A stretch of 64,000 bases of DNA from an uncultured Erythrobacter sp. (lineage in GTDB: Bacteria; Pseudomonadota; Alphaproteobacteria; Sphingomonadales; Sphingomonadaceae): contig NZ_CANLMB010000001.1 of NCBI RefSeq assembly GCF_947492365.1, positions 1,974,874 through 2,038,873 of the forward strand, written 5' to 3'. The notes beneath the pieces were generated by a model that saw only the letters and a program-made list of their open reading frames with translations, had not been told where the DNA came from and did not search any database. Positions 1-64,000 of this stretch are shown here, in pieces. The position numbers and the translations under genes were made by a program. Each line of letters opens with the position of its first letter. The stretch's first letter is position 1.

Positions 1-434
1 GCGGTGACGCACGCCTCGCCTCTTTCAACATGGATGCCGCCGATATCGCCGCTTTTGCGCGGCAAAATTGGGTGGTGACAGGATCGGACGGATCGACCGG
101 CCATCCGCGCAAATTTGGCAGCTTTCCAAAAGCCTACCGCGACCTCGTCTTGGGCGAAGAAGCCATGGACCTAGCCCGCTTCATCCGCCGCAGCAGCGGG
201 CTGACTGCCGATATTATCGGGCTGGAGAAGCGCGGCTATTTGCGCAACGGATATTTCGCCGATGTGCTGGTGTTCGATCCTGAAAGCTTCGCACCCAACG
301 CCACCTATTCTGCCCCGCGCGAGCTTTCGAGCGGGGTCATCCACCTCTACATCAACGGGCAAGCGGTGATCCGCGATGAAGCCCCGACCGGCACCCTTTC
401 CGGGCGGCCACTGGTTAAGGACACACAATGCTGA
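1..434 (+). CDS. N-acyl-D-amino-acid deacylase (D-aminoacylase family), C-terminal part only
   Basis: The gene enters from outside the window; the reading frame is open from base 3 and ends in TGA at 432-434. The visible 144 residues match the C-terminal end of amidohydrolase-superfamily D-aminoacylases: a segment HPRKFGSFPK, a helix-rich stretch ending in IGLEKRGYL, then the small beta domain with ADVLVFDPESF and a VNG-like YINGQAV turn. Family members hydrolyse N-acyl-D-amino acids to free D-amino acids. The stop overlaps the start of the following symporter gene by 7 bases, so the two are translationally coupled. Function is assigned from the C-terminal motifs only; the metal-binding half lies outside. 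Confidence 0.75.
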   Translation, partial: GDARLASFNMDAADIAAFARQNWVVTGSDGSTGHPRKFGSFPKAYRDLVLGEEAMDLARFIRRSSGLTADIIGLEKRGYLRNGYFADVLVFDPESFAPNATYSAPRELSSGVIHLYINGQAVIRDEAPTGTLSGRPLVKDTQC

Positions 435-1666
435 AATTCTGGCTGGGTATCGATCTTTGGAAGCGTGTTTTGGGCGCGCTGGTTGTCGGCATCATCGCGG
501 GCTTTGTGATGGGCGATGCAGCAGAGAACATCCGCTGGATTGGCGATCTGTTCATCCGCGCGATCCGGATGCTGATTGTGCCGCTGATCTTCTTCTCGCT
601 CGTATCTGGCATTGCAGCCCTCGGCGATCTGAAGAAGCTTGGCGATGTGGGCGGGAAGGCGTTGCTGCTGTTCCTGTTCACCGCGCTGACTTCGATCTCG
701 CTCGGGCTCACCCTCGGCACGATCTTCCAGCCCGGCATGGGTCTCGACATCTCGCTGGCTCAAGGCGCCGAGATCATGCAGCCACCCGAACTGACATGGA
801 CAGAGCGGCTGCTCGACATGATCCCCGAAAACCCGATCATGACCATGGCAGAGGGGCAGATACTCCCGCTGATCATCTTCGCCGTGCTGGTGGGCGTCTC
901 GCTGTTGATGGCGGGCAAAGAAGCTGAACCCATCGTCAAAGTCGTCGATGCGGGCGCTGCCGTCATGCAGCAGATGACCATGATTGTGATGGAGCTCACC
1001 CCCTTTGGCGTCTTCGCACTAATGGCTTGGGTGACAGGCACATTCGGCTTTGAAGCGCTGCTGCCCCTCGCGACCATGGTGGGGCTGAATTACGCAGGCT
1101 GCTTCATCATTATCCTCGTCGTTTACCCGCTGATCCTGAAGTTCATTGCGAAACTGCCCGTGGTCGATTTCTATCGCGGGATCGTGGATGCGCAGGCCGT
1201 CGCCTTCTCCACCGCGTCTTCCAACGCCGCGCTGCCAGTGACCTTGCGCTGCGTTCAGCGCAATCTGGGCGTCTCGCGCTCGGTTTCCAGCTTTGTCGTG
1301 GCGCTGGGCGCGACGATCAATATGAACGGGACCGCGATGTATCTCGGCCTCGTCGCCTTATTCGGCGCGCAGCTGTACGGGATCGAGCTAACCATGACAT
1401 CTTACCTGCTGATCGCGCTCACGGCGACGCTTGGCTCGGTAGGGGCAGCGGGCATTCCGGGGTCGGGCCTGATCATGATGGGCCTGGTACTCTCCGCTAT
1501 CGGAGTGCCGCTTGAAACCATCGCCTTTGTCGCCGGGATCAACCACATCATGGATATGATGCGGACCATGACCAATGTGACAGGAGACGCAACGGTTGCG
1601 GTGGCTGTCGGAAGGATGGCGGGAGAGATCGACGTCGAGGAATACGTCTCCGACGACGATATTTAG
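428..1666 (+). CDS. Dicarboxylate/amino acid:cation symporter (DAACS family)
   Basis: 412 residues, typical for the GltP/DctA family, with about eight hydrophobic segments. The re-entrant loop motif is SSNAALP (about residue 260) and the conserved transmembrane motif is INMNGTAMYLG (about residues 298-308). A late segment AAGIPGSGL and the C-terminal GINHIMDMMRTMTNVTGD match the substrate/cation-binding HP2 and TM8 region. It imports acidic or neutral amino acids or C4-dicarboxylates with Na+ or H+. It overlaps the upstream deacylase gene and faces a D-amino-acid dehydrogenase gene, so a substrate related to D-amino acids is a reasonable inference, but the family motifs alone do not fix the substrate. 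Confidence 0.85.
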   Translation: MLKFWLGIDLWKRVLGALVVGIIAGFVMGDAAENIRWIGDLFIRAIRMLIVPLIFFSLVSGIAALGDLKKLGDVGGKALLLFLFTALTSISLGLTLGTIFQPGMGLDISLAQGAEIMQPPELTWTERLLDMIPENPIMTMAEGQILPLIIFAVLVGVSLLMAGKEAEPIVKVVDAGAAVMQQMTMIVMELTPFGVFALMAWVTGTFGFEALLPLATMVGLNYAGCFIIILVVYPLILKFIAKLPVVDFYRGIVDAQAVAFSTASSNAALPVTLRCVQRNLGVSRSVSSFVVALGATINMNGTAMYLGLVALFGAQLYGIELTMTSYLLIALTATLGSVGAAGIPGSGLIMMGLVLSAIGVPLETIAFVAGINHIMDMMRTMTNVTGDATVAVAVGRMAGEIDVEEYVSDDDI

Positions 1667-1667
1667 C

Positions 1668-2903
1668 CTAGTTTTCGACTAGCCCGGCGAGCCGCTCGGC
1701 CGATCCCATGGCCAGCGTCCATCCCAATGAACCGTGCCCTGTGTTGATCGCGATAGACTTGCCAGCACGCCGGATCACTGGCCGCGAGTCCGGCGTGGAG
1801 GGTCGCAATCCCGTCCAGAACTGTCCAGCTTTCGAATAGTCACCCCCATTGGGCAGGCTCTCGCGCGCTGAGCGGACCAACCACTCGATCCGGCCGGGAT
1901 CAATATCACGCGATCCTTCGCCAACTTCGGCAATCCCGGCAACGCGCATCCGGTCACCCAGATTGGTGAAGACCAGCCGTCTCTTGCCATCGGTGACAGA
2001 GATATGCGGCGAACCATTGGCGAGCGGCATCTCGAACGAATAGCCCTTGATCGGCTGCATGCTCACCGCCTTGCCCAGCGGGCCAAGCAGCCGGTTGCTG
2101 GCATGCCCGCATGCGACAACCACCATATCAGCACGCAATTGCTCGCCATTGGAGAGTGTGATGCTCGCCCCTGCCGCATTCTCGGCAATCGCGCAAACGC
2201 CCGTGTCAAAGCGTGCCGTGACGCCATACTCGCGGGTCAACACATTGACGAGCGAGCGGCAGAACAGCAATGGATCGCCCACAACTTCGGAAGGGGTCGA
2301 GATCGCACCGGTTACCTCGTCATCCAGTCCTTCAAGCGCCGGATCTAACTGTTCCAATTCTCTGCGGTCGACCAAGGTCTGCTCGCAGCCCTCCGCGCGC
2401 TTGAACGCCATGATACTGGCTGAGCGCCGCTCATCCTCTTGCGAATAGAGAAGGTTCACCTTCCCCGCCACGCGGTGTGAAAATTCCAGCGGATGCTTGT
2501 CGCAAAGCCGGTCCATCGCAGCACGCGATTCAGCCGCCAGCTGCAATACCGAAAGCGTGTTGGTGCGGAACTTTGCTGCGGTGCAATTGCGCGCAAATCT
2601 CGCGAGCCAGCACAGATAGTCGAGCCTGGCAGACAGGCCGATCGTTACCCCGCCTTTGCCGAACAACAGCTTCGGCAAGGCAGCGAAGGTCGAAGGACTG
2701 CCCAGCGCATCGGTAAAGCAATAGCTTAGCTGCGCGCCATTAGCGTGGCTTGCTCCAGATGCTGGCCCAGCGCCCTGATCGACCAGAGTTACCCGCCATC
2801 CACGATCAGCAAGCGCATAGGCAGAGGCGACCCCGACCACCCCTGCTCCGACGATGACTGCGCTTCGCTGCAAAACCCGATTGCCCCCTTGGTAGAAACG
2901 CAC
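1668..2903 (-). CDS. FAD-dependent D-amino-acid dehydrogenase (DadA-like)
   Basis: 411 residues. The N-terminal dinucleotide-binding motif GAGVVG (about residues 19-24) is followed by an acidic residue at the end of the second strand (VTLVDQG) and by GASHANGAQLSYCF, close to the DadA signature. The C-terminal FAD contact region GHGSLGWTLAMGSA is also present. The enzyme should oxidatively deaminate D-amino acids to 2-oxo acids, feeding electrons to the respiratory chain. The first codon at 2903 is GTG without a clear Shine-Dalgarno. A TTG at 2873, preceded by AAGGGGG, is an alternative start just before the Rossmann fold. It is convergent with the symporter gene, 1 bp away. Together with the deacylase they form a plausible D-amino-acid salvage group. 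Confidence 0.85.
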   Translation of the reverse strand: MRFYQGGNRVLQRSAVIVGAGVVGVASAYALADRGWRVTLVDQGAGPASGASHANGAQLSYCFTDALGSPSTFAALPKLLFGKGGVTIGLSARLDYLCWLARFARNCTAAKFRTNTLSVLQLAAESRAAMDRLCDKHPLEFSHRVAGKVNLLYSQEDERRSASIMAFKRAEGCEQTLVDRRELEQLDPALEGLDDEVTGAISTPSEVVGDPLLFCRSLVNVLTREYGVTARFDTGVCAIAENAAGASITLSNGEQLRADMVVVACGHASNRLLGPLGKAVSMQPIKGYSFEMPLANGSPHISVTDGKRRLVFTNLGDRMRVAGIAEVGEGSRDIDPGRIEWLVRSARESLPNGGDYSKAGQFWTGLRPSTPDSRPVIRRAGKSIAINTGHGSLGWTLAMGSAERLAGLVEN

Positions 2904-3126
2904 AGTGGCGGCGCAGAGTGCAACCAGCCATAAGCGTTTGACGGGACAACCATAAATCCTGTCTATGGCGCATTGTCCAGAGGTGCGCGGAATTGGGCGT
3001 GTAAATTGCGGCAGATCAATGCCGTGGTGCTATGAGCCGCGCTCATATTTAAGGCTGGGAAATCCACGGAATACTACGCGGCGTCTGCCATCGCAGAGAT
3101 CAGCAAACACTCAACGCTTAAGGAAA

Positions 3127-3172
3127 TGGTGCCGCTTAGAGGATTCGAACCTCTGACCCCATCATTACGAAT
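3127..3172 (-). pseudogene. 3' half of a split tRNA-Thr(CGU) (attachment-site junction)
   Basis: Read on the minus strand, these 46 bases are the anticodon loop, 3' anticodon stem, variable loop, T arm (stem AGAGG/CCTCT around TTCGAAT), 3' acceptor strand AAGCGGC, discriminator A and CCA of a threonine tRNA. The 5' half is missing here; it lies at 18775-18813. Fusing the halves at the shared nine bases 3164-3172 / 18775-18783 gives a 76-nt cloverleaf with every stem fully paired. The element between them therefore entered exactly in the anticodon loop. The remnant itself cannot make a functional tRNA. Confidence 0.9.
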
Positions 3173-3575
3173 TAGGGAACTCTGTTTTTGAGGAACTCAG
3201 AGTGAACCAGAAGGCCTTAGAAAACCCCTGGCAACACAAATGCTTGCGTCCAGAAGACCTCCGAGAGAGCCTGAAGGCGTTGGAACTACGCGCCCTACTA
3301 ATGCCCTACTAACGCTGGATCGGCATACTTGCTCCAGTCAGTGTGCAGAACTCAAATTTGAACAAGACGACCGCTTCGCGGTTCAAAGCGGCCTGTCGGC
3401 TAACGACCCAATCCGAGACGTAGTCATCCCAAATCTCAGTTGCTGAGTGCGGACATTCTTGGTGGTCACTCCTGCCAAGGAGAACGACGATGACATATTC
3501 ACAATATCACCCTGCTACGCGAAGCTGTGCGGCGTGGAAATTCGGCGCAAAGATCGGACCCAAGCGTCCTTTCAA
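3173..3575. other. Left-end non-coding region of the element
   Basis: About 400 bases without a convincing gene. It holds a short inverted repeat directly after the attachment core (CTCTG at 3180-3184 with CAGAG further on) and the tandem 11-bp repeats at 3292-3313. I found no recognisable integrase fragment. The small open frames here have no family resemblance and no good ribosome-binding site. Confidence 0.5.
3292..3313 (+). repeat. Tandem 11-bp direct repeats, left arm-type sites
   Basis: Two back-to-back copies of GCCCTACTAAN (3292-3302 and 3303-3313). The same doublet in the same orientation and with the same 11-bp period occurs near the right end (18695-18716). Distance from the core is about 120 bp here. 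The paired arrangement on both sides of a 9-bp core fits integrase arm-binding sites in attL and attR. This role is inferred from layout, since no integrase is present to match. Confidence 0.6.
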
Positions 3576-4061
3576 CTAGGTGCGTTGGCGTTTCAGTTGC
3601 TCGCTCCTGCGGAAGTACATCTCAGAAACCAGCTCCCAAGCGCGGCCATCCTTTGAAAGCCATTGCTGCCAGGTCGCAGTTTTGGCCTCGATATCCTTCC
3701 ATACGAAGCGCACCGCAACAGCCTCGCCCCCCTCAATATTCGTTCCTTCGAACACCCCAACCCCGTCGACGAATTTTCCTACAACTGGCGGCTCAATTTC
3801 AAGCCCAAAACTATCGAGCCAATAGATCGACCACTCTCCGGTGCGCGGATTGAAAGTGCGGATCGACAAGCCCTCAAACGGTCGACCGAAAAGCTCTCGT
3901 CGGAAAGTTCCAAGATTGCCGCGCCCATGGAGAACGGGCCGCACGGAATCTGTGGCGCAAGCTACCTCCCAATCGGTGCAATTGGCGAAACGCTGCTTAA
4001 GGCGACGATGTTCAACGTCCCATTGACCATGCAGAAAATCGAAGTCATTTGCGCTGCCCAT
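3576..4061 (-). CDS. DUF1579-like protein of unknown function
   Basis: 161 residues, no signal peptide. The start is DFDFLHGQWDVEHRRL, followed by beta-rich sequence with IRTFNPRTGEWSIYWLDS and GVGVFEGTNIEGG, as in small calycin-like beta-barrel proteins of the DUF1579 type. Biochemical role is unknown. It is the last gene of a leftward run that starts at 9367. A related protein with the same block order (ML-GNWSVE, IRTYDP, GVGIFYGTEDHGG) is encoded at 11547-12206 in the same element, so the pair are likely distant paralogues. Confidence 0.6.
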   Translation of the reverse strand: MGSANDFDFLHGQWDVEHRRLKQRFANCTDWEVACATDSVRPVLHGRGNLGTFRRELFGRPFEGLSIRTFNPRTGEWSIYWLDSFGLEIEPPVVGKFVDGVGVFEGTNIEGGEAVAVRFVWKDIEAKTATWQQWLSKDGRAWELVSEMYFRRSEQLKRQRT

Positions 4062-4116
4062 AGCACCCTCTGATTTGTATTGGTTTCGCTGTTTACGAGA
4101 AAATTTGAACCGTGCG

Positions 4117-5088
4117 TTATCGTTGGGAGACTGGAAACGCTGTCCCCGTGACAGACCATGGAGTCCGAAGGCCTGCGCGCTTGGCCCCGCCTATGATCCA
4201 TACGGTGTTGCCAACTCGTGCAGTGGCAAATCCATGACGCGGAAATGGAAGGGCTTCGTCTTCGCGCCAGCCAGCGTCGAGGTCGCTTGGATCGATTGAT
4301 GCGTGCTGTCGGAGAACAGTGCCGGTGCGAAAGTCTTCGCCTCCAAAGACATGAAGCCTGCCGTTAAATGCAGCTGCGCCATGACCTCCCAGATCGAACG
4401 GTGCATCAGGCATGCTGCTCCAATTGTTGCTGTCAAAGTCATAGACCTCGATGACACGCGATTGCCCACCCAAGGCCGCACTCCGTCCGCCGGTGACAAA
4501 AAGCCGTGCGCCGTCCATTGCGATTGCGTGAGAATGTCGCGGTGTTGGCATGGGGGCCATCGCTTGCCAGTCTTTCCGAGCCAAATCGAAACGCATGAGA
4601 GAGCCAGTCGCTTTTCCGTCCTCTTCCCCGCCGATGAGCCAAACTGCGCCAGAGTGGTAGACCATTGCATGTTGGCCGCGTGGCCGGGGAAGCGGTGAAA
4701 TTTCTTGCCAGGTGGGATCAAGACTATCTGGATCAAGCGAAAACAAGGCGGATTGATCATCTATCCTGAATGGCAATCCCTTATATCCGCCAGAGGCAAA
4801 TACGCGTCCTTCTCCGGAAGCCATTGCGACGTGATGAAGTGAACGAGGCAAGTTCGGGCAGACTAAAAACTCCTCGGTTGAAACGTCGAATGCGGCGCAG
4901 CTATCGAGTGTTCGAAAGAACCCTATGCCGCCCGCCACATAGATAATCCCATCCAGCTCCGCTGCATGTATTTCCGATCGCGGATCAACCATATCGCCAT
5001 CTGAGCGCAGGAGCGACGGCCCCGCCCACCAAGCGAGTGCAATGGCCAATAGAATCGCAACAAAAGCTCTGAAAGCGAATTTCAACAT
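4117..5088 (-). CDS. Membrane-anchored or exported kelch-repeat protein
   Basis: 323 residues. An N-terminal hydrophobic segment (about residues 5-24) could be an uncleaved anchor or signal peptide. It is followed by repeated kelch blades, each with a double-glycine strand: YVAGGIGF, FASGGYKGL, WLIGGEEDG, FVTGGRSAA, HVFGGEDF and WIIGGAKRA. Six such blades predict a beta-propeller. Kelch propellers usually bind ligands or proteins; no enzymatic motif stands out. It sits 55 bp upstream of the DUF1579-like gene and 86 bp downstream of the serine hydrolase gene, within one leftward operon. Confidence 0.8.
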   Translation of the reverse strand: MLKFAFRAFVAILLAIALAWWAGPSLLRSDGDMVDPRSEIHAAELDGIIYVAGGIGFFRTLDSCAAFDVSTEEFLVCPNLPRSLHHVAMASGEGRVFASGGYKGLPFRIDDQSALFSLDPDSLDPTWQEISPLPRPRGQHAMVYHSGAVWLIGGEEDGKATGSLMRFDLARKDWQAMAPMPTPRHSHAIAMDGARLFVTGGRSAALGGQSRVIEVYDFDSNNWSSMPDAPFDLGGHGAAAFNGRLHVFGGEDFRTGTVLRQHASIDPSDLDAGWREDEALPFPRHGFATARVGNTVWIIGGAKRAGLRTPWSVTGTAFPVSQR

Positions 5089-5174
5089 CTGGATCTTCTG
5101 TATTGCCGCAAGACCATTCTGGCAGAGAATGAGGTTGTTGAATTATGCGCAACTTTGCGGACTCGATCCATCAG

Positions 5175-6440
5175 TCAATCTGAGGCTTGCAGGAAAACAG
5201 TTGCGATTCTTGCCGCCTTTTTCATGATCTGGTTCGAACCTCCCGCACGGACAGTGTTCGCAGTCATCGCGACGACTATGGATTGGTCAGGAAATATCAG
5301 CAAGATAGCTGTCGCACCTGCAGTTGCCCCGCCGTGGTTGATCATCCGGTAGGTGTTCTCTCCGTTCTCAAGTCCTCCATTACGCCAGCCAAGGGCATAA
5401 TGCTGTTCATTGAATGCGCCATCCGACGTTTTCCGAATGGCGAACATTTCTTCTCTGGTCGCCTGCTCAAGTATCTGACCGGATAAAAGAGACGAGCCGA
5501 ACCGGGCTAGGTCTGACGGCGTCGATGCCAAACCTCCCCCTGCCCATTTGTAGCTATGGTTTGTTTTTGGGGCGGGCATGACCTGATTGCGGGAGAGCAA
5601 GCTCACATAACCACTTGCCAGCCGCTCCCCAAACACATCTGGTCTTTCAGGACCAGAGTCATCCATCCCGAGAGGTTCGAAAACCCGCTGATCAAGCAGT
5701 TCCAGAAAGCTCTGATTGGTAGCGCCTTCGAGAGCAGAGCCAGCAAGGGTGTAGCCGAAAGTGGAATAGCTGAAATCTGAGTCTGGCTCGAAGAGCAAGG
5801 GGTCATCCTCAAATATCGCGAGCGCCTGTGCCGAAGTGGAAAATTCAACATTGTAGCCAGCCTCCGAGAAGGTCGGGAAAGCAAACGCGAACCCATAATG
5901 CCTTATTCCGCCTTGATGGGACAGGAGCTGCCGCAGGGTTACCGGATATCGCTTCTGCGGAAATGTCGGCACATAGTCGCGCACGTCCTTATCAATGTCG
6001 ATTAGCCCTTCTTCTGCAATGTCCATGGTCAGTGTCGCAGTTATTGCTTTAGAGACGCTCCCAATCGGATAGGCTGTTTTGACAGTCGCGAGCTTGCGAT
6101 CACCCAAGCTCGCGTAACCAACCGCTTCGGACCAGACGAGTTGGCCGTCCCGGGCAACAGCAATAGAAACGGACGGCGCCGCAAGTTCCGTACGTGCTTG
6201 CAGTAGCATTTCTCGCGCCGTCGTTATTGTTTCGGCATGGTCGACCGAAGCCACTCCGCGGTCCACCGGTGCAGCCCCATCAAGATCGGGGACCGGAACA
6301 TGATAGAGATACAGTGCTGTCCACGCGAGAGCCAGAACCGCAATCATCATGAGCAGTGCGACAACTGCTACACGAGCTATAGCTTTCGAGAATTTCTTGC
6401 TCTTCGGAATGATGTCGGCGCTCTCGACCTGTTGGGACAT
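5175..6440 (-). CDS. Serine hydrolase, beta-lactamase class C / penicillin-binding family, membrane-anchored
   Basis: The chosen ATG at 6440 gives 421 residues and has an AGAGAG ribosome-binding site. A GTG at 6491 would add 17 residues but overlaps the upstream gene. One membrane segment (about residues 24-47) is followed by an exported catalytic domain. The SxxK motif is SVSK in YPIGSVSKAIT, the second motif is YST in FSYSTFGYTLAG (YxN in classic class C enzymes), and the third is HGG in INHGGATAG. The family includes AmpC, D,D-peptidases and esterases; the non-canonical second motif argues for peptidase or esterase rather than lactamase activity. It is the fourth gene of the leftward operon. 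Confidence 0.8.
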   Translation of the reverse strand: MSQQVESADIIPKSKKFSKAIARVAVVALLMMIAVLALAWTALYLYHVPVPDLDGAAPVDRGVASVDHAETITTAREMLLQARTELAAPSVSIAVARDGQLVWSEAVGYASLGDRKLATVKTAYPIGSVSKAITATLTMDIAEEGLIDIDKDVRDYVPTFPQKRYPVTLRQLLSHQGGIRHYGFAFAFPTFSEAGYNVEFSTSAQALAIFEDDPLLFEPDSDFSYSTFGYTLAGSALEGATNQSFLELLDQRVFEPLGMDDSGPERPDVFGERLASGYVSLLSRNQVMPAPKTNHSYKWAGGGLASTPSDLARFGSSLLSGQILEQATREEMFAIRKTSDGAFNEQHYALGWRNGGLENGENTYRMINHGGATAGATAILLIFPDQSIVVAMTANTVRAGGSNQIMKKAARIATVFLQASD

Positions 6441-6462
6441 TTTGTGCGTTCTCTCTGCAGGC

Positions 6463-7332
6463 TCATGGATCTCTGCGATCGAGCCACTCACTCAGGGCAC
6501 GCAGCAACCCGGCAAGTTGTCGCTTGCGCGCCGCGCGCAACGATTCCCCTGGCTGCACGCCTTGCGATTTCCAGTACCATCTCGGCATTTCATTCCGAAC
6601 GATGGGATCGGCCGATGCCGGCACGACCTGTTCATCCCAGGATTTGCTCAACCTGAGAAGATGGGCATAGTTCCGCTCGACAATGACCGAGATTTCATCC
6701 TTGCGATCCGAATTGGCAATCAAGTCCGAGTAGCGGATCACGAGCCCATGCGAGAAATAGGGCGCATCGACAGGCAAGGATTCCAGCTCCTCAACAAGCA
6801 GCGCGACTGCCTCATCGGGCTCACCGTTTTGGACGTGCAAATCGATAAAGTTGCCAACGGCCTGTGAGCGTCCCCTGGTGTTGCTCTCCGACAGCTCGAA
6901 GTTCGATCGATACTCATTTAGCAGTGTCGCCGCACGAGCATGATCGCCGAATCCCCTGAACACGATCTGTAGAACGCGCTCCCATGCATGAGCAGCGATC
7001 AAATCGCCCCCTTCGCGCAGAGGGTCGAAGAATTCATAGGCCTTGCGGCCATTGAAGGTAAGGAATGCGCCCTCCCCCAAAGACAGCCGATCAATCCTGC
7101 TCGCACTGTGATCGTTTGGGTCGGAAGAAATCTGGCCATAGTATTTGGAAACGATCGACAATTGCTCTTCGCGAGGGTCCGAACCAGACAGTTCCGCCCA
7201 GAATGCATCGGCGACCTGAGTAGGGGAGAATACATCCAACCCAGCGTCGACGTTAGCGTCACGGGTTTGCGCAAAAAGCGCCGAGGAGACCGCGAAAACA
7301 GATAATGCGACCAAAAGGGCTGAATGTCTCAT
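6463..7332 (-). CDS. Exported protein of unknown function
   Basis: 289 residues with a clear signal peptide (MRHSALLVALSVFAVSSALFA, cleavage near AQT). The rest is mainly helical, with repeated alternating charged and aliphatic positions reminiscent of TPR-like helical hairpins (AWERVLQIVFRGFGDHARAATLLNEY and similar). No catalytic motif is recognised. The start has a good AAGGAG site nine bases upstream. It lies between the two hydrolase genes of the leftward operon, 22 bp before the serine hydrolase start. I do not recognise a family. Confidence 0.65.
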   Translation of the reverse strand: MRHSALLVALSVFAVSSALFAQTRDANVDAGLDVFSPTQVADAFWAELSGSDPREEQLSIVSKYYGQISSDPNDHSASRIDRLSLGEGAFLTFNGRKAYEFFDPLREGGDLIAAHAWERVLQIVFRGFGDHARAATLLNEYRSNFELSESNTRGRSQAVGNFIDLHVQNGEPDEAVALLVEELESLPVDAPYFSHGLVIRYSDLIANSDRKDEISVIVERNYAHLLRLSKSWDEQVVPASADPIVRNEMPRWYWKSQGVQPGESLRAARKRQLAGLLRALSEWLDRRDP

Positions 7333-7388
7333 AGTTCCAATCTCCTTGACCTGGCGATGGCTTTCGCAGCCTCAACCGGTTCTTGATG

Positions 7389-8519
7389 CTAGTTCGCCTG
7401 TGTCCTTAACCAATGGACAATCCGCGCAGCGGTTGTTTCGGCTTCAGGGATTCCGGTCTCGTCCCGGTAAGCTTCATTGATAGAGTTGAAGCGCCAACTG
7501 CTGTGACCTAGTCCAGCTTGCACTATCAGCTTGCCTGTGCCCGGGCGGAGCCGGTTCACGGCGTCAACGATAAGTTGGTGCCCGTGCAGAACCTCGAATT
7601 GATCAAATTCATTGAAGATTACCAGGACCGGGGCATCCAGTGCGGCCCACGCGGCGAGAAAGTTCTGCTGTGCAGCCTGTTGATGCCACGCAAACGGACG
7701 CCCGTAGTGGCTGCCCGTGTCCATCCCTCGAATATCAGCGCGGACTGCGGCCATGGCCGGGGTGTCCATGGCAATCTGGTCCGGATGACGCTTGTTGAGC
7801 AGGTATTCAGTAAGGAAGCGCGCTCGATCCAACAGTGAATCGTGTATCGATTCAAGCGATACATGCTGCGGGCGTCGCTCAAGGTAGATTCTTTCAAAGT
7901 TGAGCATGCGCTCAAAGTGAGTCAGAGCGCCGCCGCCCTGTACTGCAATCCCGGCAATATCGTAGCCAGCATTCTGCAAGCTGAGCGCGACGAGCGGCGC
8001 TGTTGTTGCTCCGAGGCTGTCACCCCAAATGTAAACCTTGCTGGGATCGAGCGTTTCGTGATCGAGTACGCTTGCGAAGGCGGAGACATAATGCGCCACC
8101 TCCATTTCGTAGTCGAGCTCGCTACACGAAGGCCCTTGGCTGTCGCCTGTCCCTGCGCGTTCGACGCGGACCAGAGCCAGACCGGAGTCCCTAGCGACCG
8201 CCCCAAGCGCTCCGCCATTGCCATGCCCGAGTTCAATAGTGTCGCAAGAAACCCATTGCGTGAACAGAATAGGATGCAAAGGAGTTTCGGCATCATCCGG
8301 CATCGAGACAAGAACTCGCAAGCGAATGCCCGGCTCGACAGCAACTGAATCATATACGGTCTGAACGCCGTCGATTGCCTCTAAGGGCCGCTCAATCGAA
8401 CGTGGTAGTGGGTCGCCATCGGCCAGAGAAGATTGCGCCTGTCCGATCGAGCACATGCCTGCAAGAAGTGGCAACGCCGTCAAACGCAAGAGCCTTGCAT
8501 ACATAAGCTTGTGCATCAT
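7389..8519 (-). CDS. Exported alpha/beta hydrolase
   Basis: 376 residues with a signal peptide ending near SIGQAQS. The nucleophile elbow is GDSLG in YIWGDSLGATTAPLVA, and a C-terminal histidine lies in GLGHSSWRF. An acid residue is likely in FNEFDQFEV. A segment around ERAGTGDSQGP resembles the region before the cap in dipeptidyl-peptidase- or esterase-like hydrolases. Substrate is unknown; a peptidase or ester hydrolase acting in the periplasm is likely. The ribosome-binding site is AAAGGCGG. It is 11 bp downstream of the lipoprotein gene at 8531-9367, so co-transcribed. Confidence 0.75.
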   Translation of the reverse strand: MMHKLMYARLLRLTALPLLAGMCSIGQAQSSLADGDPLPRSIERPLEAIDGVQTVYDSVAVEPGIRLRVLVSMPDDAETPLHPILFTQWVSCDTIELGHGNGGALGAVARDSGLALVRVERAGTGDSQGPSCSELDYEMEVAHYVSAFASVLDHETLDPSKVYIWGDSLGATTAPLVALSLQNAGYDIAGIAVQGGGALTHFERMLNFERIYLERRPQHVSLESIHDSLLDRARFLTEYLLNKRHPDQIAMDTPAMAAVRADIRGMDTGSHYGRPFAWHQQAAQQNFLAAWAALDAPVLVIFNEFDQFEVLHGHQLIVDAVNRLRPGTGKLIVQAGLGHSSWRFNSINEAYRDETGIPEAETTAARIVHWLRTQAN

Positions 8520-8530
8520 CTGCCGCCTTT

Positions 8531-9367
8531 TCAGAACTCACGGAAATTCTGGGCGTCGGATTGGAAATCGCGACCCCCGACATCACGTATGCGGCGCATT
8601 TCGAAAGGTGCAGTCCGAGACACCCAAATATGATCGATTGTGCCGCTCCATGCCTTCTTTTCGAGCACCCAGCAGTTACAACTCAAGCCGGATTCCAGAG
8701 TTAGCATTTCAGTCCGTAGCACTGTGTATTGATCAAGCTCGGCGGAGACGAATTCGTCCTTGCGCGGATACACTTCAGGCAAGGTGAACACCGTTCCAAC
8801 CGGCATCGGCATCAAGGATGCGAGGGTCGGTGAGAACATTTCGCTGACCGAGCCATTGTGGGTAAGTGTGCCCGTCATATGTTTGGGCGGGTTTGTTCCA
8901 ACGGGGATGCGAGTCCAGTTGTACCCTGACGCATCGTTCTGACCGACCACGAATTCAGTGCCCCAAGCGAGATAGGGGCCAGCGGTAAAGTCAAAATTGT
9001 GGGTTTCTGCATCGATCTGTCGCTGCGCGACAATGACGGTCTCGTCGGTCGGGATGATGTCGACTACCGAAATCTTGTTGCCATCACCGGTGGTCCGCAC
9101 TTGCACCGTGAACAGGCCGGTCTTGGATGTCCGGCTGTTGTAGTCGACCGAGTAATCCGGGAATTCCGGGGTATCGAAGCGATCGTCGCCGGGTGTTATC
9201 GCTACAACTGTGTCAGGATCGGCCGGAGTGTCATCGCGATCAGATCCGCCCAGTGAGCAGCCTGCTAAAAGTAGCGCGACAGAAGCAACGACAGGTTTCC
9301 TCCACGAGGGTGCGCGCTTACGCCTTCCACCATTATCGAAGCCTAGTTCCTCCAACATCTCACTCAT
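8531..9367 (-). CDS. Lipoprotein of unknown function (paralogue of 10738-11550)
   Basis: The ATG at 9367 (GAGGATGAG upstream) is preferred over a GTG at 9373. A short hydrophilic N-terminus is followed by a hydrophobic stretch and lipobox LLAGC at about residues 33-37. The mature part shares long blocks with the protein of 10738-11550: FDTPEF, SKTG-FT-Q-R-TGDG, IVAQRQID-ETH, VSEMFSPTLASLMPMPVG, RTE-LTL-SG-SC-CW and RRIRDVGG. Two cysteines (SCNC) are conserved. No known family is recognised. It heads the leftward operon of hydrolases and may be envelope-localised through its lipid anchor. Confidence 0.65.
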   Translation of the reverse strand: MSEMLEELGFDNGGRRKRAPSWRKPVVASVALLLAGCSLGGSDRDDTPADPDTVVAITPGDDRFDTPEFPDYSVDYNSRTSKTGLFTVQVRTTGDGNKISVVDIIPTDETVIVAQRQIDAETHNFDFTAGPYLAWGTEFVVGQNDASGYNWTRIPVGTNPPKHMTGTLTHNGSVSEMFSPTLASLMPMPVGTVFTLPEVYPRKDEFVSAELDQYTVLRTEMLTLESGLSCNCWVLEKKAWSGTIDHIWVSRTAPFEMRRIRDVGGRDFQSDAQNFREF

Positions 9368-9534
9368 CCTCACAGCCCATCAAGTTTCAAGGCTGGAAAG
9401 CCACCCTTGCTGGGTTGAGATTGTTCAGTATCGATCAGGAGGAGCAACCAGTTTGGGACGACCGGTAGCATTTTGTATTCAGGCAGATCGATCATACCCT
9501 CAGATCGCCAGTTATTTATCAAGAGATGGATTCA

Positions 9535-10455
9535 TCAGTCGATAGAAAGTAGCGCCTCCCTGAAATCGGCATGATGGCGCCTGCTCAGCGGAGCAGATTC
9601 ACCGTTACGAAGCTCAACGGCATACCCACTGCCGTCGTCCTGGTTCTTGATCGCGATCACGTGCTTGCCGTTTACAAGAGCACTACGATGAGACTTGATG
9701 AACGTTCCATCGGCAATCTCAGATTCTACGAATGACAGTGTCTTTCGCACCAGCATCTGGCCGCGATCCGTATGCAGTTCGGCGTAGTTGCCCGCGGCCT
9801 TAATCCAGGAGATTTCGTCATAAGGGATCGACCAGATTTTACCGTTCTGACGAACCTCGTACCGGCTTTTCTGTGGAGGCCTCCGCACCACCGAAAATCT
9901 CGCATACAGCACTAATGACGCAGCCACAGCATACGCCATGAACCACATAGCGGCATTACCCAAACAAACTTCACCGAAGGAATAGAGAAGCTCCCGCGGT
10001 CCCCAAGCCTGCTGCGAGTACATGGACAGCAAGATGATCGTAAGAAGCAACAGGTGAGCTGTGCACGATGCGACGCCGACAACAACCAGGCGCATCCCGG
10101 CCTTTCGGATATCTCGGCCATTCGCTCGAATCGAACTCGCAACGCTTTGCCAGACCAGCCAAGGCACCAGCACCCAAACGGCATAGAAGGCAAACATGAT
10201 GGATAGTTGTGCCAACAAGCTCACATTGGGAGCTTGAGTCTCCGGATAAGACGTCCGCATTGCCGCCTCGAACGCATAGAATACGAACGGGATCAGTGCC
10301 GCGAGGATCCAGTAGCTCGCTTGCCAACGCGGGCTGCCCGACTGGCCCACGCCTATCCCGTGTTTAGGCTCGCCGGGGAAGGACCCTGTCTCCTCTTCGG
10401 TCTTCAGTGCTTTTTCTGCCACGTTTGCATCCTGATTGGTTGTCAAACTCTTCAT
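9535..10455 (-). CDS. Membrane-bound LytTR-family transcriptional regulator
   Basis: The start at 10455 (ATG) gives 306 residues; an ATG at 10489-10491 would add 12 but has no ribosome-binding site. After about 50 hydrophilic residues come four or so membrane helices (SYWILAALIPFVFYAFEA; LSIMFAFYAVWVLVPWLV; LRLVVVGVAS...LLLLTIILL; NAAMWFMAYAVAASLVLYA). A C-terminal LytTR DNA-binding domain follows: IPYDEISWIKAAGNYAELH, MLVRKTLSFVES, FIKSHRSALVN. LytTR domains bind direct repeats upstream of target genes. It lies between two paralogous genes of opposite orientation and probably controls this cargo. A TATAAT-like box lies just upstream near 10495-10500. Confidence 0.8.
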   Translation of the reverse strand: MKSLTTNQDANVAEKALKTEEETGSFPGEPKHGIGVGQSGSPRWQASYWILAALIPFVFYAFEAAMRTSYPETQAPNVSLLAQLSIMFAFYAVWVLVPWLVWQSVASSIRANGRDIRKAGMRLVVVGVASCTAHLLLLTIILLSMYSQQAWGPRELLYSFGEVCLGNAAMWFMAYAVAASLVLYARFSVVRRPPQKSRYEVRQNGKIWSIPYDEISWIKAAGNYAELHTDRGQMLVRKTLSFVESEIADGTFIKSHRSALVNGKHVIAIKNQDDGSGYAVELRNGESAPLSRRHHADFREALLSID

Positions 10456-10737
10456 TGGAGCTTCGCCCAATGGGGGCAAGTCCGCCAACATACAATTATA
10501 TGCCGTTCGTCACATCAACGCATCTTCGAACCATCCAATGGCAGCAGCGCCCACCGCACGAAGCCAGCTAACCCACATTCATTGAGTCAGCACCGGTGTC
10601 TTTTCCGCATCGCAATCCATGGACACCCGATGCCCGTCACCAAAATTTGACCGTCTATCCCTTGATCGTTGCTCGCAGCACCCCAGTCGTCTCAGGTTGA
10701 TTGCCATCACATTAGGTAACAAAAGAAAGAACGGATT

Positions 10738-11550
10738 ATGGATCGGCAAGCAACTGAGAGCACCAAGTCACAATTGCCAACGCAGCCACTTGGGGGAGGT
10801 CTGAAGGTGATTGCGCTAACTGCCCTCATGGTGGTGGCTAGCCCGACACAGGCAAATCCCGAGATGGGGCCGATCCTGCCAGGCGACGGCAGCTTTGATA
10901 CTCCCGAATTCGAAGATTATCAGGCTGTGTACACCAGTTCCTCGTCTAAGACCGGCGGTTTCACGCTTCAGGCGCGGAAAACTGGAGACGGAAAGAAACT
11001 CGCGATCATCGATATAATTCCAATGGCCAACAACGTCATTGTCGCGCAACGCCAAATCGATCTCGAAACCCATCGGGCAGAATTCGGCGCAGGTCCATAC
11101 TTCGCCTGGGGGCAGGAATTCGTTGTGAGCGGTTCTGACGGCGAGAATTACAGCTGGACCCGCATCCCGATCGGCGGCGGTGCTCCGACCCAAATGCAGG
11201 GGCCAATTGCCAATGGCGGCTACGTCTCAGAAATGTTTTCACCCACTCTGGCGTCCCTGATGCCAATGCCGGTAGGCGCCACATTTCAATTACCCGATTC
11301 CTCGCCGCGCCAAGATGAAACCGTATCCTCACAGTTCGACAGCTACCGTGTTGTAAGAACAGAAACCCTTACTCTTGATTCTGGCTTCAGCTGTGAATGC
11401 TGGATGATCGAGAAGACAAGAGGAAACGGAGCCATCGAGCATATTTGGGTGGCCCGGCAAGCACCCTTCGTATTTCGGAGAATTCGCGACGTCGGTGGCG
11501 AGCGAGAATTCACGTCGGATCTTCTTGCCTTCACTGAGCTGACGCAATGA
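10738..11550 (+). CDS. Exported protein of unknown function (paralogue of 8531-9367)
   Basis: 270 residues. The N-terminus contains a hydrophobic core (VIALTALMVVAS) and a likely signal-peptidase site after SPTQA near residue 40, without a lipobox. The mature domain is closely similar to that of 8531-9367, including SEMFSPTLASLMPMPVG, VAQRQID-ETH, the cysteine pair SCEC and RRIRDVGG. The last four bases overlap the next gene. Together with 11547-12206 and 12221-12676 it forms a rightward operon, divergent from the LytTR regulator gene across a 280-bp gap. Function unknown. Confidence 0.65.
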   Translation: MDRQATESTKSQLPTQPLGGGLKVIALTALMVVASPTQANPEMGPILPGDGSFDTPEFEDYQAVYTSSSSKTGGFTLQARKTGDGKKLAIIDIIPMANNVIVAQRQIDLETHRAEFGAGPYFAWGQEFVVSGSDGENYSWTRIPIGGGAPTQMQGPIANGGYVSEMFSPTLASLMPMPVGATFQLPDSSPRQDETVSSQFDSYRVVRTETLTLDSGFSCECWMIEKTRGNGAIEHIWVARQAPFVFRRIRDVGGEREFTSDLLAFTELTQ

Positions 11551-12206
11551 CGTGTAGAGAAACTGTCTCTTCCACCGTAAACAATCCCTCTGCAAACGGT
11601 GCTTGGCTGGCGTTCGCATTGGCCGTCTTGTTGGCTGCATTCCAAAGCTCAGCCGCGCACGCGGAAGAAATAGTCCAGCCTCGCATCGAAGAATTCCAAG
11701 TGGACGCAAATCCGCCGATGGAAGATTTCAGCATGCTTGCTGGCAACTGGAGTGTAGAAAGTCGCAGCGTCAAGGATAGATTGGCCCCTGAAAAAGTCTG
11801 GGTGCGCAACCGTATGCAAACAGAATACCGCATCCTGTTGGACGGTCTCGTAGCGATAAATGACACTTTCGGCACTTTCAACGGAAGGCCCATGCACGGG
11901 ATCATGATCCGCACCTATGATCCGACAATTGATGAATGGAACTTTCAATGGATGAGCAAGGGCTATCCGCACCTCACTCCGCAAGTGCGAGGCGGCTTCG
12001 AAAATGGTGTCGGCATCTTCTATGGAACAGAAGATCATGGCGGAAGAACCTTTCAGATGCGGTTTCGCTGGAAAATGATATCGGCCGATCATGCCTTTTG
12101 GGAACAATCTTACCTAAATCCCGAAACTGGCGTCTGGGAGCCGAATTGGACGCTGGACTTGACGCGGTCGCAACAAGGCGATGCTGCTTCAAGAACTACC
12201 CAATAG
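11547..12206 (+). CDS. Exported DUF1579-like protein
   Basis: 219 residues, starting at ATG 11547 inside the stop of the previous gene. A hydrophobic stretch (about residues 12-33) ending in SSAAHAEE looks like a signal peptide. The mature protein has MEDFSMLAGNWSVES, IRTYDPTIDEWNFQWMS and GVGIFYGTEDHGGRTFQMRF, the same block order as the cytoplasmic-looking protein of 3576-4061, and fits the DUF1579-type beta-barrel. Ligand and activity are unknown. It is translationally coupled to the gene at 10738. Confidence 0.6.
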   Translation: MTCRETVSSTVNNPSANGAWLAFALAVLLAAFQSSAAHAEEIVQPRIEEFQVDANPPMEDFSMLAGNWSVESRSVKDRLAPEKVWVRNRMQTEYRILLDGLVAINDTFGTFNGRPMHGIMIRTYDPTIDEWNFQWMSKGYPHLTPQVRGGFENGVGIFYGTEDHGGRTFQMRFRWKMISADHAFWEQSYLNPETGVWEPNWTLDLTRSQQGDAASRTTQ

Positions 12207-12220
12207 AAGAGTGACGATCC

Positions 12221-12676
12221 TTGGTAAGGTATAGTGTGCGCGATCTCGCGAAAGAGGATCGGGAAGACTGGAATAGGCTTTGGGCCGCGTATCTGGAGTT
12301 CTATGAAGCACCCCTGCCCGGAAATGTGAGCGATAAGACATGGCAACGATTGACCGACCCTGGATCGCCACATGCGCACGGACTGGTTGCGGTGACTACC
12401 GATGGCCAGATAGTTGGCTTCGCCCATTACCTAGTTCAGATCAGCACATGGAGCATCGAACCAGTGATCCAACTTCAGGATCTCTACGTTGATCGTTCCG
12501 AAAGAGGCCAGGGCATTGGCCGGACTCTTCTTCAGGCTGTCTTCGTTGAAGCAAAAACGGCAGGCGGCTCACAGGTCCAATGGCTGACCCGGCGTGACAA
12601 CGAGCGAGCCAGAGCCCTGTATGACAAACTAGCCGACGAAACAGACTTCATCCAATATCACCGAAATTGTTCTTAA
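12221..12676 (+). CDS. GNAT-family N-acetyltransferase
   Basis: 151 residues. Acetyl-CoA-binding motif A is intact: LQDLYVDRSERGQGIGRTLL (about residues 87-106), followed by ARALYDKLA, the usual motif B helix with a tyrosine. The substrate cannot be told. The start is uncertain: TTG at 12221 with an AGAAGAG site, or GTG at 12236 behind AAGG. It is the third gene of the rightward operon, 14 bp after the preceding stop, and the last before the insertion sequence. Confidence 0.8.
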   Translation: MVRYSVRDLAKEDREDWNRLWAAYLEFYEAPLPGNVSDKTWQRLTDPGSPHAHGLVAVTTDGQIVGFAHYLVQISTWSIEPVIQLQDLYVDRSERGQGIGRTLLQAVFVEAKTAGGSQVQWLTRRDNERARALYDKLADETDFIQYHRNCS

Positions 12677-12692
12677 TTTTCATAAGCTAAAT

Positions 12693-13531
12693 CGGTGCTG
12701 TCAGTCTAACGCGAACTCGTCTCTGCTAGACACAGGGCACCCAACCCTTGCGGGCGATCAAGCCATGAGGTTTTGCCACTCAGCCAGTTCGACGGAGCGG
12801 TTGGTCTTGTAGGTTTCTCGGTCGGTGAGATGGCGGTCTGAGTTGAAGTGGTTGTGGACGTTGGCGTGGACTGAGGCGAACTTCTGAAGCGATTTCATTC
12901 GCCGGAATCGCTGCATCACCCGCTCACGTCTTCGCAACGGCAAGTGGGAATTCTCAACCCGATTGTTGAGCCATCTCCCCATATCGCGTCGATCTTCGAT
13001 GCCAAGATCAGTCATGGCTGCGGGGTATGATCTAAGACCATCGGTGACGATTGATGCCGGACTACCGTGGTGCTTCAAGGCCTTCTTGAAGAACCTCAAA
13101 GCCGCAGATTTGTCGCGTTTCTTGGTAACATAGCTTTCAAGGATCTCGCCTTCGTGATCAACCGCACGCCACAGGTAATGCGTCTCGCCATTAATCTTCA
13201 CGAACATCTCATCGAGGTGCCAGCGCCAGTGACGGAAACCGCGCATGCGGTTGATCCGCTGGCGTTTGATATCGGCTGCGAACAGCGGCCCAAACCGGTT
13301 CCACCAGAACCGGACCGTCTCATGGCAGATGTCGATCCCTCGTTCGAACAGAAGGTCTTCCACGTTCCGCAGGCTCAGCGGAAAGCGGACATACATCATC
13401 ACCACAAGGCGAATGACCGCGGGCGATGAGTTGAAACGACGAAATGGACTGGGTGGTTTAGCTCTCGACTTGCGGCTCATAGCCCCTCGCTAGCACGACA
13501 AATCAGAAATGCCTCGTGTCTGACAACACCG
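12693..13531 (-). mobile_element. IS6-family insertion sequence
   Basis: About 840 bp, the usual size of IS6-type elements, with a single transposase gene. The ends are imperfect 12-bp inverted repeats: CGGTGCTGTCAG at 12693-12704 and the reverse complement of CGGTGTTGTCAG at 13520-13531 (one mismatch). I see no 8-bp target duplication next to the ends, which suggests recombination or an old insertion. It is inserted between the acetyltransferase gene and the VirB2-like gene of the element. Confidence 0.75.
12758..13480 (-). CDS. IS6-family DDE transposase
   Basis: 240 residues, full length for the family. The catalytic triad is visible: D in WHLDEMFVKI (about residue 89), D in SIVTDGLRSYP (about residue 150), and E in NNRVENSHLPLRRRER (about residue 185), the IS6 signature. 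An N-terminal helix-turn-helix region (LSLRNVEDLLFERGIDICHETVRFW) is present. It catalyses replicative transposition of the IS. No frameshift or stop is seen, so it may be active. Confidence 0.9.
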   Translation of the reverse strand: MSRKSRAKPPSPFRRFNSSPAVIRLVVMMYVRFPLSLRNVEDLLFERGIDICHETVRFWWNRFGPLFAADIKRQRINRMRGFRHWRWHLDEMFVKINGETHYLWRAVDHEGEILESYVTKKRDKSAALRFFKKALKHHGSPASIVTDGLRSYPAAMTDLGIEDRRDMGRWLNNRVENSHLPLRRRERVMQRFRRMKSLQKFASVHANVHNHFNSDRHLTDRETYKTNRSVELAEWQNLMA

Positions 13532-13628
13532 TGCCTAGCATTCAGAGTGCGGTGCGGTCAGTTGTTCGATCGAACCAATCGCGGGTTGGGCTCTATTGAA
13601 CCAGAACTGCACCGATCGTCACAGCGGC

Positions 13629-13988
13629 CTAGTCGCGGCGCAAGGAAGCTCCGGCATAGGGGTCATTGCTGGCTGGCGGAAGTGCCCTCGCGGGCGTCTG
13701 ATCGCGTGGCAGAGTTGGCGTAGTTGCAATCCGAGGTTGATCGCTGCTTGCCACAAAGGAAGCCGCAATCGCCGGCGCACCAAGCAATACGAAAACACCC
13801 AGCAAGGTACGTAATCCTTGGCCAAGATTGAGCCGCCCCGAAAGCATCCACAATCCGAGCAATGCCACTGCAATCGCGCAAAGGCCGATAGCTAACTGCC
13901 CGAGCAAAATGGACTCAAACCAACCCGCAGATTCAATCAACGCCGACTGATTGGACGGCTCGAAGAGGCTTGCTTGTCGCATCGCCAT
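13629..13988 (-). CDS. TrbC/VirB2-like conjugal pilin protein, isolated
   Basis: 119 residues. The central part (about residues 26-82) has the two hydrophobic helices of VirB2/TrbC pilins: FESILLGQLAIGLCAIAVALLGLWMLSGR, then a short polar loop with a glycine, then LRTLLGVFVLLGAPAIAASF. The GR turn after the first helix and LLGAPAIA are typical. The C-terminal tail is proline-rich and polar. No other type IV secretion gene is nearby, so this is probably a leftover from a conjugative element, stranded next to the IS. Assignment is by pattern only. Confidence 0.6.
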   Translation of the reverse strand: MAMRQASLFEPSNQSALIESAGWFESILLGQLAIGLCAIAVALLGLWMLSGRLNLGQGLRTLLGVFVLLGAPAIAASFVASSDQPRIATTPTLPRDQTPARALPPASNDPYAGASLRRD

Positions 13989-14304
13989 AGCATTAGCCGC
14001 CGCGGCCTACTGGTTCAATGTCAGGCCTGCAATGCATCCCGAACTGCTCGAAATGCTTGGGCCTACGTGTCTTGCATCTCGACCGGATGGGAGCGCATCA
14101 AAGTGCAATAGATCGCTGCTGGGATGACCAACGGTATGTTATGGGTCGATGGCTGATGGTCCGCTCCGGTTATTCCATCAGCTAGAAGCGGACAGTCAGT
14201 TCACGGCCCAGTTCCAGCCCACGTCCGACGGCAGAAATTGGAGGTGGGAGCTGACCTTCATGTACCCGTTCATTGTCTGAATCCGAAAAAATCCAAGGGT
14301 CTCG

Positions 14305-14330
14305 GGAATGTTTGGGCAGAGCGCGTCGTC
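14305..14330 (+). promoter_or_regulatory. Possible ECF sigma promoter of the Spy-like gene
   Basis: GGAAT at 14305-14309, a 17-bp spacer, then CGTC at 14327-14330 followed by TAA. This resembles the GGAAC-N16/17-CGTC pattern of many ECF sigma factors. It would start transcription a few bases before the hairpin at 14342. The ECF sigma gene at 14991 is the obvious candidate regulator; this is inference. Confidence 0.35.
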
Positions 14331-14341
14331 TAACCCTGTGA

Positions 14342-14364
14342 GCTAACCGAATTGGTCGGTTAGC
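14342..14364 (+). other. Perfect inverted repeat in the leader of the Spy-like gene
   Basis: GCTAACCGA, a 5-base loop, then TCGGTTAGC: nine perfectly paired bases, ending 17 bases before the ATG at 14382. It is not followed by a T run, so it is more likely an mRNA 5' stabilising hairpin or an operator than a terminator. Confidence 0.5.
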
Positions 14365-14381
14365 ATACTGAGGAAACATCG

Positions 14382-14828
14382 ATGTTTCAGACCTCCCCCA
14401 AGTCTTCCCCTGCTCTGGGCCTCGCACTTTTTGGAGCTGTTCTCGCGCTAGCACCGATGGCGGCCGTTCCCGCTCAAGCACAGTCGGAGATGAATTTGAG
14501 CGAAAGTCAGAGAGAGGAAATTCAATCACGTCTTGCTAGCGCTGCAGAACGGTTGAGGCTGACAGATCAGCAGCGAGAACAGGTGCTGCCAATTCTTCGA
14601 GCGAACGCCGAGGCCAATCTGCGTATTTTGCAACGGTATGGCTTGTCTCGCGGCAATCGCCCCGATCTCAGCCTTCGTCAGAAGCTCTCGCTTCGTAGGG
14701 AATTTTCTGCACAGCGCGATGAGACCAACGAGCGGCTTTCACGTGTCCTTTCGCGAGATCAAATGAGGATCATGGAAGAGATTCAAGACGAAAATCGCGC
14801 GCGGATGCGGGGGCGAATTCAGGGTTGA
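14382..14828 (+). CDS. Exported Spy/CpxP-like protein
   Basis: 148 residues with a signal peptide cleaved near AQAQS (about residue 34). The mature part is fully helical and charged, with the repeated LTxxQxxxxxxI pattern of periplasmic Spy/CpxP-like proteins: LRLTDQQREQVLPILRANAEA and SRVLSRDQMRIMEEIQDENRARM. Such proteins act as ATP-independent periplasmic chaperones or metal/stress sensors. It stands 162 bp upstream of an ECF sigma gene, with the membrane-anchored protein at 15983 showing a similar pattern, so all are likely parts of one envelope-stress module. Confidence 0.65.
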   Translation: MFQTSPKSSPALGLALFGAVLALAPMAAVPAQAQSEMNLSESQREEIQSRLASAAERLRLTDQQREQVLPILRANAEANLRILQRYGLSRGNRPDLSLRQKLSLRREFSAQRDETNERLSRVLSRDQMRIMEEIQDENRARMRGRIQG

Positions 14829-14990
14829 TCCTCCCCCTGAAGGCGGTGATGGCTGGGTCAGTCTTTTGCCCTGTCTGGCCTCCAGCGCCGCATCATCAAA
14901 GGCCTAAAGGAAGCAAAGATGGAGCTTGGCAACCGTGAAGGCACAGCTTGAGATTGATGGCATTGCAATGCTGGCTATGGTCCCAAATGT

Positions 14991-15557
14991 ATGCCCACCG
15001 TGATCGATCAAGACGACGCTGCACTCGTCGACGGTACAAAGAATGGCAATGATGCCTGCTTTGCGGAACTGGTTCGCCGTTATGAACGGACAGTTGCTGC
15101 AACCGTCATATCGATGCTTGGCCCAGGTGACGAGGCAGACGAGGTGGGACAGGAAGTGATGATCAAATTCTATCGCAGCTTGGCTCGATTTGAAGGCCAG
15201 TCGTCTGTCAAAACCTATCTGACCCGTATCGCGATCAACAGCGCAAAGGATGCTTTGCGAAGGCGGAAACGCAACCTGCTTAGATTTTTCACACCCAAGG
15301 ATCGTGAGGAAGCGTGGGAAGACAAAATCGCTGGGCGAGAGGATCAAGGAAGAGATGTTGAGAATACCAATCTTGTCCGGTTCGCATTGAGCAGACTGCA
15401 CCCAGACATTCGGGCGGTGATGGTGCTGCGCCTAGTCGAAGGTTGGAGCACGGAAGAGACAGCGAACATTTTGCAAGTTCCGACAGGCACAATTCTATCG
15501 CGACTTTCACGCGGCAAGATGCAGATGGCGAAGGCAATTTCAGGAGCGAGCACGTGA
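14991..15557 (+). CDS. ECF-family RNA polymerase sigma factor
   Basis: 188 residues. Region 2: FAELVRRYERTVAATVISMLG...DEADEVGQEVMIKFYRSLARFEGQSSVKTYLTRIAINSAKD. Region 4: LVRFALSRLHPDIRAVMVLRLVEGWSTEETANILQVPTGTILSRLSRG, with the helix-turn-helix for the -35 element. It should direct RNA polymerase to envelope- or metal-stress genes. The stop overlaps the GTG start of the next gene, a likely anti-sigma factor. It is different from the two other sigma genes in this window (36541 and 61618). Confidence 0.9.
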   Translation: MPTVIDQDDAALVDGTKNGNDACFAELVRRYERTVAATVISMLGPGDEADEVGQEVMIKFYRSLARFEGQSSVKTYLTRIAINSAKDALRRRKRNLLRFFTPKDREEAWEDKIAGREDQGRDVENTNLVRFALSRLHPDIRAVMVLRLVEGWSTEETANILQVPTGTILSRLSRGKMQMAKAISGAST

Positions 15558-15973
15558 TTGATCCGCGCACAGAAGACTTGGTCGAGAAGCTTTTGGAAGG
15601 GCGTCTTGATCCTATTGAGGAAGTCGAACTCGAGGCTAAGCGCGCCGAGAATCCCGCTCTGGATCGTTTCATCGATGCCGAGCGCGAACTGAGATCAATG
15701 ATTGGCAGCAGGCCGAAACCTGAATTTGAGCCATTTTTTGATCAACGCGTAATGAAGCGTGTTCATGAGGAACGCGCAAACGGACAAAGCCTATTTGATG
15801 TCGACTTTTCTGCGGCGTTAGCTCGGCTATTCCCTCGCATTGCTGTTCCTGCCTTCGCGCTCTCAGGGTTGGCAATGGCATCCAATGCGAGTGCCGCTTC
15901 CCCAGGAGCTACTCTGGCCGAAGCGCTTTTCGCCCTACCGACACTTGATGCGGTGTCGCTTCTGATATTCTGA
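15554..15973 (+). CDS. Putative anti-sigma factor
   Basis: 139 residues from GTG 15554, which overlaps the sigma stop by four bases. The N-terminus DLVEKLLEGRLDPIEEVELEAKRAENP fits the helical sigma-binding region of anti-sigma factors (no HxxxCxxC zinc motif). A weakly hydrophobic stretch (about residues 93-112) could be a membrane segment. The call depends mostly on the coupled position behind an ECF sigma gene. No similarity to a named anti-sigma family is certain. Confidence 0.55.
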   Translation: MIDPRTEDLVEKLLEGRLDPIEEVELEAKRAENPALDRFIDAERELRSMIGSRPKPEFEPFFDQRVMKRVHEERANGQSLFDVDFSAALARLFPRIAVPAFALSGLAMASNASAASPGATLAEALFALPTLDAVSLLIF

Positions 15974-15982
15974 GTGAGACAA

Positions 15983-16369
15983 ATGACCAAATCTCCCTTC
16001 TACAAACGTCCCTTGTTCGTCTTGCTTGTGACCTTGCTCATCGGCGCACTTATCGGTGCATCAATCACTGGGATGATTGTGCGCAATCGACTTGAGAATG
16101 CCCGACAGTTCGCACATGTCGAAGGTTACACACGGCTTATTGAGAGCATTGTGGAACCCACATCTGCAGAGCAGGGAGAGGCCATTAGACCTATTGTCTC
16201 TCGGGCAGGTGAGGACATCGAGCAGATAGTTCGAGATGGCCGTATTGAGATCAATCAGCGCTTTGAGCAGATGGAAAGAGAACTGGAACCGCATTTGACC
16301 GAAGCTCAACAAGACACGTTGCGTGATCGTCACGCATTGGTCCGAGAGCGCTATAGCGACACCGATTAA
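15983..16369 (+). CDS. Membrane-anchored Spy-like / periplasmic sensor protein
   Basis: 128 residues from ATG 15983, which has GAGTGAG just upstream; a GTG at 15974 is an alternative. One N-terminal membrane helix (LFVLLVTLLIGALIGASITGMIV) is followed by a long charged helical region with MERELEPHLTEAQQDTLRDRHALVRERY, reminiscent of the Spy/CpxP and CnrX-type fold. It follows the putative anti-sigma gene by nine bases, so it may sense the periplasmic signal for the sigma/anti-sigma pair. The sensing role is inference. Confidence 0.55.
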   Translation: MTKSPFYKRPLFVLLVTLLIGALIGASITGMIVRNRLENARQFAHVEGYTRLIESIVEPTSAEQGEAIRPIVSRAGEDIEQIVRDGRIEINQRFEQMERELEPHLTEAQQDTLRDRHALVRERYSDTD

Positions 16370-16599
16370 TCAGAACAAATTGGCTTAAGCGGAAAGACAG
16401 CATCAGCCGGGAATACGGTGCCACTTTCCGTACTGGTGGAACCACAAGCGCTTCTGCCAACGCAAGCCGGACCGATGATGGCATTGTGAGCAGCCGTGGT
16501 TTCGAGACCAACAATGATCGAGGTGAAGGGTGTTGAGGCGGTCATCCCGGCCAGGGTTAATCGGCGCAAGCCCGCTCTGCACGATCAGACGAAATACAA

Positions 16600-18396
16600 A
16601 TGGCGAAAAAAATCTGTGAGGGTCAGGAATGTTCTGAGTCTGCCGAACGTCTAACTACCATCAGACAATATGAGGCAGATGCGATGGAAGTCGAAGGTTC
16701 AGATAGTTGCACAGGGTTGCAGCAGAAAAATATCTCCCGGTTTGTTCTAGAAAAATTGCTCGCACCTTTTTCAGACACCAATCCTGCACGTATTCGGGCG
16801 CCCCACACGAACTCTCATCTTTTATCAACCTCGTTTGCTGCTCTGCTCACGCTCACCTTGTCAGCGTGTGGTGGTGACGACAGTGGCAGCACAACGCCCG
16901 TTTCGCCTCCGACCAATAACGCACCGGTGGTCGACGCCGGGGCTGATCAAAGCGTGGCGGAAGACGTGATGGTGCAGCTCTCACCGACCGTGAGCGACAC
17001 GGATAATGACGCATTGACCTTTAGCTGGTCCCGAATTTCCGGCCCCTATATGCAGTTCAGCGATAGCATGACCGTAGCTCCGAGTTTCATTGCACCAGAT
17101 GTGGCTTCCCCCCAAGATATCGTGCTTGAGCTTTCGGTCAGCGATGGGACAGAAACCGCAACGGACAGGATCACTGTATCGGTGTCACCCGCCCCGGAAA
17201 ATCCACTTGTCAGTACGACATTCAATGGTGCTTTGATGGCGGCTGACTATTGGGCCGAAGAACCTATGATCCTGTCAGCAGGTATGGGATTTGATAATAT
17301 CATCGCCATTCCAGAGATCACAGAGAGCGCTGTACGTGACGCCGGAGGATCATGGTTTGGTCCAGTCGCATGTACCAATGGTGACGTTGAAACGCTCACA
17401 ACTGCGACCCCCCAGGCCGGGACTGAGAACGTTTCCAAAGGACATTCTTCCTTTGATGATGGCTTACCGCTTGTGTTTAGCTGGCCTGTGGCTTTGGAAA
17501 CGGCGGATGTCAGTGATTTCCAATTTACCCTCAATACGGGTGAGATTGTCTTTCCCAATGCCATTACCTTGCTTCCTAATTGGGAACTTAATGAGCGCAA
17601 TGTCATTGTCGCATTCGGTGATTTCGGCAATCGCGGTCTGAGAAGTGAAGCTGATGCCGTGTTTCCTGTGCGTCTCGATATTGTCGAAGATGCCACACCT
17701 CTCACACTCGTCGGTCCAGGCGCTCAAGAAGTGAGCGCTGTGGGTCTGCACTGGACCACCGATAGATCTGCCTATGATACGGGCCCAGTATTGGTGGGGG
17801 CCAAGCTGAATGCTGTCGGAAATGCCCCGCTTGGTGAAGGTGGTGTACCCGTTCTGGTCCAGAACTCGGGAATCTTCCCGAATGACGAGTTTGCGCTCTA
17901 TGGCGGCGACGCAGATTATCGGCTGCGAGTTTTGACAACTGGTGGTTTCTCCCCCGATGGACTGCGGTCATTGACCCCAGATAGTCATGAGAGTTTTTTC
18001 CGTGTCCATGTGCGAGGGGCCAATGGCCAAACCGTTCTTCTGGAAAAAGTCGGCCAAGATTATCGGGTCGAAGGAGGTACTTTGCGGGTGTTAGGCCTCG
18101 CAGATTTGGGCCAACGCTTGGATCCGGTTGCCGGCATTTATTACGATGACTGTTACAACGAAGATCGCGACAACTATATCGATATCATTCTTGCCGGAGA
18201 CGAAGCGGCTGCACGTAATGTGACCTTCGTCGAAATTCCCGCGCTTGAAGGTGGGTACAGTGCCTTCTTCAACCCAGGCGGCCCCGGACCGACACCCTTT
18301 GATGGAGTGCGCTATACGGCTCCAGGTCCGGCTGACCTGGAACCCGTGATCATTGCTCTGGATGATCCCATGCGTGTTAGCCGTCCTGCCCGATAA
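16600..18396 (+). CDS. Large lipoprotein with Ig/PKD-like domain
   Basis: A lipobox LTLSAC places the lipidated cysteine at about residue 90 of the longest frame, so the first 50 or so residues are probably untranslated. A TTG near 16756 or another non-ATG codon would give a normal signal peptide. After a low-complexity linker comes a PKD/cadherin-like module: NAPVVDAGADQSVAEDVMVQLSPTVSDTDNDALTFSW (read from its pieces). A long beta-rich region without known motifs follows, containing DDCYNEDRDNYIDIIL. It is probably exposed at the outer membrane. It is the last protein gene before the tRNA at the right end of the element. Confidence 0.6.
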   Translation: MAKKICEGQECSESAERLTTIRQYEADAMEVEGSDSCTGLQQKNISRFVLEKLLAPFSDTNPARIRAPHTNSHLLSTSFAALLTLTLSACGGDDSGSTTPVSPPTNNAPVVDAGADQSVAEDVMVQLSPTVSDTDNDALTFSWSRISGPYMQFSDSMTVAPSFIAPDVASPQDIVLELSVSDGTETATDRITVSVSPAPENPLVSTTFNGALMAADYWAEEPMILSAGMGFDNIIAIPEITESAVRDAGGSWFGPVACTNGDVETLTTATPQAGTENVSKGHSSFDDGLPLVFSWPVALETADVSDFQFTLNTGEIVFPNAITLLPNWELNERNVIVAFGDFGNRGLRSEADAVFPVRLDIVEDATPLTLVGPGAQEVSAVGLHWTTDRSAYDTGPVLVGAKLNAVGNAPLGEGGVPVLVQNSGIFPNDEFALYGGDADYRLRVLTTGGFSPDGLRSLTPDSHESFFRVHVRGANGQTVLLEKVGQDYRVEGGTLRVLGLADLGQRLDPVAGIYYDDCYNEDRDNYIDIILAGDEAAARNVTFVEIPALEGGYSAFFNPGGPGPTPFDGVRYTAPGPADLEPVIIALDDPMRVSRPAR

Positions 18397-18614
18397 TTAC
18401 GGCCTTTGTGTTCCTCGTTGAACAGCCACCGCATTGATCTGTCTCGAACTCAAAGGAGAAAGCGAGGTCCGTATCTGGGTCGAAAGCGGAATGGCAGCTT
18501 GCAACCTCCACCGGTCATAAGCCGACGGTCTGCAAACGGCCCACAACAAGACCTGCCCGAAGAGCGCAACCGCTCCTGATGCTAGCAATAAAAATCATTA
18601 TTTCAGATGGTTAG

Positions 18615-18690
18615 TGGTGCCGCTTACGTGACTCGAACACGTGACCTCCGCATTACGAATGCGATGCTCTACCAACTGAGCTAAAGCGGC
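18615..18690 (-). tRNA. tRNA-Thr (anticodon CGU), element-borne
   Basis: 76 nt including encoded CCA. Acceptor GCCGCTT/AAGCGGC, D stem GCTC/GAGC, anticodon stem TCGCA/TGCGG (one T-G pair) with loop TTCGTAA, T stem ACGTG/CACGT. The anticodon CGU reads ACG codons. Its first 27 bases equal those of the broken host tRNA half at 18775-18813, but the anticodon and T stems differ, so it is a separate, foreign copy. It lies 84 bp downstream of the broken half on the same strand and could be transcribed by read-through from the tRNA-Cys promoter. Confidence 0.95.
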
Positions 18691-18694
18691 CCTG

Positions 18695-18716
18695 GCCCTA
18701 CTAAGGCCCTACTAAT
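18695..18716 (+). repeat. Tandem 11-bp direct repeats, right arm-type sites
   Basis: Two adjacent copies of GCCCTACTAAN (18695-18705 and 18706-18716), in the same orientation and period as at 3292-3313. They lie 58 bp from the right core and only 4 bp from the 5' end of the element-borne tRNA. Confidence 0.6.
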
Positions 18717-18774
18717 TTCATTCCCGCCAATCCAGCCCATTGGTTTCATTCATCAATCTAGCGGTGGCCCGCTA

Positions 18775-18813
18775 ATTACGAATGATGTGCTCTACCAACT
18801 GAGCTAAAGCGGC
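18775..18813 (-). pseudogene. 5' half of a split tRNA-Thr(CGU)
   Basis: Minus strand: 5' acceptor strand GCCGCTT, complete D arm, 5' anticodon stem CATCA and anticodon loop TTCGTAA, after which homology to a tRNA stops. Its missing 3' half is at 3127-3172. A short hairpin (AGCGG/CCGCT) follows directly in the element DNA. It lies 32 bp downstream of tRNA-Cys, so the host locus was a tRNA-Cys/tRNA-Thr pair. Confidence 0.9.
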
Positions 18814-18845
18814 AACTCGTCCCGCTTGGAACACGGGAAAGGAAG

Positions 18846-18919
18846 TGGAGGCCCGAGCCGGAATCGAACCGGCGTGCAAGGATTTGCAGTCCTCTGCGTA
18901 ACCACTCCGCCATCGGGCC
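18846..18919 (-). tRNA. tRNA-Cys (anticodon GCA)
   Basis: 74 nt including CCA. Acceptor GGCCCGA/TCGGGCC, anticodon loop with GCA inside CTGCAAA, T loop TTCGATT. All stems pair. It lies directly upstream of the broken tRNA-Thr half. Confidence 0.95.
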
Positions 18920-19078
18920 GAGCCACCCTTTTTCAGGGCGGAAGCGGCCCACTAACGATTCGTAGCCCGAAAGGCAATGCGGCATTCGCCGTCTGGCGCT
19001 GAACGCGTCCTATCCAATGCACTAGATTACGCAACGTCAGTCTGGACCGTGGCAATCGCTTTGGGCACAGCTGCCTAC

Positions 19079-19858
19079 ATGACTATCGCAAGCTTGCTCG
19101 AACCGATCACCGGCCAGCCTGGCCCCGCAACCCTAAGCCACGCTGACAAATGGATGCAGGGGCGGACCTTGTATGGCGGCGCCTCTGCGCTGATCGCTTA
19201 TACCGCCGCGATCCGTGCATTTCCGGACCTCCCTCCCCTGCGGGCCGCGCAAATCGGATTTGTTGCGCCGCTGGGTGAGAGCATCGAAGTCTCAGCAGAG
19301 ATCGTGCGCGAGGGGCGTAATGTTACCCAGGTCCGCAGCGAATTGCGCAATGAGAAGGGCCTCGCGCTGACCGCATTCTGGCTCTTCGCAGCCGGACGCG
19401 AAGCCAATGCAGAGCGCAGCGCTGACCCGGTCGAGAACTGGCCCGGCGCGCCGAAGGATTGCCCTAGCGCAATGGCTCAGCAATGGCCAAGCTTTGTCGC
19501 CAACAATTTCGAACTGCGATTCGCTCAGGACAAGGATGGCGAGCACGGCGCCGTGATCCGCCGCTGGGCGCGGCTGACCGAAGAACATGACTTAGATCCG
19601 GTGAGCAAACTGGTGTTGATGGGTGACGTCATGCCGCCAGGTGCCATGCGGATCATGCAGCGGCGCGGTCCGATCAGCTCGATCAATTGGTCTTTCAACG
19701 TGCTAGACACAGACACTCTGTCACCGGACGGCTGGTACTTGGCCGAGAATGCCAGCCAGCACGCCGATGCCGGCTATTCGTCCGAGCGTCTGCGAATGTG
19801 GGATGCCAAAGGCCGCCAAGTGCTTGACGGCCTGCAATGCGTTGCGGTTTTCGGCTAG
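19079..19858 (+). CDS. Acyl-CoA thioesterase family protein (TesB-like double hotdog)
   Basis: 259 residues from ATG 19079; a longer frame back to 18977 adds 34 residues with no family resemblance. The first hotdog domain has MQGRTLYGGASALIAY and the strand IGFVAPLGESIEVSAEIVREGRNVTQVRSEL, typical of PaaI/TesB-type thioesterases. The second half contains LVLMGDVMPPGAM and SINWSFNVL, as in TesB-like pairs. It should hydrolyse acyl-CoA or a related thioester. It is convergent with an enoyl-CoA hydratase gene three bases away, consistent with acyl-CoA metabolism. Confidence 0.75.
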   Translation: MTIASLLEPITGQPGPATLSHADKWMQGRTLYGGASALIAYTAAIRAFPDLPPLRAAQIGFVAPLGESIEVSAEIVREGRNVTQVRSELRNEKGLALTAFWLFAAGREANAERSADPVENWPGAPKDCPSAMAQQWPSFVANNFELRFAQDKDGEHGAVIRRWARLTEEHDLDPVSKLVLMGDVMPPGAMRIMQRRGPISSINWSFNVLDTDTLSPDGWYLAENASQHADAGYSSERLRMWDAKGRQVLDGLQCVAVFG

Positions 19859-19861
19859 GCC

Positions 19862-20704
19862 CTAGACGTCGACGTCGTCGAACTTGGGCACGCGCTTTTG
19901 CATGCCCGCCATCACCGCTTCCATCTGGTTCGGGGTGCGTATGATGGCAGCTTGCTCGACGCTTTCCTCCATCAGGATCGCATCGGTGTCGCGTTCGAGC
20001 ATTGCCGCATGCAGGCGCTTTGCTGCGCGGATCGCTTGAGGATTGCGATTGGCGATTTCGCGGGCAATCGCAGTGGCGCGGGCGTGCGGATTGTCATCGA
20101 CATAGGTCGCAAGGCCAAGCACCTGCGCCTCTGAACCAGAAAATTCGCGGTTCGTATAGGCAAGCTCGCGCAGCACATCGTCGCGCACCAATCCGCGCCA
20201 CAGCGCATATCCGCCCATGTCGGGGACAAGCCCCCACTTCATCTCCATAACCGCCATGCGCGTGTCTGGATGGGCAATCCGGATATCGGCCCCGCTCGCG
20301 ATCTGCAGACCACCGCCAAAGCACACGCCGTGCAATGCCGCGATCACCGGAACGGGCAATTTGCGCCACTGGGTTGCGACCTGCTGGAACTTGTTCGAAT
20401 TGCCGTAGATGCGATCTGTGATGTCCGGCTCATCAGCGTCGGGCGTACGGCCGAAACTTGCGGTGTCGAGACCGGCACAAAAAGCGCGCCCCTCACCCGA
20501 CAGCACGACCGCGCGCACGCCCTTCATTCGTTCAAGCACACTGCCCGCCTCGATTATGCGCTCAAACATCTCTGGATCGAGCGCGTTCATCTTGTCGCCG
20601 CGGGTAAAGCGAACCAGGGCAACTCCATCGTCGCGCAGTTCGATGCTGACGCGATCATTAGCGGGCATGGTTTGAGTCTGGGCGTGAGCCTGAGCTTGGG
20701 TCAT
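19862..20704 (-). CDS. Crotonase / enoyl-CoA hydratase family protein
   Basis: 280 residues. Crotonase landmarks: GEGRAFCAGLDTASF (first oxyanion-hole loop), GVCFGGGLQIASGADIRIA (second), and MKWGLVPDMGGYALWRGLV. The usual catalytic glutamate pair is not obvious: the position after GLVPD carries MGG, as in enzymes with altered chemistry such as isomerases or hydrolases, so a simple hydratase role is not certain. The first 15 residues are a Gln/Ala-rich tail that may be untranslated; ATG at about 20668 is an alternative start. Confidence 0.8.
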   Translation of the reverse strand: MTQAQAHAQTQTMPANDRVSIELRDDGVALVRFTRGDKMNALDPEMFERIIEAGSVLERMKGVRAVVLSGEGRAFCAGLDTASFGRTPDADEPDITDRIYGNSNKFQQVATQWRKLPVPVIAALHGVCFGGGLQIASGADIRIAHPDTRMAVMEMKWGLVPDMGGYALWRGLVRDDVLRELAYTNREFSGSEAQVLGLATYVDDNPHARATAIAREIANRNPQAIRAAKRLHAAMLERDTDAILMEESVEQAAIIRTPNQMEAVMAGMQKRVPKFDDVDV

Positions 20705-20790
20705 GGTCTTCCTTCGGCTTTGAGCTGGTGAGGTTGCCCTCAGAACTGGCCGAAGCTAGAAACGAAGTCCAGCATCAAGCGCAGTTCGCC

Positions 20791-21180
20791 TCAGCTGCGG
20801 CCATCAAGCCGATAGGAACTGGGCCCAGGCGAAGCTTTCAGCAGATAACCTCCATCTGGATGCGTTTCGAGGAGTCCCGACAGACCGAAGGCCTCCAACT
20901 TGCTGCGCACCCGCGCAACGTGAACTGCGACCGAGTTGGTTTCAGGCTCGAAATGGATGCGCCAGACATCGGCCAGCAATTGCTTGCGCGTCATCCGTTC
21001 ACCGGGTTGCTCAGCCAGTCGCCACAGCAGCTCAAATTCGCGTGGATGGAAGCCAATCCATCGATCATCCACTCGCCCGTCGCGGTGGAACAAGTCCAAC
21101 GTGACATCGCCCGCTTCACGAAAGCGCGGAATCAGTGTGTCGCTTTCTGGAAATTCGTTGCTAACTGCCGATATTGTCAC
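20791..21180 (-). CDS. Winged-helix DNA-binding protein (OmpR-type output domain without receiver)
   Basis: 129 residues. The C-terminal 95 residues form an OmpR/PhoB winged helix: WIGFHPREFELLWRLAEQPGERMTRKQLLADVW and SVAVHVARVRSKLEAFGLSGLLETHPDGGYLL. There is no receiver domain; the N-terminal 30 residues are short and polar. It should bind DNA constitutively or with an unknown partner. Its start overlaps the stop of the RadC-like gene by four bases. It is the last gene of a five-gene operon that also begins with a regulator. Confidence 0.8.
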   Translation of the reverse strand: MTISAVSNEFPESDTLIPRFREAGDVTLDLFHRDGRVDDRWIGFHPREFELLWRLAEQPGERMTRKQLLADVWRIHFEPETNSVAVHVARVRSKLEAFGLSGLLETHPDGGYLLKASPGPSSYRLDGRS

Positions 21181-21611
21181 AGATCGCCCCCTGCACGCAT
21201 CGAATAGACCGAGCTTGTTGTAATAATAAGATGATCGAGCAGCTCGATATCGAGCGCTCTTGCGATGTCTTTCAGCCGCCGCGTCGCTGTGATATCAAAC
21301 GCGCTCGGCCGGCACTGGCCAGACGGATGGTTATGGGCGACGATCATGCCCTCGGCATCCATCGAAAGAGCCAGCTGGAATATCTCGCGCATTCGTAGGG
21401 ACAACGATCCTGCGCGGGCCTGACCCAATGGAGCATCACCAAGAATGGTCTGCTCACCATCAAGAAACACTGCGTGGAACCGCTCACCTTCGTCTGGTTT
21501 GGCAACCACCATCGCACGCAAGAAGTCCACGATCGCGCGTTGCTGCTGCAACGGGCGGTTCGTTTGCGCCTTGGCCGACTGCGCATCGGGAAAACGGGTG
21601 GAATCGATCAT
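21177..21611 (-). CDS. RadC-family JAB/MPN domain protein
   Basis: 144 residues. The metalloprotease-like JAMM signature AHNHPSGQCRPSAFD (about residues 93-107) is complete, as in RadC proteins. The helix-hairpin-helix part normally found at the N-terminus of long RadC is missing. Early names as a DNA repair protein are not well supported for the family, and its true role is unknown. It overlaps the genes before and after by four bases, so it is translated together with a membrane protein and a DNA-binding protein. Confidence 0.85.
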   Translation of the reverse strand: MIDSTRFPDAQSAKAQTNRPLQQQRAIVDFLRAMVVAKPDEGERFHAVFLDGEQTILGDAPLGQARAGSLSLRMREIFQLALSMDAEGMIVAHNHPSGQCRPSAFDITATRRLKDIARALDIELLDHLIITTSSVYSMRAGGDL

Positions 21612-22180
21612 CGCGCCTCATCCTGAGCTACGACCTTGCGCTTCGACAGCAATGCTGACCACGATTTTTTCCGTTCGCCAGGCAAGTCCAGTTTCACGGC
21701 GTTTCGAACATACCGCCAACTGCGATACTCGCCATATTTGCGTTTGCGCATGACGTGTCGGCTCACCCCGGCGGCGAGGAAGATAAGCTGAAACCAGCCC
21801 GGAGCCACAATTAGAAATAAATAGGCAATCGGCGAAATCGCCTCTGACATGCCGCGTGCAAGATGTGCAGTCATGGCGAGCAACTGCATCCCTGCAATCC
21901 ACAATGGATAATTGCGGTTGGCATAGAGCGCCACGATCACCCAGATCACAAGGACCAAGAAGTCGGTGGTCGCCAGAAAGGCGTCAACGCCCTGGAGTTG
22001 ATAGCCCTCGGACCGAATGAAGTTCTTGTAGATCAGCCCTGTCAGCTCGAAGAATATCAGCCACGACGCAGCAATGATTCGTTCTGGAGCACCACCCCAG
22101 AGCAACGCCGCGCCGCATACAGCGATCACGACGATGTCCTGGGCGTAGGTGCGATATTCAGAGGCTAGAAGTTCGAGCAT
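21608..22180 (-). CDS. Integral membrane protein of unknown function
   Basis: 190 residues with five or six hydrophobic helices (e.g. AQDIVVIAVCGAALLWGG, IIAASWLIFFELTGLIY, FLVLVIWVIVALYA, LWIAGMQLLAMTAHLARG, IAYLFLIVAPGWFQLIFLAAGV) and a basic cytoplasmic tail rich in Arg and Lys. No family recognised. Its stop overlaps the RadC-like start, and it follows the 115-residue gene by ten bases. Confidence 0.65.
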   Translation of the reverse strand: MLELLASEYRTYAQDIVVIAVCGAALLWGGAPERIIAASWLIFFELTGLIYKNFIRSEGYQLQGVDAFLATTDFLVLVIWVIVALYANRNYPLWIAGMQLLAMTAHLARGMSEAISPIAYLFLIVAPGWFQLIFLAAGVSRHVMRKRKYGEYRSWRYVRNAVKLDLPGERKKSWSALLSKRKVVAQDEAR

Positions 22181-22190
22181 TCAGTCGTCA

Positions 22191-22538
22191 TCAAACGTAT
22201 TGCGGAACGCCGTCTGTTGCGAGTTCATCACCTGCGACAGCATGAGCGGGAATTTCAGTTGGGACATCGTCGGTGGCCATCTTCTCACGAGCGATCTTGC
22301 TCAGTTCGTCATGCACACGCAGCAGGCTGGTGGACATGGCCATCGCCTGGGATTCGGCCTGGTTGAGTCGCATCAGAGCGCGCTGGCCTTCGACGACTTC
22401 GACTTCGGGGTTCTGGCGCGCGGCCAGCATTGCCTGCTTGAGGCGTGAAAAGGCGATCATTGATTCATCGGCAAGCGCTTCGGCTTCGCGGATCAGTTTT
22501 TTGAGGTTGTAAGCGTCCTGGGTGATACGATCAGTCAT
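22191..22538 (-). CDS. Small helical protein of unknown function
   Basis: 115 residues, soluble, with a long amphipathic helical pattern over the first 85 residues (NLKKLIREAEALADESMIAFSRLK, then ALMRLNQAESQAMAMSTSLLRVHDEL), likely a coiled coil, and a disordered acidic tail. No family recognised. Second gene in the operon, 33 bp after the membrane-tethered LuxR-type gene. Confidence 0.6.
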   Translation of the reverse strand: MTDRITQDAYNLKKLIREAEALADESMIAFSRLKQAMLAARQNPEVEVVEGQRALMRLNQAESQAMAMSTSLLRVHDELSKIAREKMATDDVPTEIPAHAVAGDELATDGVPQYV

Positions 22539-22571
22539 GGAAGGTCTCCGTGTGAAGCTCTTCCCTGCCCG

Positions 22572-23183
22572 TCAGGAAAAGCCCTCTTCATTCACCGGGA
22601 CGGTTGCACGTCCATCCAGCGCCTCGCTGATCGTAACCGCTGCTGTAACCGTCAAAACAATAGCGGCGAGAAACCCGAAGGCGATCCCGACAATAGCAGC
22701 GAGGCGAAACCAGATGGCATGTTCACCATCGAGCACCCGGGGCACGACCCGAGGCTCTCCAGGACGCAGCCAGGGCGCCTGATCAGCCAGTGGGAGAGCA
22801 TCGCTCATCACAAGCTCGCCCGGGTCGTTGCTGCCCGGATTGTTGCCAATCAAGCCGCCAACCGGGACCTGACTTTTGCTGTATGTAGGTTCACTATAGC
22901 CCTGCTGCGGCTGACCTGAAGGATCGGGATTCTCGATAGGGTCGACATTTCCGTCGGCAATTTCAATGCCTTCCGCCGCACGGTGCTTTTCGACCAGATC
23001 GCCAAGGTTCTCCGCCTCGTAGATATCCTTAAGGGCGCGGATGTGCTGGTTAATGCGGGTCTCGGACACGCCGAGCTCCCCCGCAATGACTTTGATCGGG
23101 ACGCGCCGATCGATTCGCTCCATCACGGCGCGCTGTCTTTCAGTCAGCGGTCGCGACGCTGCGGAAGGCATGTCTTGCTCCAT
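22572..23183 (-). CDS. LuxR-type helix-turn-helix protein with C-terminal membrane anchor
   Basis: 203 residues. N-terminal HTH: LTERQRAVMERIDRRVPIKVIAGELGVSETRINQHIRALKDIY (pieces, about residues 13-55). A long Pro/Gly/Asn-rich linker follows, then one membrane helix (RLAAIVGIAFGFLAAIVLTVTAAVTI, about residues 160-185) and a short tail. This is a membrane-tethered transcription factor layout, similar in principle to ToxR but with a LuxR-type domain. It is the first gene of the operon running to 20791. A 20-bp palindrome lies 42 bp upstream of its start and could be an autoregulatory site. Confidence 0.7.
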   Translation of the reverse strand: MEQDMPSAASRPLTERQRAVMERIDRRVPIKVIAGELGVSETRINQHIRALKDIYEAENLGDLVEKHRAAEGIEIADGNVDPIENPDPSGQPQQGYSEPTYSKSQVPVGGLIGNNPGSNDPGELVMSDALPLADQAPWLRPGEPRVVPRVLDGEHAIWFRLAAIVGIAFGFLAAIVLTVTAAVTISEALDGRATVPVNEEGFS

Positions 23184-23224
23184 CTTGCTAGTTAGCTACT
23201 TCTAACAATGCATTTCTACCCAGT

Positions 23225-23244
23225 TTGCTCCGAGATAGGAGCAA
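23225..23244 (-). promoter_or_regulatory. 20-bp palindrome upstream of the LuxR-type gene
   Basis: TTGCTCC-N6-GGAGCAA with perfect 7-base arms. It lies between the AlaC-like gene and the start of the LuxR-type gene, and no T run follows on either strand, so an operator is more likely than a terminator. Candidate binder: the adjacent HTH protein (inference). Confidence 0.45.
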
Positions 23245-23272
23245 TATTCCGTTAACTCCTTGCCTTTGCCAA

Positions 23273-24472
23273 TCATTCTGCCGGGGCGTTTATGCCCTTC
23301 TTGGACAAGTACCGTTTGATATTACGCGCCGCCTGCCTAAGCCGCTGCTCGTTTTCGACCATGGCGATTCGGACAAAACCCTCCCCCTCTTCACCATAGC
23401 CGACACCGGGAGCGACTGCGACTTGCGCTTCGGTTAGCAATTGCTTGGAAAACTCCAGGCTTCCCGTTTTGATGAGAGCAGGCGGCAGCGGGGCCCAAGC
23501 GAACATAGAGGCTTTGGGCGCAGGAACTTCCCAGCCCGCGCGGCCAAAGGCCTCGACCATGACATCGCGCCGCTTGCGATAGAGGTTGCGGTTCGATTCT
23601 ACGATATCCTGTGGTCCGTTCAGCGCAGCACATGCCGCGGCCTGAATCGGGGTGAACGCGCCGTAGTCGAGATAAGATTTCACGCGGGTAAGCGCCGCGA
23701 TCAGCTGCTTATTGCCGACTGCGAAACCCATTCTCCAACCAGCCATTGAATAGGTCTTGCTCATGCTGGTGAACTCGACCGCGACATCCTTTGCGCCTTT
23801 GACCTGCATGATCGAAGGAGTGGGGTTGTCGTCGTAATAAAGCTCTGAATAAGCAAGATCGGAAAGAACCCAGACCTTGTTCTCTTTCGCCCACGCGACC
23901 AGCCGTTCGTAGAAGGCCAGGTCAACAATTTCGGCTGTCGGATTGGAAGGATAACTCACCACCAACACGCTGGGGCGCGGCACGGTGAAGTTCATCGCGC
24001 TTTCGAGCGAGCGCCAATAATCCTCGTCCGGCGTCGTCGGCACAGCGCGGATCGTTGCGCCTGCAATGATAAATCCGAATGTGTGGATGGGATAGGAAGG
24101 ATTGGGCGCGAGCACCACATCTCCCGGCGCGGTGATCGCATTGGCAAGGCTGCCCAGCCCTTCCTTCGACCCCATCGTGACCACGACTTCGCTTTCAGGG
24201 TCCAGATCGACGCCAAATCGGCGCTCATAGTAATTGGCCTGCGCGCGCCGAAGCCCCGGGATACCCTTGGACTGAGAGTAGCCATGCGCATTGGGCTTGG
24301 CCGCAACCTCGCACAATTTGTCGATCACGTGTTGCGGCGGCGGTTGGTCAGGATTGCCCATGCCGAGGTCAATGATGTCTTCGCCCGCCTGCCGCGCTGC
24401 ATGCCGCATCGCGTTGACTTCCGCGATGACGTAAGGAGGCAGCCGCTTCATGCGGTAAAATTGTTCGTCCAT
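23273..24472 (-). CDS. alaC: Class I aminotransferase, AlaC / LL-DAP aminotransferase-like
   Basis: 399 residues, full length. The PLP-binding lysine lies in SMSKTYSMAGWRMGF. Other class I landmarks: DLGMGNPDQPPP near the N-terminus, NPSYPIHTFGF, SYPSNPTAEIVD (Asn contact), LSDLAYSELYYDD (Asp-Tyr pair), and FVRIAMVENEQRLRQAARNI (Arg for the carboxylate). This pattern matches AlaC-type alanine transaminases that are often called LL-diaminopimelate aminotransferases. The specific substrate is uncertain. It is 90 bp upstream of, and in the same direction as, the LuxR-type operon. Confidence 0.8.
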   Translation of the reverse strand: MDEQFYRMKRLPPYVIAEVNAMRHAARQAGEDIIDLGMGNPDQPPPQHVIDKLCEVAAKPNAHGYSQSKGIPGLRRAQANYYERRFGVDLDPESEVVVTMGSKEGLGSLANAITAPGDVVLAPNPSYPIHTFGFIIAGATIRAVPTTPDEDYWRSLESAMNFTVPRPSVLVVSYPSNPTAEIVDLAFYERLVAWAKENKVWVLSDLAYSELYYDDNPTPSIMQVKGAKDVAVEFTSMSKTYSMAGWRMGFAVGNKQLIAALTRVKSYLDYGAFTPIQAAACAALNGPQDIVESNRNLYRKRRDVMVEAFGRAGWEVPAPKASMFAWAPLPPALIKTGSLEFSKQLLTEAQVAVAPGVGYGEEGEGFVRIAMVENEQRLRQAARNIKRYLSKKGINAPAE

Positions 24473-24647
24473 GGCGATCCCGTGCCTGAAAACCCGCAGT
24501 CAATATGATCGCGGAGAGGTTAGAGAGTCTAGGGCAATAAATGTCGATGTGGAAAGCCGAATCCGCTAGGAAGGCCCAACTCGGATTAGAATATTGGATC
24601 ACACGCCCGAAACTTCCGGTCGGGCCGCAAGGGACACGCGCACAATC

Positions 24648-26624
24648 ATGGCTGGCAAAGACAATCAAAATCGAGGTCCAGAAAGCATATTTGGCGGAGC
24701 CGGCTTTGGTCAAGCGGGCGAATTCGCTGCCTTTCTGGAAGCGCAAGGCGACGCGATGAAGAAAATGTTCGCACAAGCTCTTCCCGGCTTTGGGCCCGGC
24801 CTTGGTGATCCTGACGCAGCGGCGGCCGCGATGGGGGCGAAAGGAATGCTTGAGGGTATGAGCCCCGGCGAACTGGGCGAATGGGCCAAATCGAGCGGTG
24901 AGCTACAGAAGATGTGGTTTGAATTCGTCACCGAAAAAGCCAAGTCGGCCGCTCAGAAGGCGGGAGAGGGCAAAAGCATGCTCGACCCGGCTCAATGGCT
25001 CGTCATGTCGCAAAGCATGCTCAAACAATTCCCGACCGGAGCCTTCGAGGCACAGTCAAGTCTCGCGCAGGATTCGCTGCAACTCTGGAAGAGCGTGTTC
25101 GAAAGCTATCTGGGAGGCGGCACGGGCGAAGGAAGCGATGAAAGCGCACTGCCTCGCAAAGACCGCCGGTTCGCCGACCCGGCATGGCGCGAGCACCCCG
25201 CCTTTGCGCTGCTCCATCAGACCTATCTGATGCTGACAGAGTATTTCAAACGCGCCGCAGCATCGATGGATGGCCTCGACAGCGAAAAGAAGAAGCAGCT
25301 GCAATTCGCCGTTACCGCATTGTCCGAAGCGATGAGCCCGGACAACTTCCTGCTCACCAACCCTGTCGTGATGAAGCGCACGCTTGAAACGCGCGGGCAA
25401 AATCTGGTGCGCGGGATGCAGCACCTCATCAATGATCTCAAACGCGGGCAGCTGACCCACACCGACCCCGATGCTTTTACATTGGGAGAAAACCTAGCCG
25501 CAACGCCGGGTAAGGTCGTGCACGAGACGCCTCTGTTTCAGCTAATCCAGTACAGCCCTTCGACTAAGGACGTTTACCAAGTGCCGCTGGTGATCTTCCC
25601 GCCATGGATCAACCGCTTCTACATCCTCGACCTGACGCCCAAGAAGAGCTTCATCAAATGGGCGGTCGATCAGGGCATAACCGTTTTCGTCGTCAGCTGG
25701 AAATCAGCAGACGAGACGATGGGCGAGGTGGTGTGGGACGATTACATCCGCAGCCAGATCGAGGCGATCGACCATGTGCGCGACCGGCTGAAAGTGCCGA
25801 GTGTGAACACAATCGGCTATTGCGTTGCCGGAACGACGCTTGCCGCGACGTTGGCGCTGCTCACCCGCCGCGGCGAAGCAGACAAGGTCAACAGCGCGAC
25901 CTTCTTCACCGCCCAGGTCGATTTTGAGCGGAGCGGCGAGCTCAAGCACTTCATCGGCGAAGGTCAGCTTGAAATGATCGATCAGCTTTCACCCGAAGGC
26001 TATCTCGATGGGCGCTATCTGGCTGCCACCTTCAATGCCCTGCGCGGCAAGGATCTGATCTGGAACTACGTCGTCAACAATTACCTGCTGGGCGAAGATT
26101 ATCCGGCCTTCGATCTGCTGCACTGGAACGGGGACGTCACCAATCTCCCTTCCAAATGGCACAATGAGTATCTGCGCGACCTATATCGCGACAACAAACT
26201 CGTAGTGCCCGACGCACTGAGCTGTGACGGGACGCCGCTCGATCTGACGCAGGTCACGACGCCGTCTTACGTGCAGGCCGGGCGTGAGGATCATATTGCA
26301 CCAGCCGAAAGCGTATGGCGGATCACAGACCACTTTGCCGGACCGCTCGAATTCCTGCTCGCAGGCTCAGGCCACATCGCTGGAGTGGTCAATCCTCCGG
26401 CGGCGAACAAGTACCAGTACTGGACCGGCGATAGCGGCGCGGCATCGCTCAAGGACTTTGTCAAAGGCGCCGAAGAGCATCCGGGCAGCTGGTGGCCGCA
26501 CTGGCTCGACTGGATCGAGGCGCAAGGCGATGCGCGCGTGCCCGCAACCGGGAAGCGTAAGCCCGGCGGACGCGGCGATACGGTGATCGAGGATGCTCCG
26601 GGACGCTATGTAAAGACGCGTTAG
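24648..26624 (+). CDS. phaC: Class I poly(3-hydroxyalkanoate) synthase
   Basis: 658 residues from ATG 24648; an in-frame TTG at 24594 is unlikely. The lipase-like box is GYCVAGTTLA with the catalytic cysteine at residue 392. The other triad members are Asp548 (AGREDHIAP) and His576 (GSGHIAGVVNPP). The N-terminal part is about 70 residues longer than in the classical Ralstonia enzyme and Gly/Ala-rich. It polymerises 3-hydroxyacyl-CoA at the granule surface. A phasin gene follows 149 bp downstream with its own promoter, as expected for a granule cluster. Upstream it is divergent from the aminotransferase gene. Confidence 0.95.
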   Translation: MAGKDNQNRGPESIFGGAGFGQAGEFAAFLEAQGDAMKKMFAQALPGFGPGLGDPDAAAAAMGAKGMLEGMSPGELGEWAKSSGELQKMWFEFVTEKAKSAAQKAGEGKSMLDPAQWLVMSQSMLKQFPTGAFEAQSSLAQDSLQLWKSVFESYLGGGTGEGSDESALPRKDRRFADPAWREHPAFALLHQTYLMLTEYFKRAAASMDGLDSEKKKQLQFAVTALSEAMSPDNFLLTNPVVMKRTLETRGQNLVRGMQHLINDLKRGQLTHTDPDAFTLGENLAATPGKVVHETPLFQLIQYSPSTKDVYQVPLVIFPPWINRFYILDLTPKKSFIKWAVDQGITVFVVSWKSADETMGEVVWDDYIRSQIEAIDHVRDRLKVPSVNTIGYCVAGTTLAATLALLTRRGEADKVNSATFFTAQVDFERSGELKHFIGEGQLEMIDQLSPEGYLDGRYLAATFNALRGKDLIWNYVVNNYLLGEDYPAFDLLHWNGDVTNLPSKWHNEYLRDLYRDNKLVVPDALSCDGTPLDLTQVTTPSYVQAGREDHIAPAESVWRITDHFAGPLEFLLAGSGHIAGVVNPPAANKYQYWTGDSGAASLKDFVKGAEEHPGSWWPHWLDWIEAQGDARVPATGKRKPGGRGDTVIEDAPGRYVKTR

Positions 26625-26697
26625 GCTGGAAAAAATTTCACTGCCCAGGTGTGATTGATCGGGATTTCAACTGAAATTCAGATGCTTGCACCATTTA

Positions 26698-26756
26698 TTG
26701 TGCGGTGCACAAAAACCTTGACTTCGCAGTTGCAATCGCTATTTTGTGCACTGCAA
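26698..26756 (+). promoter_or_regulatory. Phasin promoter with two TGC-N3-GCA palindromes (candidate PhaR operators)
   Basis: A sigma-70 type promoter, TTGACT at 26718-26723, 16 bp, TATTTT at 26740-26745. It is flanked by two related palindromes: TTGTGC-GGT-GCACAA at 26698-26712 and TTGTGC-ACT-GCAA at 26744-26756. Both contain TGC-N3-GCA, like the sites described for the PHA-responsive repressor PhaR in other alphaproteobacteria. One lies upstream of -35 and one over the likely transcription start, a repression-type layout. No phaR gene is in the window. Confidence 0.55.
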
Positions 26757-26773
26757 CATGAAACGAGGTTCCC

Positions 26774-27604
26774 ATGGCTGAAGCCAACACCCAGACTGAA
26801 AAGACCCAGGCGAAGATCGACGCCGCTGCTGAACAGGCATATGCCGAAGCTGCTGCTAAAAAGGCTTCCGCCGCAAAGGTAGCTGAGGCTGTCGAGGCCG
26901 ACGCACCGAAGCCGGCTGCAAGCGCCAAGGTCGTAAAGAAAGCCGTCGCCAAGAAGGCACCGGCCAAAAAGACTGCGAAAAAGGCGACTGCCAAAAAGGT
27001 CACCGCCAAGAAGACCGCAGCCAAGAAAACCCCCGCTGCAAAGAAAGTCGCCATCAAGAAGGCTCCGGCCAAGAAGGTAGCGAAGCCCGCAGCCAAGAAA
27101 GCCGCACCCAAAGCGGCTCAGAAGCCCACCGCTTCCAACCCTGTCACCAAGATCAAGGAAACCATCATGGCTACCGCAAACAAAGATTACACCGCACAGG
27201 CCAAGGAAATGGCCGCTGAAGTGCAGACCCGCGCAAAGACCGCTTACGCCAAGGCTGGCGAATTCGCTGCCGAAGCTGGCGAGTTCAACAAAGCCAACCT
27301 CGACGCTGTTGTCGAAAGCGGCAAGATCTTCTTCGACGGCGCACAGACCCTGGTTCGTGAAAACGTCGAAACCGGCAAGACCGTTGTCGAAACCGTCACT
27401 GCTGACGCCAAAAAGATGACTTCGGTCAAGTCGCCCACCGAGCTGTTCCAGCTTCAGGGTGAACTTGCACGCCGCAACTTCGACGCTGTTGTGTCGTTTG
27501 GTTCGCAGCGCACCGAAGCATGGGTAAAGCTCTACAACGAAGCTTTCGCTCCGATTTCGAACCGCGTGAGCGTTGCAGCCGAAAAGATCAAAAAGGCTGC
27601 ATAA
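26774..27604 (+). CDS. Phasin with histone-H1-like Lys/Ala-rich N-terminal region
   Basis: 276 residues. Residues about 45-120 are a low-complexity basic region of repeated KKAPAKK / AAKK units, as in H1-like bacterial proteins. Residues about 130-276 form a phasin_2 domain: a long helical region with SGKIFFDGAQTLVRENVETGK, SPTELFQLQGELARRNFDAVVS and AFAPISNRVSVAAEKIKKAA. Phasins coat PHA granules. A DNA-binding tail would allow granule-nucleoid contact and even segregation, as in Pseudomonas PhaF, where the basic repeats are at the other end. An internal ATG (about residue 130) at the start of the phasin domain could give a shorter form without the tail. Confidence 0.85.
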   Translation: MAEANTQTEKTQAKIDAAAEQAYAEAAAKKASAAKVAEAVEADAPKPAASAKVVKKAVAKKAPAKKTAKKATAKKVTAKKTAAKKTPAAKKVAIKKAPAKKVAKPAAKKAAPKAAQKPTASNPVTKIKETIMATANKDYTAQAKEMAAEVQTRAKTAYAKAGEFAAEAGEFNKANLDAVVESGKIFFDGAQTLVRENVETGKTVVETVTADAKKMTSVKSPTELFQLQGELARRNFDAVVSFGSQRTEAWVKLYNEAFAPISNRVSVAAEKIKKAA

Positions 27605-27680
27605 GCACTCGAACAATTTCTGAGCCGGGCCCTCCTCTCTCCCCCCCAAGCCCGGTTCAAGAAAGCGCGCGAAAGCGCCG

Positions 27681-27716
27681 AGGCCGGATAGACCGCAAGG
27701 GTCTGTCCGGCCTTTT
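27681..27716 (+). terminator. Rho-independent terminator after the phasin gene
   Basis: Strong hairpin: AGGCCGGA and AGACC on the left pair with GGTCT and TCCGGCCT on the right around a GCAA tetraloop, followed by TTTT. It lies 77 bp after the phasin stop. Confidence 0.85.
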
Positions 27717-27824
27717 GCTGTCCGGCAGAGATAGCTGGGCCGCAGGACGTTCATTAAGAATGTCGGCGCTATCAGGGCGTTTCACACCTTGCGCAGCTGC
27801 ATACGAATCCCATAATGGACCCCG

Positions 27825-28250
27825 ATGCCCGACAATTTCCCCTCACTTTCTGATTTCTTGGCCGATCCAGTGCCCGATCACATGTTGATCGCGGCCCAAA
27901 CACGCATTTTCGCTGCGGGCGGAGATGGTGCGGGGAAGGACGGCGATGAGAGCGACAGCGAAGTCGGCATTGCGACCAAGACCCGCGACAAGCCCAAGAA
28001 GCCGAGCCAGTACAAGGTGCTGATGCTCAATGATGATTACACGCCGATGGAATTTGTCGTTGCGGTGCTCAAACGCTTCTTTGGTATGAATCTGGAGCAG
28101 GCGACGCGGGTCATGCTGCACGTCCATCAAAAAGGCGTCGGGGTATGCGGGATTTTCCCTTACGAAGTGGCCGAGACCAAGGTGAACCAGGTGATGGACT
28201 TTGCCCGCCAGAACCAGCACCCGCTGCAATGCACGCTTGAAAAGGCCTGA
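27825..28250 (+). CDS. clpS: ATP-dependent Clp protease adaptor ClpS
   Basis: 141 residues. The C-terminal 80 residues are a complete ClpS domain: [24 protein letters not shown] with the NDDYTPMEF substrate-pocket motif, then [27 protein letters not shown]. It delivers N-degron substrates to ClpA. The N-terminal 60 residues are polar and Gly/Asp-rich, longer than in E. coli; internal ATG codons (for example at residue 20) are alternative starts. No clpA follows; the next genes are lptF-lptG. Confidence 0.95.
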
Positions 28251-28336
28251 TTTGTGACGCTTGGGGCATGACGCCCCGTTGAAATCGCGCTAGAGCCTCG
28301 CCAGAAGTGTAGCCCCGCGCAGCTGACGGACGATAC

Positions 28337-29593
28337 GTGCTCAAATTCATACCCAGCATTGACCGCTACATTTTCCGGCTCGTGGTCGTGCCTATGCTGG
28401 GCGTGTTTGCGTTAGCGGCTTCGCTACTGCTGCTCGACAAGATGCTGCGCCTGTTCGATTTCGTCGCGGTTGAAGGCGGGCCGATTGCAGTCGTGTTCAA
28501 GATGCTGGGCGCGCTGATCCCTGAATATGCCAGCCTTGCGATCCCGCTCGGGCTGCTGCTTGGCATTCTGCTCGCTTTCCGCAAGCTTGCGACCTCGTCA
28601 GAGCTGGACACGATGCGCGCTGTGGGCCTGTCCTATTGGCGGTTGCTGCGCGTTCCCTATGCGATCACGCTGGTACTGGTCGCAGTCAATGTTGCGCTGG
28701 TGTTCTACATCCAGCCGATCAGCCGATATTACTATGAACAGATGGAATATGATCTGCGTTCCGGAGCCTTGGGCGCATCGATCAAGGTCGGCGAGTTCAC
28801 TACTCTGGCCGACCGAATGGCGCTCCGGATTGAGGAGAGCGAGGATAGCGGCCAGCGTCTGATTGGCATCTATGCCCGCGTCGCCAACAGTCGCGGACAG
28901 GTCCTCACGATCAGCGCGCGCGAAGGCAGCTTCATGGCGACCACGGACGATCCTGATACGATCATCCTGCGCCTGACCGAGGGAACGATCATTCAGGACA
29001 CTGGGAGTGAGACCCCTCGCGTTCTCTCTTTCAGTCGCCACGATCTGCCGATCGACTTGCCCGCAATCGAGGAATTCCGCGCGAGGGGTGATGCCAGCAG
29101 GGAATACATCCTGCCCGAACTGCTCAGCATAGGCTGGAGCGAGGACCGCGCAGACGCAGCGGAGCGCGATGCAGTGCAGGCGGCCTTCAATTACCGTCTG
29201 GTCGAGGTGGTCATGATGCTATTGATGCCGCTGCTCGCAGTGGCGCTGGCGATTCCGCCCAAGCGATCAACCAGCGCGCTCGGCGTGTTTGTGTCGATCG
29301 TTCTGGTCGTCTCCTATCACAAGATAAACCAGTACGGGGAGGACATCGCGGCACTCGGCCGGATCGATCCGATCATTGCGTTATGGGGACCATTCGTAAT
29401 CTTCGCTGCGCTGATCCTGTGGATGTATCACCGCACCGCGCATGTTCCGGGAGCGCTCGCGCTTGGGGCACTGGAGACGGTGTTCGCCAAGCTGTCGAAG
29501 CGGATCTCAAAGCTCTTCGCACGGCGCAAACCGGCCTCGCTCGTCGCTGACCATTCAGCCGATAACGACCCGCAAACGGCTCCGGCAGAATAG
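28337..29593 (+). CDS. lptF: LPS export ABC transporter permease LptF
   Basis: 418 residues from GTG 28337. Three membrane helices at the N-terminus and three near the C-terminus surround a large periplasmic beta-jellyroll region, the YjgP/YjgQ layout. Early sequence IDRYIFRLVVVPMLGVFALAASLLLLDKMLRL and ELDTMRAVGLSYWRLLRVP (coupling region to LptB) are typical. With LptG and LptB it extracts lipopolysaccharide from the inner membrane. The C-terminal 50 residues form a polar cytoplasmic tail. LptG follows 18 bp later. Confidence 0.9.
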   Translation: MLKFIPSIDRYIFRLVVVPMLGVFALAASLLLLDKMLRLFDFVAVEGGPIAVVFKMLGALIPEYASLAIPLGLLLGILLAFRKLATSSELDTMRAVGLSYWRLLRVPYAITLVLVAVNVALVFYIQPISRYYYEQMEYDLRSGALGASIKVGEFTTLADRMALRIEESEDSGQRLIGIYARVANSRGQVLTISAREGSFMATTDDPDTIILRLTEGTIIQDTGSETPRVLSFSRHDLPIDLPAIEEFRARGDASREYILPELLSIGWSEDRADAAERDAVQAAFNYRLVEVVMMLLMPLLAVALAIPPKRSTSALGVFVSIVLVVSYHKINQYGEDIAALGRIDPIIALWGPFVIFAALILWMYHRTAHVPGALALGALETVFAKLSKRISKLFARRKPASLVADHSADNDPQTAPAE

Positions 29594-29611
29594 GCAAGGC
29601 GCAGCAACTTC

Positions 29612-30709
29612 ATGCAACTCGACTTTTTCCCTTCGCGCACGCTGACGCTCTATTTGGCAAAGATGTTCGTGGTGCGGATTTTCGCCGTGCTGGTAATGCT
29701 GGTGCTGGTGCTGATGGCGCTCGACCTGCTGGGCTCTACCGGCAAAATCCTGGAGCCTGAAGGCAATGGGCAGGCCGAAATCATCAAATATGTCGGCCTC
29801 AGGATACCGCAGCTGATATCGCGGTTCCTGCCCTACTCGGTGCTGCTGGCGACGCTCATTACGCTGGTGACGCTCAACCAGAACAGCGAGGTTGTAGCGA
29901 TGAAGGCGGCTGGCCTTTCTGCGCATCAGGTGCTCGCGCCGCTGCTGCTGACCGCAGGCGTCATTGCGGTGATCAGCTTCACCTTCAACGAACGGGTTGT
30001 GACCCGCGCCAACTCGACGTTGAAGGCATGGGAGGCGGTCGAGTATGGCGAGATCCCGCAGCAAACTGGAACGCGGGCAAACGTCATACTTACCGATGGG
30101 ACCAACGTCCTTTCCGCCGCGACGCTGACCGGTTCGGGCGAGAATATCGTGCTGACCAATGTTACATGGGACGCGCGCGGGGCGGGCTTTATCGTCACCG
30201 AGCAGGTGCGCGCCGAACGGGCCGTCTTCGCCGCTCCGGGATGGCGACTGGAGAACCCGACACGTTTTGAGGTTGGCGGAGCGGAGCTTGAACAGCTTGA
30301 GACCTTGGTGGTCGGCGCGAACCTGACGCCTGAACAGATTGATCTGGAAGCAATCGATCCCGACGGGCAGAGCTTTCTGGAGCTTTCCGAAACGATCGAC
30401 TCGTTCGAGGCAATTGGCCGCCGCACGTCAGAAATGCGCGCAAACTGGTGGCACCGGATTTCGGGGCCGCTATCGGCGCTGCTGATGCCGTTGCTGGGAT
30501 CGGTGGCGGCTTTCGGACTGGCGCGGTCAGGGCAATTGTTCGTGCGCGCGATCATCGGAATGGCGCTCGGCTTTGCCTATTTCGTGGTCGACAACGCCGC
30601 GCTCGCAATGGGCAGCTTTGGCGGATATCCGCCCTTCCTCGCCGCATGGGCGCCATTCTTCCTGTTTCTGCTGGTAGGTGAGACGGTTCTCATCCGGACC
30701 GAGGAATGA
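29612..30709 (+). CDS. lptG: LPS export ABC transporter permease LptG
   Basis: 365 residues, YjgP/YjgQ family with the same 3+3 helix layout. SRTLTLYLAKMFVVRIFAVLVMLVLVLMALDLL starts the first helix; NQNSEVVAMKAAGLSAHQVL is the coupling helix. The last part (FVRAIIGMALGFAYFVVDN) is conserved. It is the partner of LptF in the LptB2FG complex. The stop overlaps the start of the next acetyltransferase gene by four bases. Confidence 0.9.
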   Translation: MQLDFFPSRTLTLYLAKMFVVRIFAVLVMLVLVLMALDLLGSTGKILEPEGNGQAEIIKYVGLRIPQLISRFLPYSVLLATLITLVTLNQNSEVVAMKAAGLSAHQVLAPLLLTAGVIAVISFTFNERVVTRANSTLKAWEAVEYGEIPQQTGTRANVILTDGTNVLSAATLTGSGENIVLTNVTWDARGAGFIVTEQVRAERAVFAAPGWRLENPTRFEVGGAELEQLETLVVGANLTPEQIDLEAIDPDGQSFLELSETIDSFEAIGRRTSEMRANWWHRISGPLSALLMPLLGSVAAFGLARSGQLFVRAIIGMALGFAYFVVDNAALAMGSFGGYPPFLAAWAPFFLFLLVGETVLIRTEE

Positions 30710-31224
30710 GCGGCTGGTCGCTGCGCCTCGCGCGGCCTGAGGACGCCGAGCAAATGCCTGAGATCGAAGCCGCGGCGGGAAAGCTATTCGACAACGTAGA
30801 AGGTCTTTCCGGCCTTGCCGGCAGCCACACTGTGCCGGTCGAGCGACTGAAGCGCTTTATACGCAAGGGTCATTGCCTCGTCTCCCATGTCGGTGAGCGA
30901 ATGGCCGGATTTCTCGTCAACGAGCCGTTCAACCGCGAGCTTCACATCTGGGAATTCGACACACATCCCGATTTTCAAAGACGCGGGATCGGTGCCGGTC
31001 TGATGCGAGCCTGCCAGATCGATGCGCGCAATTCGGGCTTTCGCGCGATAACCCTAACAACGTTCCTCGACGTACCGTGGAATGCGCCGTTCTATGAAAA
31101 GCTGGGTTTTGAAGAAGTCACCGCGCTCGATGCGCACCCCCGCCTCGCAGGCGAGCTTGCAGTCGAGGCGGATTATGGCCTGCCAGCTGATCGGCGCTGC
31201 GCGATGATCCATTTCCTTGATTGA
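30706..31224 (+). CDS. GNAT-family N-acetyltransferase
   Basis: 172 residues. Motif A is FDTHPDFQRRGIGAGLMRACQIDARNSGFRAITLTTF (about residues 84-120) with RRGIGAGL, followed by WNAPFYEKLGFEEV, the motif B tyrosine and the common end of the fold. The substrate is not evident. It is translationally coupled to lptG (4-base overlap), so it is part of that transcript. Confidence 0.85.
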   Translation: MSGWSLRLARPEDAEQMPEIEAAAGKLFDNVEGLSGLAGSHTVPVERLKRFIRKGHCLVSHVGERMAGFLVNEPFNRELHIWEFDTHPDFQRRGIGAGLMRACQIDARNSGFRAITLTTFLDVPWNAPFYEKLGFEEVTALDAHPRLAGELAVEADYGLPADRRCAMIHFLD

Positions 31225-31268
31225 CTGAAGCGCGCTATGATGGCCGCCGTTCCAGAAAGGTCATCGCT

Positions 31269-31577
31269 ATGAGGCTCCTCCCAATCGCTTGCGCCGCCGC
31301 TTTTTCCATCCTGCTCGCTGGTTGCAATAGCGAACCGGAAGAGACACCCGCGCTTGAGGATGCCATTCCGCTCGACAATCCCTCGGATGGGCAAGAGGCG
31401 GGCGGCACGGACGAGGCGCAGCAAAGCGGTACAGCTGTTAGTGGCACCGAAACAGGCAACACCACTCAGAATGCATCAGATGACGCGCAGAGCAGTTCAA
31501 CGATGGAAAGCGGGAGCAATGAAGATGGCGGGCGTGCGCCCGATCCTTCGCGGACCAAACTGGTGCCGGCTGACTAA
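31269..31577 (+). CDS. Small lipoprotein of unknown function
   Basis: 102 residues from ATG 31269, with AAAGG nine bases upstream. The signal peptide ends in lipobox LLAGC (cysteine about residue 19). The mature protein is acidic, low-complexity and rich in Ser, Thr, Gly, Glu and Asn, with no fold evident. It is probably an outer-membrane-anchored flexible protein. It ends three bases before a convergent desaturase gene. Confidence 0.7.
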   Translation: MRLLPIACAAAFSILLAGCNSEPEETPALEDAIPLDNPSDGQEAGGTDEAQQSGTAVSGTETGNTTQNASDDAQSSSTMESGSNEDGGRAPDPSRTKLVPAD

Positions 31578-31580
31578 TCT

Positions 31581-32675
31581 CTAACGCGAGATCATGGTGC
31601 TGCGGGCAATCCGCCCGACAAGCGCCATCATCCCGGGATGGTTCGCGCCTTCATAGGTCGAGCCACTGCCCAGATCGCGTTTCAACCGTCGATGCGCCTC
31701 GGGCAGATCGTGATAGGGCATCGAAGGCATCAGGTGGTGCAGCGCATGATAACGCAGGCCCACAGGCGCCCAGATCTCTGCCACAACACCCGGCGGCGGA
31801 ACATTCACGCTGTCAAGGAACTGCGCGGTTACGGTCATCGGATCGCCTTCATTCTCCCACAAATGCGCGACCAGCGTGCGCAATTGGTTGAGCACGGCGG
31901 TGAGCGAGAGGATGGCCAGCGCGATCAGCAAAGGCCGCCAGCCGATGACGAATGTGCTGGCGATGAGCGTAATTGCCCACAGGCTCGCGCCGATTTCCTG
32001 CCACCGAACCCGTTTGGCAAAGTCGCCGGTCGGCGGCTTGCGGCGGAAATCGGGGTTGATCGACAGCGAAGAGGCACGTTCCCAAACGAGCTTGCGCAGC
32101 GGCGGGATCAACGCGCCGAGCGGCACCAGAATGCCCGTTCGAATAATCAGCGCAACCGGTGCCAGCAGCGCGACGATCACGAAGAGCGGCAGGCTCCAAG
32201 GTTTCATAAGTGCAAGCGGAAGATACTCAGGATCTTCGATCGTGCCATATTGCGTGCGCTTGTGATGGATCACATGCACGCCTTCGTACATGAAGCTGGG
32301 TGTCAGCATCGGAATGCCGACGAGCAGGTTCCAGGCGAGCCGGAAGCCGGGCAGCGCATCGCGGTGAATATGGGTCAGCTCGTGAATGAACATCAGCGAG
32401 CGATAAAGCGCGAGTGCAGCGATCAGGCCCGCCGCAATCATCACAGCCAAACTGTCGGTGAGAATGGCGGTCGCAATCCCGCCATAACCGATTGCTGTCG
32501 AAACCAGCATGTCGGTCCAGTAGATGCTCGCCTTCGCCTCACCCAGATCCTTGGTCGACTCACGCGCGGCTCTCAGCATGTCCTTGTCGTCGGACGTCTG
32601 GAAATCGGCGCGCTTGGCGGGCGCTTTCGTTAGAGCGTCAGGCTCAGGAGTGATGGCGGTTGGGTGCGTGGTCAT
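31581..32675 (-). CDS. Membrane fatty-acid desaturase
   Basis: 364 residues with several membrane helices. Three histidine boxes of the di-iron desaturase/hydroxylase superfamily are present: HELTH, HVIHHKRT and YHALHHLMP. The cytoplasmic N-terminus (about 50 residues) is charged. Regioselectivity cannot be told; it should introduce a double bond (or hydroxyl) into an acyl chain and modify membrane lipids. Monocistronic as far as visible. Confidence 0.85.
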   Translation of the reverse strand: MTTHPTAITPEPDALTKAPAKRADFQTSDDKDMLRAARESTKDLGEAKASIYWTDMLVSTAIGYGGIATAILTDSLAVMIAAGLIAALALYRSLMFIHELTHIHRDALPGFRLAWNLLVGIPMLTPSFMYEGVHVIHHKRTQYGTIEDPEYLPLALMKPWSLPLFVIVALLAPVALIIRTGILVPLGALIPPLRKLVWERASSLSINPDFRRKPPTGDFAKRVRWQEIGASLWAITLIASTFVIGWRPLLIALAILSLTAVLNQLRTLVAHLWENEGDPMTVTAQFLDSVNVPPPGVVAEIWAPVGLRYHALHHLMPSMPYHDLPEAHRRLKRDLGSGSTYEGANHPGMMALVGRIARSTMISR

Positions 32676-32832
32676 AAATATTCGTTTCAGGCGCGCTCTT
32701 ACCGCATTGGAGCACCTCTGGGCAAACGCGCTTTACCCATTAGAGTGATCGAGTGGCTTGCGCGAGCCGGACAGAGACGACACAGACTGAGACATAACAG
32801 GCGGTTTGCCGCAGAATACGGGACACAAAGAC

Positions 32833-33990
32833 GTGACGGATGCGCAGATAGGTATCGAGGCAATCAACGACAAGAAAGGCCGCGCGCGCTTTGTCGATTT
32901 GGGGCGGGAATTCGCAGCCGGAGTAGAGAACTCGGTCCCGCAGTTGCGCAGCGAACAGCTTGAACTGATCGATCCGGGCAAGAACCCCTTTTTCGGCCAC
33001 GCGCGCGCGCAGCTTTTCATCGCGCATCGCGGCGGAAAGCCCGTGGGCCGGATTTCGGCGCATATTGACGAACTCGCGCTCGAAATGCCGGTCGAGCAAG
33101 GCTTTGGCCCTGGCACAGGCATGTTCGGCTATTTCGACGCGGAGGATGCAGAGGTTGCTTCCAGATTGCTTGAAACGGCGGAAGGCTGGCTGCGCGATCA
33201 AGGGATGAAGCGCGTTGTCGGGCCGATCTCAATGTCGATCTGGGAAGAGCCGGGCCTGTTGGTCAAGGGGCAGGATCACCCGCCCGTCATCATGATGGGA
33301 CACCACCCGGCGCATTATGCCGGTTGGATCGAGGGGCATGGATATGGGCGCGCCAAGACGCTCTACACCTATGACCTCGACATCATCCCCGAGTTCCCGC
33401 CGCTGATCCAGCGGATCGTTAAATCGGGTGAGCGCAGCGCCAAGATTACTGTCCGGCAGGTGCGCAAGAAGGACTGGGACGCAGAAGCCGCCAAGATCCT
33501 CGGCATTCTCAACGATGCATGGTCGGACAATTGGGGCTTCGTCCCGCTGACCCCGGAAGAGGTTGCCTATACCGGGGTCAAGCTGAAGCCGATCATCCAT
33601 GAAGAGCTCAATATGATTGCAGAGATCGACGGGCGGCCCGTTGCCTTCATGCTGACCTTTGCCGACATCAACCACGTCCTGTCGCGTATCAACGGCAAGC
33701 TGTTCCCGTTTGGCTGGTTCCATCTGCTGCGCTGGCTGCGCCACCCGACGGGTTCGGATATGCGCGTGCCATTGATGGGGGTACTCAAGGAGTTTCAAAA
33801 TTCGCGCATGGCCAGCCAGCTCGCATTTATGATGATCAGCTACATCCGGCGCAATTCGGTGAAGAAGTTTGATTCCACCCGCGCAGAGATAGGCTGGATT
33901 CTCGAAGACAATCAGGGGATGGTTGCGATTGCCGATGCGATCGGAAGCTCGATCAACCGCGAATATGCGGTTTACGAGAAAGCGCTTTAG
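32833..33990 (+). CDS. GNAT-like N-acetyltransferase family protein
   Basis: 385 residues from GTG 32833 (GGGA upstream); a TTG at 32806 would add nine. The order is typical of the large family sometimes annotated as N-acetyltransferase: NPFFGHARAQLFIAHRGGKPVGRISA, GMFGYFDAED, LLETAEGWLRDQGMKRVVGP(IS), then a second half with WDAEAAKILGILNDAWSDNWGFVPLT and GRPVAFMLTFADIN. Two tandem GNAT-like folds are likely. Substrate unknown. It precedes the general stress locus but is separated from it by 300 bp. Confidence 0.65.
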   Translation: MTDAQIGIEAINDKKGRARFVDLGREFAAGVENSVPQLRSEQLELIDPGKNPFFGHARAQLFIAHRGGKPVGRISAHIDELALEMPVEQGFGPGTGMFGYFDAEDAEVASRLLETAEGWLRDQGMKRVVGPISMSIWEEPGLLVKGQDHPPVIMMGHHPAHYAGWIEGHGYGRAKTLYTYDLDIIPEFPPLIQRIVKSGERSAKITVRQVRKKDWDAEAAKILGILNDAWSDNWGFVPLTPEEVAYTGVKLKPIIHEELNMIAEIDGRPVAFMLTFADINHVLSRINGKLFPFGWFHLLRWLRHPTGSDMRVPLMGVLKEFQNSRMASQLAFMMISYIRRNSVKKFDSTRAEIGWILEDNQGMVAIADAIGSSINREYAVYEKAL

Positions 33991-34292
33991 CGCTCACGAC
34001 CCGGCTCATTGCTGCCGATACGAAAAGGCCTCCAACCTGTTCGGATGGAGGCCTCGGGATCGTATCACCGGCCGCTTGGACGGGAGGGGGGTCTCGGCGG
34101 TGATATTGGGAAAATGCGCAGGAGGCCCTCCGGTTCCCACTCAATTGAAGTTTTTTCTTCATGAATTACTCCGAACTGGATCATTGCCGAATTTTCCCGC
34201 AGAATTCAGCCAATAATCAATGGTTCAATTGTGGGGACGCGAATGTGGCGCTATGGAATCGCGCGTTGCTGTTCGGGGCGGGAGAGGATTAG
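33991..34292. other. Intergenic region before phyR
   Basis: About 300 bases without a gene. It contains a strong hairpin at 34026-34054 (AGGCCTCCA / TGGAGGCCT). The four T's needed for a terminator lie on the minus-strand side, although both neighbouring genes run rightward. No exact EcfG promoter (GGAAC-N16/17-CGTT) was found in front of phyR. Confidence 0.5.
34026..34054 (-). terminator. Strong hairpin with T tract on the minus strand
   Basis: Nine perfectly paired bases (AGGCCTCCA/TGGAGGCCT) plus two inner pairs around TGTTC. Read leftward it is followed by TTTT. It could stop antisense transcription or, despite lacking T's on that side, end the acetyltransferase mRNA. Confidence 0.45.
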
Positions 34293-35084
34293 ATGTCACT
34301 GGGTCAGCAAGTTGCAGAAAGTCTGCCCTTTTTGCGGCGATATGCCCGCGCGCTAACCGGCACACAGCAAACTGGCGATGCGCTGGTGCGAGCAACACTC
34401 GAAGAGGCTTTGTCCAATCCCGAACTCAAACGCTCGCTGCAAAGTGGGCGGGTTGCGCTTTACCGTGCTTTCCATTCGGTTCTGGAGCGCGAGGCGACCA
34501 ATGCAGGCGAGCGACTATCGCCGACCAGCGAGCACGAAGCGGGCGCCCAGGATCGGCTCGAAGCAATTGCCCCGCTGAACAGGCAAGCCCTGTTATTGAC
34601 CACTCTGGAGGAATTTACAGCGCACGACGCATCGCAGGTGATGGATATTGACGTCGCCCGCATCGAAAGTCTGGTCAATGAGGCTTTGGCAGAAATTGCG
34701 CGCGAGCAAACGACCAGCGTGCTCATCATCGAAGACGAGCCGCTCATTTCGATGCAGCTGGAGGACCTCGTTACCGGGATCGGGCACAGCGTGTCAGGCA
34801 CCGCTGCAACTCGCACGCAAGCCCGCGAAGCCTTTGCCGAGCGGGAGCCGGGTCTGGTTCTGGCTGATATCCAGCTTGCCGATGGCTCATCCGGCTTGGA
34901 CGCGGTTGACGATATCCTTGCCATAACCAATGTGCCGGTGATCTTCATCACCGCCTATCCGGAACGTTTGCTCACCGGCGACCGCTTGGAGCCGACCTAT
35001 CTGGTGACGAAGCCATTCCAGGAACAGGCCGTGCGCACCGCGATCAGTCAGGCGCTGTTCTTCAAATCGGGGCGTCCGGTCTAA
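34293..35084 (+). CDS. phyR: General stress response regulator PhyR
   Basis: 263 residues. The N-terminal 130 residues are a sigma-like domain (GQQVAESLPFLRRYARALTGTQQTGDALV; region 4-like NRQALLLTTLEEFTAHDASQVMDID). The C-terminal receiver has IIEDEPLISMQ, the phosphoacceptor Asp192 in LADIQL, FITAYPERL and KPF. On phosphorylation the sigma-like part binds NepR and releases EcfG. It forms one locus with the HWE kinase (convergent, 24 bp away), nepR and ecfG. Confidence 0.95.
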   Translation: MSLGQQVAESLPFLRRYARALTGTQQTGDALVRATLEEALSNPELKRSLQSGRVALYRAFHSVLEREATNAGERLSPTSEHEAGAQDRLEAIAPLNRQALLLTTLEEFTAHDASQVMDIDVARIESLVNEALAEIAREQTTSVLIIEDEPLISMQLEDLVTGIGHSVSGTAATRTQAREAFAEREPGLVLADIQLADGSSGLDAVDDILAITNVPVIFITAYPERLLTGDRLEPTYLVTKPFQEQAVRTAISQALFFKSGRPV

Positions 35085-35108
35085 TAGGTTTCGCCTACGA
35101 ACCAGTTC

Positions 35109-36170
35109 CTATTCGCGCATTTTGAATTCAGTTCGAAGCCGGATCGGCACATTGATCGTACAGCGCACACCTTCGGGCAGAAACTCTAGCTCGACACGGT
35201 TTTTCAGCTCATGTGTGACGATCTTTTCGATCAGTTCGGTGCCGAAACCGCGCGGTTGGGACCCTGCAACCTCGGGGCCACCACTTTCGCGCCATTCAAC
35301 CTCGGCAATATTGCCTTCTTTCAATTGCCAGCGCACACCAACCTGGCCGCCCTTCTCACCAAGAGCCCCGAACTTTGCTGCATTGGTTGCTAGCTCATGC
35401 ATCGCCAGGCCGAATGATAGCGCATCTTTGGGGGCCAATTCGACATGCGGTCCGGCGATCTCGACGTCATGCACGCCGTCTTCCGCAAAATAGCCGATCT
35501 CCGCCTCGACAATCGCGTTGATCGGAGTGGTTCCCCAATCGCTCGACGCGAGAAGTTCGTGCGTGGCCGATAACGAGCGGATGCGGCCTTCAAGACTGTC
35601 GGCGAAATCATCGAGATTTTCCGCCCGCCGGCGCGTCAACGCCAGGATCGAAAGGACATTTGTGAGCGTGTTTTTCACCCGGTGACTGAGCTCGTGGCTC
35701 ATCGAATCGCGGATCGAGTATTGCTCAGCAAAAAATTCGAGCTGCATACGGTTCTGATTTGCCTGTTTGGCCAGCATACGGACAACCAAGGAGAGCAAGC
35801 AAGCAAGCGCCAGTCCGAACATAAGCGTGAACATCGAACCAGCAGAGAGCAACCGGCTCTCCTGCATCTCTACGACCAGCGTCAGATCGCTTCCTGCGGC
35901 ATCAAACCGTTTGGCGGGGACAGCATCGTCGATACCGGCCGCATCTAAAGGCGCCGAGACGAGCAGTTCCCCGCTTTCAGGTTCACCCTGATAGACACGG
36001 ATTTCGGATTTACCGGGCGCATATTGCTCGATTGTGTAAACGCTGGAGGTTGTGATCGCGCCAATTGCAAGGAACAGCAGCGCGGGCAATGCTCGCGGAT
36101 AGCGCGCCAGCCAGTCGCCTAGCCAGCTTTGCCTGTGATCGGCATTCGCCAATTCCGCTGATCTGACCAA
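35109..36170 (-). CDS. Membrane HWE/HisKA_2-type sensor histidine kinase (PhyK-like)
   Basis: 353 residues from TTG 36170, which has AGGGA upstream; a longer frame to 36236 also starts with TTG. Two membrane helices (LPALLFLAIGAITTSSVYTI and SMFTLMFGLALACLLSLVVRML) enclose a periplasmic loop of about 80 residues. Then come SMSHELSHRVKNTLTNVLSILAL (phospho-acceptor His in SHRVKN) and an HWE-type ATPase domain with LAMHELATNAAKFGALG and GFGTELI. It probably phosphorylates the neighbouring PhyR. It is transcribed away from nepR-ecfG, and a near-EcfG promoter faces it. Confidence 0.85.
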   Translation of the reverse strand: MVRSAELANADHRQSWLGDWLARYPRALPALLFLAIGAITTSSVYTIEQYAPGKSEIRVYQGEPESGELLVSAPLDAAGIDDAVPAKRFDAAGSDLTLVVEMQESRLLSAGSMFTLMFGLALACLLSLVVRMLAKQANQNRMQLEFFAEQYSIRDSMSHELSHRVKNTLTNVLSILALTRRRAENLDDFADSLEGRIRSLSATHELLASSDWGTTPINAIVEAEIGYFAEDGVHDVEIAGPHVELAPKDALSFGLAMHELATNAAKFGALGEKGGQVGVRWQLKEGNIAEVEWRESGGPEVAGSQPRGFGTELIEKIVTHELKNRVELEFLPEGVRCTINVPIRLRTEFKMRE

Positions 36171-36240
36171 GTGATCCCTACCTGTATTGCGTGTTTTACC
36201 CTCAGCCCCCAGCCTCTTCTTGCGGCAGGGATACAATCAC

Positions 36241-36267
36241 GGAACCAAACACGAGGCGCTTCGTTCC
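36241..36267. promoter_or_regulatory. EcfG-type promoter of nepR-ecfG, with a mirror near-match toward the kinase
   Basis: Plus strand: GGAAC (36241-36245), 16 bp, CGTT (36262-36265), an exact fit to the sigma-EcfG consensus GGAAC-N16/17-CGTT, about 80 bp before nepR, so ecfG is autoregulated. Minus strand: GGAAC (36267-36263), 16 bp, GGTT (36246-36243 region), one base off the consensus and directed at the histidine kinase gene. Confidence 0.8.
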
Positions 36268-36346
36268 CAAATAGACAGGTGTGCATGGCTGCTCCAGCCA
36301 TGAGCTGTGGGTTTGTGCGAATGTGTGGGGCAAGTAGGAAGGCCAT

Positions 36347-36544
36347 ATGACCTCGAGCAAGAAGCAAGAGCACGGCAAAACGCCCGACAAGGATGCGGCT
36401 CCCGCATGGGCCGACGGCCTCAAGAAGCTGTACGATTCAGTGGTAGAGGAACCGATTCCCGATAGTTTCAAGAATCTGCTCGCCCAGTTTGACGAGGTGG
36501 ATGAAACTGACAAGACATCGGGTGCCGGTGGACACGAGACGTGA
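36347..36544 (+). CDS. nepR: Anti-sigma factor NepR
   Basis: 65 residues. The NepR core is GLKKLYDSVVEEPIPDSFKNLL (about residues 24-45), with the conserved YDSVVxEPIPD helix-turn. It holds sigma-EcfG inactive until phosphorylated PhyR takes it away. The stop overlaps the GTG start of ecfG by four bases. Transcribed from the EcfG promoter at 36241. Confidence 0.9.
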   Translation: MTSSKKQEHGKTPDKDAAPAWADGLKKLYDSVVEEPIPDSFKNLLAQFDEVDETDKTSGAGGHET

Positions 36545-37164
36545 GCACTTCTCCCCCTCCTCCAACCCGTACAGCGGACCAAAAAGCCCAGTTCAAACGC
36601 GAACTGACTGGAGTCGTGCCGCATTTGCGCGCTTTTGCACGCGGCCTTTGCGGACGCGCCGACATGGCCGATGATCTGGTGCAGGAAGCGCTGCTTAAGG
36701 CGTGGGCCGCGCGGGACCGGTTTGAGCCGGGCACGTCCTTGCGCGCATGGACCTTTGTGATCCTGCGCAATGTCTATCTCACCGATATGCGCCGCAATCG
36801 TTTTCGCGGGGAATATGACGAAGGGGTCGCGGAAAGGATTCTGATCGCGCCTGCAGGGCAGGAAGAACCAATCCACCTGTCCGACATGCACCGCGCATTG
36901 CTCACTCTACCGGCAGAACGGCGCGAGGCGCTGTTGCTGGTAGGGGCAGGCGGATTCTCCTATGAGGAAGCCGCAGAGATATGCGGCTGCGCGGTTGGAA
37001 CGATCAAAAGCCGGGTAGGCCGTGCGCGCGCGACGCTCAGCTCCATGCTCGAAGATGGCGACCTGCCCGATCGAACCGGAAACGAACCGGCGGCGCACAG
37101 GGCAATTCTGGAAGAGCTTGACCAGGTCGCAGCAGGCAACGGCACAGCCTCGGCCAAAGTCTGA
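36541..37164 (+). CDS. ecfG: General stress sigma factor EcfG
   Basis: 207 residues from GTG 36541. Region 2: VPHLRAFARGLCGRADMADDLVQEALLKAWAARDRFEPG and SLRAWTFVILRNVYLTDMRRNRF. Region 4: LLTLPAERREALLLVGAGGFSYEEAAEICGCAVGTIKSRVGRAR. The EcfG family is confirmed by the nepR/phyR/kinase context. It directs the alphaproteobacterial general stress response. The C-terminal 25 residues are an unusual polar extension. Confidence 0.95.
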   Translation: MSTSPPPPTRTADQKAQFKRELTGVVPHLRAFARGLCGRADMADDLVQEALLKAWAARDRFEPGTSLRAWTFVILRNVYLTDMRRNRFRGEYDEGVAERILIAPAGQEEPIHLSDMHRALLTLPAERREALLLVGAGGFSYEEAAEICGCAVGTIKSRVGRARATLSSMLEDGDLPDRTGNEPAAHRAILEELDQVAAGNGTASAKV

Positions 37165-37247
37165 TCGGTTGATTACTACCTGACCGCGCCGCTTGGCTTG
37201 TCAGGTCAGCGCTGCAATAAGGCATCTCAAATCCGGGATGCCTCCAC

Positions 37248-38465
37248 ATGACCAGCCAAGCGCCTGAAATTCCGCCTCGATCCGAAACGGCTCGCTCAGA
37301 AAACGCCCGCCGCCGCAATCAGCGGCGACTGCTTCTGGCGGAGCAAGAGCTGCGCCTGATGTCGGCGCTGGTCCTGTTGATCGGGATTGGCCTGTTTCTG
37401 GCTCTTCCTTTTGTTCTTTCCGTCGGGTCAGTGGTCTTTCTGCCGTTGGTGACTGCGGTATTGCTGACGATCCTGTTGTCACCTCTCGCCGACCGGCTGG
37501 CGAAACTCGGTCTGCCCAATGTGCTCGCCTCGCTCGGCGCGCTGACACTGTTCCTTGGCATCTTGCTGCTGGCGCTCGCGCTGATCCTGCAACCCGCGCT
37601 CGCTTTGTTCGACACGCTGCCCGCGATTACAGAGACGGTCGGACAGCGCTTTGCCGAATTGCGCAATGAGTTTGAATGGCTCGCCATCGCGAATGAGGAA
37701 TTGGCCAAGCTGATGGGCGATAGCGGCGCGCGCGAAGTGGTGCTCGCCACTCCCAGCCTCCTGGAGGAAATCGCCTTCGCCACGCCTAGCGTCGTGCTTG
37801 AAGTGCTGATCATGTTCCTGATGGCGTTTTTCATGATCGAGGCACGGGTGCGGATGCGCCGTCATCTGCTGTTCGACCGCGCAAGCTTCGGCTCCAGCGT
37901 CAAAGCTGCGCGGGTCATGCGCGAAGTGCAGGACCGCGTCGCCTCCTACATCATCACGGTCGGCCTAATAAATGCAGGCGTCGGCGTGATCGTCGCGCTG
38001 GGCGCTTGGGCATTGGGCGTGGACGCACCGATCATGTGGGGAGGGCTCGCCGCGATGCTGAACTTCATTCCCTATGTCGGGCCGCTGGCAATGACTGCTC
38101 TGCTGGGTCTGTTCGGCATCGGCACCGCTGAGACAGTGCTCCTCGGCCTGATTCCGGCAACTGCCTATATCGCGCTCCATACGATAGAGGCGAATGTCAT
38201 CACCCCCTCTATCCTCGGCGCGCGATTTACAATGAGCCCGGTGATGATCCTGATCGCCCTGTCCTATTTCACATGGATATGGGGCGTTGTTGGCGCGCTG
38301 CTTTCTGTGCCGATCCTGCTGACATTGACCGCTTTGTTCGACCATATTGGCAGGCCCAATCTGGTCGGCTTCATCTTTGGCGAGCCCTTGTTCAAAAGCG
38401 ATGTGTTCGAACGCGGGCTTGAGGATGAACAGGCCGGGCCAGCCGCCAAACTGACCGGTAGCTAG
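37248..38465 (+). CDS. AI-2E family transporter (PerM-like)
   Basis: 405 residues. About eight membrane helices: two near the N-terminus, a pair around residue 95-125, an intervening soluble region (residues about 130-185), and the final set with IMWGGLAAMLNFIPYVGPLAMTALLGL and ANVITPSILGARFTMSPVMILIAL, the two conserved family motifs (NFIPYVG, P-ILG). Family members export small molecules or act as Na+/H+ antiporters; the autoinducer role applies to few. The substrate is unknown. Confidence 0.85.
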   Translation: MTSQAPEIPPRSETARSENARRRNQRRLLLAEQELRLMSALVLLIGIGLFLALPFVLSVGSVVFLPLVTAVLLTILLSPLADRLAKLGLPNVLASLGALTLFLGILLLALALILQPALALFDTLPAITETVGQRFAELRNEFEWLAIANEELAKLMGDSGAREVVLATPSLLEEIAFATPSVVLEVLIMFLMAFFMIEARVRMRRHLLFDRASFGSSVKAARVMREVQDRVASYIITVGLINAGVGVIVALGAWALGVDAPIMWGGLAAMLNFIPYVGPLAMTALLGLFGIGTAETVLLGLIPATAYIALHTIEANVITPSILGARFTMSPVMILIALSYFTWIWGVVGALLSVPILLTLTALFDHIGRPNLVGFIFGEPLFKSDVFERGLEDEQAGPAAKLTGS

Positions 38466-38471
38466 CCGCGC

Positions 38472-39764
38472 CTAATCGCCTCTGCTGCGATCCACCGCGC
38501 TCGTCACCGCGACATTCATCGTAACATTGGCGAGCGTGCGCATCACATCGGGCAGCATTTCGACCGCGACCAGCAGCACCAGCGGCTCGATCGGCACGCC
38601 CATCGCCAGCGCAATCGGGCCGATAGAGACGACAAAACTGATTGATCCGGGCAGGCTGACCGAGCCGATGCTGATCACCAAGGCAACCACAATCCCCACC
38701 AGCATCAGAGTGAAGGGCACCGAAATCCCCGCAAGCTCGGCCACGTAAAGCGCCACTGCCAAATTCATCGCCACACTTGTCGCGCGGAAAATCGCCACAG
38801 CGAGCGGCAGGACAAACTCCGATGTGCTGGATCGCAGGCCCAGCCGCGATGCGCTGTCGAGCATCGCTGGCAGGCTGGCGAGCGAGCTTTGTGTGGAAAC
38901 CGCAACCGCCTGCGCCGGCAGCACAGCCTTGGCGAATTTGAGCAGGCTTACACGTCCCATCACCGCCGCCAGTGCATAGGCGAGCACCAGAATGAACGCT
39001 CCCATCGCGGAAACGACCAGAATGTAGTGCCCCAGCACCGCAAAGGCTCCGCCCCCGCTGCGCAAACCCACGCCAAAGGCAAGCGCGGCCACACCCAAGG
39101 GAGCGATCCACAAGACCCAGCCGATGATCAGCAGCATCGCATTGGCGAGCGCGTGGAAGAAGCCGAGCAAGGTTTTGCCCTGCGCGGCCGGTAGCCGCGT
39201 GATCGCCACTGCAAACAGCGCGAAGAATACGGTCAGCGGCAGCATACTCGTCTCTGCCGCCGCAGCGATAATGTTCGGAGCGATCAGCGATTTGAGGAAT
39301 TCGAGGATGCCGGGAACTTCCTGACTGTCAGTGGCACCATCGGCGACAAAGCCCGCAGCCTCTTGCGGAATGGCAAAGACGTTCAGCAGCAAAGGAAGCA
39401 CCAATGCGGTGAACAAGCCGCCTGCCACCCCGACGCCTAGGACTAACATGATGAAGCGCCGCGCCGCCTTGCCCGCGCTGGCCGCTGCAACCATTTGCGA
39501 CAGGCCCAGCACCAGCAATGCCGCCACCAGCGGAATGATCGTCATCTGCAAGGCGCGCAGCCAGAGCGTGCCCACAAGCGCGACTCCTTCGCGCATCATT
39601 TCGGGAATTTCGCTGCCCGAAAACGCGACGCCTAGCCCCAGCCCGATCACTAATGCGGCAAAGGTAGCGATGACGGGTAGACGGATTGTCACCAGCTCGA
39701 AACCGCTCTCGATTGTGGCTTTCGCAGCGCCTTCGCCATTCGTTTGAGATGTATCGGTCAACAA
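38472..39764 (-). CDS. Dicarboxylate/amino acid:cation symporter (DAACS family), divergent member
   Basis: 430 residues, eight or so hydrophobic helices. [13 protein letters not shown] is the HP1 serine-rich loop. The TM7 motif is altered ([16 protein letters not shown] instead of NMNGTA), and the HP2 region reads [19 protein letters not shown]. It is clearly DAACS but unlike the one at 428. The start is TTG 39764 with a strong AAAGGA site; a GTG 24 codons later is the alternative. Substrate not predictable. Divergent from glmM by 101 bp. Confidence 0.8.
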
Positions 39765-39865
39765 TTCGGTCCTTTAGACGGGCCCCTGCCCCTTCCCTTC
39801 CGGCGATAACCGCGCCAAAGCGGCATGACAAATCATCGCGGCTATTCACACAGGATTTCGTAGGC

Positions 39866-41203
39866 ATGGCACGCAACTTCTTCGGCACTGACGGGATCAG
39901 GGGCCGCACCAATGCCGGTATCATCACGGCCGAAACCGCAATGCGGGTCGGTCAGGCGGCGGGTAACTACTTCGTGCGCGGGGGCCACCGGCACCGTGTG
40001 GTAATTGGCAAGGACACGCGGCTTTCGGGCTATATGATGGAAAGCGCGCTGGTCGCGGGCTTCACCAGTGTCGGCATGGATGTGATCATGACCGGCCCGC
40101 TGCCGACCCCTGCGATCGCGCTGCTCACCCGCGAAATGCGCGCCGATCTGGGCGTGATGATCTCGGCGAGCCACAATTTGTTCCCCGATAACGGCATCAA
40201 GCTGTTCGGCCCCGACGGCTTCAAACTGTCGGACGAGGCCGAGGCCGAGATCGAGGCACTGCTTGATACCGAACCCAAGCTTGCCGATTCAGAACATATC
40301 GGACGCGCGCGCCGGATCGAGGATGCGCGCGGGCGCTATATCCATGCGGTCAAAAACTCGGTGTCGAACGAGGTCCGCTTTGATGGCCTCAAAGTTGTGG
40401 TCGATTGCGCGCATGGGGCGGCCTATCAGGTTGCCCCCTCGGCGATCTGGGAGCTTGGCGCAGAAGTGATCACGCTCGGCGTCAATCCCAACGGCACCAA
40501 TATCAATGACGGGGTCGGTTCGACCGCAATCGAGGCGCTTCAGGCAAAGGTGGTCGAGGAAGGCGCGGATATCGGCATTGCTCTCGACGGCGATGCCGAC
40601 CGGCTGATCGTTGTCGATGAAAAGGGCACCAAGGTCGACGGCGACCAGATCATGGCATTGATCGCGACCCGCATGCACGAAAAGGGCGCACTGACCGGCG
40701 GCGGCGTGGTTGCCACGGTCATGTCGAACCTGGGGCTTGAACGCTATCTCGCCGGGCTTGGCTTGACGCTGGAGCGGACCAAGGTGGGTGACCGCTATGT
40801 GCTGGAGCGAATGAAAGAAGGCGGATTCAATGTCGGCGGCGAACAATCGGGTCACATGATCCTGCTTGACCACGGAACCACCGGCGACGGCACAGTTGCG
40901 GCCATGCGCGTGCTCACCAGCCTCGTCCGCTCACAAAAGCCTGCGAGCGAGATCCTGCACCTGTTCGATCCCGTCCCGCAACTGCTCAAGAATGTCCGCT
41001 ATGAAGGCGGCGCGCCGCTCGACAATGATAGCGTGAAATCGGTGATCGCAGCGGCAGAAGCGGAACTGGAAGGCAAAGGCCGGTTGGTCATCCGCCCCTC
41101 GGGCACAGAGCCGGTGATCCGCGTCATGGCCGAAGGCGACGATGCGAGGCAGGTCGAAAGCGTGGTTGACCGCGTGTGCGACGCCGTGCGCGCGGCTAGG
41201 TAA
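39866..41203 (+). CDS. glmM: Phosphoglucosamine mutase GlmM
   Basis: 445 residues from ATG 39866; upstream in-frame sequence is not homologous. The N-terminus [10 protein letters not shown] is diagnostic. The active-site loop is [17 protein letters not shown] with the phosphoserine Ser102; the metal loop is DGDADRLI; the sugar-binding loop is GGEQSGH; the phosphate loop is [14 protein letters not shown]. It converts glucosamine-6-P to glucosamine-1-P for UDP-GlcNAc, feeding peptidoglycan and LPS synthesis. Confidence 0.95.
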
Positions 41204-41214
41204 GGAGAGACGCG

Positions 41215-41439
41215 ATGCTCGAAATGCGCCCCGATTGCGAGAAATGCGGCAGCGACCTCCCCGCAGAGGCGCCCGGCGCCTTCATCTGCAGCTTTGAATG
41301 CACCTTTTGCGCGCTCTGCGCAGAGGAAGCTGACGATGTCTGCCCCAATTGCGGCGGCGAGCTGATGGACCGGCCCACCCGCGCGGCGGCTCTGCACGCC
41401 AAATATCCGCCCAGCACCGAACGGAAATTCAAGGGATGA
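41215..41439 (+). CDS. DUF1272 zinc-ribbon-like small protein
   Basis: 74 residues with cysteines in CEKCG, FECTFCALCAEE and CPNCGG, seven in all, typical for DUF1272. It likely binds one or two zinc ions; function unknown. The stop overlaps the thiD start by four bases and it follows glmM by 11 bp, so it is part of a glmM-DUF1272-thiD transcript. Confidence 0.85.
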   Translation: MLEMRPDCEKCGSDLPAEAPGAFICSFECTFCALCAEEADDVCPNCGGELMDRPTRAAALHAKYPPSTERKFKG

Positions 41440-42239
41440 GCAAGAGCCCCCCAAGGGTGCTCTCGATCGCCGGTTCGGATTCTTCAGGCGGTGCGGGGGT
41501 GCAGGCCGATATCAAGACCATCGCGATGCTGGGCGGCTATGCGATGAGCGCGATCACAACCGTAACTGCGCAGAACAGCGTCGGCGTGCAAGCGATTGCG
41601 CCGATGGCGGGCAGTGTTGTTGCGCAGCAGATCGCCTCGTGCATCGACGATATTGGCATCGACGCGGTGAAGATCGGGATGCTCCACGATGTGGAGATCA
41701 TCGAGGCCGTGGCCGAAGCGTTGAAGGACGTCGAAGCGCCGATAGTGCTTGATCCGGTGATGATCGCCACCAGTGGCGCGGCTCTGATCGCCCCCGACGC
41801 GATCGAAGCCATGCGCGAGCGGCTGTTTCCGATGGCGGAACTGGTGACGCCCAACCTTCCCGAGCTTGCGCATCTGCTGGAGCGTTCGCTCAGCGATTCC
41901 TCACAGATGGCCGAGGCTGCCGAAGAGCTTGCCAACAAAACCGGTGCAGCCGTGCTGGCCAAAGGCGGGCACACATCGGACGAGCGGATCATCGACATTC
42001 TCTATGTGCCCGGCGGTCGTGCTGTGCAGTTCAACCACGCGCGCATTGACACCCGCCACACCCACGGAACGGGGTGCACTCTGTCATCGGCGATTGCGAC
42101 GCTGCTCGGCCACGGACAGCCGCTCGAACACGCCGTGCGGCTGGGGCGGAATTTCGTCATCCGCGCGATCGAGAACGCGCCTGGCTTTGGAGAAGGCAAT
42201 GGTCCGCTAGGCCATCACGCGGTCAGAAGTTTGGACTAG
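41436..42239 (+). CDS. thiD: Bifunctional hydroxymethylpyrimidine kinase / phosphomethylpyrimidine kinase ThiD
   Basis: 267 residues from ATG 41436. The N-terminal AGSDSSGGAGVQADIKT is the ThiD signature for substrate binding. The ribokinase-type C-terminal motif is DTRHTHGTGCTLSSAIA, with the anion hole and catalytic Asp/Cys region. It phosphorylates HMP to HMP-P and HMP-PP in thiamine synthesis. The stop overlaps that of the convergent LOG gene by four bases. No TPP riboswitch was seen. Confidence 0.95.
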   Translation: MSKSPPRVLSIAGSDSSGGAGVQADIKTIAMLGGYAMSAITTVTAQNSVGVQAIAPMAGSVVAQQIASCIDDIGIDAVKIGMLHDVEIIEAVAEALKDVEAPIVLDPVMIATSGAALIAPDAIEAMRERLFPMAELVTPNLPELAHLLERSLSDSSQMAEAAEELANKTGAAVLAKGGHTSDERIIDILYVPGGRAVQFNHARIDTRHTHGTGCTLSSAIATLLGHGQPLEHAVRLGRNFVIRAIENAPGFGEGNGPLGHHAVRSLD

Positions 42240-43108
42240 CTCTCGATCTCGTAAAATTCCGAGATGTGCTCCCACGCCTCATCCGCGGTTTCGCACCAGT
42301 GGAACAGGTCGAGGTCCTTTTTAGAGATCGTGCCTTCTTCGGCAATCGCCTCAAAATCGACGACACGGGTCCAGAAATCCTTGCCGAACAGCATGATCGG
42401 GATCGGCTTCATCTTGCCGGTCTGGATCAGGGTTAGCAGCTCGAAAAATTCGTCAAACGTGCCAAAGCCGCCCGGGAACACCGCAACGGCACGCGCGCGC
42501 AGGAGGAAGTGCATTTTGCGCAGCGCGAAATAGTGGAAATTAAGCGACAGGTACGGCGTCACATATGAGTTGGGAGCCTGCTCATGCGGGAGCACAATGT
42601 TGAGCCCGATGGACTCGCTGCCCGCATCGCTTGCGCCGCGATTGGCCGCTTCCATAATCGACGGCCCGCCGCCTGAACACACCACAAACTGCCGCTTGCC
42701 GTCCTCGATGATCGCTTTTTCTGAGACCATTTTGGCAAGCTTGTGCGCCTCGGCGTAATATTTCGCCTTGTCGGCCAGACGCTGAGCGACCTTCTGGTCC
42801 CACTCGTCGCCATCCTTGGCTGCATCGATCTTGGCCTGCGCCTGTTCGGGAGAGGGAATGCGCGCCGAACCATACATCACCATGGTCGAACCCACACGTG
42901 CTTCGTCGAGCAGCATTTCGGGTTTCAACAGCTCCAGCTGGAACCGCACCGGGCGCAGCTCGTCGCGCAGCAGGAAATCGGTGTCACTAAAAGCAAGCTT
43001 ATAAGCGGGATGCTCGGTCTGAGGGGTTTTGTCGGGGGCTTCGTCGGCGAACCGGCTTTCTTCGCCGGCGCGGTAGAATTTGCGATCTGTTAGGTCTTTG
43101 TCAGTCAT
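42236..43108 (-). CDS. LOG family / TIGR00730 Rossmann-fold protein
   Basis: 290 residues. The lysine-decarboxylase-like (LOG) core is GGGPSIMEAANRGASDAG and FPGGFGTFDEFFELLTLIQTGK, containing the PGGxGTxxE motif. LOG proteins are cytokinin nucleoside-5'-monophosphate phosphoribohydrolases or general nucleotide 5'-monophosphate hydrolases. This version has an extra N-terminal region of about 75 residues, as in long forms. A strong GGGAGGA site precedes the ATG at 43108. Confidence 0.85.
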   Translation of the reverse strand: MTDKDLTDRKFYRAGEESRFADEAPDKTPQTEHPAYKLAFSDTDFLLRDELRPVRFQLELLKPEMLLDEARVGSTMVMYGSARIPSPEQAQAKIDAAKDGDEWDQKVAQRLADKAKYYAEAHKLAKMVSEKAIIEDGKRQFVVCSGGGPSIMEAANRGASDAGSESIGLNIVLPHEQAPNSYVTPYLSLNFHYFALRKMHFLLRARAVAVFPGGFGTFDEFFELLTLIQTGKMKPIPIMLFGKDFWTRVVDFEAIAEEGTISKKDLDLFHWCETADEAWEHISEFYEIES

Positions 43109-43178
43109 TTATCCTCCCCTAGGCGCGCAGCATCATGCGGGCAAGGCAGCGTTTTGTCGGACTGTGATCGAAAAAGAT

Positions 43179-43252
43179 TGGATGCCCCGTGAGGATTCGA
43201 ACCTCAATTGACGGAGTCAGAGTCCGTAGTCTTACCATTAGACGACGGGGCA
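43179..43252 (-). tRNA. tRNA-Gln (anticodon CUG)
   Basis: 74 nt including CCA. Acceptor TGCCCCG/CGGGGCA, anticodon loop CTCTGAC with anticodon CTG, T loop TTCGAAT. All stems pair. Confidence 0.95.
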
Positions 43253-43432
43253 TCAGCATCAGCGGAGCGGAATCACCGGGCTCCCCGACGCGAGACGCGC
43301 CATCTAGGTTTGCGCGAGCGCGCGGTCAAGGCTCATCAGCGCTCTGTCTGCTTGCTCTGTTGCCGCGCTTGGTTTAGCTTTGTCTTCAGGTGCTGGCGCT
43401 AATTTCGCGTCAGTGAGATGAAAGAATGACTT

Positions 43433-44632
43433 ATGGCGGACCATCCTCCGCCGGACATACATAAGAAGGCTGGTAAAAAACGGGGCGGCAAGTCCGGCAA
43501 GGTAGCCGATTTTCGCTACAAGCGCTCCAATCAGCCCAACAGTACAAGCGGCCAGAAACGCGGCGCATCGGCGCACGCGGGGCCTCCTCGCAAATTCACC
43601 GGCAATCCGCCCCCGCGCAAGGGAGAGGCCTATGCTGCGCTCGATCTTGGCACCAACAATTGCCGCCTGCTGATCGCGCGGCCTTCGGGCAAGGATTTCA
43701 CCGTTATCGATGCTTTCAGCCGGGTGGTGAAACTGGGCGAAGATCTTGCCTCGAGTGGCAGGCTTTCGGACGAGGCGATGGACCGCGCGATGGGTGCGCT
43801 CTCCATTTGCGCGGACAAGCTGCGCCGCCGCAATGTCCGTCTGGCGCGCTCTGTTGCGACCGAGGCCTGCCGCCGCGCGTCAAATGGTGCAGATTTTATC
43901 GAGCGGGTGAAACGCGAAACCGGCATTGTGCTCGACATTATCAGCGCCGAGGAAGAGGCGCGGCTGGCCGTTCTGGGCTGCCATATCCTGCTTGAGCAAG
44001 GCCACGGGCCGGCGGTGATCTTCGACATTGGCGGCGGCTCGACCGAGCTGGTGCTGATCGAACCGGGCGGGAAGATTCCGCATATTATCGACTGGCAAAG
44101 CGTTCCCTGGGGCGTTGTTTCGCTGACCGACACCATTGCCCGCAAGGGCAGCGGGCCCGAGGCGCGGCTGGATCGCTATGCCAGAATGCGCGCGGCGGTT
44201 TCAGAGAGTTTTGCTCCCTTTGCCCAGCGGATCGCCGAGGCATCGACGAGCGATGACATTCGCCTGCTGGGCACCAGCGGGACGGTAACGACGCTGGCCA
44301 GCCTGCATCTCAAATTGCCGCATTATGATCGCAAGGCAGTCGACGGGTTGATAGTGCCATCGCATTCGATGCGCACAATCAGCACGCGGCTTTCGGCCAT
44401 GTCTCCAGAGGAACGCAGCGAATTGCCTTGTATCGGGCATGACCGCGCCGATCTGGTGGTGGCGGGCTGCGCGATTCTTGAATCGATCCTAGACCTGTGG
44501 CCCGCCGAACGGCTTGGCGTTGCAGATCGCGGCATTCGTGAGGGCATTTTGCGCAGCCTCATGGCAGCCGAACGCCAGAGCGAGCGCAGCCTCAAGGCGC
44601 TTGCACAGCAGCGCTCAGGCAAGACAGGCTGA
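43433..44632 (+). CDS. Ppx/GppA phosphatase family protein
   Basis: 399 residues. The ASKHA ATPase-type motifs are YAALDLGTNNCRLLIA (about residues 67-82) and FDIGGGSTELVLIE (about residues 199-212), as in exopolyphosphatase/guanosine pentaphosphatase. The first 60 residues are a basic, low-complexity extension with many Lys, Gly and Pro, and the HD-type C-terminal domain of long Ppx is absent. It probably hydrolyses polyphosphate or pppGpp. Followed four bases later by rlmE. Confidence 0.85.
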   Translation: MADHPPPDIHKKAGKKRGGKSGKVADFRYKRSNQPNSTSGQKRGASAHAGPPRKFTGNPPPRKGEAYAALDLGTNNCRLLIARPSGKDFTVIDAFSRVVKLGEDLASSGRLSDEAMDRAMGALSICADKLRRRNVRLARSVATEACRRASNGADFIERVKRETGIVLDIISAEEEARLAVLGCHILLEQGHGPAVIFDIGGGSTELVLIEPGGKIPHIIDWQSVPWGVVSLTDTIARKGSGPEARLDRYARMRAAVSESFAPFAQRIAEASTSDDIRLLGTSGTVTTLASLHLKLPHYDRKAVDGLIVPSHSMRTISTRLSAMSPEERSELPCIGHDRADLVVAGCAILESILDLWPAERLGVADRGIREGILRSLMAAERQSERSLKALAQQRSGKTG

Positions 44633-44636
44633 CACA

Positions 44637-45302
44637 ATGACACGATCCGGACGCAATCCCGACCGCAGGGTCAAAACCGCGAAGAAGCGCACCGAAAGCT
44701 CGACCCGCTGGCTGCAACGCCAGCTCAACGATCCATACGTGAAGCAGGCCAAGGCAGACGGCTATCGCAGCCGCGCTGCATACAAGCTGATCGAATTGGA
44801 CGACCGGTTCAGCCTTATTCGCGGTGCAAAGCGCGTGGTCGATCTGGGCATTGCGCCGGGCGGGTGGAGTCAGGTGGTGCGCGCCAAGGCTCCCAAGGCG
44901 CAAGTGGTGGGCATCGACCTGCTGGAAACCGACCCGATTGAAGGCGTTACCATTTTCCAGATGGATTTCATGGATTACGCCGCGCCTGCGAGGCTGGAAG
45001 AAGCATTGGGCGGCGCGCCTGACCTCGTCCTTTCAGACATGGCGGCGAACACGGTCGGCCACAAACAGACCGACCATCTGCGAACTATGGCTCTGGTCGA
45101 GGCTGGCGCGTGGTTTGCGGTGGAGACGCTCGACAAAGGCGGGGCGTTTGTGGCCAAGGTGCTGGCAGGTGGGACCGATACCGAGCTGCTTTCGCTGCTC
45201 AAACAGCACTTCAAGAGCGTCAAACACGCCAAACCCCCGGCGAGCCGCAAGGGCTCATCGGAGTGGTACGTTGTTGCTCAGGGATTCAAGGGACGCGAGT
45301 AA
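44637..45302 (+). CDS. rlmE: 23S rRNA 2'-O-ribose U2552 methyltransferase RlmE (FtsJ/RrmJ)
   Basis: 221 residues from ATG 44637; the longer frame upstream belongs to the previous gene. SRAAYKLIELDDRF begins the fold. SAM-binding VVDLGIAPGGWSQVV, catalytic-site strand VLSDMAANTVGH and late KVLAGG and PPASRKGSSEWYVVAQGFKG match the K-D-K-E tetrad of RrmJ. It methylates U2552 in the A-loop late in 50S assembly. The N-terminal 30 residues are basic. Confidence 0.95.
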   Translation: MTRSGRNPDRRVKTAKKRTESSTRWLQRQLNDPYVKQAKADGYRSRAAYKLIELDDRFSLIRGAKRVVDLGIAPGGWSQVVRAKAPKAQVVGIDLLETDPIEGVTIFQMDFMDYAAPARLEEALGGAPDLVLSDMAANTVGHKQTDHLRTMALVEAGAWFAVETLDKGGAFVAKVLAGGTDTELLSLLKQHFKSVKHAKPPASRKGSSEWYVVAQGFKGRE

Positions 45303-45318
45303 CCCGCCCGCCTGAAAT

Positions 45319-46032
45319 TTACGCGCCTGCTTCTTCGAGCTCGGCTGCGGCTTCTTGCTGCGCTTCGGCTTCTGCAGCGCCAGCTTCTACCGCTTCGTTT
45401 TCTTCCACTTCGACATCGGCATCGCTCTCTTCAGCGGCGACTTCGACATATTCGGGGATCGGCAGGTTCGAACCGAAGGAGTTCATATACATCGCAACCG
45501 CTGCACGGTCCTCGATGCTCGACAGGCCGGCAAAGCTCATCTTCGTGCCATCGACATAACGGCGCGGGCTGGCGAGCCACTGGTTCATTTCTTCCCAGCC
45601 CCAATTGCCGCCAAAGCCTGCCATGGCAGGTGAATAGCTGTAGCCGGATACGCCGCCGACAGGAGCGCCCATAATGCCATAAAGGTTCGGACCAACACCG
45701 GCAGCGCCGCCTTGTTCGACCGTGTGGCAAGCCTGGCACTTGGCAAACACGCGCTCACCCGCTGCGATCTGTTCGTTTTGGGGCATCCCGTTGAGTACTT
45801 GGTCGATGGTCACAACAGGGCCCGCAACCACGCCCGTGTCGACACCCTCGATCACATAACCCAGCGTGTCAGGCCGCTGCGGCGAGTCGCCGTGGAACAC
45901 CTTGCCCGCCACAATCGAAAGGCCAAGGCCCAGACCGGCTGCAAAAAGCACCCAGCCCGCTGTGGTGTTGAACATATCGCTAGAGCCTTCTTCGGCGCCG
46001 TGCGTTGCGTCGTTGGTGGTTTCTTGAGTCAT
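45319..46032 (-). CDS. Membrane-anchored cytochrome c (c552/cycM type)
   Basis: 237 residues from ATG 46032. One membrane helix at about residues 23-43 (TAGWVLFAAGLGLGLSIVAGKV) anchors a periplasmic domain. The haem motif is CQACH (Cys99, Cys102, His103); the axial Met is in DGTKMSFAG. The tail is about 40 residues, very acidic and alanine-rich (EEAEAEA-like). It should carry electrons between the bc1 complex and oxidases. Divergent from pheA by 156 bp. Confidence 0.9.
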   Translation of the reverse strand: MTQETTNDATHGAEEGSSDMFNTTAGWVLFAAGLGLGLSIVAGKVFHGDSPQRPDTLGYVIEGVDTGVVAGPVVTIDQVLNGMPQNEQIAAGERVFAKCQACHTVEQGGAAGVGPNLYGIMGAPVGGVSGYSYSPAMAGFGGNWGWEEMNQWLASPRRYVDGTKMSFAGLSSIEDRAAVAMYMNSFGSNLPIPEYVEVAAEESDADVEVEENEAVEAGAAEAEAQQEAAAELEEAGA

Positions 46033-46188
46033 GTTGGCGCCCCCATAATCCCGCCCTCGTGCCTGCGCAAGGCGAAACACATCTCGAAATGGTGCATCAT
46101 TTGCAGCTTCAATTGCGTCACGCAAATCTGGCCGTGTGCAAAGACCCCCTTGCCGCCCGACCATGCGCGCTTTAGCAGGCAGCCCATC

Positions 46189-47082
46189 ATGCGCAGTTTT
46201 CCTGGCCCCGCTCTAGCGATTGTCGATAGTCTGCGCAAAGCCGCAGAGGCTGACCCTGCCCGCGCGATTGCGTTTCAGGGCTCGCCCGGCGCCAATTCGC
46301 ACCGCGCCGCCACCGAAGCGCGGCCCGACGCCAACCCGCTCCCCTGTTTCAGTTTCGAAGATGCATTGGAGGCCGTGAAGGACGGCCGCGCCGGACAAGC
46401 GATCATCCCGATTGAAAACTCGCAGCACGGCCGCGTTGCCGATATCCACTTTCTTCTGCCTGAAAGCGGGCTGGCGATTGTGGGCGAATATTTCATGCCG
46501 ATCCATCACGCGCTGATGGGCCTTGGCGAAGGGCCTTTCGAGGCTGCCTACAGTCATCCGCAGGCGCTCGGCCAGTCGCGCTTCTATCTGCGCGAGCGCG
46601 GGATTGTGCCTTTGAGCTATGCCGACACCGCAGGCGCAGCGGCCTTCGTGGCGGAGAAAGGCGATCCCAAACTCGCTGCCATCGCGCCGAAGATCGCTGC
46701 CGAACTCTACGGCCTCAACTTGATCGAGGAGAATGTCGAGGATAGCGACGACAATATGACGCGCTTCGTGATCCTCGCTGACAAGCCGACCACAATTAAC
46801 ATCGAGCGGGGCAGGCCTGCGATGACGACTTTCGTGTTCGAAGTGAAGAATATTCCTGCCGCGCTTTACAAGGCGATGGGCGGCTTTGCGACCAACGGCG
46901 TCAATATGACCAAGCTGGAAAGCTACCAGCAAGGCACCAGCTTTTCCGCCACTCGCTTCTATGCGGATATTATCGGCGTGCCCGGGGATCCGGCTGTGGA
47001 CCGCGCGCTGGAAGAATGCGCTTTCCATTCCAAGGAATTGCGCCTGCTGGGAACCTATGAGCAAGGGCGCAAGCGCGGCTGA
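46189..47082 (+). CDS. pheA: Prephenate dehydratase
   Basis: 297 residues from ATG 46189. The catalytic domain begins AIAFQGSPGANSHRAA; further landmarks are IIPIENSQHGRV (Asn/Ser), HHALMG, AYSHPQALGQ, and the catalytic Thr in DDNMTRFVIL. The C-terminal ACT domain is TTFVFEVKNIPAALYKAMGGFATNGVNMTKLESY, including the ESRP-equivalent LESYQQG. It converts prephenate to phenylpyruvate and is feedback-controlled by Phe. It is the monofunctional type, without chorismate mutase. Confidence 0.95.
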   Translation: MRSFPGPALAIVDSLRKAAEADPARAIAFQGSPGANSHRAATEARPDANPLPCFSFEDALEAVKDGRAGQAIIPIENSQHGRVADIHFLLPESGLAIVGEYFMPIHHALMGLGEGPFEAAYSHPQALGQSRFYLRERGIVPLSYADTAGAAAFVAEKGDPKLAAIAPKIAAELYGLNLIEENVEDSDDNMTRFVILADKPTTINIERGRPAMTTFVFEVKNIPAALYKAMGGFATNGVNMTKLESYQQGTSFSATRFYADIIGVPGDPAVDRALEECAFHSKELRLLGTYEQGRKRG

Positions 47083-47155
47083 TTGCGGGCAAAATCGCAT
47101 CGTGTGGCGAAGGTTGTTGCACGCGGGCACAGACCATGCCACCAACTAAAGCGCG

Positions 47156-48013
47156 ATGACGCAAATGGGGTCGACTACTTTCAATGATGCAAGCGGGGCT
47201 GGCGGCACAGTAGGCTCGCCCGCGCCCCCGGCCCCTGCGCCGCCTCCGATCGAAACTTCCCCTTTGCCGCAGCGCGACTTTGACCTCGAACCCTTCGAGC
47301 CGGTAAATGATGGCCGGATCAACGATACCGGGGCAAGTGATGTTCCGGCCACCGTTCCAGAAGGGTGGTCAGAACTGCGCGACAACCCGAATATCCAGTT
47401 CGAGGAAATCCCACCTCCGCCACCGCCCGAGCCGCCCGAGCCCAACTGGTTCACCGATGCGCTTGTGTCGTTCTTCGGGTTTCTAGGAGATCTATTCTCG
47501 CCTGTCGGGCAGCTGCTCGGCGTGTCATGGCCCGTCCTGCAATGGGTGTTGCTGGCGGCGGCGATCCTCTTTGTCCTCTATATGATCGCGCGCAGCATCG
47601 GCCCGCTTTCGCGCAGCGCGCGGGCGAAGAAGAAGGCCGTGAGCGAGCCCGAATGGCAACCCGATCACGAAGAAAGCGTCGCTCTGCTCGAAGATGCTGA
47701 CCAGCTTGCCGCGCAAGGCAAATATGACGAGGCAACGCACCTGCTGCTCCAGCGCAGCGTCGGGCAGATTTCGCAGGCGCGGCCCGACTGGGTCGAACCG
47801 TCCAGCACCGCGCGCGAACTCGCCGCCCTGCCCGCTCTGTCAGAAAAGGCGCGCGCAGCCTTTGCCACGATTTCGGAGCGGGTTGAGCGCAGCCTGTTCG
47901 CGCTTCGATCACTCAACAAGGGCGATTGGGAGGCTGCGCGCGATGCCTATGCCAATTTCGCGCTTGCCCCGATTGATGGCGGAAACGCCGCCGAACGGAA
48001 ACGCGTTCTATGA
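47156..48013 (+). CDS. DUF4129 domain membrane protein (MoxR operon gene 1)
   Basis: 285 residues. A proline-rich polar N-terminus (about 100 residues), one membrane helix (about residues 125-147), and a C-terminal DUF4129 domain: YDEATHLLLQRSVGQIS, PSSTARELAALPALSEKARAAF and a helical end. DUF4129 proteins commonly occur with MoxR/DUF58 systems. Function unknown; the position as first gene of a seven-gene coupled operon fits a membrane platform role. Stop overlaps the next start by four bases. Confidence 0.75.
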   Translation: MTQMGSTTFNDASGAGGTVGSPAPPAPAPPPIETSPLPQRDFDLEPFEPVNDGRINDTGASDVPATVPEGWSELRDNPNIQFEEIPPPPPPEPPEPNWFTDALVSFFGFLGDLFSPVGQLLGVSWPVLQWVLLAAAILFVLYMIARSIGPLSRSARAKKKAVSEPEWQPDHEESVALLEDADQLAAQGKYDEATHLLLQRSVGQISQARPDWVEPSSTARELAALPALSEKARAAFATISERVERSLFALRSLNKGDWEAARDAYANFALAPIDGGNAAERKRVL

Positions 48014-49281
48014 GCGGCATGGCAAACCGCGCACGCAACACTTCGCCCTTTTCGCGCGCAGGCGTGCTGGCGGTCGTGCTGGTCGGCTTCGGCTCGTTCC
48101 TCGCGCTGCTCTATTTCCTGGGCGCGGATGATACGGGTGATACGGGCAGAGCAGGCCCCGCTCATGCCGCAGCTGACGGGCTCAACGGCTATTCGGGCCT
48201 TGTGACCCTGCTTGAGAAAGAGGGCTATGACGTCGAGCGTTCGCGCAGCCGCGACGGATACCAGACTTCAGAACTGCTGATCCTGACCCCGCCGCAATTC
48301 CTCGATCCCGAGGAGCTTTCGACGATCCTTGAGAACCGCCAATATTACGGCCCCACTCTCGTCATTCTGCCCAAATGGTCCGCGATGCGCGCGGACATGT
48401 TGGGCCGCAATTTGGACGAAGATGTGCCCGAGGACTGGGTCGAAATATTCGGCGCTGACGCGGTGCGCTGGGCCGAGGATCTGCCCGAGCCCTTTGCTTT
48501 CACCCATGTCTCCGAAGAATTGGGGGAAGACGAAGCGCCCAATTGGGAAGGGATGGGAATTTCCGGCCAATTGCCCACAAGCTCTATCCTCTACGCTGAA
48601 GAAAACGGCGCGCATGAAGCGCTGGTCACTGACGCAGCGGGACACGTCCTCGCCTTCAACTTGATCGGCTATGAGGGCACCGATTATTACGAGAACGCGC
48701 ATTGGACGACCTTTGTGGTCGAGCCGGACCTGATGAACAATTACGGTATGGCTGATGCGCAGCGCGCCGCCGCTGCTGTCGCGCTGGTGCGTCAGGCGGG
48801 CTATTCGGACATGGAGCGGATCACCGTTGATCTGACGCTCAATGGTCTAGGCGGATCGACCAACCTTTTGACGCTCGCCTTCCGCCCGCCCTTTCTCGCC
48901 GCGACCCTGTGCCTGCTGCTGGCCATGCTGATTATCGGCTGGCGCGCTTTCATGCGCTTTGGACCGGCTGCGGCGAGCGAGCAGGAAATTGCATTCGGTA
49001 AACAGCGGCTGGTGAGCAACGGCGCAGGCCTGATCGTACGCGCAGGGCGGCTGGGGCTGCTGGCTGAACCCTATGTCCAACTGGTCGAGCGGCGGCTTGG
49101 CCGCGCGCTTGGTATTGCCCGGCCCGATGCCGAAACAATCGATGCAGCGCTCGCAAGAAGGCTCCCCGATGAAGAGCCATTCTCGCTGCGCACCGCCCGA
49201 CTTCACAACGCCACCAAACCGATGGAAATTCTGCGCGCAGCCCGCGCGCTCAATGATCTGACAGGGAAACTCGCCAAATGA
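48010..49281 (+). CDS. DUF4350 domain membrane protein (MoxR operon gene 2)
   Basis: 423 residues with an N-terminal helix ([20 protein letters not shown]) and a second near residue 300 ([22 protein letters not shown]). In between is the DUF4350 region with [22 protein letters not shown] and [20 protein letters not shown], which resembles a Rossmann-like GATase-type fold on the outside. The C-terminal 100 residues are cytoplasmic. It often accompanies MoxR and DUF58 genes. Overlaps genes on both sides by four bases. Confidence 0.8.
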
Positions 49282-50300
49282 GTACAGATTCCGAAAATCC
49301 ACCTATCGCCCAGCCAGCGGCCAGTGCCCCGCAAGAGATCGGCATGACTCTGGGCGATGTGCGCAACCTCGCCAATGCGATCCGTGCCGAAGTGGCCAAG
49401 GCGATCGTTGGACAGGACGAGATGGTCGACGCTTTGCTGGTCGCGATGCTCAGTCAGGGGCACGTACTGCTCGAAGGGCCTCCGGGAACGGCGAAGACTT
49501 TCCTCGCGCAGGCTTTCTCGACCGCGCTTGGCCTCGATTTCGGGCGCATCCAGTTCACACCCGATCTGCTGCCGGGCGATATTCTGGGCTCAAACCTGTT
49601 CAACTTCCAGACCAGCCAGTTCACGTTGACGCGCGGGCCGATCTTCTGCGAGCTGCTGCTGGCGGACGAAATCAACCGCACCCCGCCCAAGACGCAGGCC
49701 GCTTTGCTCGAGGCAATGCAGGAACGCCGCGTGACGCTGGACGGCGAGACGCACGAACTGGGCGACCGGTTCATGGTGGTCGCAACGCAGAACCCTATCG
49801 AGAACCAGGGCGTCTATCCGCTGCCCGAAGCGCAGCTGGACCGCTTCCTGTTCAAGCTGCTGGTTCCTTATCCCGACGAGGCCGAAGAAACGCGGATCGT
49901 GACGAGCTATGGCTCTCGCCAAGGCCCGCAGCGCCCCGCCGATCTGGGTGTCACCGCGGTTGCCGGTGCGGACAAGCTTGCAGCGGCGAGCGCAGCGCTC
50001 GACCATATCACGGTCGCCCAAGAGATCACACAATATGTCGTGCGACTGGTGCGCGCGACGCGTGAGCATGCAGAGCTTGCCGTGGGCGCCAGCCCGCGTG
50101 CCGCCGTGATGCTCGCCAATGCAGCAAGGGCGCGCGCCGCGCTGGATGGCCGCGCCTATGCGATCCCGGATGATGTGAAGGCGCTTGCGGTGCCGGTGCT
50201 GCGTCACCGCCTGACGCTCAGCCCGGCGGCCGAGATCGAAGGCCGCGATATCGAGGCCTTGGTAGCAGAACTGATCGAAACGACCGAGGCGCCGCGCTAA
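49278..50300 (+). CDS. MoxR-family AAA+ ATPase
   Basis: 340 residues. Walker A is [15 protein letters not shown]; Walker B is [27 protein letters not shown]; sensor 1 [24 protein letters not shown] is the MoxR signature; sensor 2 lies in [19 protein letters not shown]. The family acts as chaperones for complex assembly or metal insertion, together with VWA/DUF58 proteins. It is the core enzyme of the operon. The N-terminal 30 residues are a polar extension. Confidence 0.95.
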
Positions 50301-50304
50301 ACCG

Positions 50305-51645
50305 ATGCGCCCCGGCCCTTTCCTTCCTCTGGTCCCGACCCAGCGCGCGGCTTGGCTGATCGTCGGCTTCGCGCCGGTCGCGCTGCTGATCGCAAGCCTC
50401 TATCCGCAATTGTGGATCGTCGCGCCGATTGCCGCTGTGGCGGTTGTCGTGCTGATCGTGCTCGACGGATTGCTGGCCGGTGGCTGCGAGGAATGGCAGG
50501 TTGTGGTGCCCGCTGACACCGAAGTCGGGCAGCCAACCGCGCTCGACATTCACGCGCGCTTCAAAGGCAGGCTGGTCACAGGGCCGGAGGGCGCGCTCGA
50601 ATTCGATCCCCGACTTGCTCCGACCGGCAGGGCAACGATCCCGCTATTCTCCGAGCCCGATACGGGCGCGCATAGCGGCAGCATCGATGCTTTCCCCTCG
50701 CGCCGAGGCACTGCCGAGATCACCCGCGCATGGCTGCGCTGGAGCGGTCCGTTGGGACTGGGCGCGCGGCAGACGCGGATGGTGCTGGAAGAGCAAGCCG
50801 TGCGCATCTGGCCCGACCTGTCGCCGGTGCGCTCCAAAGAACTACAGACCTTCATGCGCAATGCCACGACCGGCCTGATCGCGCGGCGCATTCGCGGCGA
50901 AGGCACGCAATTCGAGGCTTTGGCTGAGTATCAGCCCGGCATGGACCGGCGCAAAATCGACTGGAAGGCCAGCGCGCGCCACACGCACCTTTATGCCCGC
51001 GAGAATGAGAGCGAGCGCAACAACCAGATTGTCTTCGCTTTCGATTGCGGACAGGCCATGTGCGAGCCGGTCGACGGCATGGCGCGGATTGACCGCGCTG
51101 TGACAGCAGCGCTCACTTGCTCCTATGTCGCACTCAAAGGCGGCGACAAAGTCTCGCTGTTCGGCTTCGCCCAGCGCCCGCAGGTGATGACGCCTTTCGT
51201 CAGTGATTCCAGAGCCTTTCACCGGTTGCAAAGCGCCGCCGCTAGCCTTGATTACGACGCGGTGGAGCCGAATTTCACGCTCGCGCTGGCGACGCTTACT
51301 GCCAAGCTACAGCGCCGCTCGCTGATCGTGCTGTTCTCCGATTTCACCGATCCAACCGCCGCGGAAATGATGATCGAGAGCATCGGGCGGCTGGTCGATA
51401 AGCACCTCGTCCTGTTTGTTACCATCGCCGATAGCGAGCTAGAGACCTTTATCGACAGCGAACCCGATGACATCGCCACGATCGCGCGTTCGGTCACAGC
51501 GGACACGCTGCAACACCAGCGCCAGATCGTGCTCCAGCGCCTGCGCCGGATGGGTGTGGACGTTATCGAAGCACCTTACAGCCAGATCGGCTACCAGCTG
51601 ATCGACCGTTACTTCCTCATCAAAGGAAGCGAGGCCATCGGATGA
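50305..51645 (+). CDS. DUF58 / VWA-like protein (MoxR partner)
   Basis: 446 residues. Two N-terminal membrane helices (AWLIVGFAPVALLIASLYP and LWIVAPIAAVAVVVLIVLDGLLAG). The DUF58 signature is YQPGMDRRKIDWKASARHTHLYARENE. The VWA-like part follows: NQIVFAFDCGQAM, VALKGGDKVSLFGFAQRP, RSLIVLFSDFTDPTAAEMM. The MIDAS first motif is degenerate (DCGQAM rather than DxSxS). It partners the adjacent MoxR ATPase (5-base gap). Confidence 0.9.
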   Translation: MRPGPFLPLVPTQRAAWLIVGFAPVALLIASLYPQLWIVAPIAAVAVVVLIVLDGLLAGGCEEWQVVVPADTEVGQPTALDIHARFKGRLVTGPEGALEFDPRLAPTGRATIPLFSEPDTGAHSGSIDAFPSRRGTAEITRAWLRWSGPLGLGARQTRMVLEEQAVRIWPDLSPVRSKELQTFMRNATTGLIARRIRGEGTQFEALAEYQPGMDRRKIDWKASARHTHLYARENESERNNQIVFAFDCGQAMCEPVDGMARIDRAVTAALTCSYVALKGGDKVSLFGFAQRPQVMTPFVSDSRAFHRLQSAAASLDYDAVEPNFTLALATLTAKLQRRSLIVLFSDFTDPTAAEMMIESIGRLVDKHLVLFVTIADSELETFIDSEPDDIATIARSVTADTLQHQRQIVLQRLRRMGVDVIEAPYSQIGYQLIDRYFLIKGSEAIG

Positions 51646-52733
51646 AGGCGCCGACACAGGGATCTTGGTTCGGCCGTTCGGGCCTTTCCACACCGACCGA
51701 TATCGAAAGCGCGAGCCTGCGCTCCGACCGCTTCCGGCTGGAGCGCGAGGGCGACTGGCAGCGGCTTGAAGGGATCGTGAAGCGGATGGAAAGCGGCGGA
51801 CTACGCAAGATTTCCGACGAAGACCTGCTTGCGCTCCCCACGCTCTATCGCACCGCTGCATCAAGCCTTTCGGTCGCGCGAGAGACATCACTGGATGCCG
51901 CAACGCTCAGCTATCTGGAAAGCCTGGTCCAGCGCGCATGGTTCCAGGTCTATGGCCCGCGCAAGGGCTTTTTCGCGTGGCTGCGCGAGTTTCTGTTCGG
52001 CGGATGGAGCCGCGCGGTGCGCGAAATCTGGCTCGACATCTGTATCGCGCTGTTCGTGATGGTCGCGGGCGCTGTGGTCGGCTGGCTGCTGGTCGCGCAG
52101 GATGAGGAATGGTTCTACCGCCTTGTCCCCGGCGCCATGGCGCAAGGCCGCGTTCCGGGTGCCAGCCGCGAAGTCCTGATGGAAACGATCGAGGTCGAGG
52201 AAAGCACCGGCGGATTGTCCGCTTTTGCCGCCTCGCTCTTTGCCAACAATGCTGCGGTCTGCATCCTCGCTTTCGCGCTCGGCTTCGCCTTCGGCATCCC
52301 GTCCATGCTGCTGCTGATCTACAATATGGCGCTTTTGGGTGCGATGCTGTGGCTGTTCGCTGATGCGGGCCTCGGCGTCGAGTTTGCCGCATGGCTGAGC
52401 GTGCATGGAACGACCGAGCTGTTCGGCATCCTGCTTGCCGGAGCGGCGGGCCTGCATATCGGGCGCTCGATGGCGTTTCCGGGTGACCGCACTGTGCTCG
52501 AATCCGCAGCGGTAAGCGGGCGGCGCTCCGCCGTGGTGATGGTCGGCGTGGTCATCATGATGATCGTTGCAGGCGTGCTCGAAGCTTTCCCGCGCCAACT
52601 GGTCGAGGGGCACGAAAGCCGCTTTGTCATTGGCGGCGTTTTCCTTGCCTTCTGGCTGGCTTATTTCTTCCTCTATTTCCCGCGCTCGATCGAAGCCGAG
52701 GCGGATGACAATGTTTCGGAGCAGCCGGCGTGA
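51642..52733 (+). CDS. Stage II sporulation protein M-like (DUF95/SpoIIM) membrane protein
   Basis: 363 residues. A cytoplasmic N-terminal half of about 120 residues (helical), then five or so membrane helices: IWLDICIALFVMVAGAVVGWLL, NAAVCILAFALGFAFGIPSMLLLIYNMALLGAMLWLF, LSVHGTTELFGILLAGAAGLHIG and following. The ELFGILLAGAAGLHIG segment is the SpoIIM signature. In non-sporulating bacteria it is a regular neighbour of RDD and MoxR genes; role unknown. Confidence 0.85.
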   Translation: MKAPTQGSWFGRSGLSTPTDIESASLRSDRFRLEREGDWQRLEGIVKRMESGGLRKISDEDLLALPTLYRTAASSLSVARETSLDAATLSYLESLVQRAWFQVYGPRKGFFAWLREFLFGGWSRAVREIWLDICIALFVMVAGAVVGWLLVAQDEEWFYRLVPGAMAQGRVPGASREVLMETIEVEESTGGLSAFAASLFANNAAVCILAFALGFAFGIPSMLLLIYNMALLGAMLWLFADAGLGVEFAAWLSVHGTTELFGILLAGAAGLHIGRSMAFPGDRTVLESAAVSGRRSAVVMVGVVIMMIVAGVLEAFPRQLVEGHESRFVIGGVFLAFWLAYFFLYFPRSIEAEADDNVSEQPA

Positions 52734-53659
52734 ACGCGGCAAGCACCATCGACCCGAATGAGAAGCGCAAGCGCGAGCTGGTCACGCCGGAGGGGATCGC
52801 AGTGCCTGTCACAATTGCCTCGCGCGGGTCGCGGCTGGGGGCACTGATGCTCGATTTCGTCATCCTCGTGGTGGCGATGTATATTATCGAGCTGATTATA
52901 ACCTTTGTCGCACTAGGGACTTTGGGCAGCGCCGGGCCAGACTCAGACAACATTTCCGGCGCAACCGAATTTCTTGTCGTGGTCCGCTTCATCATCGGTT
53001 TTGTGATGTGGTACGGGTATTTCCTCGTGCAGGAGCTGGGGCCGCGCGGCGCGACTTTGGGCAAGCGCGCGGTCGGCATCCGCGTCGCGGCGCGCGGAGG
53101 CGGCAGGCTGACACCCGAGGCGATCATTGCCCGCAATCTCCTGCGCGATATCGAGATTTTCTACCCGTTGATCTTCCTGTTCGGATCGCTGATCTTCAGC
53201 GCATTGGGCTTTGACCCGGGCAACTATTTCTGGGCGGCGCTGCTGTGGTTCTTCGTCTTCCTCGCCTTCCCGTTCTTCAACAAGGACGCGATGAGGGCGG
53301 GCGACGTGATCGCGGGCACATGGGTGGTCGAAGCACCGCGAACCAAGCTCGCCGATGCGCTCTCGACCCAGGGCGCAGCAGTGGGCGGGTCGAGCCAGGT
53401 TACCGGAGCGCGCTACGAATTCGGCGATGCGGAGCTGGCCGTCTATGGCGAGCACGAATTGCAAACGCTCGAGCGGATGCTGCGCGAAGCCCAGCCCGAA
53501 GCGCTTGCGGCAGTCCATGAAACGATCTGCCGCAAGATTGGCTGGAACCCCGGCGCAGGCGATGAACGCGCCTTCCTCGAAGCCTTCTACTCACAGCTTC
53601 GCGCCAAGCTGGAAGGCGATATGCGCTTCGGCGTGCGCAAGGCGGACAAATATTCATGA
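52730..53659 (+). CDS. RDD family membrane protein
   Basis: 309 residues, GTG start at 52730. An N-terminal polar region, then the RDD module: ASRGSRLGALMLDFVILVVAMYIIELII, a second helix VVRFIIGFVMWYGYFLVQELGPRGATLGKRAVGIRV, and LLRDIEIFYPLIFLFGSLIF. R, D and D are in place (SRLGALMLDF). The C-terminal third is a soluble domain of about 110 residues with YGEHELQTLERMLREAQPEAL. Transport has been proposed for some RDD proteins; the role here is unknown. Confidence 0.85.
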   Translation: MNAASTIDPNEKRKRELVTPEGIAVPVTIASRGSRLGALMLDFVILVVAMYIIELIITFVALGTLGSAGPDSDNISGATEFLVVVRFIIGFVMWYGYFLVQELGPRGATLGKRAVGIRVAARGGGRLTPEAIIARNLLRDIEIFYPLIFLFGSLIFSALGFDPGNYFWAALLWFFVFLAFPFFNKDAMRAGDVIAGTWVVEAPRTKLADALSTQGAAVGGSSQVTGARYEFGDAELAVYGEHELQTLERMLREAQPEALAAVHETICRKIGWNPGAGDERAFLEAFYSQLRAKLEGDMRFGVRKADKYS

Positions 53660-54558
53660 CACTGGACCGGCGCGCCTTTGTTCAGGGCTCGCTGGCGACG
53701 GGACTGGCGCTGGGCGCTGCGGCCTGTGTACCGCTGGACCAGAGCAGCGCTGGAAGGCTTGCTGCCAATCTACGGATCATCGAGGCGCATGCGGGCGGGA
53801 CATTGGGCGTGGAGTTCTTCGACACCGCGAGCGGGATGTCGATCGGGCACAACCGCGATGCGCGCTTTGGCCATTGCTCATCGTTCAAGACCTCGCTCGC
53901 TGCGATGCTGCTCCAGTACCGGGAACGCAATGGCGATTTGGTGCGCGAGGTTGAATTGCGCGCCGAGGATGTGCTGGGTCACTCGCCCTTCGTCGCTGTG
54001 CGCGTGGGCCAGAGCGCGAGCCTGTTTGAGCTGGCGCAGGCGACTCAGCGTCTGTCCGACAATGCGGCGGCCAATATCTTGCTGCGCGAGCTTGGCGGAC
54101 CTGAAGCGATGACCGCATTCTGGCGCTCAATCGGCGATGATGTCAGCCGGCTCGACCGGATTGAGCCCCATCTCAATCATGTTCCGCCCGGCGAAGTGCG
54201 CGACACCACCACCCCCCGCGCAATGGCCCGCACGCTGGCAAGGCTCGTCTATGGCGATGTCTTACGAGAGCGGGACCGCTCACTGCTGCGCCACTGGATG
54301 ATCGACACCAGCACCGGCGCGCGCCGTGTTCGCGCAGGCCTGCCGCAGGACTGGCAGGCGGGCGACAAGACAGGCACCTCAATCTGGCCGGACATGGGAA
54401 GTCTCTATGTCGATATCGGCTTTGTCGAACCGGCAGGGCGCGCACCGATCACCTTCGCCGCCTATTTCCGCACGGCAGAACGGACGGACGGCATCGACCC
54501 CCAGGCCGAAGCCGTGCTTGCGCGCGTCGGCGAAGTGCTGACCCGCTTCGCAGCCTGA
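53656..54558 (+). CDS. Class A beta-lactamase with Tat/lipoprotein signal
   Basis: 300 residues. All class A elements: S75-x-x-K78 (CSSFKTS), S134-D-N136 (RLSDNAAAN), E170-x-x-L-N174 (RIEPHLN), and K238-T-G240 (GDKTGTS). The signal has RR (DRRAFVQGSL, Tat-like) and a possible lipobox GAAAC with Cys24. It should hydrolyse beta-lactams in the periplasm, probably bound to a membrane. The start overlaps the RDD gene stop by four bases, so it is co-translated with the MoxR operon, an unusual place for a resistance gene and suggestive of a chromosomal, housekeeping-like origin. Confidence 0.9.
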   Translation: MTLDRRAFVQGSLATGLALGAAACVPLDQSSAGRLAANLRIIEAHAGGTLGVEFFDTASGMSIGHNRDARFGHCSSFKTSLAAMLLQYRERNGDLVREVELRAEDVLGHSPFVAVRVGQSASLFELAQATQRLSDNAAANILLRELGGPEAMTAFWRSIGDDVSRLDRIEPHLNHVPPGEVRDTTTPRAMARTLARLVYGDVLRERDRSLLRHWMIDTSTGARRVRAGLPQDWQAGDKTGTSIWPDMGSLYVDIGFVEPAGRAPITFAAYFRTAERTDGIDPQAEAVLARVGEVLTRFAA

Positions 54559-54621
54559 CCGCGCGGGTTTAGCCCCCTTCCCCAATCGAGTGGCAATCTG
54601 CTACTGTTTGTACGGGAGAGA

Positions 54622-54819
54622 ATGATGGAACACGCACTCAAACTGATCGCCGGAGTCTTGCCGCTGATCTTTGCCTTTGCCTTTCTGGTGCCGGTGATCG
54701 ATCAGGGAATGCGCGCGCTTGAGATTAATGCGCCGTTCGGCCTTACCACTCTCACCTTCGCGCTCATCATTGGCGGCGTATGGGGGACCATCGCAAAGCT
54801 GACCGGGAGGTGGGTGTGA
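54622..54819 (+). CDS. Small membrane protein coupled to a desaturase gene
   Basis: 65 residues with two membrane helices (AGVLPLIFAFAFLVPVIDQG and FGLTTLTFALIIGGVWGTIAKL). ATG at 54622 or 54625 with GGGAGAG upstream. The stop overlaps the GTG start of the next gene by four bases, so its product is made in step with the desaturase and may assist it. No family recognised. Confidence 0.65.
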   Translation: MMEHALKLIAGVLPLIFAFAFLVPVIDQGMRALEINAPFGLTTLTFALIIGGVWGTIAKLTGRWV

Positions 54820-55703
54820 GCGCAGCAGACGTGACCATTCCGGCAGACCTGTCGCAGCTCTCTGACGCCGAGTTGCGCAAGCTTGAGAACAAGATCGCGC
54901 GCAAACATTCGGGCATGTTCCCGTGGCTCGCTGTAGTCTGGGCTTTCGGCAATCTGGCCGTGTGGCTGGCGCTATGGCCGCTGGTGTTTTCGGGGCTGCT
55001 GCCGCTGTGGGCCGCATTCCCGATTGCGGTGGTCAATATGAGCCTCGTCTACCTGCCCACGCATGAAGCGCAGCATGACATTATCGCGCGTCCCGGGACG
55101 AAGCTGCGCTGGCTCAACGAGTTGGTTGGCCATGCCACCACGTGGTTGATCGTGGCTCCGTTTCAGGTGCTGCGGATCACCCATCTCGACCATCACCGGC
55201 ACACAAATGATCCCGAGCTTGATGTCGATATCACGACCAAAGCTCCGGGGCCGTGGAGCGCGCTGTGGGGGACCATTCAGGCACGGCAACCAGAGGCAAA
55301 GCGCAATTCCGATTACGCCGCCGCTCTCATACGCGCGGATCGCCCCGACCTTGTAGTGCTCTCGCTGGCCTACAACCTTGGCTTTATCGCCATTCTTGGC
55401 GGGCTGGCGTGGAGTGGCTTTGCGCTCGAAGCGCTGTTCCTGTGGTGGCTCCCCAGGCAGATTTCCCAATCCTACCTGCTGTTCTTCCTGTCATGGGCGC
55501 CGCATCATCCGGGCAATGAGCAAGGCCGCTATCGCAACACGCGCAGCTGGCGCTCGAAGGTCGGCAACATCGGGTCGATGGGGATGCAGTTTCATATCGT
55601 GCACCACCTGCACCCCTATATCCCGCTCGACCGCACACCGGCGGCCTATCGCGAGATGAAGCCGATCCTCGAAGCGCGCGGCTGCGAGTTGGGCGGGCGT
55701 TAG
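54816..55703 (+). CDS. Fatty acid desaturase / beta-carotene hydroxylase superfamily protein
   Basis: 295 residues from GTG 54816. Histidine boxes: HEAQHD, LDHHRHTND, and IVHHLHPY, with several membrane helices between. The order fits membrane di-iron oxygenases such as fatty-acid desaturases or CrtR-type hydroxylases. Substrate cannot be fixed from sequence; a carotenoid or sphingolipid substrate is possible in sphingomonads. No crt gene is adjacent. Confidence 0.8.
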   Translation: MSAADVTIPADLSQLSDAELRKLENKIARKHSGMFPWLAVVWAFGNLAVWLALWPLVFSGLLPLWAAFPIAVVNMSLVYLPTHEAQHDIIARPGTKLRWLNELVGHATTWLIVAPFQVLRITHLDHHRHTNDPELDVDITTKAPGPWSALWGTIQARQPEAKRNSDYAAALIRADRPDLVVLSLAYNLGFIAILGGLAWSGFALEALFLWWLPRQISQSYLLFFLSWAPHHPGNEQGRYRNTRSWRSKVGNIGSMGMQFHIVHHLHPYIPLDRTPAAYREMKPILEARGCELGGR

Positions 55704-55716
55704 AGCCCGGAGCGGT

Positions 55717-56841
55717 TTAGTGGTCAGGCGTTTCGGACGCTTCGGCTTCGACGTGCCCGCCAAAAATCGCCACTTCGTTCACTCCATCACTGGTCGCGCG
55801 GCCGCGATACATGCCAGTTGTGTTGAAGCTGAAGAGCGCATGGCCTTCAGGTGTTACGAGGATAACCCCACCATCGCCGCCGAGTTCGGCGACTTCGGCC
55901 ATGACGGAGTCAATGACAGTTTGCTGGAAACTCTTGTTGGGGCGCTGCGATCGCATCGTGTTCAAAACACGCTCTAGTTCGGTCAATGCCTCGCGTCCCG
56001 TGAACGTCTCGCGATTGTAACCGATCCGCAACCGAGTGCAAATCTCCTGCGCCACGCCCACGCGAATGAAATACTCGCCCCAGCCGGTCGCGGACACAGC
56101 GCAGCTGCGGTTATCGGCATAAGTCCCCGCGCCAATCACCGGCGCATCACCGATCCGGCCCCAGCGCTTGCCGGTCATGCCGCCGGTCGACGTGCCCGCC
56201 GCCAGATTGCCGTCCATATCGAGCGCCACCGCGCCCACGGTCCCGAATTTGTGATCGACATCGAGCGCGGACAGAGCTTCGGCGCGCATTCGTTCGAGCG
56301 AGCGCCGCCGCGCCTCGGTGGCGAACCATTCGGGCGGGGTCACTTCAAAGCCCTGCTCGACTGCAAACTGCTCCGCGCCTTCGCCCATCAGGAAGACATG
56401 CGGGCTGCCGGTGCGTACACGGTCCGCCAGCAGGATCGGATTGCGCACGGTTGTCACCCCCGTCACCGCGCCCGCGCTGCGATCGCGTCCATCCATAATC
56501 GAGGCGTCGAGTTCGTTCGTGCCCTCCCAAGTGAACACCGCCCCGCGCCCCGCATTGAACAGCGGATTGTCCTCCATTGGGATGATCGCGGCCTGCACTG
56601 CATCCATCGCGCTGCCACCATTGGCGAGAATTTCGGACCCGGCATCGAGCGCCTGCTGCAAGGCCGCTTCGTAAGCCGCGCGCCGCTCAGGCGTCATCCG
56701 GTCAGGATCAAGCGTGCCTGCCCCGCCATGGATCGCGATCGACCAGCGGGGCTCGGCATCCTCATTCTCTTGCGCCGAAGCAAGGGTGGGAAACAAGGCG
56801 AACAAAGTCGCGGCGACTGCGCAAAGGATAGTGCTTTTCAT
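55717..56841 (-). CDS. Exported isoaspartyl peptidase / plant-type L-asparaginase
   Basis: 374 residues with a cleavable signal peptide (TLFALFPTLASAQ). Ntn-hydrolase features: WSIAIHGGAGTLD, NPLFNAGRGAVFTWEG, and the autoprocessing Thr in HKFGTVGAVALDMDGNLAAGTSTGGMTGK (T at the GTVGAV turn), followed by GAGTYADNRSCAVS. The precursor should self-cleave before the Thr to give alpha and beta subunits. It removes isoaspartyl residues or splits asparagine in the periplasm. Divergent from the SDR gene by 70 bp. Confidence 0.9.
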   Translation of the reverse strand: MKSTILCAVAATLFALFPTLASAQENEDAEPRWSIAIHGGAGTLDPDRMTPERRAAYEAALQQALDAGSEILANGGSAMDAVQAAIIPMEDNPLFNAGRGAVFTWEGTNELDASIMDGRDRSAGAVTGVTTVRNPILLADRVRTGSPHVFLMGEGAEQFAVEQGFEVTPPEWFATEARRRSLERMRAEALSALDVDHKFGTVGAVALDMDGNLAAGTSTGGMTGKRWGRIGDAPVIGAGTYADNRSCAVSATGWGEYFIRVGVAQEICTRLRIGYNRETFTGREALTELERVLNTMRSQRPNKSFQQTVIDSVMAEVAELGGDGGVILVTPEGHALFSFNTTGMYRGRATSDGVNEVAIFGGHVEAEASETPDH

Positions 56842-56911
56842 GACCCGAATAGGCTACCCCATTTGCACGCATCACACCAAACAACATTTGAACAGGCGAG
56901 AGGCAGGCACG

Positions 56912-57862
56912 ATGAGCAATTTCGGACACCAGAGCACAACGGACGAGGTGCTCGCGGGCAAAGACCTTTCGGGCAAGACCGTTTTCATCACCGGCGGTAA
57001 TTCGGGGCTGGGTCAGGAAACCGGGCGCGCAATGGCTGCAAAGGGCGCGCATGTCGTGCTGGCGGGGCGCGATCCGGCCAAGCTCGACGAAGCGGCCGCC
57101 GCGATCCGGTCCGAGCAGGCAGACGCCAATGTCGAGACGATCCTGTGCGACCTTGGCTCGCTCGACAGCGTGCGCGCATGCGGGGCGGAGGCAAATGAGC
57201 GCTTAGACAAGATCGATCTGCTCATCAACAATGCCGGGATCATGGCAACGCCAAAGGGCGAGACTTCGGACGGGTTCGAAAGCCAGTTCGGCACCAACCA
57301 TCTGGGCCATTTCGTCCTGACCAAAGGCCTGATGCCGCTGGTTGAGAAGGGGGCGGATAAGCGCATCGTCAACCTGTCGAGCCGTGGCCACCACTTTGCG
57401 CCGGTCGATTTCGATGACCCCAATTTCGAAACCACCGATTATGTGCCCTTCGTCAGTTATGGCCGTTCCAAGACCGCCAATGTCCTCTTTTCGGTAGGGC
57501 TGGAGCAGCGCTTTGCTGACAGAGGCGTGCACGCCTACGCGGTCCATCCGGGCGGGATCCAGACCAACCTCGGTCGCCATATGAGCGAGGAACAATCGGC
57601 CGCGCTGATCGAGCGTATCACCAAGACCGATCCAGGCTTCGAATGGAAGACCATCCCCCAAGGCGCAGCGACATCATGCTGGGCTGCGACCGCCGAAGAG
57701 CTCGAAGGGCAAGGCGGGGTATACTGCGAGGATTGCCACGTCGCCGAGATCGACAATGACAGCCCCACGCAAGGCGTGCGCAGCTATGCGCTGGATCAGG
57801 CCAATGCCGATGCGCTGTGGGAAATGTCGGAGCGGATGACGGGCGAGACGTTCTCCGCTTAG
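56912..57862 (+). CDS. Short-chain dehydrogenase/reductase (retinol-dehydrogenase-like)
   Basis: 316 residues from ATG 56912 with GAGAGG upstream. NAD(P)-binding TGGNSGLG, NNAG (LLINNAGIMATP), catalytic Ser in NLSSRGH and YGRSK (Tyr-Lys). The C-terminal segment with GVYCEDCHVAEID is typical of WWOX/RDH-like SDRs. Substrate unknown. It is convergent with the HSL-type hydrolase gene by three bases. Confidence 0.85.
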   Translation: MSNFGHQSTTDEVLAGKDLSGKTVFITGGNSGLGQETGRAMAAKGAHVVLAGRDPAKLDEAAAAIRSEQADANVETILCDLGSLDSVRACGAEANERLDKIDLLINNAGIMATPKGETSDGFESQFGTNHLGHFVLTKGLMPLVEKGADKRIVNLSSRGHHFAPVDFDDPNFETTDYVPFVSYGRSKTANVLFSVGLEQRFADRGVHAYAVHPGGIQTNLGRHMSEEQSAALIERITKTDPGFEWKTIPQGAATSCWAATAEELEGQGGVYCEDCHVAEIDNDSPTQGVRSYALDQANADALWEMSERMTGETFSA

Positions 57863-57865
57863 GGC

Positions 57866-58804
57866 TTACTCCGCGAGGAAGTCAGCCAGCAGTGCCAGCG
57901 TATCCTTGGACTCCCGCGTTGGCAGGACCGCCATGAAGACATGCGGTGCAGCCTCATATTCGTAGAGCTTCGCGTCGACGCTTGCTTCGCGAAGCCTGCC
58001 GGTGAAGCTGCGCGAATCCACGATGAAGAGGTCGTGCCGCCCGGTCCAGATGCGGGTCGGCGGCAAAGCGGACAGTTCCTCCTGCGCGGCGTAAAGCGGG
58101 CTGCATTCCGGCCCGCCAGCATCGCGATCACCCGACCAGATTTCGCCCAGCGCGCGCAGAGCGCCGATCTTGAGCATGAAATCATGCGGCTCGACCGCGC
58201 GCATGGCTTCGTCTTTCATCGTCACGTCCAGCCACGGGGCGAACAGTGCGAGCTTACCCGGCTGCGGCCCGCCTGCCTTGGCAAGACGCAGCGCAAGGGC
58301 GAGCGCCATGTGCCCGCCTGCGCTGTCGCCGTTGAGGATGATCTTGGCCGGATCGTGGTCCGCAGCGACCTTGGCAAAGACCGCGTCGGCCAGATCGTCC
58401 TGCATCTTGTAGCTCGCCTCGGGCGCAACGTCATAGAGCGGCAGCGTGATGCTCACCCCGCATTTGTCGACCATCGCGCCGGCGAGCGGCCAGTGCACGT
58501 CGAACATCGGCAGGACAAATCCGCCGCCGTGGAAATAGATCATATGCCACTCGCCCGGTCCCGCCTTCGGGTGCAGCGTGACGACCTGCTGGCCTGCAGC
58601 CTCCCAGCGCTCGACCCGATATTTCTGCTCGAACTTGGCAGGCATCGGGGCGTCGGGCGGGATATTGCGGCCATCGAGGAAAGCGGCGACCTGCGATGGA
58701 TCGGTGGGAAAGACCGATTTGCGCTTGCTCATCAGCCAGCGCACCGCGCGCATTGTGAAGCTCGCGCTCGCGCTGCGCAGCTCGATTGAAGTGTCGCTCG
58801 TCAT
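57866..58804 (-). CDS. HSL-family alpha/beta hydrolase (esterase)
   Basis: 312 residues. The oxyanion-hole motif is YFHGGGFVLP, the nucleophile elbow NGDSAGGHMALALALRL, an acidic residue in GRHDLFIVDSRSF, and the catalytic His in APHVFMA. This is the hormone-sensitive-lipase (family IV) esterase pattern. It should cleave short-chain esters. Natural substrate unknown. Confidence 0.9.
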   Translation of the reverse strand: MTSDTSIELRSASASFTMRAVRWLMSKRKSVFPTDPSQVAAFLDGRNIPPDAPMPAKFEQKYRVERWEAAGQQVVTLHPKAGPGEWHMIYFHGGGFVLPMFDVHWPLAGAMVDKCGVSITLPLYDVAPEASYKMQDDLADAVFAKVAADHDPAKIILNGDSAGGHMALALALRLAKAGGPQPGKLALFAPWLDVTMKDEAMRAVEPHDFMLKIGALRALGEIWSGDRDAGGPECSPLYAAQEELSALPPTRIWTGRHDLFIVDSRSFTGRLREASVDAKLYEYEAAPHVFMAVLPTRESKDTLALLADFLAE

Positions 58805-58852
58805 TGCCTCTTTCCCCTTTGGTAAGGGAACGTGGACGAGACGCCGCTCAAG

Positions 58853-59668
58853 TCAAGTTTCGGCTGGCGCGAGCGGAGGATTGATCGCGGTAATCATCCC
58901 TTCCTTGAGCCACTGCCCCAGCATCGCGCCTGCGCGCATTGCGGCGTTCTGGATCGCTTCTGCATCGGGTTCGGCATCTTCGCCAAGGACCAGCGCGATC
59001 AGATCGCCATAGCTCGCGCCCTGCTGCATCGCGGTGATCGCGGCCTCGTGGTCGGGGTCGAACAGCGCGAATGTCGGGCGCTCGCCGTCGCGCCACGCGA
59101 TGCAGGTTCGAGGGGATTCGAGGCGCGCATCGAGGCTTTGGCGCTCCTCGCTAGCAAGCATGCGCCACAGCGCTTCGAGATCGTGATCGACCTGCCGGAC
59201 TTGCAGGCGCGGTTGAAAGCCCAGCCGCAGCCCCTCCCAATCCGCATCGCCAAATTCTGCTGTCGCGGCGGCGAGGTCTTGCGGGCCGATCGGCGTCGTG
59301 TCGGGCGCGGTCGCAAGGCCAAGCATCGCCCATTCGAGCCATGCAATCTCGGCGGCTTCGGGATTGTCCTTGAAGAAGCTCGCGCAGGTTTGCGCAAAGC
59401 CTTGACCCGCCTCGTCAATGGTCCAACCCGAAGGCGGATGGCTGATCGCGTGATTGATGCTCGCCTGCGCAAACGGGCCTTCGCCAACATAGGCGCGGGT
59501 GCGCTGATAGGTTTCGGCGAGCGCGCCCATCAGAGCTGACCGGTAATTGCCGCGATAGACCGCCATTCCCGCGGCTTGCGAATTGCCCCAGCCGCTCGGC
59601 AAGGGAGCGCCTTCATCGAGGATCGCGCGCAGGAATGCGGCCTGCCTGTCAGCCAGCGAAGTGCTCAT
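58853..59668 (-). CDS. bufC: BufC/HvfC-like DUF2063 protein (bufferin maturation partner)
   Basis: 271 residues. The N-terminal DUF2063 part has LADRQAAFLRAIL, MAVYRGNYRSALMGALAETYQRTRAYVGEG and a helical continuation. DUF2063 proteins are substrate-binding partners of DUF692 enzymes in bufferin biosynthesis. The start overlaps the bufB stop by four bases. Gene name assigned by family and context. Confidence 0.8.
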   Translation of the reverse strand: MSTSLADRQAAFLRAILDEGAPLPSGWGNSQAAGMAVYRGNYRSALMGALAETYQRTRAYVGEGPFAQASINHAISHPPSGWTIDEAGQGFAQTCASFFKDNPEAAEIAWLEWAMLGLATAPDTTPIGPQDLAAATAEFGDADWEGLRLGFQPRLQVRQVDHDLEALWRMLASEERQSLDARLESPRTCIAWRDGERPTFALFDPDHEAAITAMQQGASYGDLIALVLGEDAEPDAEAIQNAAMRAGAMLGQWLKEGMITAINPPLAPAET

Positions 59669-60522
59669 GCGGGGACCAGCGCCTCTTCAGCAATCGAACG
59701 AGCGCGCTCGAGTTCGGCAAGCAGTTCGGGCAAAGGAGGGATGTGATCGTCACGCTCGATCATGGTGGCAACCGGTTCGCGCAGCATGGCGATGGCCTTG
59801 GCATAGAGCGCCCAGACGCCTTCGCTCACTTCGCGGTCATGCGTGTCGATAATGATGTCGCGCTCCGCCGTCGCCGGATCATGGCCTGCAAGATGTATCT
59901 GGCGCACCCGGTCGAGCGGCAAACCCGCAAGATATTCCTCCGCTGAAAAGCCGTGATTGCGGGCCGAGACATAGATGTTGTTCACGTCGAGCAGCAGATA
60001 GCAGCCTGTGCGCCGCGTCATTTCGGTGAGGAATTCCCACTCGCTCATCTCGTCTTCGGGAAAGGTGAGATAGCTGGACGGATTTTCAAACAGCATCGCG
60101 CGGCCCAGCGCCTCCTGCGCAGAATCGATATTCGCGCAGACCGCCGAGAGCCCTTCCTCCGTGAGCGGCATCGGCAGCAGATCGTGCGAGTTATGCGCGC
60201 TGGTGCGGGTCCAGCACAGGTGATCGGACACCCAGAGCGGTTCGATCCTTTGCTCCAGCTGTTTAAGCTCCGCCAGATAATCCGCATCCAGACCCTCGGC
60301 AGACCCGATCGACATCGAGACGCCGTGAATGATGACAGGCAATTTCGCGCGCACCTGCTCCAGAATGCGCAGCTGGCGTCCGCCCTCGATCATGTAATTC
60401 TCGCTGATCACCTCGACGAAATCGACCGGAATGTCGTGCTCCAGAAAATCGTCGTAATGCGTGCGCCTAAGGCCCAGCCCGAAGCCGCCAAAGGGTGAGA
60501 TCGTATCGTGATGCGTTGGCAT
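59665..60522 (-). CDS. bufB: BufB, DUF692 multinuclear iron oxidative (MNIO) enzyme
   Basis: 285 residues, full length. TIM-barrel metal ligands of DUF692 are visible: VIIHGVSMSIGS, WVSDHLCWT, LFENPSSYL, DVNNIYVSARNHG, IHLAGHD and DTHDREV. The family (BufB/MbnB) uses iron to change cysteines in precursor peptides, giving copper-binding bufferins. The precursor bufA is just across the divergent promoter. ATG at 60522 with AGAGG upstream. Confidence 0.9.
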   Translation of the reverse strand: MPTHHDTISPFGGFGLGLRRTHYDDFLEHDIPVDFVEVISENYMIEGGRQLRILEQVRAKLPVIIHGVSMSIGSAEGLDADYLAELKQLEQRIEPLWVSDHLCWTRTSAHNSHDLLPMPLTEEGLSAVCANIDSAQEALGRAMLFENPSSYLTFPEDEMSEWEFLTEMTRRTGCYLLLDVNNIYVSARNHGFSAEEYLAGLPLDRVRQIHLAGHDPATAERDIIIDTHDREVSEGVWALYAKAIAMLREPVATMIERDDHIPPLPELLAELERARSIAEEALVPA

Positions 60523-60595
60523 ATCGGCCTCTTATAGCAAAGAATGCGGCTTGTGGATCACCCACGCCATCGCGCGCGTGATACTTGACTTGGTG

Positions 60596-60621
60596 TTCGC
60601 ACGTGGATTGCCGTGCGTTAC
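60596..60621 (-). promoter_or_regulatory. SigF-type promoter of bufBC
   Basis: Minus strand: GTAACG (60621-60616), exactly 16 bp, CGAA (60599-60596). One base differs from the GTAACC-N16-CGAA motif that I recall for the Caulobacter sigma-F regulon. It points at bufB, about 65 bases before its start. Confidence 0.7.
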
Positions 60622-60696
60622 ATTGCACCGCGGACAATGTAGTGGTCTTCAAATGGGGAATGACATGGGGAAGGCGCGCAAGAATTTTCGGCCATT

Positions 60697-60722
60697 GTAA
60701 CCGCTCGCTGCAACCCTGCGAA
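60697..60722 (+). promoter_or_regulatory. SigF-type promoter of bufA-doxX-sigF-nrsF
   Basis: Plus strand: GTAACC (60697-60702), exactly 16 bp, CGAA (60719-60722). It is identical to the remembered sigma-F consensus and about 50 bases before bufA. Since sigF is in the same operon, it predicts autoregulation. Confidence 0.8.
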
Positions 60723-60779
60723 TGAGGGTTCAGTGACGGCATTCCCTACACGCCGCCACATGAAGCGTTTTGGAGAATT

Positions 60780-61064
60780 ATGATGAAAGCCAAGTCTATT
60801 GCCGGGATCGCCGGTATTGCTCTTACCGCCGGTATTGCTGCCGGTCTCGCCTCTACCCCGGTTGCCGCACAAGGCGCAAAAGAGCGCTGCTACGGAGTTG
60901 CGCTTGCTGGCAAGAATGACTGCGCTGCCGGCCCCGGCACCAGCTGTGCGGGCACCTCGACCCGCGACTATCAGGGCAATGCCTGGACCTATGTCGACAA
61001 GGGCACTTGCACCAGCATCGAAACCCCCAAGGGTAACGGCTCGCTGACCCCGATCGACCGGTAA
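60780..61064 (+). CDS. bufA: BufA, bufferin precursor (DUF2282)
   Basis: 94 residues. An N-terminal signal peptide is likely cut after Ala30 (TPVAAQ). The mature part has four cysteines, C37, C48, C56 and C77, in the pattern [16 protein letters not shown]...SCAG...GTC, the DUF2282 bufferin-1 signature. After modification by BufB the cysteines are thought to bind copper in the periplasm. ATG at 60780 or 60783. First gene of the SigF-dependent operon. Confidence 0.9.
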
Positions 61065-61080
61065 TCACAATCAAGGATGG

Positions 61081-61107
61081 CGGCCTGTCAGGCAAGACAG
61101 CAGGCCG
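61081..61107 (+). other. Intercistronic hairpin between bufA and doxX
   Basis: CGGCCTG at 61081-61087 pairs with CAGGCCG at 61101-61107, with partial pairing inside, followed after ten bases by CTTTT. It could be a leaky terminator or an mRNA-stabilising end that gives more bufA than downstream mRNA. The doxX ribosome site AAGGAGGA comes right after. Confidence 0.5.
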
Positions 61108-61133
61108 TCACCTTCACTTTTAAGGAGGAAATT

Positions 61134-61607
61134 ATGGGTGGACTGATGTCTCTTTGGAACCGCGTAACCGGTGTGCTTTCGGGCACAGTGTTTGAAAGCA
61201 TCGCCTTGCTTTTTGCCCGCGTCGCGCTGGGCCTGATCTTTTTCCGGTCATACCAGACCAAGGTCGAGGAAGGCACATGGTTCTCGATCAACGAAGTCCA
61301 GTACTTCATCTTCGAGAACGAGTTTACCGGCCTTCCGCTGCCATCCGACATTGCGGTGCCGCTGACGACCTATGCCGAGTTTCTGTTCCCGGTCCTGCTT
61401 ATCGCTGGCCTGTTCAGCCGCCTTTCGGCCGCTGCGCTCGCAGTGATGGCACTGGTGATCCAGATCTTCGTGTTCCCGACATGGAGCCATTTCTTCGGCT
61501 GGGACATTACCGTGCTCGCACTGGCGGCCATCATCATCAGCCGCGGACCGGGCCTTATCAGCCTCGACGCGCTGCTGAGCCGTTTTACCGGCAACAAGGC
61601 CGCCTGA
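61134..61607 (+). CDS. DoxX family membrane protein
   Basis: 157 residues from ATG 61134, preceded by AAGGAGGA. Four helices: FESIALLFARVALGLIFFRSY, YAEFLFPVLLIAGLFSRLSAAAL, VMALVIQIFVF and LALAAIIISRGPGLISLDAL, as in DoxX. DoxX proteins often come with bufferin and heavy-metal stress operons; the role is not proven. Confidence 0.85.
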   Translation: MGGLMSLWNRVTGVLSGTVFESIALLFARVALGLIFFRSYQTKVEEGTWFSINEVQYFIFENEFTGLPLPSDIAVPLTTYAEFLFPVLLIAGLFSRLSAAALAVMALVIQIFVFPTWSHFFGWDITVLALAAIIISRGPGLISLDALLSRFTGNKAA

Positions 61608-61617
61608 GCAGCCTCTC

Positions 61618-62148
61618 ATGGTAGCTGACGAACCCACCCTCGCCCGCCTCATGGCAGCGACACAGGACGGCGATAAAGCCGCCGGTAATGTGTTGCTGTC
61701 CGAGGTCGGGCTCTGGCTGGAGCGGTATTTCCGCCGCCGCGTTCCGCCGCACTCGATCGATGATCTGGTGCAGGATGTGCTGATCGCGTTTTACACCAAG
61801 CGGGCGAGCTGGGATCCGGCGCGCCCGTTCCTGCCGTGGCTGGCGGCGATTGCGCGCTATCGCTGGGTCGATCACCTGCGCAAAGTCTACAAGCACGACA
61901 GCAAGGAACTGATGGAAGACGATGCGGCGCAGGACAGCGATGAAGAAGTTGTCATGGCCCGCGTCAGCCTTGACCGGTTGTTCGGACAATTGCCCGACAA
62001 ACAGGCCGAGGTGATCGAAATGGTCAAGATTGAAGGCCTCTCTATCCGCGAGGCCGCCGAAAAGACCGGGCAAAGCGAAAGCTTGGTCAAAGTGAATATC
62101 CATCGCGGCCTTAAGAAGCTGGCCACCATGGTTGAGAAAGCTGATTGA
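61618..62148 (+). CDS. sigF: ECF sigma factor SigF (bufferin regulator)
   Basis: 176 residues. Region 2 has LVQDVLIAFYTKRASWDPARPFLPWLAAIARYRWVDHLRK, region 4 LFGQLPDKQAEVIEMVKIEGLSIREAAEKTGQSESLVKVNIHRGLKKL. Together with the DUF1109 gene after it, it is the SigF/NrsF pair known from Caulobacter, where it answers heavy-metal and redox stress. It probably drives both promoters in the bufA-bufB gap. Confidence 0.9.
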   Translation: MVADEPTLARLMAATQDGDKAAGNVLLSEVGLWLERYFRRRVPPHSIDDLVQDVLIAFYTKRASWDPARPFLPWLAAIARYRWVDHLRKVYKHDSKELMEDDAAQDSDEEVVMARVSLDRLFGQLPDKQAEVIEMVKIEGLSIREAAEKTGQSESLVKVNIHRGLKKLATMVEKAD

Positions 62149-62149
62149 G

Positions 62150-62809
62150 ATGAAGAATTACGATAGCCGCGAAAAGCTGATTGCAGCGCTGACAGAAGAA
62201 TTGGAGCTGGTAAGCCGGGTGACGCCGACGCAAGGCATGATGCTGATTGCCTTTGCGACGCTGATTGCGGCAGCCGCCTCGATTGCGGGCTTCGAATTCT
62301 GGAGCGGCATGCTGACCGGCGAGGCCTCGGGCTTTTTCTGGATCACCAATGGCTTGCTCCTTGTGCTGGGACTGGCAAGCACCGGCGCGCTGGTCGCAGG
62401 CGCGTTGCCGCGTGTCGGCGCGCGCGGGAATGCCCCCGAATGGTCGGCTCTTATGCTGGCTGTGGTGCCGCTCGCAGCTGTGCTGGTGCTGGCATCGGGC
62501 GGAGCGGGTCATGAACATGCAAGCCTCGCCAGTCCGACTTTGTGGTACTGGCCGTGCGCGGCGGCTTCGGTGAGCGCGGCGATGCTGGTCGGTGTCGCTG
62601 CGGTGCTGTTCCTACGCCGCGGCGCTCCGGTTTCAATCGAGCGTTCCGGCTGGCTCACAGGGCTTTCCGCAGGAGCCTTGGGCACGCTGGCTTATGGTAT
62701 CACATGTCCGCTGGATTCGCTGGGCCATGTCGGGATCGTGCATGTCTTGCCAGTTGCGATTTCGGCGGTGATCGGCCGTCTGGTCGTGCCCCCGCTGATC
62801 CGCTGGTAG
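62150..62809 (+). CDS. nrsF: NrsF, DUF1109 membrane anti-sigma factor
   Basis: 219 residues from ATG 62150. Six membrane helices, as in DUF1109. Two cysteines, C136 and C186, lie on the periplasmic-side parts (WYWPCAAAS and GITCPLDSLGH), 50 residues apart, the same spacing as the two cysteines I recall for Caulobacter NrsF (131 and 181). It should hold SigF until metal or oxidant acts on them. One base after the sigF stop. Confidence 0.9.
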   Translation: MKNYDSREKLIAALTEELELVSRVTPTQGMMLIAFATLIAAAASIAGFEFWSGMLTGEASGFFWITNGLLLVLGLASTGALVAGALPRVGARGNAPEWSALMLAVVPLAAVLVLASGGAGHEHASLASPTLWYWPCAAASVSAAMLVGVAAVLFLRRGAPVSIERSGWLTGLSAGALGTLAYGITCPLDSLGHVGIVHVLPVAISAVIGRLVVPPLIRW

Positions 62810-62904
62810 TTTTTTGGACGAACAGGCGCTTTCCTACACCGGACGCGCAATGCTAAGTCAGCGACCATGATTAGGGTCGCAAATTTGCGAGTTTGCCTCC
62901 ATAT

Positions 62905-62986
62905 GGGCCGTGCAGTCTTTGGCTGCGCGGCCCAAGTGCTATTTGGGCGGAATTTTTTAGCTCTAGGACCGTGTAACATGCGGTCC
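62905..62986 (+). other. Two hairpins in the leader before ispG
   Basis: First: GGGCCG/CGGCCC with GCAG/CTGC inside (62905-62933). Second: GGACCG/CGGTCC with a 9-base loop (62966-62986). A T run (62953-62958) lies between. The first may end the nrsF transcript and the second lies in the ispG leader. No known riboswitch pattern. Confidence 0.45.
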
Positions 62987-63021
62987 ATGTCTCAACGTAT
63001 CGCAGGAAAGCGGCCAGTTAA

Positions 63022-64000
63022 ATGAACGCAATCCGCCCTTGGCGCACAATCGAACGGCGCGAATGCCGCCAGATCATGGTCGGCGATGTGCCGATTGGCG
63101 GCGATGCGCCGATTGCGGTGCAGACCATGACCAACACGCCGACAGAGGATGCGGTGGCGACGATCGACCAGATCCGCCGCTGCGAGGATGCCGGGTGTGA
63201 CATCATCCGCGTCTCGTGCCCGACCGAGGAATCGACCAAGGCCTTCTCCAAGATCACCAAGGCCGCGCGCATCCCGGTGGTTGCCGATATCCACTTCCAC
63301 TACAAACGCGCCCTCGAAGCCGCCGATGGCGGCGCCGCCTGCCTGCGCATCAACCCCGGCAATATCGGATCATCCCAGCGCGTTGCCGAGGTTGTCCGCG
63401 CGGCCAAGGCCAATGGCTGCGCGATCCGCATCGGCGTGAACGCAGGGTCGCTGGAAAAGGACTTGCTGGAGAAGTATGGCGAGCCCTGCCCTGAGGCTCT
63501 GATCGAAAGCGCGCTCGACCATATCAAGCTGTTGCAGGACCACGACTTCCACGACTTCAAGGTGGCGGTGAAAGCCAGCGATGTGTTCCTAGCGGTCGCC
63601 GCCTATCACGGTCTGGCCGAAGCGGTGGACTGCCCGCTGCATCTTGGCATCACCGAAGCGGGCGGTCTGATCGGCGGGACGGTCAAGTCCAGCATCGGCA
63701 TGGGTTCGCTGCTATGGGCCGGGATCGGCGACACGATCCGCGTCTCGCTTTCAGCTGAACCGGAGCAAGAGGTGAAGGTCGGCTACGAGATACTCAAAGC
63801 GCTCGGCCTGCGCACACGCGGCGTGCGCGTCGTCTCCTGTCCGAGTTGCTCGCGCCAGGGCTTCGACGTGATCCGCACGGTTGAGGCGTTGGAAAAGCGG
63901 CTCGAACACATCAAGACCCCGATGAGCCTCTCGGTGCTCGGCTGCGTGGTCAATGGCCCGGGCGAAGCGCGCGAGACCGATATCGGCCTTACCGGCGGCG
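63022..64000 (+). CDS. ispG: 4-hydroxy-3-methylbut-2-enyl diphosphate synthase IspG, 5' part
   Basis: 326 residues visible, the gene runs out of the window. Start ATG 63022. The TIM-barrel part has [53 protein letters not shown] and [14 protein letters not shown]; the iron-sulfur domain starts with [13 protein letters not shown] and [14 protein letters not shown], holding three cluster cysteines. It makes HMBPP from MEcPP in the MEP isoprenoid pathway. Confidence 0.95.

Follow-up and report, generated by a model that had tools for sequence, protein, structure and literature searches.

An island family of Alphaproteobacteria that appears to replace the tRNA-Thr(CGU) gene broken at its integration with a complete gene of its own

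Results

Features of the locus

The window (the whole stretch of 64,000 nucleotides that was analysed) contains an integrated element that is bordered on each side by one half of a host tRNA-Thr(CGU) gene. The features are listed below in the order of their positions, with the basis of the assignment in brackets where one applies.

3127-3172, minus strand: displaced 3' half of the host tRNA-Thr(CGU), within which core copy A lies at 3164-3172 (sequence)
3173-18774, no strand assigned: integrated element of 15,602 bp with a GC content of 0.54 (empty site in relatives; composition)
3292-3312, plus strand: two putative integrase arm sites at the left end, GCCCTACTAA-T-GCCCTACTAA, with a distance of 128 bp to the core
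3576-12676, no strand assigned: cargo, comprising a DUF1579 protein, a Kelch protein, a serine hydrolase of beta-lactamase fold, an alpha/beta hydrolase-like protein, a LytTR regulator, two paralogues without family, a second DUF1579 protein and a GNAT acetyltransferase (Pfam; paralogy)
12694-13530, minus strand: IS6-family insertion sequence without an 8-bp target duplication, flanks GCTAAATC and GTGCCTAG (transposase match to NF033587; ends and flanks)
13629-18396, no strand assigned: further cargo, comprising a small membrane protein (weak TrbC match), an ECF sigma factor with likely partners, and a PKD-domain protein (Pfam and NCBIfam)
18615-18690, minus strand: complete element-borne tRNA-Thr(CGU) with core copy B (18652-18660) in its anticodon loop (ARAGORN; genome pattern search)
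18695-18715, plus strand: two putative integrase arm sites at the right end, GCCCTACTAA-G-GCCCTACTAA
18771-18783, plus strand: right junction, attP-derived GCTA followed by core copy C (ATTACGAAT, 18775-18783)
18775-18813, minus strand: displaced 5' half of the host tRNA-Thr(CGU) (sequence; stem pairing with the 3' half)
18846-18919, minus strand: host tRNA-Cys, upstream neighbour of the broken gene (ARAGORN; adjoins tRNA-Thr in 27 congeneric loci)

The broken host gene

When the two outer halves are joined, they give a 76-nt tRNA-Thr(CGU) in which every stem is paired, and this product is identical in 76 of 76 positions to the intact gene next to tRNA-Cys in three congeners (L024, L027 and L044). 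Among the same-genus loci examined, an intact tRNA-Thr(CGU) was found at the tRNA-Cys site in 27. The full match in the three congeners, together with the intact gene in these 27 loci, shows that the split tRNA is not a product of chance. Pairing in the anticodon stem indicates which halves belong together, with 5 of 5 pairs formed by the outer halves and 5 of 5 by the inner tRNA halves but only 3 of 5 in the crosses between the two tRNAs; the outer halves therefore constitute one pair and the inner halves one gene. The displaced host halves carry no mutation, which suggests a fairly recent insertion as judged from the sequence. The tRNA-Cys upstream is probably the start of a tRNA transcription unit, and the GC content of the element is lower than that of the rest of the window (0.54 versus 0.60).

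A preliminary description of this DNA had reported two minus-strand tRNA halves with a common 9-bp core, ATTACGAAT, that join to a fully paired 76-nt tRNA, and had proposed the integration of a 15.6-kb element in the anticodon loop of tRNA-Thr(CGU). Positions and sequence were as claimed, the congeneric gene confirms the joined tRNA, and the empty site in the relatives bears out the integration. The comparison with close genomes for an uninterrupted tRNA-Cys/tRNA-Thr pair that it had recommended is the one that gave the 27 intact loci. Of the two objections that it raised against itself, a lack of tRNA-Thr at this site in relatives fails on the intact gene that they hold there, and an assembly error fails on the same junction structure in independent assemblies. 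It was also correct that no matching 3' tRNA end restores the host gene and that the outer halves stay split. Its statement that the host gene is broken at both ends stands, but it overlooked the complete tRNA-Thr(CGU) at 18615-18690 inside the element.

Attachment sites and the carried tRNA gene

Near each end of the element lies one pair of 10-bp direct repeats, GCCCTACTAA-N-GCCCTACTAA, which by their position and pairing look like the arm-type sites of a tyrosine integrase. Beyond these two, no further pair was found in the 3.16-Mb genome with up to 3 mismatches allowed, and 397 other genomes of the order yielded none with up to 2 mismatches. The right-junction sequence GCTAATTACGAAT is conserved in related right ends. 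As in tRNA-dependent integration, the core in the host tRNA gene is short (9 bp) and unable to rebuild the tRNA.

The carried tRNA gene, which contains the third copy of the core (18652-18660), lies inside the element in the orientation of the stranded 5' half, from which 84 bp separate it. A genome-wide pattern search for tRNA-Thr(CGU) matched the broken half and the gene at 18615-18690 and nothing else, so no intact tRNA-Thr(CGU) other than that of the element was detected in the genome; by supplying a whole tRNA, the element does not leave the genome without a tRNA-Thr(CGU) gene. Compared with the three genes to which the joined halves are identical, the carried tRNA matches in 63 of 76 positions, with differences in the anticodon stem and the T arm, and its best identity to any congeneric gene is 70 of 76, where the anticodon stem again differs. 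This limited identity and the differing anticodon stem make a foreign source of the carried gene likely. A tRNA-Thr(UGU) gene is also present elsewhere in the genome. Its product may decode ACG through wobble, so that tRNA-Thr(CGU) is not necessarily essential.

A scan with an E. coli-type consensus recognised no promoter for the carried tRNA, and neither a terminator-like nor a promoter-like site in the region of tRNA-Cys, the stranded 5' half and the carried tRNA. This absence is weakly consistent with read-through from the host tRNA promoter.

Related islands

An exact scan for the arm pair in public genomes, with one genome per species, gave 8 stretches, of which 6, in five alphaproteobacterial genomes, were located at tRNA-Thr(CGU) halves. 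Two more arm-pair stretches at tRNA-Thr(CGU) halves were found in a class-wide search. Seven right ends could be compared, namely those of the present genome, Asticcacaulis taihuensis, a Sphingomonas MAG, Ruegeria atlantica, Shimia haliotis and two further genomes (G676 and G738); some of the relatives are broken across contigs. The order is the same in all seven: a complete tRNA-Thr(CGU), the arm pair, the core and the displaced host 5' half. The gap between the carried tRNA and the arm pair is 4-18 bp, and the distance from the motif CCCTACTA to the conserved GCTA that precedes the core is 75 bp in every case (7/7). In five left ends the arm pair lies 127-128 or 140 bp from the core. The smallest core in the family is TTACGAA, the 7 bases of the anticodon loop.

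Each part of this arrangement is present in the window element, including the complete tRNA-Thr(CGU) of the same isotype as the broken gene, which is present in all seven genomes (at 18615-18690 here), the arm pair, the 75-bp spacing, the GCTA-core junction and the host 5' half. What the members share is the attachment module; the cargo is not among the features shown to be common. The carried tRNA stands on the strand of the host gene and on its promoter side in every right end (n = 7), and no other intact tRNA-Thr(CGU) was detected in any of the six other genomes, as is the case here. G676 combines an intact carried tRNA with a stranded 5' half that has decayed, a pattern that is expected if the carried gene took over.

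Matches to the arm pattern in Dawidia soli (L058) and an uncultured Bacteroidales (L059), both outside the Alphaproteobacteria, were set aside; neither shows tRNA-Thr halves. In these two Bacteroidota loci, very similar 11-bp repeats are arranged in tandem (GCCCTACTAA/GCCCTACCAA) with no tRNA-Thr halves close by, and are possibly arm sites of other integrases. The arm pattern was not found in viral contigs.

Integrases and cargo

Both ends of the Ruegeria element lie on a single contig at a distance of about 16.4 kb, and the element encodes a 395-aa integrase (Arm-DNA-bind_3 and Phage_integrase) and a VapE-type protein. It also carries a cytosine methylase with a Vsr-type endonuclease and an ATPase, which are likely to be defence or modification genes. 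The Asticcacaulis integrase is 58% identical to that of Ruegeria and is likewise accompanied by a VapE/primase partner. The assignment of the integrase family, which is P4-type, is based on these two elements.

Neither an integrase nor a VapE-type protein was found among the ORFs of the window element. As it lacks both proteins of the two relatives, it is at most a member of the family that has lost them; the window copy is probably immobile, and we infer that its integrase was lost. The IS6-family element at 12694-13530 may mark a deletion or rearrangement inside the island, and it is possible that an IS-driven deletion removed the integrase. We found no support for action in trans by an integrase encoded at another place in the genome, the best identity to the integrases of the family being about 25%. 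The Asticcacaulis integrase had no matches at E 1e-60 in 398 genomes of the order, a set that includes no positive control. With the family integrase as query, viral contigs gave one distant relative (39%), and plasmid and phage records gave matches of 30-40% identity. Neither the ORFs of the window element nor the proteins tested in the two relatives with an integrase included a recognised phage structural gene. The window element is thus not a temperate phage with its own integrase.

Two pairs of paralogues occur in the cargo, each in opposite orientations. The proteins encoded at 8531-9373 and 10738-11550 are 56% identical and have no Pfam or NCBIfam family, and those at 3576-4061 and 11547-12206 are 36% identical.

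Discussion

The empty site, the complete carried gene and the recurrence of one arrangement in seven genomes make it highly probable that we are dealing with an island family that replaces the tRNA-Thr(CGU) broken at integration with a complete gene in its own attachment module. In the model that we propose, islands of Alphaproteobacteria would use a tyrosine recombinase to enter tRNA-Thr(CGU) at its anticodon loop. Only a core of 7-9 bp of anticodon-loop DNA would be common to host and element, and the sharing of the core alone would have the consequence that integration splits the host gene permanently. The loss would be compensated by the attachment module, in which a complete tRNA-Thr(CGU), the arm pair and the core are held at fixed spacing. 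Integration would place the carried tRNA downstream of tRNA-Cys and the stranded 5' half, with all three on one strand; it is owing to this position that transcription from the host tRNA promoter is probable. The normal tRNA-processing enzymes would then cut out the carried tRNA, which would thereby function as the replacement.

It is tempting to go further and speculate that the carried tRNA belongs firmly to the module and lacks a promoter of its own, being active only once it stands behind the promoter of the host tRNA operon, that the host is made dependent in this way, and that the integrase-less copy described here has become a permanent source of tRNA-Thr(CGU). We regard this extended version as possible, though on balance somewhat doubtful.

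Other explanations of the locus have to be weighed against replacement. The carried tRNA could be a functionless passenger in a host that survives since its tRNA-Thr(UGU) reads ACG. Some bacteria can do without tRNA-Thr(CGU), and the tRNA-Thr(UGU) gene is indeed present here. A passenger would, however, hardly be kept as the carried tRNA is, which is intact in 7 of 7 genomes (with all stems paired in the present one) while the stranded halves decay in older insertions, and which always stands on the promoter side and on the strand of the host gene. Moreover, all 27 congeneric loci with tRNA-Thr(CGU) keep the gene intact (27/27), and we therefore find the passenger explanation unlikely.

Still less probable is that a classic anticodon-loop island brought a 3' half that restored the gene as 18615-18690, with the 5' half at 18775-18813 and the short stretch preceding it being the leftover of a separate event. 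Such a history would account for the presence of the core in the intact tRNA 18615-18690 as well, and the same gene is used by classic elements that bring a 3' half in a congener. It is contradicted by the pairing of the anticodon stem, which is complete within the outer and within the inner halves (5/5 each) but not when these are crossed (3/5), and by the stretch between the tRNA and the 5' half, which instead of being a chance remnant holds the arm pair and the fixed 75-bp spacing in seven genomes of different genera. On the stem pairing and the conserved spacing this history was rejected. An assembly error that joined two contigs inside the tRNA gene has practically no probability. We found no point in its support; both junctions lie inside one 2.35-Mb contig of a 3-contig assembly, the same junction structure is seen in unrelated assemblies, and relatives have the intact gene, on which grounds it was rejected.

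Replacement of a tRNA at integration has a proven precedent in phages, where the principle of tRNA-dependent lysogeny has been demonstrated by experiment in actinobacteriophages (Guerrero-Bustamante and Hatfull 2024, PMC10865867). The window element would follow the same logic of tRNA replacement. The actinobacteriophages use tRNA-Lys, Ile2 or Leu, and in Fionnbharth the carried tRNA overlaps gene 37 and has its own promoter (PMC10865867). Here, in contrast, the elements are alphaproteobacterial islands with VapE and cargo that use tRNA-Thr(CGU), and the tRNA, with 4-18 bp between it and the arm sites, is found in every case on the side where the host tRNA promoter lies. A survey of Sinorhizobium meliloti also reports tRNA genes that are replaced by those of phage-related sequences (PMC11476347). 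The likeness is that, in an alphaproteobacterium too, an isoacceptor on the insert takes the place of a host tRNA gene that has been inactivated; the difference is that the sequences are phage-related, and that the passages considered describe neither an attachment module with the tRNA beside arm sites nor tRNA-Thr(CGU).

Among islands, the Islander class A type has a tyrosine integrase and a crossover in the anticodon loop (PMC4383910). Classic class A islands carry a tRNA fragment in attP that rebuilds the target gene, whereas in the present family the core is all that attP has in common with the target, and the island brings a complete second gene; accordingly, no fragment regenerates the target in the window element. 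With respect to P4-type integrase/VapE islands, the Ruegeria and Asticcacaulis relatives match in having both the Arm-DNA-bind_3 and Phage_integrase protein and the VapE-type protein, while the window copy has neither and shares only the attachment module with these two. Tycheposons, in a second-hand description, have a tRNA at the border and a tyrosine recombinase, and are a further candidate for comparison.

As judged from the open-access literature, a family of non-phage islands that uses tRNA-Thr(CGU) and has the replacement tRNA built into the attachment module appears to be new. It extends tRNA replacement at integration from actinobacterial phages to non-phage islands in several alphaproteobacterial genera. 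The suggested route is one by which a core tRNA gene may be exchanged between lineages, with the host coming to rely on the island. Rules for island mapping that expect a regenerated tRNA and a displaced fragment probably read such loci as ordinary and overlook the broken 5' half, and for this reason more cases may sit in existing catalogues.

The same tRNA-Thr(CGU) is also a target of elements that appear to be of the classic kind. In one congener (G012), three displaced 3' halves of tRNA-Thr(CGU) lie upstream of an intact gene (G012:C1:1214003, 1235473, 1272475, 1282121; L094-L096), and an integrase-like match adjoins one of them. These halves are apparently the traces of tandem classic elements that restore tRNA-Thr(CGU), and since they use the same gene as the present family, one target would be exploited by two strategies. 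Finally, a relic left end of the family, consisting of the 3' half and the arm pair, was observed in Caulobacter sp. S45 (L112, L079; G424:C9:1553510-1570954), where it looks as if it sits within a classic element bounded by matching tRNA-Thr 3' halves.
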